Below are positions 1-64,000 of a stretch of DNA of 64,000 nucleotides, piece by piece; within the stretch, counting starts at the first letter, position 1; each line of letters opens with the position of its first letter. The notes below the pieces were generated by a model. The model was not told where the DNA came from. It made no database searches and saw only the letters and a program-made list of their open reading frames with translations. Position numbers and translations under genes: made by a program. The DNA is taken from the NCBI GenBank assembly GCA_963920705.1, contig OY987227.1, forward strand, positions 27,509,935-27,573,934, read 5' to 3'. The stretch comes from Odiellus spinosus (Eukaryota > Arthropoda > Arachnida > Opiliones > Phalangiidae).

Positions 1-478
1 ATATTTACGGCTAGTTACTTACCTTTATAAAACTAAATTGTTATTTTTTTTTTTCTTTACTTAATGATGACGTAGAACATCACCAATTTGAATCGATTTA
101 GACGGATTAAGTATTATAACGTGACGGAACGAGAGAGAATTTATTGTTGGCTCAATTTTAAATACCGTTTAAAAAAAACTTTATTGTAAGAATAATTAGA
201 CAATCATTTCTTAATTGAACTTTACTTCTAAAAAAGGCTTTAAGTTATTCAGCTTTGATAATCCTTGGTTATCCGGAGTATTTTAGTCATAGACCATATT
301 GTTTTTTCTCTCTCTTTCTCTCGAAGAATACAATAACTTTTAGAGGAAACTATAGGGGTCGGCGAGATATAACTAAAAAGAAAAGTGTAGAAAGAGTGAA
401 GGGGTGGCTGGCGTAGTTTTTCTTTTAAGTCGAACCACCGATTCGGTTCGCGTGTCGTCAATACCATCCATTTTTTTC

Positions 479-527
<49 letters not shown>

Positions 528-2583
528 CACCACCATTGTGGGGTCATCTTTTGGAAGAAAAAAACTATTGACAAAAGATATGAATAGGGCCCTTTTCCTC
601 GCTCATAGAACGTGGTTTTGGCCGTGCTCGCGCGTTCTTAACTTATATATAGGATATTTGCCGAAGTATAGCACGTTTTTACTTTGTCATTGGAGCCTTC
701 TGTTGTTCGTTATTAATGGCCCGTGCTCGCCTATAGTCCAAGCTAGAAAAATATCATTTCCCCCGCCCATTTTTACCGTATGTTTTCGGGGTCGACTGGG
801 GGGTGGGTGTAATGTTGTCTTTGATAGGAACCCAGGTTGCTCGTTACGGTTAAGATAGAAAGGTGTTACCCTTTAACCCCTAATTGTATCAAACGTAACT
901 TTTACGTGCTTTATGTTATAACGCGATAACCTGAAAAATCAATATTTTCTTTCGCCAAGTTAATATTGGTATACGTTTGACCCCAGCGTGACTCCGTGAT
1001 CCTATAATTCGTTTAATATTTTTTATTACAAAATATAGATCCACATAAAGTCCAGTTTTATTAAATTTATAGTAAAAATTAAGTATTATCCATATTTTGC
1101 GAAGAATACCAGATTTTATATTTTATTAAATAATACAAAATCAAAAAAAAAAATGAACAAAATCGTAATTTATCGTACAAAATTAAGTTTTTCAAAAATA
1201 ATGAGATAATTTTTCACGATCTATCCGAATTTGAAATTTTTTCTGCCTCTGAATGGTAGCTTTTCTCTGAGCTTTGGTGCGCTGTACGCGCAACACTTTT
1301 ACAGGCGCCTATTTGAAATATATTGCTACTTTAAATCCTGTATGCTTGCTTTTCCCCACTTATTCATTCATTTATTGGGAAATACATTTTTTAGTTCGAA
1401 ATCAAAGTTGAAAAAATGGGGAAATACTGAGGTGAATGGATACATAATGTTTAATAATCTTAGGAATAAAGTAGTGCTCGACATCGGCAACGTATCGTGA
1501 ACAAGAATAAAAGCTTATAATAAATAAAGGTCTAATAAAATATAAAAATATTTATGAAATATTTATTTTTGGAATCACCATGACATATAATTGAATAATT
1601 ATTAATCATATGATTGGCTAAATTTTTCCTCTTACTTAAATTAAAATCTAACCAAATATTGAGCGCTAAAAACGTCTTCCACAAATTATATTTAAAATTA
1701 AGGTGCAGATTCTGAATTTTTTCTTTTAAATACGTTGCAATTTCAGCTGTTAATTTCACTTTAAAATTATAATACGCGTAAAAATTAAATTATGTGAAGT
1801 AATATATCTGTCGTGATATACTCGTATATAAACGAATTACTAATTACAAGAAGAAAAAAAACCTGCTTTTTTCCCCATGGGGAAATTCTCCTCCTATTAG
1901 ACCATATTCATTTTTTTTCTTCTATTCCAAGCATGAACCTTCAAAGAATTCTTTTTCATAAAGTTTTTTTTTCCTTTACTTCGTATCTCGTCGCAATTTC
2001 TCGCTATCCTCCGGAGTTAAATTTCTGTGACACATTTTCATTTACTTTATTCTCCATTATACTCTATATAAAAAGGGCCATGAAACCCTTCGGATATCGT
2101 TCTTTCACGTAAAGGTGACGTTTTTATCAATCTTTCTATATTCTTTTCGTCATTTTAACCTCCAAGCATTATATACTTTTTAGGCCCATCTATTTTACTC
2201 TCCGGTCGACTTGACAGATATTTCGTTTTCTATCCCCGACCACCGCTCTCTTGATGTATACGATTTAATTTAGTTTTCTCCGGAAACTTTGCTACCGTTA
2301 TACTACTCGGACGAAGCTTTCTCTTAAACTTATTTTCAAGAGAACTTTAAAGGGGACTATTTTATTCGCTGTTAAATTTAACATTAGATATTAATCCGCC
2401 CCATGTTTTCGCTAGCTTCCAAAGTGATCTTGAAACTAAAAGTGTAACTTTCACTTTCTATAGTTCTTAAAGGGAATAATAAAAGCTGTTACCCTAAAAA
2501 AACTCAAGCAAAAAGTAATAGTATGATACTAGAAATAGGTAAAAAAAAAAAAAAAGAGTCAACGTTCTGTTATACCCTTGGAT
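1..2583. other. Non-coding stretch, no gene recognised
   Basis: I see no supported gene here. Open frames on both strands are short, AT-rich or made of low-complexity CT/GA runs, and none shows a recognisable domain, signal peptide or splice structure. The only distinct structure is the CT microsatellite at 481-524. Confidence 0.5.
481..524. repeat. (CT)n microsatellite
   Basis: A nearly uninterrupted CT dinucleotide run of about 44 bp. Read on the minus strand it produces an Arg-Glu repeat in an open frame, which is an artefact of the repeat and not a protein. Confidence 0.95.
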
Positions 2584-2587
2584 TTAA

Positions 2588-3020
2588 AGGGAGAATGCAA
2601 CCTAATTACAAGTGATTTTTTTATCGATTCATTATCGTTTAAATAGGCCTAATCCATCGATAAAAAGTTTACAATACAAATATTAAACTAGAAATAAATT
2701 TAAAACTTACCCTGAAAATAGGCTTAGCGGGATTCATGGAGATCCTGAATCGCGTCCGTGTAAGGTCAAGTGACCAATGAGAAAGGCCCGTCGTTCGCGC
2801 GAGATCTGCACGAGACTTACAGTCTCGCGCGATTGGTCGCTAGACCTTACACGCGAGGAAATCAGGACCTCCATGAATACCACTAAGCCTATTTTCAGGG
2901 TAAGTTTTAAATTTATTTCTAGTTTAATATTTGTTTGTAAATTTTTTTAATAGTGGATTAGGCCTATTTAAACAATAAGGAATCGATAAAAATCACTTGT
3001 TGTTAGGTTGCATTCTCCCT
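2588..3020. mobile_element. TTAA-family MITE, copy 1 (complete)
   Basis: A 433-bp non-autonomous DNA transposon flanked by TTAA on both sides (2584-2587 and 3021-3024). The ends are inverted repeats beginning AGGGAGAATGCAACCTAA. Subterminal AT-rich blocks with the motif GGCCTAATCCA lead into a long internal palindrome of about 190 bp whose arms carry GTGTAAGGTC and GACCAAT. It has no coding capacity. TTAA target sites are known for the piggyBac and Kolobok superfamilies. The AGGG terminus looks more Kolobok-like, but that is inference. Confidence 0.9.
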
Positions 3021-3057
3021 TTAACCTTCACCTACTAATCACAGTTCGTATAACATT

Positions 3058-3300
3058 TAAGCTACGGTCACATTTCTTAACCGATTTGAAAGGGTAAATT
3101 CAAACCGATATTCAAATCACCAGAAATCGTTTTAAGCGTCACGTGTTCACGAATTATCGTTATAAATCGATTTATCGGTTGTTGAAACCAGTCGAATCGG
3201 TACGAAACTGGTTCCCGAAGCAGTTTCGAGAAATCGAATCAAATCGATTCGAGAAAAGACGGTTTAAATGGATTCCAAGGCCTAGTATGAACGCGGCTTA
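3058..3300. mobile_element. TAAGC-family element, copy 1
   Basis: A 243-bp repeat with imperfect inverted ends: TAAGCTACGGTCACA on the left, and TAAGCCGCGTTCATA when the right end is read in reverse. The body contains AAATCGATTTAT and AATCGATTCGAGAAAAGAC, which recur at 28130-28250. The segment with AAGCGTCACGTGTTCACG recurs at 60782-60955. No target duplication is clear. A further end fragment with TAAGCTACGGTCACG lies at 27215-27234. Superfamily not assigned. Confidence 0.65.
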
Positions 3301-3850
3301 TCTTAACCATGGTAAATAAGACGCTTATTATAAATGTCGTAGTAAACATTTAAAATGGGCTTATTTTCATACTTATGCGTAACTATTGTTGAGAACTTTT
3401 GGTACAAACGTAATTTTATTTCACGAATTAATTATGAAACTATTCTAAAAGTCTTTTGGCGCTTGTAAAGCTTTAATTTATTCTTACGTTTCTTAAATTT
3501 AATTTAATTGCGTAAGAATTTGCATTAAAAGGTTTAATTAAAACGAAAAAGTTTTCGCTTATACAATATCAGTTCGTTTTATGGATAATTAAATCTTTTT
3601 GCGCAATATTTAGACAAATATTAACTTTTTTAATTAAAATTGACACGAAAATATCAAGTTTCTGAGTATATAGTGGCTAAATAATATCTTTATTTTTCTT
3701 TAAAAGGATGAGGGAAATTGGATTCGAGAATTTTAATGGGAAACTATTAGCTAAAAATGGAATGTTAGTTTTTTAATTAACGAATTTTGGGAGATATTTC
3801 TAATGATTAGTTTAAAATCTCAAGTTGGGTTAGGTTTGAATTTCAGCGTA

Positions 3851-4003
3851 GAAGTCTGGGTTTGGACAAGATTATCCTCAAATATTTGTTTAATCAGTTA
3901 ATTATTAATAATAATTAGTTTAATATTCGTAATTAGACTCCCTTTGATAATTTCATAAGTAAGGATAAAATAATCACAAATATCTTGTCCAAACTCCGAC
4001 CTC
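3851..4003. mobile_element. TA-flanked small MITE, copy 1
   Basis: A 153-bp element between TA dinucleotides (3849-3850 and 4004-4005). Its inverted ends contain GTTTGGACAAGAT on the left and ATCTTGTCCAAACTC on the right, with an AT-rich core containing TTAATCAGTTAATTATTAAT. The TA target site and size fit a Tc1/mariner-type MITE, by inference. Related copies are at 12893-13036 and 48243-48390, with decayed ones at 27763-27895 and 49861-49915. Confidence 0.75.
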
Positions 4004-4004
4004 T

Positions 4005-4085
4005 AAGGATAAATTCTGACCAATCATACTATTTCAGCTTTCAACAGCGCTATTACGATAGAATTTATTAAAAACGTGGCCAGAT
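4005..4085. mobile_element. GGCCAATCA-family MITE, one end only
   Basis: A fragment reading AAATTCTGACCAATCATAC followed by TTTCAACAGCGCT. It matches the reverse complement of the right end of the fuller element at 31488-31672, so it is one terminus of the same family. It abuts the TA-family copy just before it. The other end is not recognisable. Confidence 0.6.
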
Positions 4086-4133
4086 GGCGAGATCTTCGCC
4101 CTCAGAATAAATTGGGATATCTGTACTACATAT

Positions 4134-4427
4134 CAAGAAGGATCAGATAAGGAGACGAAAAGTGGGGCTGCGTTGAGTTAGAGAGAGAAGAGCCAACCTC
4201 CCACTCGGGTGGAAAGGGGGGATAGGAAATTCTCGAGGTAAACTGTTGTCACGTGGTCACTAGCGTCGTTGGCTACTATGAAGCTGATAAAGGATCCGTT
4301 TTACCCACGTGACAACATTTTACCACGAGACGTCTCTACCCGCGTTCTCCCAGAGTGGGAGTTTATAGGCCGACGCAGTAGGAACCGCGCCGTCCCCACT
4401 TTTCCTCTCCTTATCTGATCCTTCTTG
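4134..4427. mobile_element. CAAGAAG-family MITE, copy 1 (7-bp TSD)
   Basis: A 294-bp element flanked by perfect direct repeats TACATAT (4127-4133 and 4428-4434). The terminal inverted repeats start CAAGAAGGATCAGATAAGG and extend about 35 bp to an AAAGTGGGG block. Inner inverted segments contain TTGTCACGTGG and CCACGTGACAA, so much of the element can fold back. It has no coding capacity. The 7-bp duplication is shared with the other copies at 30284 and 44078 and with the unrelated-bodied CAGAAG family. Confidence 0.93.
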
Positions 4428-4434
4428 TACATAT

Positions 4435-6845
4435 CAAACAAACAAATATATCACCAGAGTTTGCAATATTCAGTTCAACGGGCGCCACCACTTTTTAACA
4501 GTTGGTGCTCCTGTGATAAGAGAAATGTCGCGTTTTGGAAAATATATTAAATTCTATAAAGCCAAGTTTCACATTGTTCAAAACCGGGGTTATGGGACAA
4601 AATTTCCGTCGCTATATATAAAAATAGACGGTGTACAATATTAAATTAATACAGTGTCATTGTTAACCACGCTCGCTTCTCTAATTGCAATTCGATGTTA
4701 TATAATACGGAAAAATAATCTCATTCATTCTGGTCACGCGTCCGCGTGTGGGAAAAGTTTCTGTATTATTTCGTCTTTTCGGAAATCCTCCGAAACTTTC
4801 TTATTGTTGTAATAATTGAACCGTAGCTTGGTAAGGAAGATGGTTAGGTTGAAAGTCGAGTCTTTACACGTTCCAACTTAGTTAGAATCCGCTTTTAATC
4901 AGTGCCTTTAAAATTTTTCAAAAGATGGAAGGGTATAGGGTTCGAGCGCCCTCGGAAAAGCGACGCGATGCAAATATGCTAGGAAACCTCCTTAAAATTA
5001 AAGGGCGAGCTTTCGAACCTTTCCTTAATTAAAATTTCCTTTATTCTAATTTTGGAATTTTGAGGTATGGAGAATGTAAGTGGATGGAGAAGTTGTAGAG
5101 GTTTAAAGAGTTAGGGACCTATTTACTTTTTAAAAAGTGTCGAAATTTTGAATTTTTTAATATTTTTGTTGTGAAATATTAAAATAAAATCTTGGCTATT
5201 TATTCAGTGACGAATTAGCAAACATAACAGTGTGATGAGAGCTATAGGCTTAAAGCTACCAGGGAACGTTAATTGTAAACGGATATTTCTTTATTAAATA
5301 AATATTAATTAATTAATACATTACAGTTCAAAATTTGAATATCAATAAAATTAATCCTAAATCTATTTAAATCCCAATTAATTGAAATTTGAAGCTAATC
5401 AAGCGAAAGCTTCATTAGATTGTAATCATATCCACGCGGACACGCCAAATGTGCTCTTCGATTTTCTTTACTTTCAAAGGTAATTAGACTTAGGCTAATG
5501 GCAGCCAGAAAGAGAGTGGATAATTTTATTTGTATCTTTTCGCTTCAGTTAACTATTAACGATTTAAATTACCGGTCATAAAGGGGTTTAAATGAGGCTT
5601 TTTCTAACTTTTTAAGCTCACTCGAATAATTGGTTATTGAGATTCGTTTGAAAATGAGCAAAACTACCTTCATTTAAGAAGTCAATTTTGGGTCTCTAAC
5701 CCTTTGAAGTTCAAGCGCGCTCGTCCAGAATTCGAGCTCATTTAAAATTACATTCAAAATGAGACCATGGATGAAAGCGAAGCGAATGATGAGGATTTCG
5801 GGTTTATTAGAAATAATCTCTTAGTTAAAACTTTTCCCTAGAACAGAATATTTTGTACACAGAAATCTTTTTGAATTTCAATTTCCCAGGTTTTCAACTT
5901 CTCCTTTCACTTGGCCTAGCTTCTTCATTATCCTAGCTTTTTCTCGTTTAAATTCATTCCGGCGAATTTCCAATTAGGACGGAAAATCGCGTTCTATCAG
6001 ACACATATACGACTTCGAAAATTTTGAAACGATTCAGAAATCTTTCGGCACAAACTAAACTATTTTTAGGCGCGTTTTAATCAAGATGTTTTGGACCAAA
6101 AATGAAACTTTTTCGAATCGAACTCACTTCATTGTCACCGGAATGTGTGTCATCTTACAAACTTGAAGGATGATATTTCAAACATGGTACAATGTAAAGG
6201 AACTTGAAATGTTTCAGTGGCTCGATATGAATAACCTTTTACTTCCCTCGTGACCAAGCAATCTATGGAAAATATACACTTTTACTGACACGTTCGCGTT
6301 CTTCATTCATATTTCAAACTTTCGAAAATTTTTAGCGAGATTTTTTCGGAACATCGATAAAAACGAAGCAACAGCTAGCTTTCGGAACTGTCGTAATACG
6401 CGTAAGAGACGCGGAAAAAAAATCAACCGCGGGGTTAGCCATTAGCCAACTAGTTACCAGGAAGGGGTGCCGAATGGCAAAGAGAAAAAAAAATCCGAGC
6501 CGAGTTAAAAGCATTTCGTAATTCAAAATAAACCCTCTCAAGACAACTTTGGTTTGCTTACATCCTGTGCCCAGTATAGCGACTTAGAAGAACGCGGTGG
6601 CGTTTCCGGTTAGAAGAGAGTGCTACCTACTACCGACTCTCTCTCTCTCTCTTCATCCTTTCCCATTTATCCCCTTAAAGGGAAAGAGTTACATCCGAAA
6701 ACGCGTTTTTTAAATCATAATTTGAAGACTCGAGAGGCGATTTTATTACTATTAAATCCGATTTCATCCGTGATGCGTAGGAAAAAGTTGAGGCATTTTT
6801 TTCATTGAGTTAATTGTTGAAAAAAGTGAAAACATTACGCCATGT
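4435..6845. other. Non-coding stretch, no gene recognised
   Basis: AT-rich unique-looking sequence. No frame here has a recognisable domain or a consistent exon structure, and I see no clear repeat boundaries. A short CT-rich run lies near 6635-6655. Confidence 0.5.
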
Positions 6846-7183
6846 CAGAAGCCGATGAAACCCTCCTTTGAAGTCTACTACTCTAATGTTCCATATAGCG
6901 CTCCTCTCTGTATGGGTGAAATTCCCAATTTTACGAGATCGGAGGGGTCCTACTTCATACCCCCCTGTCAACGCAAAATTGGAAATTCTCTCTCTCCACA
7001 AACGACGACGTTTTTTGACGAACTCCGAGGCTGCTAGAGATATTCGCTCGACAAACTCCCGCTCCGAAAATATCTACCGATAGGAGGCGAACAAATCGCG
7101 CTTTTTTGAAACTAATCCATACAGAGAGGGGTAGACAAGACCCGGGAGTAATAGACTTCAAAGGAGGGTTTCATCGGCTTCTG
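6846..7183 (+). mobile_element. CAGAAG-family MITE, copy 1
   Basis: A 338-bp element with terminal inverted repeats CAGAAGCCGATGAAACC extending to about 38 bp (through GAAGTCTA). Subterminal CTCTCTGTATGGGT blocks also lie in inverted orientation. The flanks are gCCATGT (6839-6845) and aCCATGT (7184-7190), a 7-bp duplication with one mismatch. The element stays open in several frames in every copy because it is short and closely conserved. Those frames are not treated as genes. Confidence 0.93.
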
Positions 7184-7717
7184 ACCATGTATATTAAATT
7201 ACAAAGAACAGGAGAATGGCGCGAGTCTTTCCCTTTATCTTTCTCGGGCTTTGATCCTTTGGGGTCGGGGTTCGATAGGAGGGTGGAGGAGTAAGTGGAA
7301 AATTGGGCAAGAAGAAAAAAAAACCAAGGCTGGAAATCAGTCGCTCATCAAGAAGAGGTTAAGAAAAAGAACGGCGCTATAGGCGCTAGTCCAACACACG
7401 CAGCCACGAGAGGTCGAGGCAAAACGAATAAAGAAAATATAGATAGACCTAGCTTGTATCAAGCAACTATGGTCACTAGGAGATGCCAAGAGGACAGGAA
7501 ATCCTATCTTATAGGTCCTGATTAGGTCATCTACTTACTTTCCTTACACTTTGTTGGGAATACAAGATACTTTTTTCCGCGCGCTGCAGGAACCCCAAAT
7601 AATGCCAATATATATATATATAGAATATATCCGTGTCGAGGATAACGTAGTTTGCGATGAAATACCCGAGGGGGTGGACAATTCGTTTTTTGTGTACACC
7701 TGAGTTAGAATTTTGAT

Positions 7718-7872
7718 GAGTTCGTTAGAGTTCACGCGAGTTCTTCGAGTTCCCAAGAATTCGCCAGAATTCTCGAAAATCTGCTAGATTTCTCATAAAA
7801 TTTATGAGAGTTCGCGTAAGCTCCAGAGAGTTCTCATGAGTTTCCAAGAGTTCGTGAAGTTCTGACGAGTTC
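7718..7872. repeat. 10-bp periodic GAGTTC array
   Basis: About sixteen decamers of the form GAGTTCNNNN. The GAG or its variant (GAA, AAG, GAT) falls at nearly exact 10-bp steps, for example 7718, 7728, 7738, 7747, 7757, 7767, 7808, 7818, 7828, 7838, 7848 and 7867. The hexamer is conserved much better than the spacer. Some units have GAATTC. The array is flanked by TGTGTACA on the left and TGTACACA on the right. Confidence 0.85.
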
Positions 7873-7884
7873 ATTTCCACTTGT

Positions 7885-10800
7885 ACACAGAGTTCCTTAA
7901 GTGTCAGCCCCCTCGGAAATGCCGAATTAGATACGAATGCCTTTTTGGATACTGTTTACGCTATATCATTATAATAACGAACCAAGGCAGACGCGCCCCG
8001 AGCAATAATAACTGGGCAACGCTACGTATTCAAACCCCCAGTTAGTTTCGCGAACCAGAATTTATCCTTAAGTCGACATATCATGACTTGGCTTTCTGCT
8101 CGTGTTGTCAGTTTGTGGTAGAAGATACAGGCTTTAAATTAAAGCAAAGATGCGTAGGAGAAACAGATCTTTCTTCGTTAATCGTTTCAGAACCTAAGTT
8201 TCGAGGGTGATTTAGCCATATGTTTGAAGAATACCGCCATTAGCATTGTACATATGTTATTATTATAAGTAGATAGCGCGGCGCTCGAGTCAAATGTCGA
8301 TGGTGCCGTCTTTGAGGAACTATACGGAGTAACTACGTCAGTACAGGGTAACAGCGCAGATGCTCAAACATTCAGTGTTGCCATTAAGTAGTTGCTCTCC
8401 AATTTGGGCGGTTTTCAATAAGCTTGAATACGCCCACTCCTATTAGCTTTTACAATAGAACCAAAGAAGTGAAAGAGGAGAATATGCAACACGGGGTTTA
8501 AAAGAAGAAAGATTAGCGCCCCATCTAAAAAAAATCAGAATATTAATAGACCATAACAAGCAGAAATCACTCTGATAAAAACTCCTTGTAATAACATATT
8601 TCTTTAATAATCACCAAACGTCGAGCGAAAAATATTTTTATTGGTGTTTTTATTTTTTGCCCACTAGTTTTGATAACAAATACTTATTTCGAACAATTTT
8701 AAGCCGTTTTCCATTGTGTTTTTTTTACATCAACTAAGGTTCTAAAAAATTATTGACCTTGACTTTCGAAATAATGGATCCACAGCTGAAAAAAACTCAT
8801 AATGGAAATTTTTCGAATTGATTTGTGAGCCTACGGATTAAGTTAAAAATTATTCAATTTTCTGGCTGAAGGCGTAGGTGGAGGACCGCTAGTTAACGTC
8901 TTTAATTTAAGCCTTCAATTTAAATTATTTAAGCAGTATAAATTTAGGTTAAAGTTCGATATTTATTAGAATAAATCTTTATTTTCCTAATTTTTAAGGT
9001 GCTAAAAGACGTTTCGATTCTTAACGGGTTTTGTGGATCGGCGATATCGCGCGTGTGGACAGTAATACTGCGCCAACTGTGAACATATTGTGCCTGTTTT
9101 TTTGGATACCACAGTTTTCGAAGATCATCTGGTGATAGGACTGTGTTCAAATTGGATTCAACTACGGTAGTTCGGAACACCAATTAAGTGGATTTCGATT
9201 GCCACGTGAGTTAATTTTAATTATAATTTATTTCTATTTGGAAGAACTAGGCGTTAAGCCTTTGTTTTCATAGCCGTGACCAGCAAGTAGATGTTGGTCA
9301 AATAGTTTAGACAATTATTGTTTTTAATTTATTATTATTATTACTTCGTCATTTTTCACAAAATATTTCCCTTTACGAGTACTCTTAGCTATAAATTTGG
9401 GTTAAAAGGTCGCCAGGGCAATTTCGTAAATGGGGGATCCCCTATTTTTACAAGTTTTTGTCGTTTGTGGCAGCAAATTGGATGGAGAACACGATTCCGT
9501 CAAAGTGTTTTCGCTGCAAATGATTTTATATATATGCTAAAATCCCATATGCGCGCAGTCTCAAATTTTATTCATTTACAATAATTGCTTTAAAATTATT
9601 ATTATTATTATTTAGAAAAGTAATCCGCGTTACTCGTAAGCATTGTTGAAAATAAAAACAATTGACCAACTATAGACCTATTATCTCCCACATACCTTTA
9701 GAGATAACCGATAATGGGAGCCTTATCTATATAATACGATGTTATCTAATATTTTACACGCAATTATATTTCGCTAACACTCAATCGATGTTATTAATTA
9801 TGTCAGTAATAAGTAATTAATAGGTTCGTGGCTTTGATTTAATTGCATAATACAATGTTTTATTCATTGTTCTTGTTAAAATTCCGTCTCCCTATTTTAT
9901 CGCCAACATACATTACAACAATCATTACTTATCTAGGACTCAAAGTTACATATGACCCAAGTTAAATATATAAAATAATAATTCCATACTAACTAAACTC
10001 ATACTCTGATCAAAACTCGCTGCAGATTCTGGATGAATAAATGAAAATATTTCGGGGGAGAGTGATAGTCAATACAATTGAAGATTGCAGCGGGCGCGAA
10101 CCTGTTATTCCATCTATTTCTACGCCCTTTATTCGATAGGGAGGAAAATAAGTATAGTTTTGCGCCTGTTGCAAACTCGGTTTGTTTTTACGTGATACGG
10201 ATAATAGATAGAGTCGTATAAACAGGAGCGGTCATTTCTCGTTTCTTAACATTAAAGTCTCCCCACTCTCAATACATATACCCTCGGTCATTTTCTTCAG
10301 ACTCCGCCATCTTCACGAATATCGACATCCCTAAAGACTCTTTCACTCTCGTTCGAGGTGACTTCGTTAATAGAGTAGAAACCGCGAATAGCGTGGAATC
10401 ATAACATCATGTTAAGGACAATGTTCAATTATCAGTTGGAAAAAGGTGAAAATATATTTCCCCTTCTAGACATTTTGCCTTTTTAGTCGAGTAGGGTGGC
10501 TTACGACAGGCACCTTTTCTAGCTCAGTTTCCTTTCCACTTGGTCACACCATGCCGCCCAATTTATATACATCATTTCGCGATTAATGGTACATAAATTA
10601 ATGTTGCGAAGTTCATATTAAATTAATCAAAAATATTTTAAAGTGCGTAAAAAATCATTAAAGGGAGGGTGAAGAAACAATTTTGTTTGTTAGTTTTTCA
10701 TTATTGATTGGTCTTCTAAAAGAAAGACATATTTTGTACTAGAATATTCGGGAAATCTCTCTGAATTGTACAAAACATTACAAACCTGGTTTGCCATAGA

Positions 10801-12118
10801 ATTAAAAATTAGAATCTCAGACTCTTTAATTAAAACACGATTCACTAGCTTAATTGCTTAATAAGATCCCCGCGACACGTGCTAAGGTATATTCTTAGAA
10901 TAGCGCTAAATCTCGTCCAAGAACATTTAATTTCCTACTAATCTAATTCACGATTATCTCTAGTAATTCATAATCAAAATTTAATATCATCAAAATCTAA
11001 TCGGGGGTCTAGGCGTCTGGCAAATAACATGGGCTTGTCGTAGGCCACTATTCTATCTTTCATTGAGCCAATATGGCGTTGAATTTTATGTTGTGGTTTG
11101 AATACGGGTTTACAATCAGCGTTAGAAAAAAATATGCACGACACCTTTCAATTTTAAATTCATTTTGTTCAAAGAAATTAATATATCATTGCTTAAATTC
11201 GCACGATACCTTTAGAGTTAATATTCTTAACATTATCCTTTATTTTTCCATCCATTTCGTTTTATCCTTTATTCATCTCAGAACCGCGAATACGTCTTAC
11301 ATTCAGGATCATTTTGTTATTTCAGCGCGTTGAAAGGCCCGGCGAAATTTTGCTATGATTTTTGTTTCCATGGTGTTTTGAGGGAGCTAGACTGTTTTGC
11401 GTGCTGAAATATCAACTTGATTTTGAGTCCGTAGTTGATTCCAAAAAATATATATAAAACCCCGGTAATATAAATCCCACCTTCGACAATATTTGAAACG
11501 GTGTTTGAGATACGGGGAGCGTAATGTTGGAAGTATAGCGTTTTCGTGATGAAACGTATATCTAAGAAAAGCAACATTATTTCCCTCTAGAAATATATCC
11601 TTTACTTTTCATCCCAATCTCTAGCTCGACTTTTTTTTTTATATCCGCTCTTTTTCTTTCCCCAGTCGGGCTTCTTTTCTAATTCCCAGGTGACTGCCCG
11701 TTCCTTATAAGCATTGGGTTCATCCCGGCCGCGCCACACTCTCTCCAACCGTTTTTTACGGGCATAACCTTAGAGCTTAATACCGCAGTTAGGTCTATCT
11801 CTTTTCTACCCCCCTCTCTTTCTATCCTAAAGAAGATTCTGAGCCACCCATCTTCTAGCTCTTTTATATATAGCTCGAAAAAGCAAAGTTTCCACGATAC
11901 TTTTGAAGTGACCCCGTCGAAAATCTACCTATAATTTTATATTTTTTAAGTTACGTAAAATTGATGTAAATTGTCGGAGAATTAGCAAAATTACTAAAAT
12001 TGTAATAAAATATTTAAATGTCTTACATTTTGGATTAAAAGTGAACAAATTGCTAAAAGAGGTCAAAGTTTAACGTTTAAATTTTTTTACCAATAATGTT
12101 ACGTGTTTGGCGTCGTTA
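7885..12118. other. Non-coding stretch, no gene recognised
   Basis: About 4.2 kb of AT-rich sequence without a supportable gene. Small TTA-type microsatellites occur near 9594-9613. Open frames are short and lack domains, signal peptides or matching splice sites. Confidence 0.45.
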
Positions 12119-12125
12119 ATGACAT

Positions 12126-12462
12126 CAGAAGCCGATGAAACCCTCCTTTGAAGTCTATTACTCCCGGGTCTTGTCTACCCCTCTCTGTATGGGTTATTCT
12201 CAAAAGGCGCGATCCGTACGCCTCCTAACGGTAGATGTTTTCGGAGCGGGAGTTCGTCGAGCGAATATCTCTAGCAGCCTCGGAGTTCGTCCAAAAAACG
12301 TCGTCGTTTGTGGAGAGAGAGAATTTCCAATTTTCAGTAGACAGGGGGGATGAAGTAGGACCCCTTCTAACTCGTAAAATTGGGAATTTTACCCATACAG
12401 AGAGGAGCGCTATATGGAACATTGGAGTAGTAGACTTCAAAGGAGGGTTTCATCGGCTTCTG
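12126..12462 (-). mobile_element. CAGAAG-family MITE, copy 2 (7-bp TSD)
   Basis: A 337-bp copy in opposite orientation to copy 1. It is flanked by perfect ATGACAT direct repeats (12119-12125 and 12463-12469). Both termini, CAGAAGCCGATGAAACC and its reverse complement, are intact. It is nearly identical to the copies at 21541 and 59979, implying recent spread. Confidence 0.95.
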
Positions 12463-12892
12463 ATGACATGGTAATGTAATTCTTTGTCGGACATACTTGG
12501 TCCTATTAATTTCACGAGTGTGGTGGCTGTTTAGTCGGAAGTTAGATTTTTGATCAGCGTTACTAAAGGCACATCCCTCCTCTAAAATACACAGAAATTT
12601 AAATACATATCATATTTTGTGACTATTACACTTATTTTAGAACTAGCTTCCTGACACATTAACGCCTAAATAATAACGAGAGTGACTTGTCAACCACATG
12701 TGTAAACGCGGCTTCGTAACGTGTTGTAGCCAACGAGATCTGACTTTATATATTACATAGTTGTATGCCCATCCTTTCGTTTCCTCTTTTAGCTGCGCGC
12801 CAAAATCGGATCTTAAAGGGTTAGGGACTCCTAAATTAATTGAATTTATATTTTAACTATATTCTTAACGGATCAAAAAAACACAGTAGCTA

Positions 12893-13036
12893 GAGGTCCG
12901 GGATTTGGACGAGATATTTATATCTTTATTCATAATTTGAAATTAACCACGGGCAAAAAATAAATAACTTATTATTAATAATTAACTGATTAACCAAATA
13001 TTTGTGGATTATCTTGTCCAGAGATTGTCGCCGTGG
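12893..13036. mobile_element. TA-flanked small MITE, copy 2
   Basis: A 144-bp element between TA at 12891-12892 and 13037-13038. The left end reads GAGGTCCGGGATTTGGACGAG. The right end has TTATCTTGTCCAGAG and is more diverged. The core shares CATAATTTGAAATTA with the copy at 48243. Confidence 0.7.
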
Positions 13037-13042
13037 TAGGAT

Positions 13043-16000
13043 AATTTTGTTTATAATTAAGCCTTTTAGATCTAGGCATCCAAAGAGTCTCTCGCGAAAG
13101 TGTCTATTATTAGCCTCCCTTTAAAAACTACAAAAATAACCTGGGTTTGCTTATAATTAATTTAAATTAAAAATTACTTTTTATACCTTCTACTCCTATA
13201 GCTTTTGGTGTTATTACTCCTTGGGTACCCTAATTATTTGTTTAATATTCGTTTTCAATTAATTTTTATTAATTTTGAAACATTTTATAACAATTAACGC
13301 GTGTCACGAATCTCAGGATAAATTTTAAGACTATTATAATTATTTTCAAACTTAGTTTAGTTTTAAAACACTTTATTATATTCATAGTTTTACGTATTTA
13401 TTTACTTATTTTTGTTATTACGAATTTCCGCCCATAATGCGACTCTAGAATATTTTTGCTTATTTCCAGTCATGCCCTCTCGTTACGCCCCCCTCGGGCC
13501 TCCCCCTTCTTCCCCGTCTAGACTAATATGGCGCCTGACAGTAACGATACGCCGGTGTTTTACTAAAATTAAATTCGGTTTAATTCGCGTTTAAAATATC
13601 GTTAATCCTTGTAATACGTGAGCAAAGGATGTCTAAACTATCTGGAATTTAGGATGTAATCTCTTTTGGTCCCCCCAAATTCGGTGAGTTTAGAAAATTT
13701 CATTTTTTTAGGGTAAGTGATGGGTGCCTTATAGTACTGGTCGATTTGCCGGAAATGGGCCCTTGTCTCATAGCCGCGCCGCCATCTTTTTGTAGTAACA
13801 GGCTGCCAGACTATTTCTAATTTTATTTCCCACAAACCAAATTCAAGATGTTAGTCCAACGCTTCCTATATGATAAAGTATAGAAGGCGTTGGTTAGTCT
13901 GTAGCTATTTTCACACCCGCCAAAATTTTCGCGAGGTTCTCTAGACTTCCGGTTTTGGAAATCGACCAGGACTATTAATGATTACGATCTTTGATTTCGA
14001 CGATCTACGGGGGCCGAGGCTTAGCGATGACTTTGCGTTTCGCGGGGGTATTGACGAGGTAGGCGGCTAACGGTCAAGATACGTTTTAGCGCTTCATAAT
14101 TTTAAACGAGTTGATTCAAAAATTTCGCCATTTTTGATAAAAATGGATTATAATGTCGCGGGGATCTGGGGGAGTTAAACACCTAGATGTAAGGACATAA
14201 TTATGATAAATTTATAGTTTTTCAATGATAAATTTTGGTTATTCAATTATGAATCAGCGTTACTCTGACAGTACTACTTTATAACCACAAACCTATCCAC
14301 ACACTGAAGCAGTCTGGGACTCCTCTACCTTATGTTCATACTAGAAAGTGGTGGAGAAATGTCCACTGGTAGCCAGAGGTTGTAAAAATAGATTTTAAAC
14401 CTTACTTGGTCCTAAGGCGCACTTAAAGATACTATGTTGCCTGTGATATACGTAATGTCTCGTTTCGTTTTCGTTTATATTTTGATACAAAGATATAGTT
14501 CATAGACACACGGTGGCTACTGCTATGCACCATCTTTCTATTATTCTTTAATCGCCATCTTTTTTTCTATCTCTTCCTCTTCCCTTTGATACGCTGGTAA
14601 GACTATCATCATTAGGCTTAATCTGCCCCTTTAGGCTTCTTTCTGTTTCCAAGAAAAGGGGGAAAAGTATCGGACTGAGAATAGTCAACCCGTGGAGAAG
14701 CTATTTTCACTCGCGAAGGGCCCACATTTTTTTAAAGAAAAAAATAATGGATTTTTTTTTTTTCCTTCACCTTTCCCCACCTCTGGGGATTTGAGCTATT
14801 ATTCCAAAAATATAATAGGATTTTCTTTTTGCTATTTACGGTGAACTATGTGTACGTGTGGGTTAATTATTATCGGAACCTGATATTACTTTTACCAAAA
14901 ATAATTTCGTTTTTCGCTCGTCTTACATTATATTATTTTACATTCTCACGCTTGCTTCGCTAAAAATCTGTCTGCTAAAAAGAAATATCTATAATTTATT
15001 TTTATTCTGTAAAATCAGATCAAAATTAATTTAATCGAGTGGGTTACAATATTAATTTTTTTAAGGTCAGGATAATTTTCCCATTCACCAATCAGAGAAC
15101 TCGATTTTCTTATTTGATTTAATAATAAACTATCGAAATATATTTGATTGTTACCGAAGATTGCAAGGAAATTATTGATAGATGAAGTGTTTCCCTAAAA
15201 TAAGTACTGAATTTCCTGCTTTACTATCATTTGTGAATTCAGTTTTTCAAGTTTTTAAGAGCGTTGTCTCGATATTTCGAAGCGGTCGGTTTTTGTATAG
15301 TTTCATGGTGGGTTGTAGATGACCGCGTCGCTCTTCGTGGCCACTTCTAGCTGCCGGTTGTGTGTATGCAAGACGTGACTCTTTATCGGGAAGCATTGTT
15401 TTTCCCAATGGAAAATATTTTGGAACACTCGGAGCGACCCAATGGGAAAACACCAATAGAAACAATTTTTTATTTCCCCAAGATTTTTAAAACTAAACAT
15501 ATAAAATATTTTGTACTGTTGTGGGAAACATTTTTATGACAAATTTATACTCGACTATTTTTCTCCAAATTCCACTCAAATTATGTCTGATTAAAATTAT
15601 ATCTCAATTAAAATAAATAAAAAAGATTTGGAATTTTTTAAACGTAATTTATTATATCCACCTTTAATAATTTGGCGCGTGATTAAATCCATCTTGGAAA
15701 CTCTCCTTAGCCCTTAATAACTAATTTTAGTTTAATCGTAAATCTTAAACGAAACAATGTGTTAACAAAAGTAATTAGTCTCAGCACCACCGGTTCCCCT
15801 ACACAAAGGCCCGTGGTGGAGGGATGGGGGTCGCTCTTATTGTTCCTAGTTTCCAGCCGCGCTGTTTGGCTTAACAAAAGGGCTTAACTTAAAGCGCGAT
15901 TTTACATTAATTATAATCAACTCACTCTCGGTGCGCGCTACTTCGCCGAAATTAGCTTTTCCGCTGCCAAATCTTTTATATTCGCGTTCGGTTCATCGAG

Positions 16001-17080
16001 TTAGAGACGATAGTTCTAATGGCTAGGAGAAAGAACCGAAGGATACGCGTGTCGCTTTCTCTCCGCGTGTTTCATTCTAAATTATACTCGAGAAAATAGA
16101 TATGATCTTTGATATAGGGATTTTATAATGACAAAACAGATATTACGTTGGTATTACCGGTGATATTCGAGATAATAATATTCTTAGAATTGTTTAGTTT
16201 CTGGAGAATTGGTTATTCAACAAAAGCAGGAGTAGTAACCTCCCACACGGTACGCATGTACAATACAAAATTAATGTTCAAAGGGAGAATACTTATCGAA
16301 GGTTATTTGTAAGACTACACCTTTACTATTTTAAAGGCTTGCAATGTAGCTTAGCTGCGGATTTCGATCCTCAATTTCGAGTGGCAATCGTATCGAGAAA
16401 AATACCTTCTTTTGTGTAATAGGTTATAATTCCAAGTTTCTTCTTCCCTCGAAGGCGGAAATTCCTACGAGAAATGTGTTCCGTTTTTACAAGGGTGGAA
16501 TAGCCTTGTTATTTCTTTTTTTTTTTTTCTATTCTTTATTCCGAATGACATCGTATCGTTTCAAATACACCATAACTTTTTCGCGTTAAATGATTTTAAC
16601 ACCTGCAATAGTTTTCGTTGTTATTTCCCCGGCAAAATTTTTAATTAATAAATTAAACACCATGTCTTGTTGAAAGAACCCAGACTTAAAACGATAATTC
16701 CTCCCTGCTTATTTCATCAATATGGGCTATTGTTTCAGTAGGGTATAAGTGAAGATGTTTATCCATTTATATTTTTTAAACTTTCACTGGTTAGCAGACG
16801 ATATTTCGTTTTGATTTAGGCATACACTATCTCATAATTTGCCTACCTTTTTCTTATACTTTGTTTTGTTTTTTTTTTAAACAGGTTACCTTATTCTAAT
16901 TCCAAACATCGGTTGCTTAAAGGCGCACCTAATCCCGATGATATGCCTGATTAATCGACAGTTTTTACTTTGATTCAATATTCATCATGTTTCGACGTTA
17001 TGGCTCATTGAAGATGATCTTGACTGTAATATCCGTGGAAAAAGAGCTTGGTGGGTAAGCTAGAGTTTTAGACTTAATAG
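13043..17080. other. Non-coding stretch with one hairpin
   Basis: About 4 kb with no supportable gene. The one distinct structure is the hairpin at 13851-13900. Open frames are short and featureless. Confidence 0.45.
13851..13900. repeat. Imperfect hairpin
   Basis: The left arm CCAACGCTTCCTATA and right arm TATAGAAGGCGTTGG pair around an 8-base loop with small mismatches, and short TTAGTC blocks lie outside them. It may be a decayed foldback element or a structured transcript. Nothing else marks it as a gene. Confidence 0.5.
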
Positions 17081-17088
17081 TGAAATTT

Positions 17089-17401
17089 TAGGGGTGATAC
17101 TAGGTTGCTATTCCCACTGAAAGTTAATTTTTGAAATTTGTTTACTAAAATTAGTTGATTCCAAGTGAGAAACAATGTCATTACTAAGATGTTTCAGTTA
17201 ATGTGAATATAAAATATAGACTGATAAGTTTTGTCCAAGAGGAACTACCCTCAAAACACCAAGATACTGTCAATATGTATTATTGCAGTTATAAAATCTG
17301 TTTCATAAAATTAGCGCTATTTAGTTCATTTATGGTTAACTTTTTTCAGTATTTGATTACTATTTTTCACAAAAATCAAGTTAAACTTTGAGTATCACCC
17401 C
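17089..17401. mobile_element. MITE with 8-bp TSD, hAT-like
   Basis: A 313-bp element between perfect TGAAATTT direct repeats (17081-17088 and 17402-17409). It begins TAGGGGTGATACT and ends AGTATCACCCC, giving inverted ends of about 12 bp. The interior is AT-rich without coding capacity. The 8-bp target duplication and G-rich termini fit hAT-type MITEs. The assignment is inference. It is the only copy in the window. Confidence 0.75.
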
Positions 17402-18641
17402 TGAAATTTGGATTTAGTTGGTGACTCTTTAGCTTAAAATTAACGTCGGCAGCGACGAAATATATCCTACTTTTGGGACTCTTAGACATAGATTTTAACT
17501 TAATATTAAATTAACTGTGGGTCATCCACATTTGACGTAACTAATTTAAAATTAATATGAGCCTCCTGGGATTAGTGATAAGGTACTTGTATAGAGTCAC
17601 CTTTTTCTATTTTTAGTTTTAAGTAGGGCTCCCCTCTAATTATTTAACCAAGGAGTCTCGAGGATATTTTTAAAGGTTCAATGCGTGTTCATTCCCGCCC
17701 TTTCTCATCAACATTTTCAACCGTCGCTGGATTCTTCAGTGGTGTTTTTTGCCGAATTGGTTAATTCCTTTTTCGGTTATGCGTAGAACTGTTGAACTCT
17801 GGTTTGGGGGTTCGTCCATTAATGGGGGACGAAGAGTCCCCCGTTTCTTGCGCGAAGCGCGGTGGAGGTTAGCTTCTTTGTTAGGGTTAAACTGTAATGT
17901 CCTTTTGCATCTAGGTTGACTGCTGCGGGGGATCCAAGAGAAAGGGCGCAACGCTTGAGTTCAATCAATTGCGTGGGAGATCGTAAACCTCGAGACTTCC
18001 CAAATTAGGCCCGCTTATTTTAGGATACCGAGCGCAATATAGATTCTTGACCAAACTAGGGTCGCGACGCGTTGGTCACGAATGACTTGAGCGAGCGGTA
18101 TCATTTTATTTTCACAGTGTATGTTTCCAGATCTTCGGGGGAATTAAATAAATAACCCCCAAATTGGTCGGGTTTTTTTTTACTTCCGAGGTCTAGTAGC
18201 GTCCCTAACGTGAACGTTGCTCGTAGCGATAGTTAAAATAATCACGGTCAAATTTGACATTATGTTTAGGGAACTCGGAAGGTTTTTTTTTTGGCTTCAA
18301 TAATTAAGTTTACTAACCACACCCTAGAAATAAGCTTACCAGGCGACACTACCTATGTCGCGGTTAGTCCCCTTCGCCCGCATAGCTGTCCTCCCAATGG
18401 ACCGACAGTTCCGTTCGACAGACTCGAATACCGCCAAACTGATAAAAAAACTAGCCCGAAGGCGCTTTTCCCAATGGACCGAAAACCGCCAAACGGATAA
18501 AAGAAACTAGCCGAAGTCGCTTTTCCCAATGGACCGAAAACCGCTTAAACGAAAAAGGGAACCGGCGTTTTCCCCCATAAATAATATGTTGTGAATAAAG
18601 CCTTACGGTTTTCTCTATCTTATTTCCCTATGTATTGTTAG

Positions 18642-18671
18642 TTAGGTTAGGTTAGGTTAGGTTAGGTTAGG
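18642..18671 (+). repeat. Interstitial (TTAGG)6
   Basis: Six perfect TTAGG pentamers, the ancestral arthropod telomere unit, at an internal position within the foldback. It is too short to indicate a chromosome end. Confidence 0.97.
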
Positions 18672-18844
18672 TCAATTAATTTGAGGGCGTTTTCGGCAAT
18701 AATTTGTCTACTAGGGCTATCGACAAATAGGAATACATTTTTTGAACTTTACACTTTTGTGAAATTTCATTTTTTAATAATAGTTTATTAAAAAAATGTT
18801 TATTTAACATTTTTAATTCAATCTCGGCAAATATGAGCAAGTTC

Positions 18845-18941
18845 CAGTCCCAATCGACCGACCGTCCCAATGGACCGACAAAAACCCGCACTTCGTGCGG
18901 GTTTTTGTCGGTCCATTGGGAAGGTCGGTCGATTGGGACTG
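18845..18941. repeat. 97-bp near-perfect palindrome
   Basis: Two 47-bp arms around a 3-base loop (TTC, 18892-18894). By eye the arms match at all but one position pair. The inner stem reads GACCGACAAAAACCCGCAC and pairs with GTGCGGGTTTTTGTCGGTC. The outer stem contains CAGTCCCAATCGACCGACC. Confidence 0.95.
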
Positions 18942-20460
18942 TCGGTCCAATGGGCCGGCAGCCCCGCATACGTTAGGGTTAAGGTTTACTAACCCTTGAC
19001 CTCGTAGTCATAATTATGACGTCGTGGTCGAGAAATTTACTAATTTATTTTTGTGGATAAACGTGTAGATTCGCGCTCAAAATAATCTTGTTTCAAGATA
19101 CAAAGTAAATTGAAATAATTAGATCTTTCTTCGTTGAAATGCTGCTATTACATTAATGTTGTTGACCAAATTTTTGTGTACTTTCGAGTTTCGAGTAGAT
19201 TTTCCATCTAAGCCTGCTTTTATTATAGCCTTTTTAATTTTTCTTGGCCGAAGTACGGAAGCCATTGAAGATCATCTTCAGTCCAAATCATTTGAATTTA
19301 TTAGCACGTACTAAGGTTTAAGCTTCCCACGAGTTTTTTAAACCTGCCATTGAGTTTCCTGGTAGCTTAAAGGGACCAGAAAACCCTGTTTTCAAAATGG
19401 CTATTTCTTCTAAATTTAGTTAGATTGGGTCGCTTGAAACGAATCTCCAACGACCTCCATAGACTCTCACTCCTTGGAAAACCGATCATGTTGTAAGCTT
19501 TTTTATTTATATATTTCAATGTTTTGCCAAGTTTTTGTAGGTTTCATTTTCAAGGTACTTTCTAGTTAAACAAATAAACGGTACTAGTTTTAAAAGAGCG
19601 CTCATTAGTCGCCCTTCTTACTGCGAAACGCTAGAAAACAGTCGTCAAGGGGATCAAAAATTGTTACTTTTTACGCTAGGAGTCCCTCGTTAGCTCTCTT
19701 CACCGTATTTTTGAGAAATATTTAGGCAAGACGTCAAGAATATACCCGCTTAAGAATGACCTCATTGAGACTAAAAAGCTTCGCGGGGAAGGAAGATTTA
19801 AGGGTTCAGGAGGGGATTCTAAGGATTGGGGAAGCGCTGATTTAATCTTTGGGGCGCCGGGCATTTTTCAATTCGGAAATCTCATTTATCTCGTCCAGGA
19901 AAAAAAAAAAAAAAAGGAAGAATACTTTTAATTAGAGAGAAATGTGAATAAACTGAGAAATACTCTTCCGACGCTCCAATCCGAGCTTTTAAAGAAAAGG
20001 GGAAAGGAACCTTGGGTTCGGATCAATAGGTCGAAGTAAAAACTCGAGGCGATCAAGCGGGAGAAATAAAGTAAGGCTTTTATCTATATGTAGGATGTAT
20101 TATTTCAATTAAAAGAAATGCAAGCGGCTTAGCAGCTTAGACGATATACCATACTCGCTTATATATTTTTATCCGAGGGGAAATAAGGATTTTTAAATAT
20201 GGCTTTTGAGGATTTTTGAGAGATTTTAAAATTTGAAAAATCTTCTGAGAGGTTTTGGGATATAAATTTTAATTGTACGAGATTTGAAAAGTGTCCCATC
20301 CCTCAGAGAATAAACCAATTGTGACAGCCTCACTTTAAAATTGTAAATCTATTCCACTAGGAATTAGCATCACACGCTAAAGTATACGCCCCTTTTATTT
20401 ATTTAAATCGCAGTAAGCTTCTGTAAATTCGTATAGCCTGGACTCTATGATAAGTTTGTT

Positions 20461-20797
20461 CAGAATTAGATGAAACCCTCCTTTGAAGTCTACTACTCTA
20501 ATGTTCGATATAGCGCTCCTCTCTGTATGGGTAAAATTCCCAATTTTACGAGATCGGAGGGGTCCTACTTCATCCCCCCTGTCTACGGAAAATTGGAAAT
20601 TCTCTCTCTCCACAAACGACGACGTTTTTTGGACGAACTCCGAGGCTGCTAGAGATATTCGCTCGACGAGCTCCCGCTCCGAAAACATCTACCGTTAGGA
20701 GGCGTACGAATCGCGCTTTTTGAAACTAACCCATACAGAGAGGGGTAAACAAGACCCGGGAATAATAGACTTCAAAGGAGGGTTTCATCGGCTTCTG
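20461..20797 (+). mobile_element. CAGAAG-family MITE, copy 3 (7-bp TSD)
   Basis: A 337-bp copy with perfect GTTTGTT duplications (20454-20460 and 20798-20804). The left terminus is slightly diverged (CAGAATTAGATGAAACC) and the right terminus is intact. It lies about 0.7 kb from copy 4 in the same orientation. Confidence 0.95.
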
Positions 20798-21540
20798 GTT
20801 TGTTGTATATATTGATAGTTCTATTTCATGTACGTACCGACTTCAAGCGTCTATTCATATTTCATTCTTAAAATTTAGACTCCAGAAGATTAAAAATTAT
20901 CAAATACGGTAATTACAACTAGTTCAAAATCTCGGGTCGTTTTGCCTCACAGGAGAGCGTAAATCCTAGTATAATTTATATCAGTTTCCTTTCGCTTACT
21001 ATATGTTTATGTATTAAAAAAGAGTGAGCGTGTTTCTCGAATTAACGCTCTAAGATATAAATTAGAAGCTGAGGTATAAGGGAGCTGTCAGCTATATAGG
21101 TATAGCCCACGTTTTCCTCGTCTGATAATTCCTTCCTCCTAATAGGATTATTCTTCGTCGTGTTTCATTACCGGCGTGGAACTTTAATAATACTGAAAAG
21201 AGTCTAAGGCCCACTCTAAAAGGGAGAAGGCATCGGGTAACGTTACTTAGAAACGGGGCGGGCCGGGGTAAAGGTCTGTCGCGCACACGATCCATTTGAT
21301 TCTCATCTCCGGTACCAAAATTCAATTGTTTTTAATTAACATCAAATATTTGTAAGATACAATTTAAATTAAGACTCCATGACTTATTCAGTGCTGAATA
21401 ACTAATATAGAATTTTAATCATCGCCATGTCGCTTCTTTTAATTGAAAAACTTAAACCGTACAAAAGCTCCCTTTTCTCATTTTTGGCGAGTTACATTTT
21501 ATGTCATTAGATGGATGAAATTTGGGAATTTCAGTGTCGA

Positions 21541-21877
21541 CAGAAGCCGATGAAACCCTCCTTTGAAGTCTACTACTCCAATGTTCCATATAGCGCTCCT
21601 CTCTGTATGGGTAAAATTCCCAATTTTACGAGTTAGAAGGGGTCCTACTTCATCCCCCCTGTCTACGGAAAATTGGAAATTCTCTCTCTCCACAAACGAC
21701 GACGTTTTTTGGACGAACTCCGAGGCTGCTAGAGATATTCGCTGGACGAACTCCCGCTCCAAAAACATCTACCGTTAGGAGGCGTACGAATCGCGCTTTT
21801 TGAGAATAACCCATACAGAGAGGGGTAGACAAGACCCGGGAGTAATAGACTTCAAAGGAGGGTTTCATTGGCTTCTG
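21541..21877 (+). mobile_element. CAGAAG-family MITE, copy 4 (7-bp TSD)
   Basis: A 337-bp copy with perfect GTGTCGA duplications (21534-21540 and 21878-21884). The left terminus is intact and the right end has one change, giving CATTGG in place of CATCGG. Confidence 0.95.
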
Positions 21878-24800
21878 GTGTCGATTTTTTGTTGCAATAA
21901 CGAAGGAAATGCTCTCGGGTAAACATAAAGTCACCACTTTAAATTTACAAATAATTCGCCAAAAATTATGCTAAGTCACGATCACAATATTTTGTTTGAA
22001 GCGGTTCAAATTTCGTTTTAATTCTGAAATGAGATATCTTTTAAGAAACACAATTCCAATGTGCGCGTGCCGCGTTTGAAGCACCTATATACTGGCTTAA
22101 AGATAAACTTCATTTTGGGGTTTGGGCGTGACAAAATTTTTCATGTCCAATATGACGTCATAAGTAATGGAAATATGACTGTTTCAAAATGTCTAATGTT
22201 AACTCCGTTTATGCTTAACTTGGTCTGACCGTCCAACTGACCATCTCGCACTCGTATTAGAGTGTACTAGAAGCTCTAATTTTATCAGCAAATATACCTA
22301 AGGCGGTTGGGATTAATTCGTCCATATTGCGAACCGGGCGGCAAGACCTTACCTTTGGTACAATTCCCCTAATATAGTCAATATAAGGCCATTAACGAGA
22401 AAATCTCATTAGTTCACGCTTCATTTTCTACACCCGATCTTCGCCTCTGTATTCCTCTTTCAACCCTACTCTTCCGTACCACTCGCTCGCCTTAATATAA
22501 GATGGTTAAGAGTTTCCAATTACCGAAAATTTTCTCGGGGTTTGTAACGAGAGAAGCCGATCATTAACAGAAGGAAAAGACGCGCGTCCTAACGATCGAA
22601 AAGCTTCAACCTTCTTCCAGCCTCTCGAAACCTCATCAAAATACCCTCTATACCAGTTTTCTTCTTAAAAGAAAATAAAAAAAAATCCAACTACGCAAAC
22701 GGGTTGACAAACAGCTTTAGCAGTTGCCGAAATAGGCGTAAAACCTCTAGAGAGACACCTATCTGTCCTCATCTTTGTTTTTTTTCCTTCTACAACTTTT
22801 TTTAACTTGAACTATAGAGCAAAAACGTGGTAGTTCGATTTGTCTCGAGGAATACTAACCATCGCCCCTTGTATCAAGTGTAATTAAGGTTCAGAAAATA
22901 ATTAAACCATTGCCGTGTGAGCGTAATAATAACTAAGGCTCTTGTAGCGATACCGAGCCATTCCAGAAATAATCGTGCTAGAGAAACCATTTCATAGCCA
23001 CAAGATTTCGGGTTTTCATTCCTAAAATCAGAAACTAATATTAAACAAGAAATCAGTCAAGAGAGCCGTTCTGTAACTTTGCCCTTATTAACGCCTATCG
23101 ATTTGAGCAGTAACGGGTAAAGCGACTACTATTTAGTTGGTGCCAAGCAAAATTTTGGTAGGGCGAGCCAATCAGTCCCCTTCCTAACAATAGTTGCTAT
23201 CATAGAAGAGGAGGAGGACGTCATCTACGTCATAGCTTGTAAAGCTCATTGCGCTCGTGAGCACCGAGCATTTCTTAAGGTTATTCTTTTCTATATCCGT
23301 GCCAGCCCTCAAGGTCGCATCTCTTCCGACTTCTGTACCGTCTGGCTACTAGCGAATTTATGAAAACGGAAATAACTGCCCCGTATAACTTTAACGCCAC
23401 GTGACTTCGTGACGTAGTTAGCAACATTCAAACAAAATGTCTCTACCAGAAATTCTTTTATAATATCAACTATTTAGCTCCTAACAATAGCCAACCCAAA
23501 ATATTAGCTAGTCCTCAGCAAACTTTAGGTAGAACCAAGCGTACTCGACCCTGTTCTCTGAGGACGGGCCTGAAAATAAATCTGGGTGTAATGATGACAG
23601 ACAACCTCTCGGGTAGCGCAAGCTGAAGGAAAGCGTCGTGCTGAAAAATTCTGCTTGACCGATTTCATGTTTAATATCAGTTTCTGTACAAAACTAATCT
23701 AACGTGAGTATGTCTCGCATCGAAGTTAAATTCCTTGAATTTTAATGAACAATTTTAACGAAACATTTTAGAGGAATGGTTCAATACAATAATCTGCATA
23801 ATTTTAACGATAATATTTTTAAATTTCCAATCAACACCGACGTTAGAGACTTCTCTGAGTTACAATTTTTTTGCGCTGTAGCGTATCGATAAAGACAGGC
23901 CTTCTTTTCGTCTCCCGCTCATCTTCTTCTCGTTTTCATCTTCTCCGTTCATTTCAAGCTAAGATGGGGAGATGTTTCGGAAAGGGGTAGGTCGGAATTT
24001 TAAATCGATCACGAAGCATCCTTTAGAAAACTCTACGAAGAATGTTGGTATATCTTTCTTTTGTGTCGAAGAGACTTCATCCCCCTCTTTCCCTCTTACT
24101 TCATCCTCCTCGTCTTTCCGCTTCCTTCAACCTTATTCTCTTGTATAGAGCCAATCGGAGCGAGAGCAATTAAATGTAAATGCGTCACGCCGATCCTCTT
24201 TCTTAGCTTTTATTTCCTCTCTCTCCCCTACTTTTTTTTTTTCATCTTCACTTTTGGGATGAAGAAAACTTGGAGAGTAACGTCTTCTCTCCCAGGAGTG
24301 TGCCTAAATAACGGAAAAAGTGGATGGTTTCACCTCGGAGAAAGAAGAAATGGAGTAGAAATGAAAGGTAGAAATTGATATAGTTGTAAAAAACCTCCCC
24401 TTTAGAGTCGTGGATGACTTTTTTTTTTTTATATGCAGCCCCTTGATGAAAAAAAGTAAAACTTAATAACCTCTTTTGGCGAGTTTTATTCATATTTTGT
24501 AAGCTTCTGTATATATCCTATACTTTGCTATTATTATTATATTTTATCCTTTTTACTGTTTTTCTACCACTGGCCTGATGTTGACTTCTTAGACAGGGAT
24601 ATTTACAAGTTGGTTCAACTTAAACTATTAGTCCGGTTAATCGTTAATATTACTATAGTCTATAGATGGCAGCAGCTATCGGGGCTGAACAAAACGAAGC
24701 CAATATCGAGGAAAAGTCCAAATCACTCGAGCCAGACAGGGGTGATGACTTTTTTGGCTATTTTTAAGTGATGGGTTAGTACGTTTACCTGGAACTTTCC

Positions 24801-25807
24801 TGTTAGTATGAAGCTACGGGGCGTTGTTTACTTATATGGAATGAAGTGATTGACTTATGGTAAAGTCAATGGTCTGGCAAATATCTTGCCTATTTGCATC
24901 AATGACTTTAATAACGGAGAAAAGGAAAATGATTCGCCGTAATTAAGGAAGACTCTCCTCTCCAATTAAAAATGTAGCTCATTTGGCGTGTGTTTACAAA
25001 AGAAATTAAAAACGAGGACGATGATTGCTCTTCAAGAGAAAGAATGAAAAACGCGAGTTACTTTTGGTTTTTTGGGGCCCATGGAAAAATTGCTAACGTT
25101 TCTAGACGAAGTTAAAAGGCACCATAGTTTAATCCACCTGTAGTTGACAACAACTAAACGCAAAAAATACTTTTTATCTCTATAATTTGATAACTACGCG
25201 GATAAAGAAATTCTAGCTTTGTATTCTCTGCAAAATAAAATAAGAGAAAATGAATACCTACTCCATCTGGAGTTTGCAGCGCGTTACGAATCTACGCTTT
25301 CCTTAATCTCTATGAGATAAAGGGAGTCTAACGTCGAGTACGCTGCCAACTCGAGACGTAATGTAGACCTTAATTGTCGGCCGGCAAATTGTCTTAATTT
25401 CTGTGGCGTCGTTTGAAAAATGGATCTTCGGCGACAACGCGCGGTTTCGCCAGCCACCGCTTAATTGAATCTACCTTAATTAGTTTCTATAATTATTATG
25501 ATAATTGGCGAAGTAGACCTTATCAATGACTGCGTCGTGGTTCGTTAATGAACTTCCAAGAACCTTAACGCCTAAACTTGTTCTAAAGGCACGTTTTTAC
25601 GTCATCAATGATACTTATAAAGAATAATTAAAAATACGTTGGGGTATATGGTTTCATATTTCTAACTAATAAACAAATTCTATAGGTGTCGTCACGTTCA
25701 ATTGCGTTGTTTTATTATCTTAAAGGGATAATGAAGACTAACATCATTTTATTTTTAATCAATATTCAAAATATATTCGTAGCAACGTTAATAAACGTGA
25801 CAAACTA

Positions 25808-25960
25808 TGGGGAGAATGCAATCTAATAACTATAGTGATTTTTATATCTATTACTTATCGTTTAAATAGTCCTAACCCAACAGTAAAAAAATTAAAAACA
25901 AATATGAAATTAGAAATAAGTATAAAACTTACTATTTCAAAATAGGCTTAGCTGGATTCC
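25808..25960. mobile_element. TTAA-family MITE, left half only
   Basis: Resembles the left end of the complete copies: GGGAGAATGCAATCTAATAA, then a GTTTAAATAGTCCTAA block, then AAACTTACTATTTC and AATAGGCTTAG. It stops near the start of the internal palindrome. The right half is missing, and the copy is more diverged than the complete ones. Confidence 0.7.
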
Positions 25961-27762
25961 GTGGTATTTCGTTTACCCCGTAAAAACTCGTGGCCTCGTA
26001 GAGGTAAATTACTTTCGGCAAGCATGGGTGAAACCTAACTGCATGAGGATTGCCACGAGGACACTTAATTTCTCTTTCTTCCTCTCAATTTCCGCTGTAT
26101 TTCTCCATCCCAGCCCCACTCACCACACGCATTAACATATATCAGATTCGTACCCTAATAGCATTACAGACTCGTACTCTTAGGGATCGTTTTCACACAC
26201 TCCTGTTATAATTGAAGACCATTTACTTCCCTTAACATATAAACTTATAAGTTAAATTTTTTTCGTGTTCTCTTTTAGTTTATTATTATTCACTATACAA
26301 ACCAGTACGTTCTGAGCTACAAATGCGTTAGTGTGGCGGAACTTAAACGTATGTTTTTGCTTTCTAAATAGCAAACATACGGCAATAATTTACAATTTAA
26401 GTTAGATTTAAAAATCGATGTTGATATAGCCAAACTTTTGAAACAAATATATAATAGAGTTTCGGTATATGATACGGTAACGTCTCATTCTTCTTACTTA
26501 GAAAATTGGTCGAAAAACCGAACCAAAACTTCCAAAACTGTCTATATAGATTTGGTCTTACGCCTTACATATCCCCGCACTTAGGCAACACCACGAACAG
26601 CTTTGATTGTGTACGACCTAAACTCCAAAATAGCTCTGTTTTCTTCCGTCCCTTTAGAGGGGGGTTGTCCTCTCTTTCTACGCACTTAATCAACCTCTCG
26701 GCTTTTATACGATCGTGGAATCTATCTTGACGAGTATACCGCGTAGTTTGGTACATGCCCTGTATAGGGAACGCTTGATGGCTAGCCAGAGTCCTTCCTT
26801 CGTCTAGGCCTTTCGGGCTTCCGAGATCTTTGCCGCCACGCGTTACTATCACTAACAGCCGAGATGACTTTGGAAGCCGCGCGAGCCAGAATTCAATTTG
26901 TAGCTTGTCTTTTGTAAAAAGCCTCAAGAATGAGAAGACTCTTGATAGATTCTGGGGAAGGAATATAAGGGTGGGGGGAGACCAAGAGGAAAATAAAAAA
27001 TAGAGATTTCGAGTGTGAGGGTATAACCAGAACCATTCTTACTTTGAGACTATAGAGACCCGCAATCGTGAAATTTCTTTATTGCCCTATAAATATATCA
27101 TTGCGTTTAAGTCTAAAGTATTCTTTTCTAATTGCTACGTTTCAATTAAAATTGTTCAATCTGGTCCCGCTTACCTAATTTTTTTGGCAACGTGTCGAGA
27201 AAATTTGAATAATTTAAGCTACGGTCACGCTAACATTTATATAGTAATAGAAAATTCTTCAAAGGGTCGGCAAATTTCAACCCGATTCTCTCTGTATAGA
27301 CACCGACATCTCGCCGTTAGAGACTTCAGTGGGAAATTATCCTTACTATTTTTCATCTTGATTAATATTGCGTGTCACTCCGCCGTAGTCTTGTAAGTTC
27401 TTCCTTTTCCGATTGGCCGCGCGTTTACCGTTTATGAAAGTCTGGAAGAAGAGAATGCGGTGATGGAGAGAAAGAAAAGAAAATCATTTTATATCCGTAC
27501 TCGCGCGGCCTGGATGGGTTTGAAAGGGAGAAAAGAGCAATTTCAGAAACTCGAACGGCGTGGAATTACTCTTTATTCTTAGTGCCCATTTCTCCCGTCT
27601 TGTTTTTATACCGAGCTAGGCTATAACTTCCCTTCTCAAAAATAAAAGACCTAAAAGGAAATAAGGTCGACTCTGAAATAGAAAGAAAGTTTAAAAAAAT
27701 CTAGTTTTTAGTACCACGGAATCCGTAAGCGTCTGTGGGTTATTTGTAACGACACCGTGTAA

Positions 27763-27895
27763 GAGTTTGGAGTAGATAATCCTCTTTATATTTATCCATA
27801 ATCAGAGATTATCCACAAAAAGTTTTATAGAAAAAAATCATTCGCTGATTATCCATACATTTGTGGATTATTTTATCCATATGGCGACTCTGGAA
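27763..27895. mobile_element. TA-flanked small MITE, decayed copy
   Basis: Contains GAGATTATCCACAAAA and TTGTGGATTATTTTATCC, echoing the subterminal GGATTATCTTGTCC and ATTATCCACAGG of the better copies. The ends are eroded, so boundaries are approximate. Confidence 0.4.
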
Positions 27896-28129
27896 AATTC
27901 AAGGTGCGCGTGCGTGGACCCTATCGAAACGTTTCCTGCAGTTTATTTACAATATTGACATAGATGTTTCCTACTAGGAAACATTGTTACTTCAAGAGCA
28001 ACCATTCTAATACAAGTGTTAATTTAAATACCTAGTATTTAAATTAAGTGTTTCTCGAAAAGATATCACCGTGCTTGATTTTTATGTGAATTGGGGGATA
28101 CTATACTTAACTTTTGCACAATGAAAAAG

Positions 28130-28250
28130 TTTTTATCTTCATAAATCGATTTATTATAGCTTCATCTATCAGTTGTTGAAATCGAATCAAATCGATTCGA
28201 GAAAAGACTGTTCACACGGTTTAAATCGATTCCAAGTCCTAGTATATGAA
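28130..28250. mobile_element. TAAGC-family element, fragment
   Basis: Shares ATAAATCGATTTAT, TCAGTTGTTGAAA, AATCGATTCGAGAAAAGAC and GATTCCAAG..CCTAGTAT with the copy at 3058-3300 in the same order, with an internal deletion relative to it. Confidence 0.6.
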
Positions 28251-30283
28251 TGTAGGTAAAAAGTGGTACTATACGATTAATTTTGTCGTTGAAATGTATT
28301 TCCAAATGTCTCGCGTATCTTGTTTTTATTTATTTTTTTCTACTTTTTGCTTGCTATAAACTCTGGCACCCTGGCCTTGTAACAGTAGACACTTTTTCAG
28401 CTGTCGTGTTTCGAATGTCGTGTCGACTTTAAATCTTACGTGGCCTCCCTTATCTAGGCCTATACAATGTAGAAGAAACTGAAAATAACAAAATACATGT
28501 CGTACAATATTGTTTACGTTTGTTTTTACTCGAATGTTTCCTGTAGCTCTTCAAAACTCTTTACCATTTCGTGTCTAAGTTTATTTACTTTCTGGAAAAG
28601 GCCAAAGGATATGTAGACGAATGGTTGGCCTAAAAATCAAAGTCTTTACGTGGCTTCGAGTTTAATAACGCTCTTTGCCAGTGGAACTACTGAAAGATGT
28701 AAAGTGTTACTTGTCATTTGTCTTAGGGAGGAAAACAATGAAATGTGGAGAAGTCTTACGAAGAAACGTTTAAATACGCGAAACTGTAGATACCTTAGGT
28801 GATTTGCTTACTCATACACGTTCTTCGTAAGATTTTTCAGATTAAGTTTATTTCCTCGCATGGCGATAAATATCTTACTTCTGAAGTTCCATAAAAATGC
28901 GCCTAACGTATGGTATAATTTTTTTAATATAGTTAACTTAATAAAATTTAAAAAGGGATATAGAATTTAGACAACAGTGAGATGGGTACTTTAACGTATT
29001 AGGAAAGCAGAAAGCGATGCAGTTGGTTGCTCATCTACCTTCAATCTTGACGCCAATACCTATTTGTAGTTCGTTCTACCCACCATCTTCCCGCTTCCAT
29101 GTACTACATATGTCTTGATGTCACACGTAAAATAGTGACAAACGCCCGCCTCCCTTTGAGAGGAAAAAAAAAACGACAACCTTTAAGCCTTGTCAAATAG
29201 AATAAAATAAATCCGTTCAACCCAAGGTATAGGTATTGTTATGAAAGCTGGGAAGAGCTACGGTACGAAAGAAGAACCCAAACGTCCAAAGGAATATTTG
29301 TTAAAAGTATATTTTACCTGTGACCATTTTTTAAAATGTAAACCACAAAAGCTGGTATTTTTAGATGAAGGAAGACAGTTGGCTAGATGGTTCTACCTTT
29401 CCTTAACATTATGCAACTAACACTTCATGACTGGTTAGTTTTTATGGCCAGTTGTGGATATATTTTAGTCAAACGAAAAATTTATTTTTGTAGTTGTCGG
29501 GACCCAATTCCTATTCGCCATTTGGGCTCTTCTTTGTTGGTCCTTTCTACGGGCAAATCTCTTTGCTATCCCTCTTTTTTACATATACAACTTTATGAAA
29601 TTTACCATTCCCTTCTCTCGTGAAAGCGTCAGGTTTTTGTTTTACCAGCACGAAATCCAATATTCGAAAAAAGCTTCTTTTCACCGGAGAAAAAGCGGTA
29701 TATTTTTCGGTTTTCTATTTCCGTCGCGAAAAACAAAACCTATTTGAAGTCCAGATATCCCTTACGCATCTCAGCGTTGAAAATGTTTCACTTTTATTAC
29801 CATGCTATAAATTAACACTGGCCAAAATATGTACATAAAAGTAGATACCACAAAGAAAACGTTTTAACCATATATAGTAACTCTCAATGGGTGCGTATGT
29901 AAATGATATTAAATTCGAAGGGGACAATCGCTAATTCGCTGTTCCCAAACGGGAAGAAGTAGAAGACTGCTAGGACCGGAATTTTTATTTATAATTGAAG
30001 CTACTGGGCTTTGGAAACTATTTAGGACTGTGAACTTTGACCTCTCGCTGTCAGAAAAATATCCCACAATCCCAACGGCCAGCGTTAAGAATCGGCGGAG
30101 GGCTTATAAATCACTCTCGGATTCCCTGTACACCGATTATAGATTACGCGTAATCATTTTAGCACCGTGAAAGGCAGGGATTTTAATGAATACCCGTAAT
30201 CGCTTATTACAGTCGCAAATACAGCCTGTATTACCTGCTGAATGACTGACCCCTCTCTGATTACGAATTAAAGAGTAAGGAGT

Positions 30284-30575
30284 CAAGAAGGATCAGATAA
30301 GGAGATGAAAAGTGGGGCTGCGTTGAGTTAGAGAGAGAAGAGCCAACCTCCCACTCGGGTGGAAAGGGGGGATAGGAAATTCTCGAAGTAAACTGTTGTC
30401 ACGTGGTCGCTAGCTAGCGCGTCTCATAAAGGATTCGTTTTACCCACGTGACAACAATTTACCACGAAGCATCTCTACCCCCGTCTGTCCCCCGTTCTCC
30501 CAGAGTGGGAGTTTAGGCCGACGCAGTAGGAGCCGCGCCGTTCCCACTTTTCCTCTCCTTATCTGATCCTTCTTG
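30284..30575. mobile_element. CAAGAAG-family MITE, copy 2 (7-bp TSD)
   Basis: A 292-bp copy with perfect AAGGAGT duplications (30277-30283 and 30576-30582). The termini CAAGAAGGATCAGATAAGG and their reverse complement are intact. It is closely similar to the copy at 4134, mainly differing in the central linker, where this one carries GCTAGCTAGCGCG. Confidence 0.95.
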
Positions 30576-31487
30576 AAGGAGTCAAATATTTTAAAGATTA
30601 TAGGGACATATTAATAAGGTCTTGATTTTGCGTTACAACTTAAATACTTAGTCGCCATGGTTAATAAATTTCAGTTTATAATATACCAATATTTTTCCTC
30701 TCACGTCTGAAAATAATTTTCCGCTTCGTGAAAAACAATATTTCGGGACCAAGAAAATTCAATCTCTAGAATCTTTCGATCGAGAAAATAAAAGGATGGT
30801 ATAAAAGTTGGATCTCCCCGTAATCTCGCAGGGTGCACGGCTGCCCGCAAAACGTGTACATACTCGCTCCGTATTTATACAAATCCTTGTTAAATTGGCA
30901 GCGCGTACGGAACTTACGCTAAGCGTTATCTCTACGATTTGTTTACTAAGAGATTCGGGGAAGGTTATCTTCGTTGGCGCTGATAACTCGAGGTGAAATA
31001 TAATATATATCTCGTTACTCCCACCGTATTTTGTTTCGCTCAAAATAAACAATTCTTTCTTTTTTGGTTGCATCGGGGAAAAGATATAAAAGCCCAACAG
31101 CTCCTAACCCGTAAGGAATTGCTGTAAAATCGTGAATGGTCCATTTCTGAGGAAAAACCTCGCATACATTAGGAAGCAAATCCCGTCTAGTTTTCTCCCG
31201 GGAGAGTCGTCGTGCCAAACTTTCCTTCATTTTTCTTTAAACTTAAGAAACGAGTCTAGTTTAAATTCACGGTTTTGCTTTCCCCGAGATATTGAAGAAA
31301 AAAAAAATATATCACCGAGAGAGACAAAATAAGACCAATTATTCCAAAATCGTGGCAAAAACAAAGTTAAACGGAAACTTAGAGCTAAAAATGGAGCAGC
31401 TTTAGAATTTATTATCAGAATCACCAAGTCAAAAAATTTTCATACACGTTTTTGGTTTTTAAATTAACTTTTAAAATTTGGAAAAAA

Positions 31488-31672
31488 GGTTTAGCCAATC
31501 ATATTATTTCATCCTTCAACAGCGCTTGTAATGGTCTAACATTATAAGAATATGGCCCTATATGATGCCTAAGACCTTGGCCATTAAATACGGGCCAATT
31601 CTTTTAGTGTTAGGAAATTACAAGCTGTGTTGAAGGTGGAAATAATATGATTGGCCAGAATTTAGTCCTTAT
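31488..31672. mobile_element. GGCCAATCA-family MITE
   Basis: Inverted ends of about 40 bp: TAGCCAATCATATTATTTC with CTTCAACAGCGCTTGTAAT on the left, and the reverse complement of GGAAATAATATGATTGGCC on the right. The core holds an inner inverted pair (ATATGGCCCTA and TTGGCCAT). The flanks do not show a clear target duplication. A terminus of the same family is at 4005-4085. Confidence 0.7.
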
Positions 31673-31687
31673 ATGGAGAGTTCGGGT

Positions 31688-31848
31688 GATCTTCATGAAT
31701 ACAGCGAAGCCAATTTTTCGGGTTTTACATATATTTCTAGTTTAATATCTGTTTTTAATTTTTTTTACTGTTTGATTAGGCCTATTTAAACGATAAGTAA
31801 TCGATAAAAAAAATGTGTATTTTTGTTGCATTCTCAATTTAAGAGCGT
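31688..31848. mobile_element. TTAA-family MITE, right half only
   Basis: Begins inside the family's palindrome (CTTCATGAAT...AAGCC), then matches the right-hand block TATTTCTAGTTTAATAT, GATTAGGCCTATTTAAACG and TTGTTGCATTCTC. It ends at a TTAA at 31849-31852. The left half is absent. Confidence 0.65.
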
Positions 31849-32963
31849 AGATTCTTATTGCAAACATTAAATTGAATACATCCCTATACGAAATCACTTT
31901 CTATCCTGAAACTATAGTTTGAAAACTGCAGTTTTACGATCTATTAATCCGCGTAAACGACAAAGTTTGGAATAGACTCTCCTTCGATTCCTTCTCGTCT
32001 CGTTCCTTTTTATTACCCACTCGTAATAGCCAACATATTTCGTATTATTGCGTCGCCACCTTTTCTGTTTATACTATTTTCCGTCGACAGTAAAATCCAT
32101 GATCGTCAAGGGAAACTGACAAAATTTGATTTTTTCTTTATATCCATCCTTAAAGATACTAGAGTTAACCGTAATGAAACCTACCTAAAATTTAGTACAT
32201 TCAGTTAAATTATAAAAATTGTACGCTTTTGCCTTAAAATGAACATAACAGTAATAAATAAAATCTGCTCCTTCCATTTTTTTGAAAACTAAAAATTGTA
32301 AATATTTTACGGAATCACAATGGCGCAACGAATGGGGATAAAAACAGGGCCTTACCAATTTCAATTAGCCCCTTTAAGTCTACAATAACAATATTAGTAA
32401 ATATATAAATCCAAAGCCCTCGAATGTGATTTTTGATAAAACCGCGCTAATGAGAAACATCTCTTTTGGGAGTTCGCAAATGACAAGAACCGAGCTTACT
32501 GCTACTTACCTTAAGAGGTTTTGGATTTTGTCTGAGGGAGGTCTTAAAAATCTAATGAGTTTAAGAATACTTTTAAGATTCACAGTGAAAACAATAATTT
32601 TAGATCAACATTATTTATTTTGCAAAATCCAAATGAATTGAACGATTTATAATTAATGTAGAACCAGGACCCTAGTTAGACAGTTATTAATAATCGAACT
32701 TTACTACCAGGTCACCAATCCCACTAAATTGAGCGGGTTAAAAAATTGACAAGGGGAGATGGTACGCATGCTCGAAGGAGTACGAATATGGTAACGCCAA
32801 CGTAGACTAAACACTGAAGCAGTCGGCTAGTCCCTCTATAGTTCCTCCGAGATTTAAGGACGTGAAAGACATCGCTTGCTATATTATTTTATCTGTTAAC
32901 ATGTAGAGATATTGGCTAAGAATTGATGAAAAATTGTAATTTATAATTTGATGCGCTGCAGTA

Positions 32964-35900
32964 TTATAGTGAGCTTGAATTCAATTGAAATTGGGCCATT
33001 TTGACTACTGTTCTTCGGCGAGTGGCTCGTTTTCCTTGAAAGTGTTCTCTTATTTTTAAGATTGTCGCTAGCGAGAGTCCAGTGATCAAGGTGCTCATGG
33101 CGAAGGTGAATGCCTTTAGGGAAAGAGCTTCTGTCAGTTTATGGTTGTCCATCTGCTTGTTTTTGGGTCGCGAGAAGCATAAACGATGAACCCAAGTGTC
33201 GAAATTCAAAGAACGATAAAATATTCCGGATTCGAACAAACTCGATGCCCTGGAAGCAAGATTAGGGAATGAGAAAGAGCGTATTTCGTTTACTTTTCTA
33301 GATGTAGAAAAACCCCATCAACCCGGATAAGGAGTGCACGTTTTTGAAAAAAACAAGTGTACAACAAAGGCAGACATTTGCTATTGGTGGCTATCGCGAG
33401 TCGAGTTACGTCAACCAATAATATTACGGATAAGCGTCGAGAGTCGAATTCATAAATCATAATCATATGAAAATATAGGAAAAATGATAAAATGGGAAAT
33501 GTGTTTCCATGGAATGCGCAATATATCATGTCAGCATCCTTTGTATTACATGGTTCGTGAAAACCAGGACTCCTAATGACGGGTGTTAGGTATGATATAC
33601 TGACACTTGTTTTATGGGCTTCTGGTATTTGCGAGCGAGTGTTTTCCTTATAGGGAAAGCGACGTTTGGTGATACGAAGACGGGCTCGGGTAAAGCTCGA
33701 ATATTGGCCTCCTCCAAGTCGCAATCCATGAAGTTGCCTAGCGTAGCCAGATAGAACAATTCCGGGAAAACGATAAAATGTTTTCCAGTGGCTAAATTCG
33801 TGAAAGCCCCTATAATATCGAACTCGACTATTTTGCTGAGACCGTTCGTCTCTACAGCTTGCTGGTAAATACCACGACGATCTTCATTCGGTGACATCTA
33901 ATCGCGAAATAATTAAAAACACTCGATTAGGAGAATCTAAATAATTCCTATTACTCGTAAGGCGTCTGGGACGGGCGAGTCTTCCATGACGAAGATCTGC
34001 GATTGAGGGAAATGCTCGAGGACGTCTTTGAGGGTTTCCAAGTGGACTGGCTCGGGGGGAACAGTAAGAACGGACAGAATTCCCCCGGAGAATGCGGTTG
34101 ACATCCATAAAGTCTGCAATGAACACATCAACAAAAACAGACGATATCCGATTCCGAGACCCGGTTCTTCCTCAAAAGCTAATTGCGAAATTATTTGTCA
34201 ACAAATATTCATTGGACAACCTCAGTTTCAACCGATCACGCCATGTATTTATATTACATTGTTGCAAGTTGATCATGATCAAATGATAGATCCGAAGGAA
34301 CCAATTGTTGACCAGCTTAGATCGGCCTGTATTTCTATTGGTTTCAATCAAATTGTATATCAAGGTCCACGTTATTGAGAGAATGAACAATGACGAAAGG
34401 TACGCGATCCATAGCTGGGACGAAAGAAAATGTATTTAGAGATTTGCCCCCTTTATGAAAAACTGCTGGAGTAGTACAGCGTAGTGTGTGACTATGAAAT
34501 GTGTCGTTTCCACGCAGCTACAGCTAAAGAAACACTCCGCGTTGTACACTTTTTGTTTTTCTACGAGTTTTTGATAACAGTTAAAATATTAAGGAAAATT
34601 GCGGTTATTTTTTTGAATATAAAAGATCATTTTAGAAACCAAATTCGGTTTTTTCGGGGTTAATGAGCACCCGATATATGTTACAAATAAAACCACCTGT
34701 GGTAGTAATTTTTCTCCGAGGGTGGGGTTTGCTCACAGTGAGGCCAATCTAGCAATTAAGCTACCCTTACCACGATAATAAAAGTCACGTTAGAGTTAAA
34801 AGGTCATCTCTCTAACGGCATTAAGAACTGCTTTGCCTTGGAAAACTCTTTGAACACCAACTAGCGTGCCTTCAATTTTCAAATGGTAGAAGAGTTTAGG
34901 GTAATGAGCAGAGGTTTGTGTAATCAAACCCACCCATGTATTGAAAAATTATTCATATCGGTAGTTTTATTTGTAACTATAGATCAGGTCGCTACGGGCT
35001 TAAAATTTAAAAGTTAAACCTCCATGGAGAAAATTGCGACTGGTGAGATTAGGTTGTTCTTCCAAGCGATTGGTCGATCAGACGTTATCTGAAATAAACG
35101 TATAGCGATGGTAAATACTTTTTAATTAATGGTTAGGTCATCACCTTACCATTATCCACTTGTCGTCGATCATTGTGGTACTAAATTCAAAGTATGGCAC
35201 GTTTCGGTAGGAAGGTGTTATTGTGTTAAAGCCCAAATCAGCTTCGCCCTAAATTTCGAATGCTTCAATTCGTTTCTTTACCAAATGATTAATAGTAAGT
35301 ACTGACCTCCCGAACTAGATATCCGATGTATCCCGTGGCGTTATTCTTGCCGTATACCTCCCCGTAATCTCCGAAGATATCGTGCGTAATTATTGTGTAA
35401 CTAAAACCGACGTTTTAATTAATTATTAATCAAGAAATTAGTTTTCATGGCATGAATAATATAGTGTAGATATTGTTTTATATTCAAAACAATTGAGTCG
35501 AGAAATATGACATCTGTTTGAACCTTGACTTAACAAATACAATTTTAAATATGGAAGAAAAGGGAAAAAATTGGGTCAGGAAAAACACGAAAAAAGTGGG
35601 AATTTTATGACTTATAATTACAGTAATTTGGATATGATCACTATGATGCAATATTAACCATGATATAGATATTATTATAAATCATACTTGTATTTGAGTT
35701 TGCGAATGATGGCATTACTGAATGTTGAAAAGTGACCTGACATTTCAACCACGCCATTTTTATCGGTGTTGAAATCCAACCAGGTTGGAATCTATAAATT
35801 ATTACAAGAACGGCATTTAAATCTATATTGTTACCTCATTAGAAGGTGAATAAATTAATGAAAAATTAGTTATAAAATTGAAATTTAAGCTCCCTTTTAA

Positions 35901-35974
35901 GGTCAAATCTCCATGATAGAAAAAAATATATATATACTTGCCTCCAATCCACAGTATGTTAAACTTTCACTCAT
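32964..35974 (-). CDS. Divergent ionotropic receptor, gene 1
   Basis: Ligand-gated cation channel of the iGluR-related IR family, probably chemosensory and in the plasma membrane. Nine exons: 35974-35942, 35791-35688, 35400-35307, 35248-35150, 35088-35020, 34414-34258, 34178-33955, 33897-33605, 33249-32964. Together they are 1359 nt, 452 residues. Order by residue: S1 lobe about 9-130, including GDYGEVYG and GYIGYLVRE; M1 134-157 (LWIAYLSSLFILSITW); pore loop 168-185; M3 197-227 with FSGGILSVLTVPP, the counterpart of the iGluR SYTANLAAF region; S2 about 228-395; M4 about 400-422. Arg92 sits where iGluRs bind the agonist carboxylate. The first Met aligns with that of gene 2. No signal peptide or amino-terminal domain is visible, so an unseen upstream exon is possible. 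Intron 1 uses a GC donor (GAG, then GCAAGT). The others are GT-AG, mostly 57-150 nt. Confidence 0.88.
34670..34990. repeat. Inverted-repeat element in intron 5 of IR gene 1
   Basis: The left arm GTTACAAATAAAACCACC with GGGTGGGGTTTGCTCA is matched in inverted orientation by AAACCCACCC and GGTAGTTTTATTTGTAAC on the right. It is probably a decayed MITE inside the 605-bp intron. One arm also contains TAGCTTAATTGCTAG (read on the minus strand), which looks like a tRNA A box, but no full cloverleaf forms. Boundaries are approximate. Confidence 0.5.
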
Positions 35975-36411
35975 GTTTGTTTTAATAAACTGTATTAATA
36001 AAATATACCAGAAAGATTGTATTTTCCATAAATTTCTACTCTTTATAAGGGGCCAAGATAAGTTCTACCGCTTCTAGCTAATACCACAGATTCCGACAAA
36101 ACTTATCCAGAGTTGTTGACTATTATTTCGAAAAATATCACTTCTATGAAAAATTGTATAAATCGCTTATAAAATATTCATCCTATTCCGTGCGCCCTAA
36201 ACATTCGAGCTAAGTTATATATAACAATGTGAATTTTCTGCTATTCTTATACCACACATTTCCTAAGTTAACTAAAAAAACATGAACCTTAACGTTTATC
36301 CGTACTCTAAAAAACAAAAAGTAATTTTGTTTATTTTGAGTTAAAGTGAGATTGTTACCATTTTTTTCGAATGCCAATGAATTATTTTTTTTAGATTATC
36401 ATACTATACAG

Positions 36412-36715
36412 AAGAAGTAGATGAAACCCTCCTTTGAAGTCTACTACTCTAATGTTCGATATAGCGCTCCTCTCTGTATGGGTAAAATTCCCAATTTTAC
36501 GAGATCGGAGGGGTCCTACTTCATCCCCCCTGTCTACGGAAAATTGGAAATTCTCTCTCTTCACAAACGACGACGTTTTTTTGACGGACTCCCGCTCCGA
36601 AAATATCTACCGTTAGGAGGCGTACGAATCGCGCTTTTTGAAACTAACCCATACAGAGAGGGGTAGACAAGACCAGGGAGTGATAGACTTCAAAGGAGGG
36701 TTTCATCGGCTTCTG
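36412..36715 (+). mobile_element. CAGAAG-family MITE, copy 5 (7-bp TSD)
   Basis: A 304-bp copy with perfect TATACAG duplications (36405-36411 and 36716-36722). The left terminus has changed to AAGAAGTAGATGAAACC. An internal segment of about 33 bp, including GAGGCTGCTAGAGATATTCG, is deleted relative to other copies. It lies about 440 bp upstream of the first codon of IR gene 1. Confidence 0.94.
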
Positions 36716-37259
36716 TATACAGTCATACAGTATACAGTATATACTGTAAATATTTTTAATCGTATTTTTACTATCTTTCTTAAAATGCTAACTAGGCCAA
36801 ATTTCCATTTGTAGTTTAAGAAAAATCCGTGTCAGCCTCACTTTATGGAAATTTTAGCTTTACGTGGTTTGAACCTTAAAGTTAGAAATATTAATAATTA
36901 TATATGCCGGCTTTACACGTAATTTTTTTTTTAACTTTAACGCAGTTCGCCATTTAATCGACAATACTATAACTATGTTGTCATATTGACCAAAACCCGG
37001 TGGTTAAAGAGCTAATGAACTCGTGTAACCTTCTTTTTAATCGATGACGAAGGTTAAAATATTCATAAAACGTTAAAACCAAAGAAAGACTTCTCTTTAA
37101 TATCCGGTTTATTAAAAAAAGTTGGGATTTGAGCCTGCTAAAGAAGCATAGCATGAATAAAAATCTCTGAAAATCGCCAGCTAATTATAGTTTTTAAACG
37201 ATGTTTAATTTTGCTTTAGATTTTCTGTTATTTTTATCAGCCTGAAAATGGTGTTACGT

Positions 37260-37380
37260 TAATACCCTCTTCAGAAGAGGCGTTTAATCAGATTTAACTG
37301 AGGTTTAAGTAGCCTTCTCAGTTCTATAAACCTAGGTTAAATCTGATTAAACCGGGCTAATACGTCTGAAGAAGGTATTA
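37260..37380. mobile_element. Small foldback element
   Basis: About 120 bp and almost entirely self-complementary: TAATACCCTCTTCAGA, TTTAATCAGATTTAACTGAG and GTTTA on the left pair with TAAACCTAGGTTAAATCTG, ATTAAACC and TCTGAAGAAGGTATTA on the right. Single copy here with no clear target duplication. Possibly a MITE or a structured transcript. Confidence 0.65.
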
Positions 37381-37953
37381 GCGAGTCAAAAGTAAATTAA
37401 CGGGAAACGTTTGGTGAGTTTGAATAATGTTTTCATTTATTTTCACGCGTTTAATCGATGTTCATTATCCCTTTAATGTTTTCGCTACCATTTATGATAA
37501 CTCTTTAAGTAGTCGTATAGACGGGGAAGTTTGGCAGGTGGGTAAAATTCCACGGAGCCTCGATCGTGACCGTTTTGAATTTTGTGGCGCCGGCCTCGAT
37601 TTTATTTCTTTTTAGGCGCGTTCTGATATTTCAACTTCAGTTATTTGACTGAATTTGAATTTTCAGTCCAAATTGTCAGGTCAGGTGAAGCGTTCGCATT
37701 ATTCACCTATATTTACTATATTTAACTATATACGAATGATCTTCGTAAAATCGTCCGCAATGTTTATTATTTATATAGTGCTGTGTGATAAAATAATGAT
37801 AATCATTTAATTGGTTAGCGTTCTATTAAAGTATTTCCACTGATGCCCTTCCAGTCCCACAAACAAATCACTAATCCAATTTTAATGCTTGGCGTAAAAT
37901 AATGAATCGCATTTCTATATACTCTAGAGAATAAAATTTATTAGTGACTTTAA

Positions 37954-38381
37954 AGGGAGAATGCAACCTAATTACAAGTGATTTTTTTATCGATTCCTTA
38001 TCATTTAAATAGGCCTAATCCACCGATAAAAAGTTTACAATACAAATATTAAACTAGAAATAAATTTAAAACTTACCCAGAAAGTAGGCTTATTCATGGA
38101 GATCCTGAATCGCGTCCGTGTAAGGTCTAGCGACCAATGAGTAAAGGCCCGTCGTTCACGCGAGATCTCCACGAGACTTACGTCGCGCGCGATCGGTCGC
38201 TAGACCTTACACGCGAGGAAATCAGGAGCTCCATGAATCCCACTAAGCCTATTTTCAGGGTAAGTTTTAAATTTATTTCTAGTTTAATATTTGTTTGTAA
38301 ATTTTTTAAATAGTGGATTAGGCCTATTTAAACAATAAGGAATCGATAAAAAATCACTTGTTGTTAGGTTGCATCCTCCCT
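37954..38381. mobile_element. TTAA-family MITE, copy 2 (complete)
   Basis: A 428-bp copy between TTAA at 37950-37953 and 38382-38385, with AGGGAGAATGCAACCTAA ends. The internal palindrome is well preserved (GTGTAAGGTCTAGCGACCAA and its complement). It sits about 0.3 kb downstream of the stop codon of IR gene 2, between the two receptor genes. Confidence 0.93.
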
Positions 38382-38708
38382 TTAAGTAATACATGTATTA
38401 GTTTAAGCGAGTACGACTGTACTATCTACAATACCCCTCTTCAGTGTTATATCGGGTTGAAATTGAAATAGATTGAACATCTAGGTTATAGTTACTAGTG
38501 TAGGTAATACTATATGCCTAGTGTAGGTTATTCTGAATTAACCTGCCAATAAGAGTTGTGGCCGATAAGTCTTGTTCGGACTACCAAGAAAATTGGATAT
38601 ATGAAATGTAATATTACAATTTATATTAAATAACTCTCCAATTCAGGGAGTTTACTTTGCCAATTCAGGCCAGCGGCTTTAATCTCGTTAAAAATTACTT
38701 CATGAATG

Positions 38709-41700
38709 TCAGTGTCGAGTTTGGCGCGGAACGCGACTCGTTTTTCTCGATAACATTTCGATGGTCTTAATGATTGCCGCCAGTACGAGTCCAGAAATCC
38801 AAAGAAACATGGCGAAGGCGAACGCTTTTAAGGGCAGGGCTTCGGGTTCGTTTTCTTTCGACCCTTTTGGCTCCTCGAAACAGGCGCGATGAACCCAAAC
38901 TTCAAAGTCCAATGAACGCAGAAATATTCCCGTCTCGAACAAAGAAAATGCCCTAGAAAACGTTAAAATTTGTCACTTTACACCCGGAGTCACTGCTTTG
39001 TAAACGGAGAAGTAATTTTCCATTGAAAAAAACATTTTTTCTTTGGACTTTGAGTACACAATTACGACTATTATCTCGAACCACCAAATAAGGGACTCAA
39101 AAATCATAATAGGGACTAAGGTTTAGATGTTAGCAACGCCTGTATAGTGGCGACATCAGGAAATTTATCTCCTCTAACAAATCAGGGTTTGAATCCCATG
39201 ATCGCACTGTTTTTCGTCTTACGTAATACCACAAGTAAATAATCCTTCAAGTTTACAACCGGACACATTTCCGGTAGCGTCTTGTTTGTAAGAGTTCAAG
39301 TATTGTTTACTCTACAGACAAACTACTCAGCCTCGCTGCCATTCCGTACAAATTTCGGAATACTTTAGGTGAAACCATTGACCGAAAGAATCGTACTGGC
39401 TTCATCGAAGCCTACAGAATGCCTTGTAAACTTGAATTATGATTTACCTGTGGTAATACACCTTATAGCTAGGATTTCTTAATTCAGTTGACTGATTTAT
39501 TAGCGCGAACCAACGTATAGCCCGATATAGTCTGCCTTAATTAATTTTACAGTGTTATGAAATTATTTTACTAGGTTTTAAGAAATTCTATTCTCCTTAA
39601 GTCTGACCTCTAGGTAATGATTTGAAGAGTGGACCTATTTTAAGGACCACGTGGCGCTTGGGCTTGAAGACACTATAGGTGGCGTTTTGTACGCGTGACC
39701 GTTTCATAAAGCAAAATTAAGACGGACGGTATAGTCCTCATATTTGGAGATCTGAGATAATTCTAACACTCGTTTGAAAGGTTTCTGGTGCTTGTGGGCG
39801 AGTTTTTTTCGCATGGGAAAGGCGATGTTAACTTCGAAGACTCGTTCAGGAAGGGCCCGGATTTTGTGACTCCTCGAGTCGCACTCCATTAAATATCCCA
39901 ACGTAGCCTGAATAAAAGTTTCCGGGAAAATTATGAAATTGCTTCCCTTATGCAAATCATCAAACGCTCCCAGGATGTCGAAATCCGCCAACGCACTCAA
40001 CCCCCGCGTATCCCGGGCTTGTCGGTAAATATCGCGACGAACCTCGCTTTCAGACATCTATAAAGAATGGCGATTAAGTACAGCGCGAAATTTTAAAACG
40101 AATAGCACCACGATACGCGGCTATGACTGGTCAAAAATTTAATTGAAACGAAAACTGTTCCGCTTAGATAGATGGAGCTGAACCAATAAAAATATTCCAT
40201 TATTCACTTGTAAAGCTTCGGGGACGGGCGAATCTTCCATTACGAAGATCTGCGATTGGGGAAAATACTGCCTGACGTCACTGAGAGTTTCTAAGTAGAC
40301 TGGCTCAGGGGGGAGGGTCAGAACGGACAGTATCCCACTCGAGAAGGCCGCTGATATCCAAAAGGACTGCAATGAACAGACCAACAGAAACAGACGAGCT
40401 CCGATTCCGAGACCAGCTTCTTCCTCAAAAGCTTAATAAGAAATTAAATTCCCAAATCGTAAAATCATTTTTTCGCGTGTTAGTATTACATTGGCGTAAG
40501 TTGATGATGATCAAATGATAGATTCGGAGGGACCAGTTATTGACCAGATTAGATCGAATTGTACTTGTAGTGAATTCAATCAAATAGTATATCAAGGTCC
40601 ACGTAATTGAGAGAATGAACAATGAAAAAAAATATGCCATCCACAACTACATTATATTAACGAGAATTATCATCTTATGCTTGTCATTATTAGAGTCATT
40701 TTACCTCCTTAGAGAATATTTGGATAGGAGAAATTTCGTTTCTTTTCCATTTTATTGGTTCATCCGCGGACATCTAGAAAGTAAAATAAAAAATCAAAAA
40801 ATCTGAGTATATTGAACATAAGAGTGATCCCGAGGTAAGGTTTCAATTGCGCAGTTTCCTTTTGCGCAGTTTTTCATTTGCGCAGTTATCCATTTCCGCA
40901 GTTTCCATTTGCGTTTTTTTTCATTTGCGCAGTGTTCATTTGCAGGTTAGGTTATGTTATGTTTCGTTAGGTTAGGTTAATCACTCGAACTAGCCTGCCC
41001 CTCTTGTTATATTACTAGTTAGATTAGATTAGGTTAGGTTAGTTAATCACTCGAACTAGCCTGTCCCTCTTGTTTACAGCTCGAATGACAAACTGCGCAA
41101 ATGGGAACCGCGCAAATGGAAATGCTCAAATGGGAAACCGCGCAAATGGCTACTGCGCAAATAAAAATGCGCAAGTGGGAAACTGCGCAAGCGGACGCAA
41201 ACCGATCCCGAATAGAGGTTTTCATACCATTATCCAATTATCAGCGAGCATAGTAGTGGTGAATTCCAAGTAAGGCAGATTATTATAACCCGGGGTGTAA
41301 GTGTTGAAACCCAAATCCCCTTCTCCCTGCGTTACACCAAAAAACAAGAAATATTTTCATGAACAAAATATTAGAATAGAGCTGACTGATGGGTTGAAAA
41401 TGAGACCATTAACTCCAATAATTGGACCATAAATAACATAGTTACGGATATTACGATGATTAAATTTGAGAAATTATTCTATTGGGTGATGTCGATAACA
41501 TCTGATTATCACTAAAATTAACTAGTTAAAAAAATTTCAACAAATCTTAAGCTTATTCGCCGCCCAATCGAAAAAACAAGTCTTTGAAACGATTTCGTGT
41601 CGAAATCAAGCGCGCGCTTCTCAATTAACATCGAGGTATCTCCATTACCCCCAGCCCCAAATCAATTGATCTCGAATCTATTTATTAAAAGAATTCTTGT

Positions 41701-42159
41701 CCAATTTGGACTTTCTCATTTTGAAGCGGGCCTTGGTACTGACTTCCCTGATGAGGTATCCGACGTATCCAGTGGCGTTATTGATCCCATAAATGTGTCC
41801 GTAATCCCCTAGCTCATCGTGTTCAATTATGGTGTAACTGCGAGTGAGTGAGAATCGTATATAAGGCAAAAGTAAAATAATAATCGTAAGAATGAAACTT
41901 AATGTAGTGTCGGTGCTAAAAGATTGGCTCTATTCTTTTACACAGACATCGAAGTCAGTCGTTCTTAGTAAAGCGAAATGGTTAGTTTAAATTTTGTCTT
42001 GTTTAGGTTATGTTTCGTTAAGAATTTTAAAGATATTTTCCTATTCTTGTAATAATTCGAAGCTAAATTTCCCGAAAAAGTACTATAAATTCTATCTAGG
42101 AGCCTATGTCTAATGGATAAATGGTTAACCAAAAACATACCGTCTTTTTTAACGGGGTG

Positions 42160-42195
<36 letters not shown>

Positions 42196-43336
42196 TAATA
42201 ATACATAAAATTATGAAAGTGTTAAATTAACAATTATAATGTTTACGTTTAATCGTAAATAATCGCAAGATTAGCGGGTACTTTATTAATTATCTGAGCC
42301 CTAGTCATAGACTACTTCTTAATTTATTTATTTTTGACTTTACTTGTAATTCATTTTCTGAATAATGGCGTTGGCGTAGGTGGAGAAGAGGCCGGTCATT
42401 ATCACTTTGCCATTTTCATCCTGCCCAAAGTCCAACCAGTATGGTATCTAAAATCAAAATCGTTAGATTAGGATTAAATTTTTCGTGGGATTATATTTTT
42501 GTGGGATTAAAGCTCGCGAGATTAAATTTGCGTGGGATTAAAGCTCGCGAGATTAAATTTGCGTGGGATTAAAGCTCACGAGATTAAATTTGCGTGGGAT
42601 TAAAGCTCGCGAGATTAAATTTGCGTGGGATTAAAGCTCGCGAGATTAAATTTGCGTGGGATTAAAGCTCGCGAGATCAAATTTGCGTGGGATTAAAGCT
42701 CGCGAGATTAAATTTGCGTGGGATTAAAGCTCGCGAGATCAAATTTGCGTGGGATTAAAGCTCGCGAGATTAAATTTGCGTGGGATTAAAGCTCGCGAGA
42801 TTAAATTTGCGTGGGATTAAAGCTCGCGAGATTAAATTTGCGTGGGATTAAAGCTCGCGAGATTAAATTTGCGTGGGATTAAAGCTCGCGAGATTAAATT
42901 TGCGTGGGATTAAAGCTCGCGAGATTAAATTTGCGTGGGATTAAAGCTCGCGGGATTAAATTTGCGTGGGATTAAAGCTCGCGGGATTAAATTTGCGTGG
43001 GATTAAAGCTCGCGGGATTAAATTTGCGTGGGATTAAAGCTCGCGAGATTAAATTTTCGTGGGATTAAAGCTCGCGAGATTAAATTTGCGTGGGATTAAA
43101 GCTCGCGAGATTAAATTTGCGTGGGATTAAAGCTCGCGAGATTAAATTTGCGTGGGATTAAAGCTCGCGAGATTAAATTTGCGTGGGATTAAAGCTCGCG
43201 AGATTAAATTTGCGTGGGATTAAAGCTCGCGAGATTAAATTTTCGTTGCAATAAGGTCCTCTATTTTTTGGGTGAAAAATTGTATTTTCCCATACGCAAT
43301 ACTTACTGGCATTACGCAATAAGTTAGACTTTCCAT
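38709..43336 (-). CDS. Divergent ionotropic receptor, gene 2
   Basis: Tandem paralogue of gene 1, a predicted IR cation channel. Exons: 43336-43307, 42447-42344, 41837-41744, 41326-41228, 40773-40705, 40646-40490, 40431-40208, 40057-39768, 38952-38709. Total 1311 nt, 436 residues, one uninterrupted frame. All intron phases equal those of gene 1, and exons 2-7 have identical lengths. S1 about 8-130 (GDYGHIYG, GYVGYLIRE); M1 133-156; M3 196-226 (FSSGILSVLTLPP); M4 about 396-419. About three quarters of exon 7 residues match gene 1 by eye. The Arg at the ligand site of gene 1 is Asn91 here. As in gene 1, no signal peptide is visible; the protein starts MESLTYC. Introns are longer: intron 1 holds a 31-bp minisatellite, intron 2 a 30-base poly-T run and intron 4 a foldback. 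All splice sites are GT-AG. Confidence 0.88.
40845..41206. repeat. TTAGG-centred foldback, GCGCAAAT arms
   Basis: The left arm (40845-40945) is about seven copies of a 15-16 bp unit containing ATTTGCGCAGTTTCC. The right arm (41092-41206) is about eight units in inverted orientation with ACTGCGCAAATGGGAA. The centre holds two direct copies of a module: TTAGG-like repeats, then TTAATCACTCGAACTAGCCTG and CCCTCTTGTT. It lies wholly in intron 4 of IR gene 2, between exons at 41228 and 40773. Gene 1 lacks it; its corresponding intron is only 60 bp. Confidence 0.85.
42163..42192. repeat. Poly-T run (30 bases)
   Basis: Thirty uninterrupted T on the plus strand, so poly-A in the sense of the host gene, within intron 2 of IR gene 2. 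No retroposed body is recognisable beside it. Confidence 0.95.
42484..43245. repeat. 31-bp minisatellite in intron 1 of IR gene 2
   Basis: Each unit is GTGGGATTAAAGCTCGC followed by GAGATTAAATTTGC. From the unit at 42501 to the last at 43214 there are exactly 23 steps of 31 bp, so 24 full units with no length change, plus a degenerate leading half unit. Each unit contains the palindrome CTCGCGAG and is itself two related halves (GGGATTAAA and GAGATTAAA). Variants cluster: three adjacent units have GCGGGATTAAA and two have GAGATCAAA. Confidence 0.97.
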
Positions 43337-44077
43337 TTCCAAATTTCTAGAAAGTGTCTTGGCGAAATCCACCTAGCTCGTCGGGCGAAACTCGAATGTT
43401 TTTTTCATATTGTCATATTAATCGATACGTCATGAAATATATTTGCTTAATGAAACGCGATATAAAAAATTCGTTTAATTATGAAGAAAAAGTACTTGCG
43501 ATCTATATTACGTGACTTTATTTATATTAGGTTTGCTAGTTTGTTTCTGTTGTTGTTTGAACATTAACCTACTTTCTTTATTATCTTTAAAGTTCATTGT
43601 ACACGCTTCACTGTCAAAACTGACATTACTTACAATAATTAACTGGATATGATATATATAAATATCTGTTAAGTTCAAAACTAAGAGCGAGATAGATAAG
43701 AGTAGGGCTCGGTATTATAATTTATTAAGTCGTGATGTTCAGAATATTATAATCAATTCCATCTTGAGTTGACAGCACACGCAAAATATTCGAGCGAAAT
43801 AACAATGTTTTAGTTTCTAGCAGTTTTTTGATTATCCTACTCCATTGAAATCCAAATATAAGATTATTTTAAATTTTCGAACAGTGTTAAGTTACAAAAG
43901 AGAAATCTTTAAGGTTGGCATCATACGCGTAATTAGGTAACCCGTTTTTTTTCTAAATCATTTGGTAATTTAGAGGTAGAACAAGGGAGCCCACTTTCGC
44001 GCACGCTGCCAACTCCAAATGAAATAAACTATACATAAATATATCTTTTTAATTACAGAATAGAAACTAAATAAAAT

Positions 44078-44358
44078 CAAGGAGGATCAGAGAAGGAGAG
44101 GAAATGTGGGGACGGCGCGGTTCCTACTGCGTCGGCCTAAACTCCCACTCTGGGAGAACGGGGGTAGAGACGTTTCGTGGTAAAATGTTGTCGCGTGGGT
44201 AAAACGAATCCTTTATGAGACGCGCTAGCTAGCGACCACGTGACAACAGTTTACCTCGAGAATTTCCTATCCCCCCTTTCCACCCGAGTGGGAGGTTGGC
44301 TCTTCTCTCTCTAACTCAACGCAGCCCCACATTTCCTCTCCTTCTCTGATCCTCCTTG
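44078..44358. mobile_element. CAAGAAG-family MITE, copy 3 (7-bp TSD)
   Basis: A 281-bp copy, inverted relative to the other two, with perfect ATAAAAT duplications (44071-44077 and 44359-44365). Both termini carry the same change (CAAGGAGGATCAG and its complement). It begins about 25 bp beyond the stop codon of the small secreted-protein gene, so it probably lies in that gene's 3' untranslated region. Confidence 0.94.
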
Positions 44359-44383
44359 ATAAAATTAAACAAAATTTTCGTGA

Positions 44384-44958
44384 TTAACGCTTATCTGCCC
44401 CACCCCCCATGTAATTATCAACACCTTTCTTAAATTCTTCAACGAACTTATCGAATACTTCTGGCGAAGTGTTTTTCCCTAAAATTTCTTTCTTGTTCAA
44501 GATTAGCAGTGTACCGTAAGAACGTTCGTTATAATTTGCTCTAGATTTTAAAATAGTGCAGTAAGAAACGCCTTTTGGATAAATATGATCTTTTGGCTTC
44601 GCGCCGCATTTCGTCACAAACATTTTGTATTCGTTGCAACATGGTTTGTTATTTGAACACTGAAAATAAATTAATTCTGCGGTTAATTCGGAAATCACGA
44701 GTTTTTGTTACGGAAAAACTAAAGCCCGCAAAATAAAAGGTTTACACCATGGGCGCCCGCAGAGGGGGGGGGGGCTACTTTTTTGTTAATTAGTTTAATT
44801 TGGTTAATCAGTTTAGTTTGGTTAATCGGATTAATTTGGTTAACCTTTTCCAACAGAGGTGTACATTTCTCATCGCCGTGAACAGCAATTATCATAAGAT
44901 AAAGAATGAGAATAGCACTGACCAGAGCTGCCAAAAAAGAGTTCTTCAAATGACCCAT
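44384..44958 (-). CDS. Small secreted six-cysteine protein, two exons
   Basis: Exon 1 starts at 44958 with a clear signal peptide: MGHLKNS, a hydrophobic core of about 20 residues (ALVSAILILYLMIIAV), then HGDEKCTPLLEK. Exon 2 (44659-44384) follows a good acceptor (TTTTCAG) and encodes CSNNKPCCNEYK through to MGGGADKR. The donor is uncertain. Phase-0 choices end exon 1 at 44845 (38 codons), 44779 (60) or 44746 (71). The shortest avoids a low-complexity Asn-Gln-Ile-Lys stretch and a proline run; the longest leaves an 86-nt intron, closer to the short introns nearby. Mature cysteines: one in exon 1, then C, CC, C and C in exon 2, which allows three disulfides. I recognise no family. Gene 2's first codon is about 1 kb downstream, same strand. 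Confidence 0.65.
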
Positions 44959-46444
44959 ATTTATTACTAGAAATTCTGTTAAAAAATTAAACGATTAGAA
45001 CTTTAAGACCGCTTAACAATGATGAAAATAATTTCAATGACTTTCTCGTTTGATTTGGGCTTAGAATACCTTTCTAAATACGTATTCTTCGAGAAGTAGG
45101 GAGGGTTGTGGCTAAAAATAAATCAAAACTTACACTTTTTGAAGCAATCTAATCCCGATTTGCTGAAAGTTACGTAGATTAATTTAAAATGGAGAGATTT
45201 AGATGAGCCACTCGAAAAAGATAGCTAGCTCTCGATGGAAGATGGCCAAAAACGTTATAATAGTCCAGTCTTACAGCTAAAATTCCTTCTATTCAATATA
45301 AGTTTAAAACACCTGTATCCGATATTTTGTCGTAAATTAATATTCCTTGTGGATTAAAACGTGTTCATTTTTTTATTATTATTCTTTATCGCGTATTCTT
45401 CTCCTCGGCGTTCTTAAATTATGATTCAATTTAAGCGGTAGAGTCTCATAATCATATACGTGGCTAGAAATGATTTAAAAGTTGTCATTTAACACGCTTC
45501 ACGTAGTTTTATCAATTTATTGAAGCATTGTTTGTCACATTTGATTGGTGGTGAAATCAAAATGAACAAAAATGAAATCGTGTCTTTTCTAGATTTAAAA
45601 ACTAACAAGATGTCTAAATCCTTTAAGAAAGCACCACCCCAAGAAGCAATTTTACTTTTTATTTTTTGAGATTAGAAAAAGTAGAGCTCGAAATTGGATA
45701 AACACCAAATACATTTCCTAAAATTTGTTGGAAAATTCTAGAATACGTTTTTATTATGGGTATTCCGAAAAAAATTCAAAAGCAGTTGCGTTTTTAGTTG
45801 AGAAAACAAGTTAAAGGTATTATATACGCGAAAGGTCATCCCAAAAAGAGTGTAAGTGATAGGGAAACGTTTTCTTCACTGTTCAATACGAGTTTTCATA
45901 ATAGGAACAGCTCTTGTCGCGTTGATACACAATGTTAAACGTAATATTGAAAAATAAGTCGTTCCGCTAGTAAACCTTTTTTTCTCCGTAGGTTATAAAA
46001 CATCGTCAAAACCTATTTCTCGTCTCGATACCTCCGCTTTTCTTTCTCATGGATATTTTAGCGTATTTTTGAAAACTCCTCCACCTTTTCACCTACTTCT
46101 GTATGTCTAGATTTAGTAAAATCCACCACCCCGCGTATATTGATATTTTTCGTATAAGCGTAGATTTATTTTCCGAATTATGTTAAAGAAATCTCTCAAA
46201 AATTAAATTTATCGGCGATTTCCTTTGAAATCAGGATTCTTTTGTGGGTTATATGCCAAAGCAATGCCTAATTTTTAAATCAGCGATAACTTCTCAAATA
46301 CTGGCTATATCCACCACGGTAAATTCGATGACATTTACTTCTCGATTCGAGGTGCGGAATCATTTTGACGTTTTGAGTTTTTCATATATTTTAATGTGTT
46401 TCCCAAGTGAGGTGCCCGGAACCAAATAAGGACCTTAGGCAACT

Positions 46445-46457
46445 GTTGCCTGGCAAC
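46445..46457. promoter_or_regulatory. RFX X-box-like palindrome
   Basis: GTTGCCTGGCAAC matches the X-box form GTNRCC, 0-3 bases, RGYAAC, with a 1-base spacer. A further GGCAAC half-site precedes it immediately, giving alternating half-sites. RFX factors are known to use X-boxes near genes of ciliated cells, including sensory neurons. No gene start is visible beside it, so function is unproven and chance occurrence is possible. Confidence 0.35.
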
Positions 46458-48242
46458 ATCAAGTTCCCAGTTACCAAGTTAGGGCACGCTAGGGGTAGTT
46501 TTTTAACCTAACTGTACTGAGAACGCTGTGAGTGGCTTCGTGATGAATCAATCGTCATGATACTGTCTTAAATATTTCCTTATCGATCTTATAGTCCTTC
46601 CAAATATACCTAATTTCCAAAAAGTGTACCAAGTTAGGGGCTTCTACCATAGTTATCAATGTATATCCTAAGTTATTCATTTTCTGATTCCGAGCTCTAT
46701 ACTTATTAAAATGTGTTGCCTTAATTCAATCGTACAATTGATTGTAAAATTTTACCGCATGATATTATTTGTACACTTTTCTCTTTTACCGCAAATTGAG
46801 TAAGGGGTGATGGTTTTACTAGTCCATATCCTACTACACTCTTTCCTTTTTCTACACGTACATACTTCCTACTTTTTCCGCTCACCCTGCTATATATATA
46901 TATAAATCCCAACGCTCTATTTCATCGAAAAATATGTCTGCCAAAGTTTGACAAGTGTTTTTAGGGCCATGATTTACGGCTCTGGAAGGTGTCGAAGACT
47001 ATTTCGGAGAACCCTTTCGTTCCGTAAACTCCAGGCCACCGGGTTTCTATTTTTTATAACCTCTCTTTCAAGAAGTTTTCTCCATATAACCTGTAAAACT
47101 AATAAAATTTTACGATGTAAATGTATTGGTTCGAGGAAAGTTAGTAATAAGGAAAAATCCCAGGCCGATTGATACTTCTTATAGGAAACGCACTGGTCAA
47201 TTATATATATAATAATGTAGTTAGAGCAAATAAAAGTGAATTTTTTGGGAAAGGCGGTAAAACCAATATTGGTGTTTAAGAAGAATATGATTGCTTCTTG
47301 AAGGCGATAAAAAATATTATTTATATTACATTAAGAGCGTAAAAATATGCGTAAAAACATCATTAAAACTCACCAAAGGCTTCTCGTTAATTTATAGGCA
47401 ATTAACGAGTTTGCGATTGTGCTCGCAATTTAGCGTAACTATTTCTATTAGGTGAAAATGATAAAAATATCTACAACTGATATTATTTCGCGTATTCTTT
47501 ATGGTTGAGTGGACGTATTTTTGATTAGCTGCGGATCTTATGATTGAAAATATTTATTTGTTGAAGGCTAAGGCCGTTGTGTTCATCTGATTGGTACAAT
47601 TTTATATCTTACTTAAATTAAATGTCTTGAAATTAAATTTAAACTTCAAAAATTTTCAATAGTTGTGAAAAAACCCGTGTTACGTCTTTTATCACAGTAA
47701 TTCGGAAAATAACCGAAGCCTAGGGTATTATTTTAAATCCCATTTTGTCTATACTCAATTTCACTTCTAAATAATTTGTATTGTGAAATATATTAACGGT
47801 GTTACGAAAACGAGGTCATAAAACATCATAATGTAATCATTATTTTCTAAATATGTATTATTAGCTATCATAATAGTTTAATTTTGCTTCTGCAAGGGCT
47901 TTAGTCTGAAACTCAACACAATCTGTGTATAAAAATTTAGTATAGGGTTTGATATATCTATCTTGTATCCCGTAATTGTTTTAGACGACGCGCGTAACTT
48001 AACTCGTAGTCCAAAGTAATTTAAACCCTTTCGTTTTGGGACCATGAAAAATTTATCTCTTGATAGTTGGCGACAGATTTTTCGTAAAAAAAATAAATAA
48101 ATCGATATTAATGTTTTTTATCCAGGAAGCTGTGTGGAATAAAACAAGGTGGTTAAGTATAGAAGTGAAGACCCACCTCGATAAGTCTTTGACAGCTAGC
48201 AATCCTCCATACTCCCATTGTTCGCCAAACCCATTCCACTTA

Positions 48243-48390
48243 GAGGTCGGCGTTTGGACAAGATAATTTCTGTTTGTTTTATCTTTATTCATAATTTGAA
48301 ATTATCCACAGGAAAAAAATGCAATTTAATCGTTTATATTTAACTAATTAACGAAATATTTATGGATTATCTTGTCCAAACCCCAACCTC
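48243..48390. mobile_element. TA-flanked small MITE, copy 3 (best preserved)
   Basis: A 148-bp element between TA at 48241-48242 and 48391-48392. Inverted ends of about 25 bp: GAGGTCGGCGTTTGGACAAG on the left and CTTGTCCAAACCCCAACCTC on the right. The core contains CATAATTTGAAATTATCCA. Confidence 0.85.
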
Positions 48391-49860
48391 TAAGTCCACT
48401 AAGCGTAATCCCTCCGTGATTTCATAGACCGGGTCGGTATGGGATGATGTATACTGTACCAACTACACCTAATTTGGGGGAGTTGTTTCCATATGGCTGC
48501 ATTCTTTTCCACATCATCACCGTCTCCACCAATCGTGTAGCGTATCACACTACAGGTGCAGCCAATATAAGACCATACATTCACCCCTGGTAGTGTAAGG
48601 TGTGGCTAAAAAGCGAAAGGCGCCCAAATTTCTCCGTCACTTAGTCATTTCTTTTATCCCCGAAAATTTTTACCAAATTTATTTTTTCTTAAAAGAATGA
48701 GGGTATAGAGAAATTTGTAAAAATAAAATAGAACGTCCGCGGATTGATGTCCGTAAATAAAAAAGCGGCGTGTAGGAATCTTATTTATATGGGAGAAGAA
48801 AATGTTACTGTCTTACGTAACACGTTGTACGTAAGCGTTAGAACGAGACGGTGTGTCAGCTGGCCCATCCCATTCCTGCCTCAGGACGAGCTTCGACGAT
48901 TAAATGATCACGGGATGAGGAATTTTTCGAACTGTCTTTTTTATCAGCCCTGCACCTAAACCATTTTCTTTCGTGGGATCTTTTACTTTTGAGGATATTA
49001 AAGTGGAACTGGGCCGCAAATACTTTAAAATAAAGCTCTCTTCAAACCCCTTTTGTAATGGAGCCTACATTTATACGTGTTTAGTTTAAAATAGATTCTT
49101 TGAAAGCCCAAAAACAGGAGTTAAAGACCGTAAATCAAATTCGTTTCAAGCTCAAAATCATTCGTACGTTTTCAAATTCCGTTGCTTAGAATAAAACGTA
49201 AGGAATTTGCGTAGAAACCTAGCCCAAAATAGCTGAAATAATAAAATCTCAAGTGCAAAATGTCTAGTGCATTTCACCATCTTGTTTCGCTCAAAAAGAC
49301 CACCCTTTTTGCCTCTTTCCCCTAAAGACTCCTCCGTTGGTTCGACTTACTTGGGTTTATGAATTAATATTAGGGGAATGGGAAACCTCGAAGGCGAAAT
49401 AACGCTTACATAATCCGCGTGAGAAGCTTCGCGCGAGTTAACTCGTAAAAGATGAATATTATAGTCTATATCAAGACAGATCTTCGTAAAAATCCTACTA
49501 AGCTATCAGGGTGAAATTAAAATTCTTCTATGTTTTGAAAGAATGTGGTACGTTGTCACTTTTACTCGTTAGTTTTCTGCCCCTCAAATTCCGATAGAAA
49601 CAAGAATAGTTGGCACGAGGCGTGGCTGAAGGCTGTAAGAAGAGTATACGAAAGACATAGTCTCAAAATTGAATCGTTTTTTTTTACTTCGAAAGCACTT
49701 TTACATCGATTTGCCTTTTTAGTAATACGCAAAACTGTAACGATCATGCGAAGGTCGCCGCCCCCGCCACTGTCAAAGTAGAAGGCCTGGCTTTGGCAAT
49801 CCAATTTTATTTTTGTCTATTTTGGAAGTCTCTGATAAATCCGATGTAATCGAAATATTT

Positions 49861-49915
49861 AACCGATTATTATTAATAATTAACTGATTAACTGATCTTG
49901 TCCAAACCCCGACTA
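49861..49915. mobile_element. TA-flanked small MITE, right-end fragment
   Basis: Contains TTATTAATAATTAACTGATT followed by GATCTTGTCCAAACCCCGAC, matching the right half of the family. The left half is not recognisable. Confidence 0.6.
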
Positions 49916-52900
49916 TCACGCAGCACCCAAAAACGTCAAATGTTTTTGATACTTTGCCTTTTCGAATGTATATTCAAGGAGCAATTTTGAATGTAGACGA
50001 AGGCGCGAGGAAACTAGGGCTGAAAGCGCGTCCACTTGGGAATGTCTTCTTAAAGGTCCCCTAAAAACGTTTCTCTCCATTCGATTTGTTTTCTTGGGTA
50101 GGGGATTCTTCTCATATGTAAAGGCAAACAGGCAATTCTCGCGACTGCATTCCCTTTAGCTATGCGGTCCTAAACGATTCCCTTACGCCGTCGTTCTTTT
50201 ACTGTTTTAAGAGTTATTCTTTTTCCAACAGGGGATAAAATATTATGGGTGTAGCGCGAAGGATACGTTGCCTAACTTCTCTTATTATAATATAAGAATG
50301 AGAGCTGGCGGCTTGAATGCGCGCTTCTATCGTTACTCACCGACTCTGAGACGTTTTCCTCATTTTTTTGCTGTTATTATGTTTATTTATAAAACGTCAA
50401 TAAATCAAAGAAATCGGGCAATTTCGAGGGCTCTTCCTCAATGAATTTACATCACGATAATCGGCCTAAATTTTAAGTGAGAGTATAAATTAATTGATAA
50501 AACAATTAGCTGAAAACCTCCTCAATGTTTTAACTGCACGATAATTGGTAAAATTTTTAGTGCGGGTATTTTAAAAATGGGTTTTAATTTTAATTATAGC
50601 ATATTTTCGCTCCAAAATTTGGGGGTCTCACGCGGCGATTGGTTAGCTCTATAATACCCAGTGTTTTTCTAACAATAGAGAAATAGAATCTATACCCAAA
50701 TCCTGAATTTCCAATCTGATCTGGAGACGTATCATTATTTCAAGAATCTCATTATCTTAGCCATATTATAATTAAAAAAAGATCTTTAGTCCATCGAAAG
50801 AATGTTGACCAACTATCGCGCCGTCCGGAGATCTAAAGTACGACAGAGAGCGAGATAAAGCTAAAGATGAAAGCTGGGTATGTTAGCGCGGAGTAAATCG
50901 GGTAGCATCTTTATTCTTTTTCGCGTTAATTGCGGAGGGAATAAGGCGAGAGAAGTCAATCACGCTTTGTATACGTATTACGTCTTTATTTTTAGGGTCC
51001 CTTATAACCAGGGTGGCCAAAGAGAAATAAAAAGACCAGTCACTGTCTCGCTAGCGAGCGAGGGAGATTCGGGGAAGATATAGGAGAGATTGCGTTGGGT
51101 TAGAGCATTGTCCCCCCCTCTCCCTCCGCACCTTGTCAAGCGCCCCATCCTTTCGGTCAATAAACGACTACAAGACTCTCGACAAAGATCGTAAGCCTAA
51201 AAAGAGTCATCTAAATCCCTCTTCTCTTATCCCCGGGCACGATTTTCTTCTTCACATCCTGCTCTCTTTCCTAATGCAGCAGCACCCATAGCTTCTTCTC
51301 CTCTCGCTCTCTCATTCGCTTTTTTACGACGCGCGCTTATGGGTACACGCGATGGGAAGAAATCGCCCATATACGTTCATGTACAGTACCATGGTTAGAA
51401 ATTACGTCACGGTGTCAAAAGAAAATGCTCTTATCTTTTTGGTACCTCGGCTATATTACGACGTACGCGTATATCCGTGGTTTATAGATTCTTTCTCGGG
51501 CCGCCCCCGTGGTACTTCGAATTACCCCTCTTATAGGAAACTTGAAGCAAAGAGAATTTATAGAAAAGGAGTAGAAAAGTTATCTTGTCAATGTTATTTA
51601 TTATGTTTTTATATTTTTCATATTTAAAATTATAACGAACTCATCGTATCAAATACAAAATGTCAACTCGTAATTATGTTAAAACTTATTTTAATTGAAA
51701 CATGTTAATCTTCCCTTTAAAGAGCTAACTTTTAACTCAAAAATAGCTCTATGGAAGCCTTGAAAAGAATTACTTCGCAACTATTAAATTCTCACGAAAG
51801 TTTTGAAAGGGAAACAAGACTCTGATTGGTTTTTCCGATATTTTAAGTGTAAATAGATTAAAAATTGTTTCCAGAGATAGTCGGGTACCCTTTTAATCAG
51901 CCTTAGATTTAGGTCAAAAATACAAGTACACGCGCTTTAGTTTTGACATTAATCCCGCAGTAGCCGTAAAACCAATTTTTTATACTATAATATATATATT
52001 CTTAGTTGAGCGAGGGAACAGACTTGCGGAAAGAGTTTTACAAACTAAAAACCATATATCTCGGAGAGACCAACTCAAAGACTAATCCTTCTGTCTATTG
52101 TACGTCTTGATTTATTTGTTTCCAAAAATCGTATACTTTTTAATCGAGTTTAACGATTTTACCGAATTCGTTACCCAAATTAGAGTGGGTTTTAATGAAA
52201 AATGGGTGACATATAATGACGTAACGGAACCACTTACCACTCCTTTACAATATTCTTTCTGTTATAAGCTAGCTATCCTTGCTATAGGAAAATAGATAGA
52301 CTGTCGGACTATCTATACGTGTAAGTCGACGGGACGGCTCCAAGAAGGCTCGAAGTGGCTAGGCCTAAATGATGAGCTTGTTGGGATGGGATCTTTTTTT
52401 TTTCAATAAGAATCTGGGCGCTCTTTAAAGCCGTTATTGGAAAGGAAATTAGTCACTGTTGGAATGAGGTTTCAATCCTTTGTACGTACCCTGGTTTTAA
52501 AATAGAAGACGGTCTTACCATACCGCCGATGCAGGGCGCGCTCGTTTTAAATTGGAGGGGTCAACCCGTCGTAATTTATAACCAATAGATTGAAGTTTAA
52601 GTCTCTGCTCTTAAACCTATAGAACCCATTGAAGTTTGTGGGAACGGGCAATCTTCTCTCGGTCCCTTCTCCAGATTATTGAGCCCTTATACGATGGGCT
52701 AATAATGATTGAAAACCGTATTAAGTACAAAAGGGTTCATTATATTCAATCGCGATCTAAGAAGGGCCGAAATTCCTATAGAATAGCGCCGTTTACCTTT
52801 GGAAAAAAAAGGCGCATTCTGTTCCTGAATGTAGTTTATCGAGAAACAGTGTAAATATACGTATGGATTCGAAGATTGCAAATTATACTTAACTCAAATT

Positions 52901-55380
52901 AAAAATATACATTTTTTTTAAATGGAAACGTGAGTTTTCAGAAACAGGGTGATAAAATAGTACGGTGTAAAACCTGTTTCTTTCTAGTTCGTCCTTTTAA
53001 TAGTACAATTGTTGAGAGTAGTTACGTTAAAAAGTTGGGAATGAACTAGATTTCCCATATAAAAACCTGTTTTTTATTGAATATTAATGTCAATTCCACG
53101 ATTTTCATTATTGCTTTAACTTAATTCGGCACATTACTTCCTTGATTATTCATTCTTCCGAAGTAGAACCCATTGAGTTGAGAATATATTTTCTTCTAGA
53201 GATATATTTAGATTTTCAGATCGTGAACAATTTTTTTTTAATATGGGACGGACATACATTTTATCATTTATTCAGAGAAAGGCTGGTTATAATCGCACGC
53301 TATATACCTAATTTATACTACGCGATAAAGTTTACTATTTGAAAAAAAGGTTGGCGAGATTAAATTATATAAATTAATAGAATTTAAGGAAATATTGGCG
53401 ACAAAATCAAAATTCATCCTTAACGAATGTAATTAAAATTTCCACAATACAGGGATTCAAAAGTTCTTGCTCAAAGATAGTCATGTTTTAAAAAAATCTG
53501 GTCGTATGTCATTCGAACTAGGGCTTCAAAATAAAAAAAACTATCCTTTTCCGTGTCCAATTCAAGCATCAATGACATCAAACAATGATATCGAGCGAAG
53601 TTAAACTACCTCTTATCTCCGCGAATTGATCTCAAAGAGATAATTAGAGGCGTAGGTTTACACGTTCTGAAATTTCAAATTGACCCTAACCGTACAGTTT
53701 TAAAGAAACAAAGATGAGAACTTATGACATTTCCACACGAACTTCGAGTGTCTTTTGAGTTTTCATCGCTCCTAAATCTAGAATCTTACGTAGAGATTAA
53801 GGAAGGGTCTGTATTTTTTACGCGTTGACGACTGAGCTGTTTCTGAGGAGGCGAACGAAAAGTATACCCTTAGGAAAAACCATCCATTTCATCCCATTTC
53901 CATGTCTACTTGTGGCGGCCGCCAGCGCCAATATGTATTTTTTTTCTTCTCTCCTCCAAAAGTATTGGAGCGTCGAAATCTCTTTCTAGCCTCTAGCCTC
54001 TTTTTCCAACTACATTAGCATCCAACCACCTTACCCTCTTTTTCTGTCATCGGGTAAAAAGACAGGCTAATGACATATTATTTTGGAACCCCCGAGGAAA
54101 GAGCGAAAGTGTAGAAAACTGGAAAGAGAACTGTTACCTCATCGAGCCCGTGAGAACCTAATGGTTCGACACGCGGACAAAGTCCCACGGACGAATCTTT
54201 TTTACAATTCATGACTTTGAAAACGACAAAACGACCCAGATTTCCTTACATCAAACTCTGCTGAATAAAGAGGTGTTAAGGGAAACGGAGGAAACCCGGA
54301 GGAAACAAGACATACTTTAAAGAATTTTTCGGTTCTCTGTACATCGAGATCTATTAGAAAAAGAAAATTTTAAAATTGGCCGAAAAGGTCAGAGTATTTA
54401 ATAGAGATAATTAATCACTGATTTATTTTAATTTAATCAACATTTTTGGTCACTCACGCTTCATATTCACACAATGCAACTATTTTACTAAATTCGAATT
54501 AACTGAATTGGTCTCTTCACCTGGGTTCGATTTGTTCTGACCATTGGGGTCAAAGAATTAATGGGAATAGGTCAATCCAACTGGTTTCCAAGATTATTGT
54601 TATCTTAATTATTTAGATATAATTTTGCTGATTGACAAACTATATACAACTATTTTAGTAAAACAGAAAGACGGAATTAAAGAAATGTCAAAAACTTAAA
54701 TCGGCATTATGCCTATAAGGAATTTTCGTAATTTATTTCAACGGTGCAAATCATGTATGAAGGGCAAATCTTTTGACTGTTGAATCCTTTGATGACTTGT
54801 AGACTTTTTCAAACTATTTCCATATAGAAATTCTACTATCACTAAAAAAAAAATCACCGATCCCTTCCCTCCAATTCGTCCTAGCCCCGTGGATATACTT
54901 TATTTCTTCAAATTCGCTTCCATACACGCGGATCTCAAGCTCGTCTTTCGACGTTAGTTATGAATCTCACGTCCTTCGATTCCCGTCAGTGGTTCTATAT
55001 ATTCCAATATCCTATATCCCAAGAAGGCATTACGTTTTTCGTTCTAGGATCTTGAGCTCCGCTTTGGTTAAAAGGAAGAAAAACGTTTCTTCTTGGTCTG
55101 GCTTATTCTAACAGAAAGCGCCTTGAGAAAGAATTTCATTTGGAAATAGACCTTCCCAGAGTAAGAAGTAAAACGAATTTGGGAATTTCTTACGCATCAA
55201 TAGGATTTTTACATTCGACCGGCTGTCCTTTAGGCTTTCCAAAATATATATTATGGGTTACCTACGATTATAGTTTAGTGTATAATTTCTGGTTTCTTTT
55301 TCTGGATTAAGAGAATATTATTTCGCTTCCGCGTGTTTATTAATCTCGGGGACCGTCCATTAATGTGATAATACCAGTGA

Positions 55381-55685
55381 AAAAATTTACGAACAAATAT
55401 TAAACTAGAAATAAATTTAAAACTTACCCGGAAAATAGGCTTAGATGAATTCATGGAGAACCTGATTTCTTCGCGTGTAAGGTCTAGCCACCAATCGAAC
55501 GCGATTGTAAGTCTCGAGAAGATGTCGCCTGAACGACGGGCCTTAGCTCATTGGTCGCTAGACGCTAAACGGAGGCAAATCAGAGTCTTCCTGAATCCCT
55601 ACTTTCCGGGGAAGTTTTAAATTTTTGTAAACTTTTTATTGGTGGATTAGGCCTATTTAGACGATAAGGAATCGATAAAAAACTG
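55381..55685. mobile_element. TTAA-family MITE, truncated at both ends
   Basis: Matches the family from the AAATATTAAACTAGAAATAA block through the internal palindrome (GTGTAAGGTCTAG, ACGACGGGCC) to GGATTAGGCCTATTTAG and GGAATCGATAAAAA. The terminal GGGAGAATGCAACC repeats and TTAA sites are missing, and it is more diverged than the complete copies. Confidence 0.8.
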
Positions 55686-57573
55686 CGTGTATCTGAAAAA
55701 TGAACAACAAAACTACTGACAAATTTCGCCTAGCAGTCTTCGGATACGGGAATTATGGACGTAACCCCTTCCAACATCATAGCCCCTTTTTACCTAATCG
55801 TACCGTGTAATAAATTGACAAATGTGTAAAATTTTAACTATAAGCACTTAAAAAACCTCTTCAAGGTATGCGCATAATCGTTGATTGCCCGTAGAAAGTA
55901 AATGGAAGGCGACTGCCTATTCTTTCCAAATAAAGTTATACGGAGTAGGCAGCGCGGGGGAATGCGTCGTTATTATAAGATGGCTGAGGGAAGATTCTTC
56001 TATTCTCGTTTCATTCCTCGTGTAGCTTCGCTTCTCCTTAGTGACAGCTGTCGAGGGAAAGTGTCTAATGGAATATATTTTTGCTACTTTTTCTTCCGAG
56101 ACGATCGCCAAGGCGCGTGCTCGTCCGCTCTTCTTACGGCTTGTCACCTCGAAGAAAATTTTCGAGGGCCACTAAACCATTAGGCTCTCGGACGCCTATT
56201 TTTTGCCTCTCTTTTATATTTCCTAGTAATAGTAGAATCCACCACCTCTCGTAAATAGTCCAGTAGAATGTTTTTAGTTCGTTGCCACCTCTTTCCATTT
56301 TTAAGATTATCTCCCGCAACAAACCTTGAATATTTACAGATGATTGCTTAACATTGATAGGAGACGCAACCGTTAGATAATTAACCTATACGTCTGTTTT
56401 TCTTAATTTATTATCATAATTACTATAACCATAAAGTTTTCTAGTTTCAAGGTCCGTAATTTAAATATTTCCCTGTATATTATTTTTATTTTAAAACCTG
56501 TATGAAATACAGAATATTTATTTATTCCCATGCACGTTGTTTCAATGCGTTCGTGACATTACTTGTACGAGGGTATGTGGGTTTTGCTACTCCTAGCTAT
56601 TACCTAAGGGTCTCCTACTGAAATATATATATATTTCTATCTTCTCCCATTTCCGACCTAAGTTAGTCTCTCCAAATGGGGAGGAGAAGGAGAATTAGGG
56701 TTTAATGTCCCAAAGAGAAGTCTATCTAGCAACGGAATTAGTTGCGAGTCTATTCTGCCACCCCACGTTATAAGAACTGTCGTTAACTGTTTTTTTACCG
56801 AGCTGTTTTTTTTTTTTTTTTTTTTAGAACTTGCAGGTGTCCCTGGCTGCTACGCTACGCTAGCTACCATTTCTTAATGCGTTATGAGGGAGATCTTACT
56901 AATGTCTCTTTAGATTTCTTAGCGAGAAACGTATATAAAATAGGAACTGGGTCATTGTTTGCTCGGTCCTCGTGCGGTAAAAATAGTTTTTGTCGATTTA
57001 TATATTAGAAAGAGATTGAGGGATAGTACTTGAACGTGTCCAAGTACTTGAAGCTATTTCTTTAAAGGAAATAAAGCCAACACTTGTCCAAAACTGAAAA
57101 TAAGTTCGCTTTTCCTCAAACTATGTAGTGGGTTTTGGAAATCGCGTAGAAATTAGTTTTGTGTATGCATTTATACCTTAAATAATATAGAAAAAACTCT
57201 CTCCGCGCCCGCAAAGATAAATTGTATTTGTAGCTAGTCTGGATACGTTTTTTACGATGAACCCGAAACTTTTTTGATACACTTCAGAATACTTAATATA
57301 TGCAGACTATGACCTTACATCTTTCAGGTGGTGCGGAAATGGGTTGCTAAGAACGAAATATCATCGATCTTCGAAATTTAAAATGTCTACTTATATAGGC
57401 TTTTCCACGAACCTCAAAAGTAGACTTAGCGATTGTCAAGCGTTGCCCATTCGGGGAGGGTCTTCTTGTGGACTTACCATCTTGTTAAACTATGCTAAGT
57501 GATAAAATATTCAATTAGAAGGCTATAGAGACTTTTTAGTTGCGCGTACCATTTTTGGGTGAAAACTCTTTAA

Positions 57574-58006
57574 AGGGTGGATGCAACCTAACAACAAGTG
57601 ATTTTTTATCGATTCCTTATCGTTTAAATAGGCCTAATCCACTATTTAAAAAATTTACAAACAAATATTAAACTAGGAATAAATTTAAAACTTACCCTGA
57701 AAATAGGCTTAGTGGGATTCATGGAGCTCCTGATTTCCTCGCGTGTAAGGTCTAGCGACCAATCGCGCGCGACGTAAGTCTCCTGGAGATCTCGCGTGAA
57801 CGACGGGCCTTCGCTCATTGGTCGCTAGACCTTACACGGACGCGATTCAGGATCTCCATGAATCCCGCTAAGCCTATTTTCAGGGTAAGTTTTAAATTTA
57901 TTTCTAGTTTAATATTTGTATTGTAAACTTTTTATCGGTGGATTAGGCCTATTTAAACGATAAGGAATCGATAAAAAATCACTTGTAATTAGGTTGCATT
58001 CTCCCT
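57574..58006. mobile_element. TTAA-family MITE, copy 3 (complete)
   Basis: A 433-bp copy between TTAA at 57570-57573 and 58007-58010, in the opposite orientation to the copy at 37954. Ends are AGGGTGGATGCAACCTAA and its near complement. The palindrome and both CTATTTTCAGGGTAAGTTTT-type blocks are intact. Confidence 0.93.
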
Positions 58007-58627
58007 TTAACTAAGAAAAGTAGCATTGAAACAATCTATTGTGGTACTCGCGATTATACGCGTATCTCCAAAAGAAGGCCATTGTAAATCTAATTTAAGT
58101 GAGACGCGTATGCGCTTGCTAAGTTCTGTTTTCGCTATTAGTCCACTAAATTTATCGTTAAAGAGCGGTAGGTGACGACGTAATTGATCGCGTCATGCCT
58201 CGCGATGATTCATTTACCCTCGTTTCTCGATACTTAGGGTTTATTCTTGTTTGTTTTTTTCTTTCTATTCTTACGGGCTAATATTCATTTCTCACCCCTT
58301 TTGACCATTTCTGGCAGGTCTCGCTCTCTCTCCGCCTTATTTCGATAACGATTTTCAATAAAAGCCTATGAAATATAGGATGCCTTCTTCCACTTTATTG
58401 GCTCAATAAATTGGCGCCTTCGTCTAGGCCGAGAGGAGTCAAAAATTCAAGGGAAGATCAAACGACAATATTTTATTGGTTAAGCTTTGAAAGGATTCGA
58501 AATTTCTTTAGAGAATCTTTGCTGGCTTGAACATTGGGTTAATGGCGATATTCCCCGTAATTATGCCACTGTCGTAAAACGGAGGAGTTAGTAATTAAGC
58601 CTTTTATATAATGGACGTTTATAATAA

Positions 58628-59040
58628 TGTGGGGATCGGTAATCAGCTGATGAAAGGTTGGGCATCGGTAATCGGAGCTGATCAAAGACTGGACATTAAT
58701 AATCAGACTTGATCATAGTTTGGATACGCCTAAACAGAGTTAATCTAAAGTTAGAATATTTGAAATCAGGGATGAACAAAATTTGGATATGGATAATCGA
58801 TCAAGGCTGATCCAAAGAGAACATGGGTGGGTATAGTCAGTAACGATCAAGATTTGGATATGTATAAAAATGGATGATCAAAATTAGGATATTCATGATA
58901 AGGTATGATCAAAAATGATGATATTGATAAGGGATGATCAAAAATTAATATGGAAAATAAGGGAATCTGATCAAAATTTGGATATTTATAATAAGGGATG
59001 ATCAGAGGTTGCACATCAGTATTCCAAGATGATCATAATA
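58628..59040. repeat. Decayed minisatellite, unit about 31 bp
   Basis: About a dozen diverged units whose conserved parts are GATAATAAGGGATGATCA and AAAATTTGGATAT. Spacing varies around 31 bp. TGATCA, a palindrome, recurs in most units. It is much older or less homogenised than the array at 42484. Confidence 0.75.
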
Positions 59041-59178
59041 CGTTCGCTGCAAAATAAAACAAAAAACAACTTGATTACCCTCCTATATTTAATCCTCCCT
59101 TTAGAATGATCAGAAGAGATGAAATACGCGTACTTTGTGGTCAGTCCCCTGCAATCTCCGTGATATCGCGTCACTATG

Positions 59179-59280
59179 TTGGTTACAGTTTTGGAAGGGA
59201 CCGAAATACGCGTAGACTAAAACATTTGGCTCTTTAAATATAATATCGCATTTGGGTCCTTTCGAAGGCTGTAACCGAAC
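59179..59280. repeat. Inverted repeat of about 100 bp
   Basis: Left arm TTGGTTACAGTTTTGGAAG with GGACC, and right arm GGTCCTTTCGAAGGCTGTAA with CCGAAC, pair with minor mismatches around an AT-rich loop. The word AAATACGCGTA occurs here (59205) and again upstream (59122). Possibly a decayed foldback element. Confidence 0.55.
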
Positions 59281-59978
59281 TTATACCTCGCCTCTCCTCA
59301 TTCTGTCGCGCGAAGGGAGGCGCGAGGAGGAATGAATTCCTCCGTTACATCGACTTGACCCTGTCGTCAGAAAAACCTGTCATTCTATCGCCCCGACCCC
59401 CAAAAAAAGAAGCTTTTCCCGGTCCCCTTTTCGATATTAAAGCGTTTCGGACAAGTTCGCTCACTTCTCGCGCCCTAACGCTTCGATTGAAGATGGTGCG
59501 TGTGAGGCCAAAGAGGCTACGGAGGAACTTTTGTTCGAGAGCGAGTTTGCAAGAACTACTTTTAATTGATCGAGGTATAACATCACCCGTAAGTCCGCCA
59601 CAAGTCCCTCTTTTATTCCAAGCTACTTTCGAACCAAAGTGTAGGATAGTCTCGACGACCCGCGCTAGGTCCGTCAGAGAGGAAGGTTTTTTTTCGGCTT
59701 GATCGATCGATCCTTGAAGGCGACCACCGCGAAAATTCGGACGAGAAACGTGTTTAAAGAAGCTTGTTCCCCTTTTTTCTCTCTTTTCGAACCTTCTCTT
59801 TCTTTCCGAAGAAACTATATAAAGCTTCTTTAGGATGCTAGCGAGATTCTTAACTTTTTAGTTGTTTCTAGTTCGCTTTCTCCTTTCGAGCGAGGAATAT
59901 TTTTTGCTCTCGAACCTCTTTTTATTTAAAGGGAGGCTGAAGAAGGACACAAAAAGATTTTAAAGTTATCAATAACAT

Positions 59979-60315
59979 CAGAAGCCGATGAAACCCTCCC
60001 TTGAAGTCTACTACTCCAATGTTCCATATAGTGCTCCTCTCTGTATGGGTAAAATTCCCAATTTTACGAGTTAGAAGGGGTCCTACTTCATCCCCCCTGT
60101 CTACGGAAAATTGGAAATTCTCTCTCTCCACAAACGACGACGTTTTTTGGACGAACTCCAAGGCTGCTAGAGATATTCGCTCGACGAGCTCCCGCTCCGA
60201 AAATATCTACCGTTTGGAGGCGTACGAATCGCGCCTTTTGAGAATAACCCATACAGAGAGGGGTAGACAAGACCCCGGAGTAATAGACTTCAAAGGAGGG
60301 TTTCATCGGCTTCTG
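59979..60315 (+). mobile_element. CAGAAG-family MITE, copy 6 (7-bp TSD)
   Basis: A 337-bp copy with perfect ATAACAT duplications (59972-59978 and 60316-60322) and intact termini. It is nearly identical to copies 2 and 4. Confidence 0.95.
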
Positions 60316-60781
60316 ATAACATTTTTTATACAAAAAAAAGTCAGTAATTGACCCCTAAATATTCCAGTTTGACCTTTCCAAAACGGTTGAAAAAGGTTTC
60401 AAATTATTTAGTGTGAACACGGTTTAGGTTTTGCGACGATCCCTTTGAAATTATATCCATTCTCCCTTTATATAAAGGAAGGAATATGTGAACAACGAAT
60501 CGATCGGTTTGAACCGTGATTCTTGCAGCCGCTGTTTAAATAAAGGGGGCGTGACGTACTAGGGAAGCAATACACTCGATTGTTTCTCACGTATCTGCTT
60601 CGTGTTTTTTCTACAATTTTTAATTTTGGAATGTTAACATATTGACCCGCTGCTTTACTTTGACTCCACTCTTTCATACTTTTAAATAACTTTGCAATTT
60701 TATGAAACAAGAATACTTTTAAAGAAGGTTCGGGATATTTTGAGTTTATTTAAATTAATATCGAAATGTTACATTTTAGCA

Positions 60782-60955
60782 TCGCCAGGAATCGTTTTAA
60801 GCGTCACGTGTTCACGCATTATCTTTATAAATCGATTTATTGTAGCTTCATCTATCGGTTGTTGAAACCAAATCAGTCTGAAACATGATTTCAGTGGATT
60901 TGAATCGTTTTAAATGCGTGATTGATGTGAACAAAGCTTTATTGTAGCGTATTTG
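60782..60955. mobile_element. TAAGC-family element, fragment
   Basis: Shares AATCGTTTTAAGCGTCACG, TGTTCACG and TATAAATCGATTTAT with 3058-3300, then TATCGGTTGTTGAAACCA. It carries TAGCTTCATCTATC, also seen in the copy at 28130. Ends are unclear. Confidence 0.6.
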
Positions 60956-61021
60956 TGAGCTGACAAGGTTAGTGATGGAAATCCCAACCGAAAGGTTAAT
61001 TGCGTTTTCCACACATTCCAC

Positions 61022-61356
61022 CAGAAGCCGATGAAACCCTCCTTTGAAGTCTATTACTCCCGGGTCTTGTCTACCCCTCTCTGTATGGGTTAGTTTCAAA
61101 AAGCGAGATTCGTACGCCTCCTAACGGTATATATTTTCGGAGCGGGAGTTCGTCGAGCGAATATCTCTAGCAGCCTCGGAGTTCGTCAAAAAACGTCGTC
61201 GTTTGTGGAGAGAGAGAATTTCCAATTTTCCGTAGACAGGGGGATGAAGTAGGACCCCTTCTAACTCGTAAAATTGGGAAATTTACCCATACAGAGAGGA
61301 GCGCTATATGGAACATTGGAGTAGTAGACTTCAAAGGAGGGTTTCATCGGCTTCTG
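61022..61356 (-). mobile_element. CAGAAG-family MITE, copy 7 (7-bp TSD)
   Basis: A 335-bp copy with perfect ATTCCAC duplications (61015-61021 and 61357-61363), in opposite orientation to copy 6, which ends about 0.7 kb to its left. Both termini are intact. Confidence 0.95.
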
Positions 61357-61363
61357 ATTCCAC

Positions 61364-63726
61364 TAATAATCTCGCCACATTCTTAAATACTTATTTGGTC
61401 GGGGTTTTTTTCTCGCCATTGCACGTACTGAATAGAATCCTCCTGCTTGAAGAATAAGGGATAATATCCAAAAAGCTCTCCGTTTTTCTCGCGTTGACCT
61501 TCCCATCGGTCGTCCGCTTGTCCGGGCCCATCTCTGCTCAGTGACTCGCGAATAATTGAGATTATTCGAGCGTAAGGACTGTTCCTCGTGTTTTTTTCCG
61601 ATGGCTCGCGTTGGACTCTTCGCTTGTTTTGTTTAACAGGAATCAGTTTGATTTAATACGCACCATCTAGGATGCTAGAGTAGGTTCAATTAACTTTTAT
61701 TGTATTGTATTGATGGGACACAATCTATGCGTGTTACTTAAACATTGGACTAAAACTTAAGTTAAGGTCTAAATGTTCGTGACTAAAATGCTCTACTCGA
61801 CGTAATTCAATTGTAATTTGTTAGCAATCAACATTCAGTTTGACCCACAATCACGTGACACAACTCAAAAATTTTGTGGCTAATTTGTACTAAAAATAAC
61901 GAATATTTTGTGCAAATATTTTTTAATAATAAATAGTTATAAATAGTAGATGATTTAAACGTGGTTGTACGAGAATTTCAGTCTCCATTTAAAGTTGCTT
62001 TTTTCTAATATGAGTCTCCGATTTTGCTGTGTATTATGTTTTGTGTGTCTGAAATTGATACACTCGGGTACACTGTAACTCCCGCGTGGTATCGGTTTTC
62101 TGGGGAGCAAAATTTCACCTTTTCGATCGATCATTCTTTTCCCTCGCAGACATATCCCTTCTAGGTATAAGGCGGAATCTCTCTTCAGAACGCTTTGAGC
62201 CATCTCCCGACAATACGTCGGCGACTTCCGTGAAAGGACCCCGTAATTACGCAACAATCTTTCGACCGGATCGTTCTCGATATATAAATATATAGATCTA
62301 GCGAGGAACCACCTTTTTTTTTCCTCTCGTCTCATTTTATCGTGGATGGTCCTCTCTCTGTGTTATTTTCCCGACCTCTTGGAAAACCAGCGTTTATTTT
62401 GACGCATAGGGTTAAAGGTCTCATTATACGTATTAAATGGTCCACTTCTTGATATCTCGTACGCTAGATTGATGATGACGAGGTTTTTTTTGGGTAGCTT
62501 GTATAATTAATCCAAAACCATTATGAACTAGACGTTAATTACACGAGTTTAGTTACGCGTCTAAACCAAAATTTTTGGCATGGGTAACCTAAATATATAA
62601 CACTGTAACATATGATTTTCATTATCATCACATTTTTTCTATCACGAAGCGAACAAGCTTCTGAACATGAATGTCGTATGTTTTAATAATTCCTTATCCG
62701 AATAAATAAACTAATAAAAATAGAGCTTGGAATCGGATCGATCCATTATCTTCCGTTATTCGTATATTTTCAGATATTTTATTTTCGGATAAATTGTTTG
62801 TAACTAAATGAAATTTGTATATTCGTATAATTGTTAAATGTATAAGGTTTACCCGAAGATAAACGTTTGGCGCTTTATCTATCTACAAATTATTCGTATT
62901 CAAACGTATAACGATGGATAAGAAAATTCACATTACCAGAATTGGTCTAAAATATAAAATATTTCAAATTGACTTTTAATTTGAAGAATATAAATAAAAC
63001 AACGAGACTTAAGATTTTAAATCATCTTTTTATTCATTATTTTTTTCTCGAAAATAAAATTAATTTTCAAAGATAAGGCCATTTTTGGAATGAAAACGGA
63101 TATAGATTTTACTTTATCTTAGAATAAGTTAACTCGAATGAAAAATAGTCCATTTTTAATCAAACAGATAATATACATCAGAATTTAGATCTTATCCAAT
63201 TAATAAAAATTATGAATCCCGAGATTTATTATAAAAACCATTATGAACTAGAGTATTATTATAAAATAATTTTCGTATTAGATCGTTACGTCGTTACCTG
63301 AGCAGGTAGTGTTATCAAACTTGAAACGAAGATATAGGATCGAGTATATGGCAAATGAGATACGGAAAACGAATTAAGAGTTGAGGGGAATTTTGTATTC
63401 GGTTACAATAATTGAATCAACGCGATGGAAATCGCGTTAGTGACGTTGAGATGACGCTGCGCGCAAAAAAAATTGTTTCTGCCTTGCCACCCAACCTTAT
63501 GACACAATGATCATTCTATACTGAATTATAACTTGACGCAATTGAGTTTTCAGCAAGCTTTATAGATGAAATAAGTTTATTTCCGCGTGTAATATTGTCT
63601 TCAAGAGCAACTTTCATTATAATTTAAATATTTGACTAATATTATATTCTAATCGTCTAATAGCTAGCCTACCAGAACGTCAATTAAATGGAGACTGAAG
63701 GAAATCGTGTGTAATATGCGATTTTT
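61364..63726. other. Non-coding, AT-rich stretch
   Basis: No gene recognised. A perfect 19-bp direct repeat (AAAACCATTATGAACTAGA) occurs at 62514-62532 and 63234-63252, and GGATAA/TTATCC words are frequent between them. Confidence 0.45.
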
Positions 63727-63999
63727 TAGAGGTGTGCGAGCGCGAAAAATTTCGAGCGCTCGGTTGAGCTTCGAGCCGGGCGCTCCTTGGCTCGAGCGCT
63801 CGTTCGAGCTTCGAGCCGGGCACTCCATGGCTCAAGCTCGACTCCAGGCTCGATAAGGAAACTTTTCTGTGCTCGAGCTCGACTCCCAGCTCGATAAGAA
63901 AAATTTCCAGGGCTCGAGCTTGACTCGAAGCTCGATAAGAAAAATTTCAAAAGCTCGAGCTCGGCTCGAAACCTGAAATTTAGGGCTCGCACACCTCTA
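63727..63999. mobile_element. hAT-like MITE with internal tandem repeats
   Basis: Perfect 14-bp inverted ends, TAGAGGTGTGCGAG and its complement, enclose 273 bp. The interior is GC-richer than its surroundings and built from 41-42 bp units with GCTCGAGCTCGACTC and GCTCGATAAGAAAAATTTC. Termini of the AGAGGTGTGCG type are known from hAT MITEs. The right-hand target duplication would lie outside the window, so it cannot be confirmed. Confidence 0.8.
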
Positions 64000-64000
64000 T

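Follow-up and report, generated by a model that had tools for sequence, protein, structure and literature searches.

A target site duplication (TSD) of 7 bp is documented, in the available excerpts of the literature, for members of the P superfamily, namely (i) 1360 (Hoppel) of Drosophila melanogaster, which shows it at 274 of 279 sites and has the palindromic target GTTNAAC (PMC3276498), and (ii) Galileo, where it prevails (PMC4168063) and where the target reads GTANTAC or GTATTAC with a flanking motif AANGT/ACNTT (PMC4168063, PMC3573991). In itself, a 7-bp duplication is ordinary for this superfamily. According to similar excerpts, the Drosophila P element is cut 17 nt inside and has an 8-bp TSD in D. 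melanogaster (PMC7776569), its excision junctions in flies keeping both TSDs and parts of the 17-nt tails, with 2-8 nt of microhomology and filler (PMC2895639). The P-MITEs of Anopheles gambiae, which are high-copy and dependent on P transposases, show an 8-bp TSD, their P masters bearing terminal inverted repeats (TIRs) of about 30 bp (PMC1562414).

The window, i.e., the whole 64-kb stretch of DNA analysed here, contains ten complete insertions of two MITE families, seven of family A (CAGAAG ends) and three of family B (CAAGAAG ends) (Table 1). The original prediction that nine of these ten are flanked by perfect 7-bp repeats was reproduced when the flanks of all ten were extracted again, the remaining copy (at 6846) showing one mismatch. 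Allowing up to 2 mismatches, the 12-base A tip is matched 15 times in the window compared with 2.67 expected from shuffles; for the 13-base B tip, 6 matches are found compared with 1.66 expected, a number reached in 1 of 100 shuffles.

Table 1. MITE copies of the window and P elements delimited in the host genome (MITE positions are those of the window; the strand of the copy at 12126 is relative to the copy at 6846).
Feature	Position	Strand	TSD or flanks	Remarks
Family A MITE, 338 bp	6846..7183	+	GCCATGT / ACCATGT (6/7 identical), 6839-6845 / 7184-7190	
Family A MITE, 337 bp	12126..12462	-	ATGACAT, 12119-12125 / 12463-12469	
Family A MITE, 337 bp	20461..20797	+	GTTTGTT, 20454-20460 / 20798-20804	left tip variant, CAGAATTAG
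Family A MITE, 337 bp	21541..21877	+	GTGTCGA, 21534-21540 / 21878-21884	deviating right end, CATTGGCTTCTG
Family A MITE, 304 bp	36412..36715	+	TATACAG, 36405-36411 / 36716-36722	internally shortened; deviating left end, AAGAAGTAG
Family A MITE, 337 bp	59979..60315	+	ATAACAT, 59972-59978 / 60316-60322	
Family A MITE, 335 bp	61022..61356	-	ATTCCAC, 61015-61021 / 61357-61363	
Family B MITE, 294 bp	4134..4427	+	TACATAT, 4127-4133 / 4428-4434	outside interval 6846..61356
Family B MITE, 292 bp	30284..30575	+	AAGGAGT, 30277-30283 / 30576-30582	
Family B MITE, 281 bp	44078..44358	-	ATAAAAT, 44071-44077 / 44359-44365	variant tips CAAGGAGG...CCTCCTTG
Complete P element	L039 641-5221		7 bp	
Complete P element	L041 966-5105		7 bp	
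Complete P element	C1:7167009-7170788		7 bp	801-aa open frame with THAP, RNase H and GTP-binding domains
P element	contig C17		8 bp	ends CATAG

Exact ends in the host genome amount to 19,906 for family A and 3,236 for family B, counts resting on different tip lengths (21 and 17). The tabulation of duplication lengths that had been proposed along with the original prediction gave a 7-bp mode in the genome copies sampled. In the A sample, which is biased towards the best-scoring copies and omits L001 (the window copy at 12126) and L049 (with ends unfit for the script), the 7-bp flanks are perfect in 29 of 34 copies, one of these sitting in a short tandem where 10 bp also match, while 4 copies have one mismatch and 1 has a 6-bp match only. 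In the B sample, composed of copies with perfect tips, 14 of 15 copies have perfect 7-bp flanks and the last one has a single mismatch; since six B copies duplicate one site (GCTAGAT), the independent perfect sites number 9. A natural empty site (L153) carries a single TCACTAC, of which the duplicate locus (L154) has two, flanking a 275-bp B copy.

Both families exhibit a palindromic target bias. Within the TSD, T at position 2 and A at position 6 account for 48 of 58 base observations in A and 10 of 16 in B, and T/A three bases outside the TSD for 40 of 58 and 13 of 16, respectively, against an assumed frequency of about 0.32 in each case and with one B site counted twice. Like 1360, A and B thus combine a 7-bp TSD with a palindromic target, whereas 1360 has other ends and another host, and A and B are short and non-coding. 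The mostly 7-bp TSD and the target of Galileo, as far as excerpted, come near those of family A, the consensus of which is (G/A)TANTA(C/T), but Galileo differs in its tips and in its long, repetitive ends, and its AANGT/ACNTT flanks differ from the T three bases outside in A and B. T at position 2 and A at position 6 of the TSD recall the hobo target nTnnnnAn (excerpt of PMC3276498) and, together with tips starting with CA(G), would suit hAT-type MITEs with misjudged ends, a reading of nearly negligible probability considering that 28 of the 34 A copies stop matching at exactly 7 bp, that the empty site is 7 bp as well, and that the hobo TSD is 8 bp in 1,196 of 1,198 sites (same excerpt). Membership of hAT, with its 8-bp TSD, was accordingly rejected on the 7-bp mode and the 7-bp empty site.

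The terminal inverted repeats extend over about 34 bp in B and about 38 bp (at 94-97%) in A, and both families show two of the features by which the P superfamily is recognised, namely terminal repeats of about 30 bp and a TSD of 7 or 8 bp. They resemble the A. gambiae P-MITEs in high copy number, in the TIR of about 30 bp found in the P masters and in the dependence on P transposases proposed below, but the mosquito elements, as excerpted, have 8-bp TSDs and P masters sharing their ends, as opposed to 7 bp and a partner not found in the loci searched for A and B. P transposases are abundant in the host genome, with 150 scored PF21787 matches among 386 candidates. GTP dependence is a biochemical trait of P-superfamily transposases, and some of those in the host match the GTP-binding domain model. 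Four complete P elements could be delimited, three with a 7-bp and one with an 8-bp TSD (Table 1), the latter being a point against a P assignment of A and B. Coding P elements of the host carry the ends CGTTGCC, CGGTGCC and CACTACC.

Judging from these features and from the remnants described below, A and B are very probably MITEs that lack an enzyme of their own and are mobilised in trans by transposases of the P superfamily (THAP / P-element-type), from lineages with 7-bp TSDs. Such an enzyme would pair both element ends and insert into AT-rich palindromic targets, the staggered cuts lying 7 bp apart; upon excision, it would cut one strand where the element ends and the opposite strand some 17 nt further in, the donor DNA keeping 3' tails of the terminal repeat of about 17 nt, and direct joining of two tails would yield a scar of the form TSD-tip-tip-TSD. 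A P transposase as maker of both insertions and scars, the exact position of the cut and the identity of the P element supplying the enzyme for A and B are all presumptive elements of this scheme. The original prediction had taken 7 bp as pointing to an undescribed or little-known transposase and, together with the matching ends, to one enzyme for both families, while naming P-type enzymes among the nearest candidates. It is the P-type candidate that the 7-bp host P elements and the B scars favour; an undescribed transposase is not needed because 7 bp is documented in the P superfamily, i.e., for 1360 and Galileo, and occurs in three P elements of the host genome itself. As for the matching ends, past the initial CA the A and B tips are no more alike than expected by chance (among 3000 tips shuffled with CA in place, 971 to 1175 reach the same likeness), and this resemblance was therefore rejected as evidence for a single enzyme. 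Dada elements generate 6-7 bp duplications and preferentially insert into multicopy RNA genes. A Dada-type or undescribed transposase with a 7-bp stagger moving both families would fit the former property and the lack of a partner element in the stretches searched, yet it is highly improbable in view of the 7-bp-TSD P elements of the host and the P form of the B scars, to which is added, for Dada, the scattering of A and B copies across many contigs.

Tip-to-tip remnants, i.e., candidate excision scars, were searched over 19-35 nt for B (a predicted 18-nt product thus falling out of range) and 18-35 nt for A, giving 65 and 28, respectively, against 1 match each for the reversed-pattern control. 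Among the 50 B remnants listed out of 65, both tips are at most 16 nt long in 48, the other two allowing a reading of 18 or 21 nt, or one with filler; a single 23-nt sequence occurs 26 times (at least two of these being one duplicated locus), one of 28 nt 5 times and one of 30 nt 3 times. Both 7-bp repeats are intact in 3 of 3 B remnants read with their flanks (two independent sites). With 2 mismatches allowed, the A remnants stay within 17 nt on both sides in 9 of 28, reach 18-24 nt on one side in 12 and require filler or more changes in 7, a recount superseding the 23 of 28 within 17 nt given by exact matching. Judged on their sequences, the B remnants match P excision products and the A remnants are mixed. 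The retained TSDs and tail parts, the microhomology and the filler resemble the Drosophila P junctions as excerpted, which, however, are laboratory repair events with an 8-bp TSD, compared here with assembly scars, many of which exceed 17 nt in A. This excess over the 17-nt limit is a further point against the P assignment. Scars of hAT excision are not known to keep any terminal repeat, which likewise speaks against hAT.

When the annealing of two identical B tails was modelled, the 23-nt product ranked first at every tail length tried (15 to 30 nt), and the predicted products of 28 and 30 nt were both in the top five at tails of 16-18 nt. Alternatively, the remnants could be interior deletions produced by replication slippage in the hairpin that the inverted repeats can form, an origin with which P-type MITEs, as judged from the TSD, would still be compatible. 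The 3-nt overlap at the commonest B junction is what slippage would yield, and the A junctions at 18-24 nt agree with it; this origin is nonetheless unlikely, as the identical 23-nt product recurs as often as listed above and some joins hold filler resembling that of P excision. Moreover, of the 24 B ends keeping bases 8-21 and then diverging (3 control matches), only 3 were placed as large interior deletions, 14 being small indels and 7 remaining unplaced.

The search for an autonomous partner covered part of the P loci of the genome. The transposase gene with CAGAAGCCGATG or CAAGAAGGATCAG tips at its borders, for which the original prediction called, was not found within A or B ends in the stretches searched, namely, with up to 3-5 mismatches, (i) 30 P loci with 1.5-kb flanks and (ii) 4 P loci with wider surroundings plus 20 stretches lying downstream, as well as (iii) 9 THAP loci and another 20 stretches, most of them upstream of P/THAP matches and one on the wrong side; this is a point against the P assignment too. 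Beyond partial matches at chance level, two finds were made in the P/THAP stretches: an exact A tip, situated in L039 outside its P element, and a single A copy in L149. On contig C17, a tip was matched in part, but this match falls inside another P element, i.e., the one with CATAG ends and an 8-bp TSD. Exclusion patterns, keeping the tip with an interior unlike the MITE and catching by design about 24-56% of unrelated interiors, gave 24, 14, 205, 29 and 120 matches (100 each being listed of the 205 and the 120). At the 16 places read among them, no transposase was found, most being MITEs with indels, adjoining another MITE or interrupted by other DNA; a sequence recurring in much of the list from the set of 120 was dismissed as an element end, as it reads as coding. 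One diverged A-like copy was traced over about 5 kb and its second end was not found.

Among the titles listed by searches of the literature on the 7-bp-TSD P superfamily, P-derived MITEs and genome-wide excision footprints, none dealt with A or B or with such a use of scars, and the tip sequences searched as text returned only works unrelated by title. Old scars and an empty site point to a likely enzyme class for two large orphan MITE families without known partner. Further orphan MITEs might be approached in this way, and the remnants offer P-type repair junctions that arose in nature instead of in laboratory experiments.

Family A has about six times as many exact ends as family B. The B tails can self-anneal through ATC-A-GAT, i.e., six pairs around one mismatch, and the A tails barely anneal. 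It is conceivable, if rather doubtful, that the degree of self-complementarity in the outer 17 or so bases decides how the break is healed and hence shapes family size: annealing B tails would leave scars in plenty (65 against 3,236 exact ends) and barely annealing A tails few (28 against 19,906), and the larger number of A ends would be expected if A breaks are more often refilled from the sister chromatid and the copy regained. Were this true, the repair of P-type breaks would have left its natural archive in the genome.

The original prediction that two MITE families, namely A (CAGAAG tips) and B (CAAGAAG tips), generate 7-bp target-site duplications (TSDs) was borne out at the insertions of the window, where perfect 7-bp direct repeats flank nine of the ten complete copies, the tenth being a single mismatch off. 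Compared in pairs, the copies in the window are 93-98% identical within A and 93-95% within B. Over the genome searched (443 Mb, 286 contigs), of which the window is C3:27509935-27573934, the first 17 bases of A recur unchanged 9,910 + 9,996 times; for the first 21 bases of B the corresponding numbers are 1,636 + 1,600, and the reversed-sequence controls of both tips gave zero matches. Among 34 complete A copies sampled from the genome whose flanks could be read, 29 exhibit a perfect 7-bp repeat, four are one base off and one shows a 6-bp match; in the B sample, 14 of 15 are perfect and one has a mismatch, six of these copies representing one duplicated site (TSD GCTAGAT), which leaves 9 independent perfect sites. 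These six are a single insertion carried inside a duplicated or satellite-like segment. A direct test of the TSD is provided by two duplicated segments of contig C1 (genome stretches L153 and L154), which differ by a B copy: TCACTAC is single in L153 and stands on both sides of the 275-bp B copy in L154.

Mobilisation of the P type is the best explanation for A and B and a likely one, firmer in B than in A. In Drosophila, P transposase makes its cut in one strand 17 nt within the element, a distinguishing feature according to a review (PMC7776569), and fly P-excision junctions retain TSDs and parts of the 17-nt tails, joining at short overlaps such as AT or TA, with filler in some (PMC2895639). 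Tip-to-tip scars, i.e., two joined MITE tips whose interior is gone, read as excision products, occur genome-wide at 65 places for B (19-35 nt range) and 28 for A (18-35 nt range), the reversed control giving 1 match in each case. Among 50 B scars listed of the 65, tips are ≤16 nt in 48, the other two being readable as 18 or 21 nt kept, or as filler; one 23-nt sequence, on either strand, accounts for 26, one 28-nt sequence for five and one 30-nt sequence for three. When the annealing of two identical B tails was scored in a simple way, the 23-nt product ranked first at every tail length tried (15-30 nt), and the 28- and 30-nt products were both within the top five at 16-18 nt. All three B scars with flanks keep both 7-bp repeats; two of them form a duplicated pair with TCTTAAC, and the other has CCCTAAT. 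Control B ends keeping bases 8-21 and then diverging (n = 24, with 3 control matches in that search) comprised 3 large deletions, 14 small indels and 7 unplaced cases. For A, allowing 2 mismatches, 9/28 scars keep ≤17 nt on each side, 12/28 keep 18-24 nt on one side and 7/28 require filler or further changes; the longer tips could reflect partial repair synthesis preceding joining, as described for P breaks in flies (PMC2895639).

Per exact end, scars are about 14 times more frequent in B (65/3,236) than in A (28/19,906), although the tips counted as exact ends differ in length between the families and the scar size range is bounded. Mutual tail annealing, according to the score, is possible in B and hardly so in A. 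If such annealing steered breaks to joining in B and to refilling in A, this could help explain the larger number of A; the whole reading, family size included, is unlikely. Two families give a correlation and do not amount to a test.

Against an assumed comparison rate of 0.32, the second TSD base is preferentially T and the sixth preferentially A in both families (A 48/58 base observations; B 10/16, one site being entered on both strands), and T/A is favoured three bases outside the TSD (A 40/58, B 13/16). Palindromic targets are general among elements with terminal inverted repeats, so this bias points only weakly to the P type. The A consensus, approximately (G/A)TANTA(C/T), is close to the GTANTAC of Galileo (PMC4168063) and resembles in style the GTTNAAC of 1360 (PMC3276498).

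Profile searches of the genome returned 150 scored matches among 386 candidates for PF21787 and 150 among 638 for THAP. Among four P elements whose full extent was delimited, the TSD is 7 bp in three and 8 bp in one; the open frame of the C1 element has matches to the models for THAP, RNase H and GTP binding. None of the four carries the MITE tips, and no autonomous partner of A or B was found in the stretches read; such partners may be lost, rare, or beyond these stretches. The proposal that one enzyme may mobilise both families gains no support from the likeness of their tips. At three P-type loci (L013, L014, L016), copies align with ~600-bp inverted segments flanking the transposase domain, reminiscent of the long ends of Galileo.

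Coordinates of elements, scars and repeats
Feature	Location	TSD	Remarks
P element	L039 641-5221	GTTTATA, 7 bp	
P element	L041 966-5105	ATCCGAC, 7 bp	
P element	C1:7167009-7170788	TTTGAAG, 7 bp	801-aa open frame
P element	C17	GATGTGAC, 8 bp	ends CATAG; read by eye
B scar	L154 1501-1523		duplicate segment L153 also has scar
Complete B copy	L154 1655-1929		131 bp from L154 scar; missing from duplicate L153
Six B copies	L073, L074, L075, L077, L078, L079 (C1, 3.9-7.9 Mb)	GCTAGAT	
Third palindromic MITE-like family	window 2583-3040, 37950-38400, 57570-58020		relatives near 25834, 31722, 55373
Tandem array	window 42359-43371		31-bp unit
Short interstitial GGTTA/TTAGG-type repeats, an insect-type motif	window 18631-18686, 40946-41053		

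The third MITE-like family has ends AGGGAGAATGCAACC / GGTTGCATNCTCCCT, and of three copies read with their flanks, two have TTAA on both sides and the other comes close to this, which suggests a TTAA-type element, such as Kolobok or piggyBac. Multi-copy THAP-coding repeats at L122/L129 and L123/L130, whose copies cease matching at their start, TTAAAGGG, are perhaps Kolobok elements with THAP. At L116, a B copy is interrupted within its end by DNA that carries a 231-residue gag-like open frame, likely a retroelement insertion.
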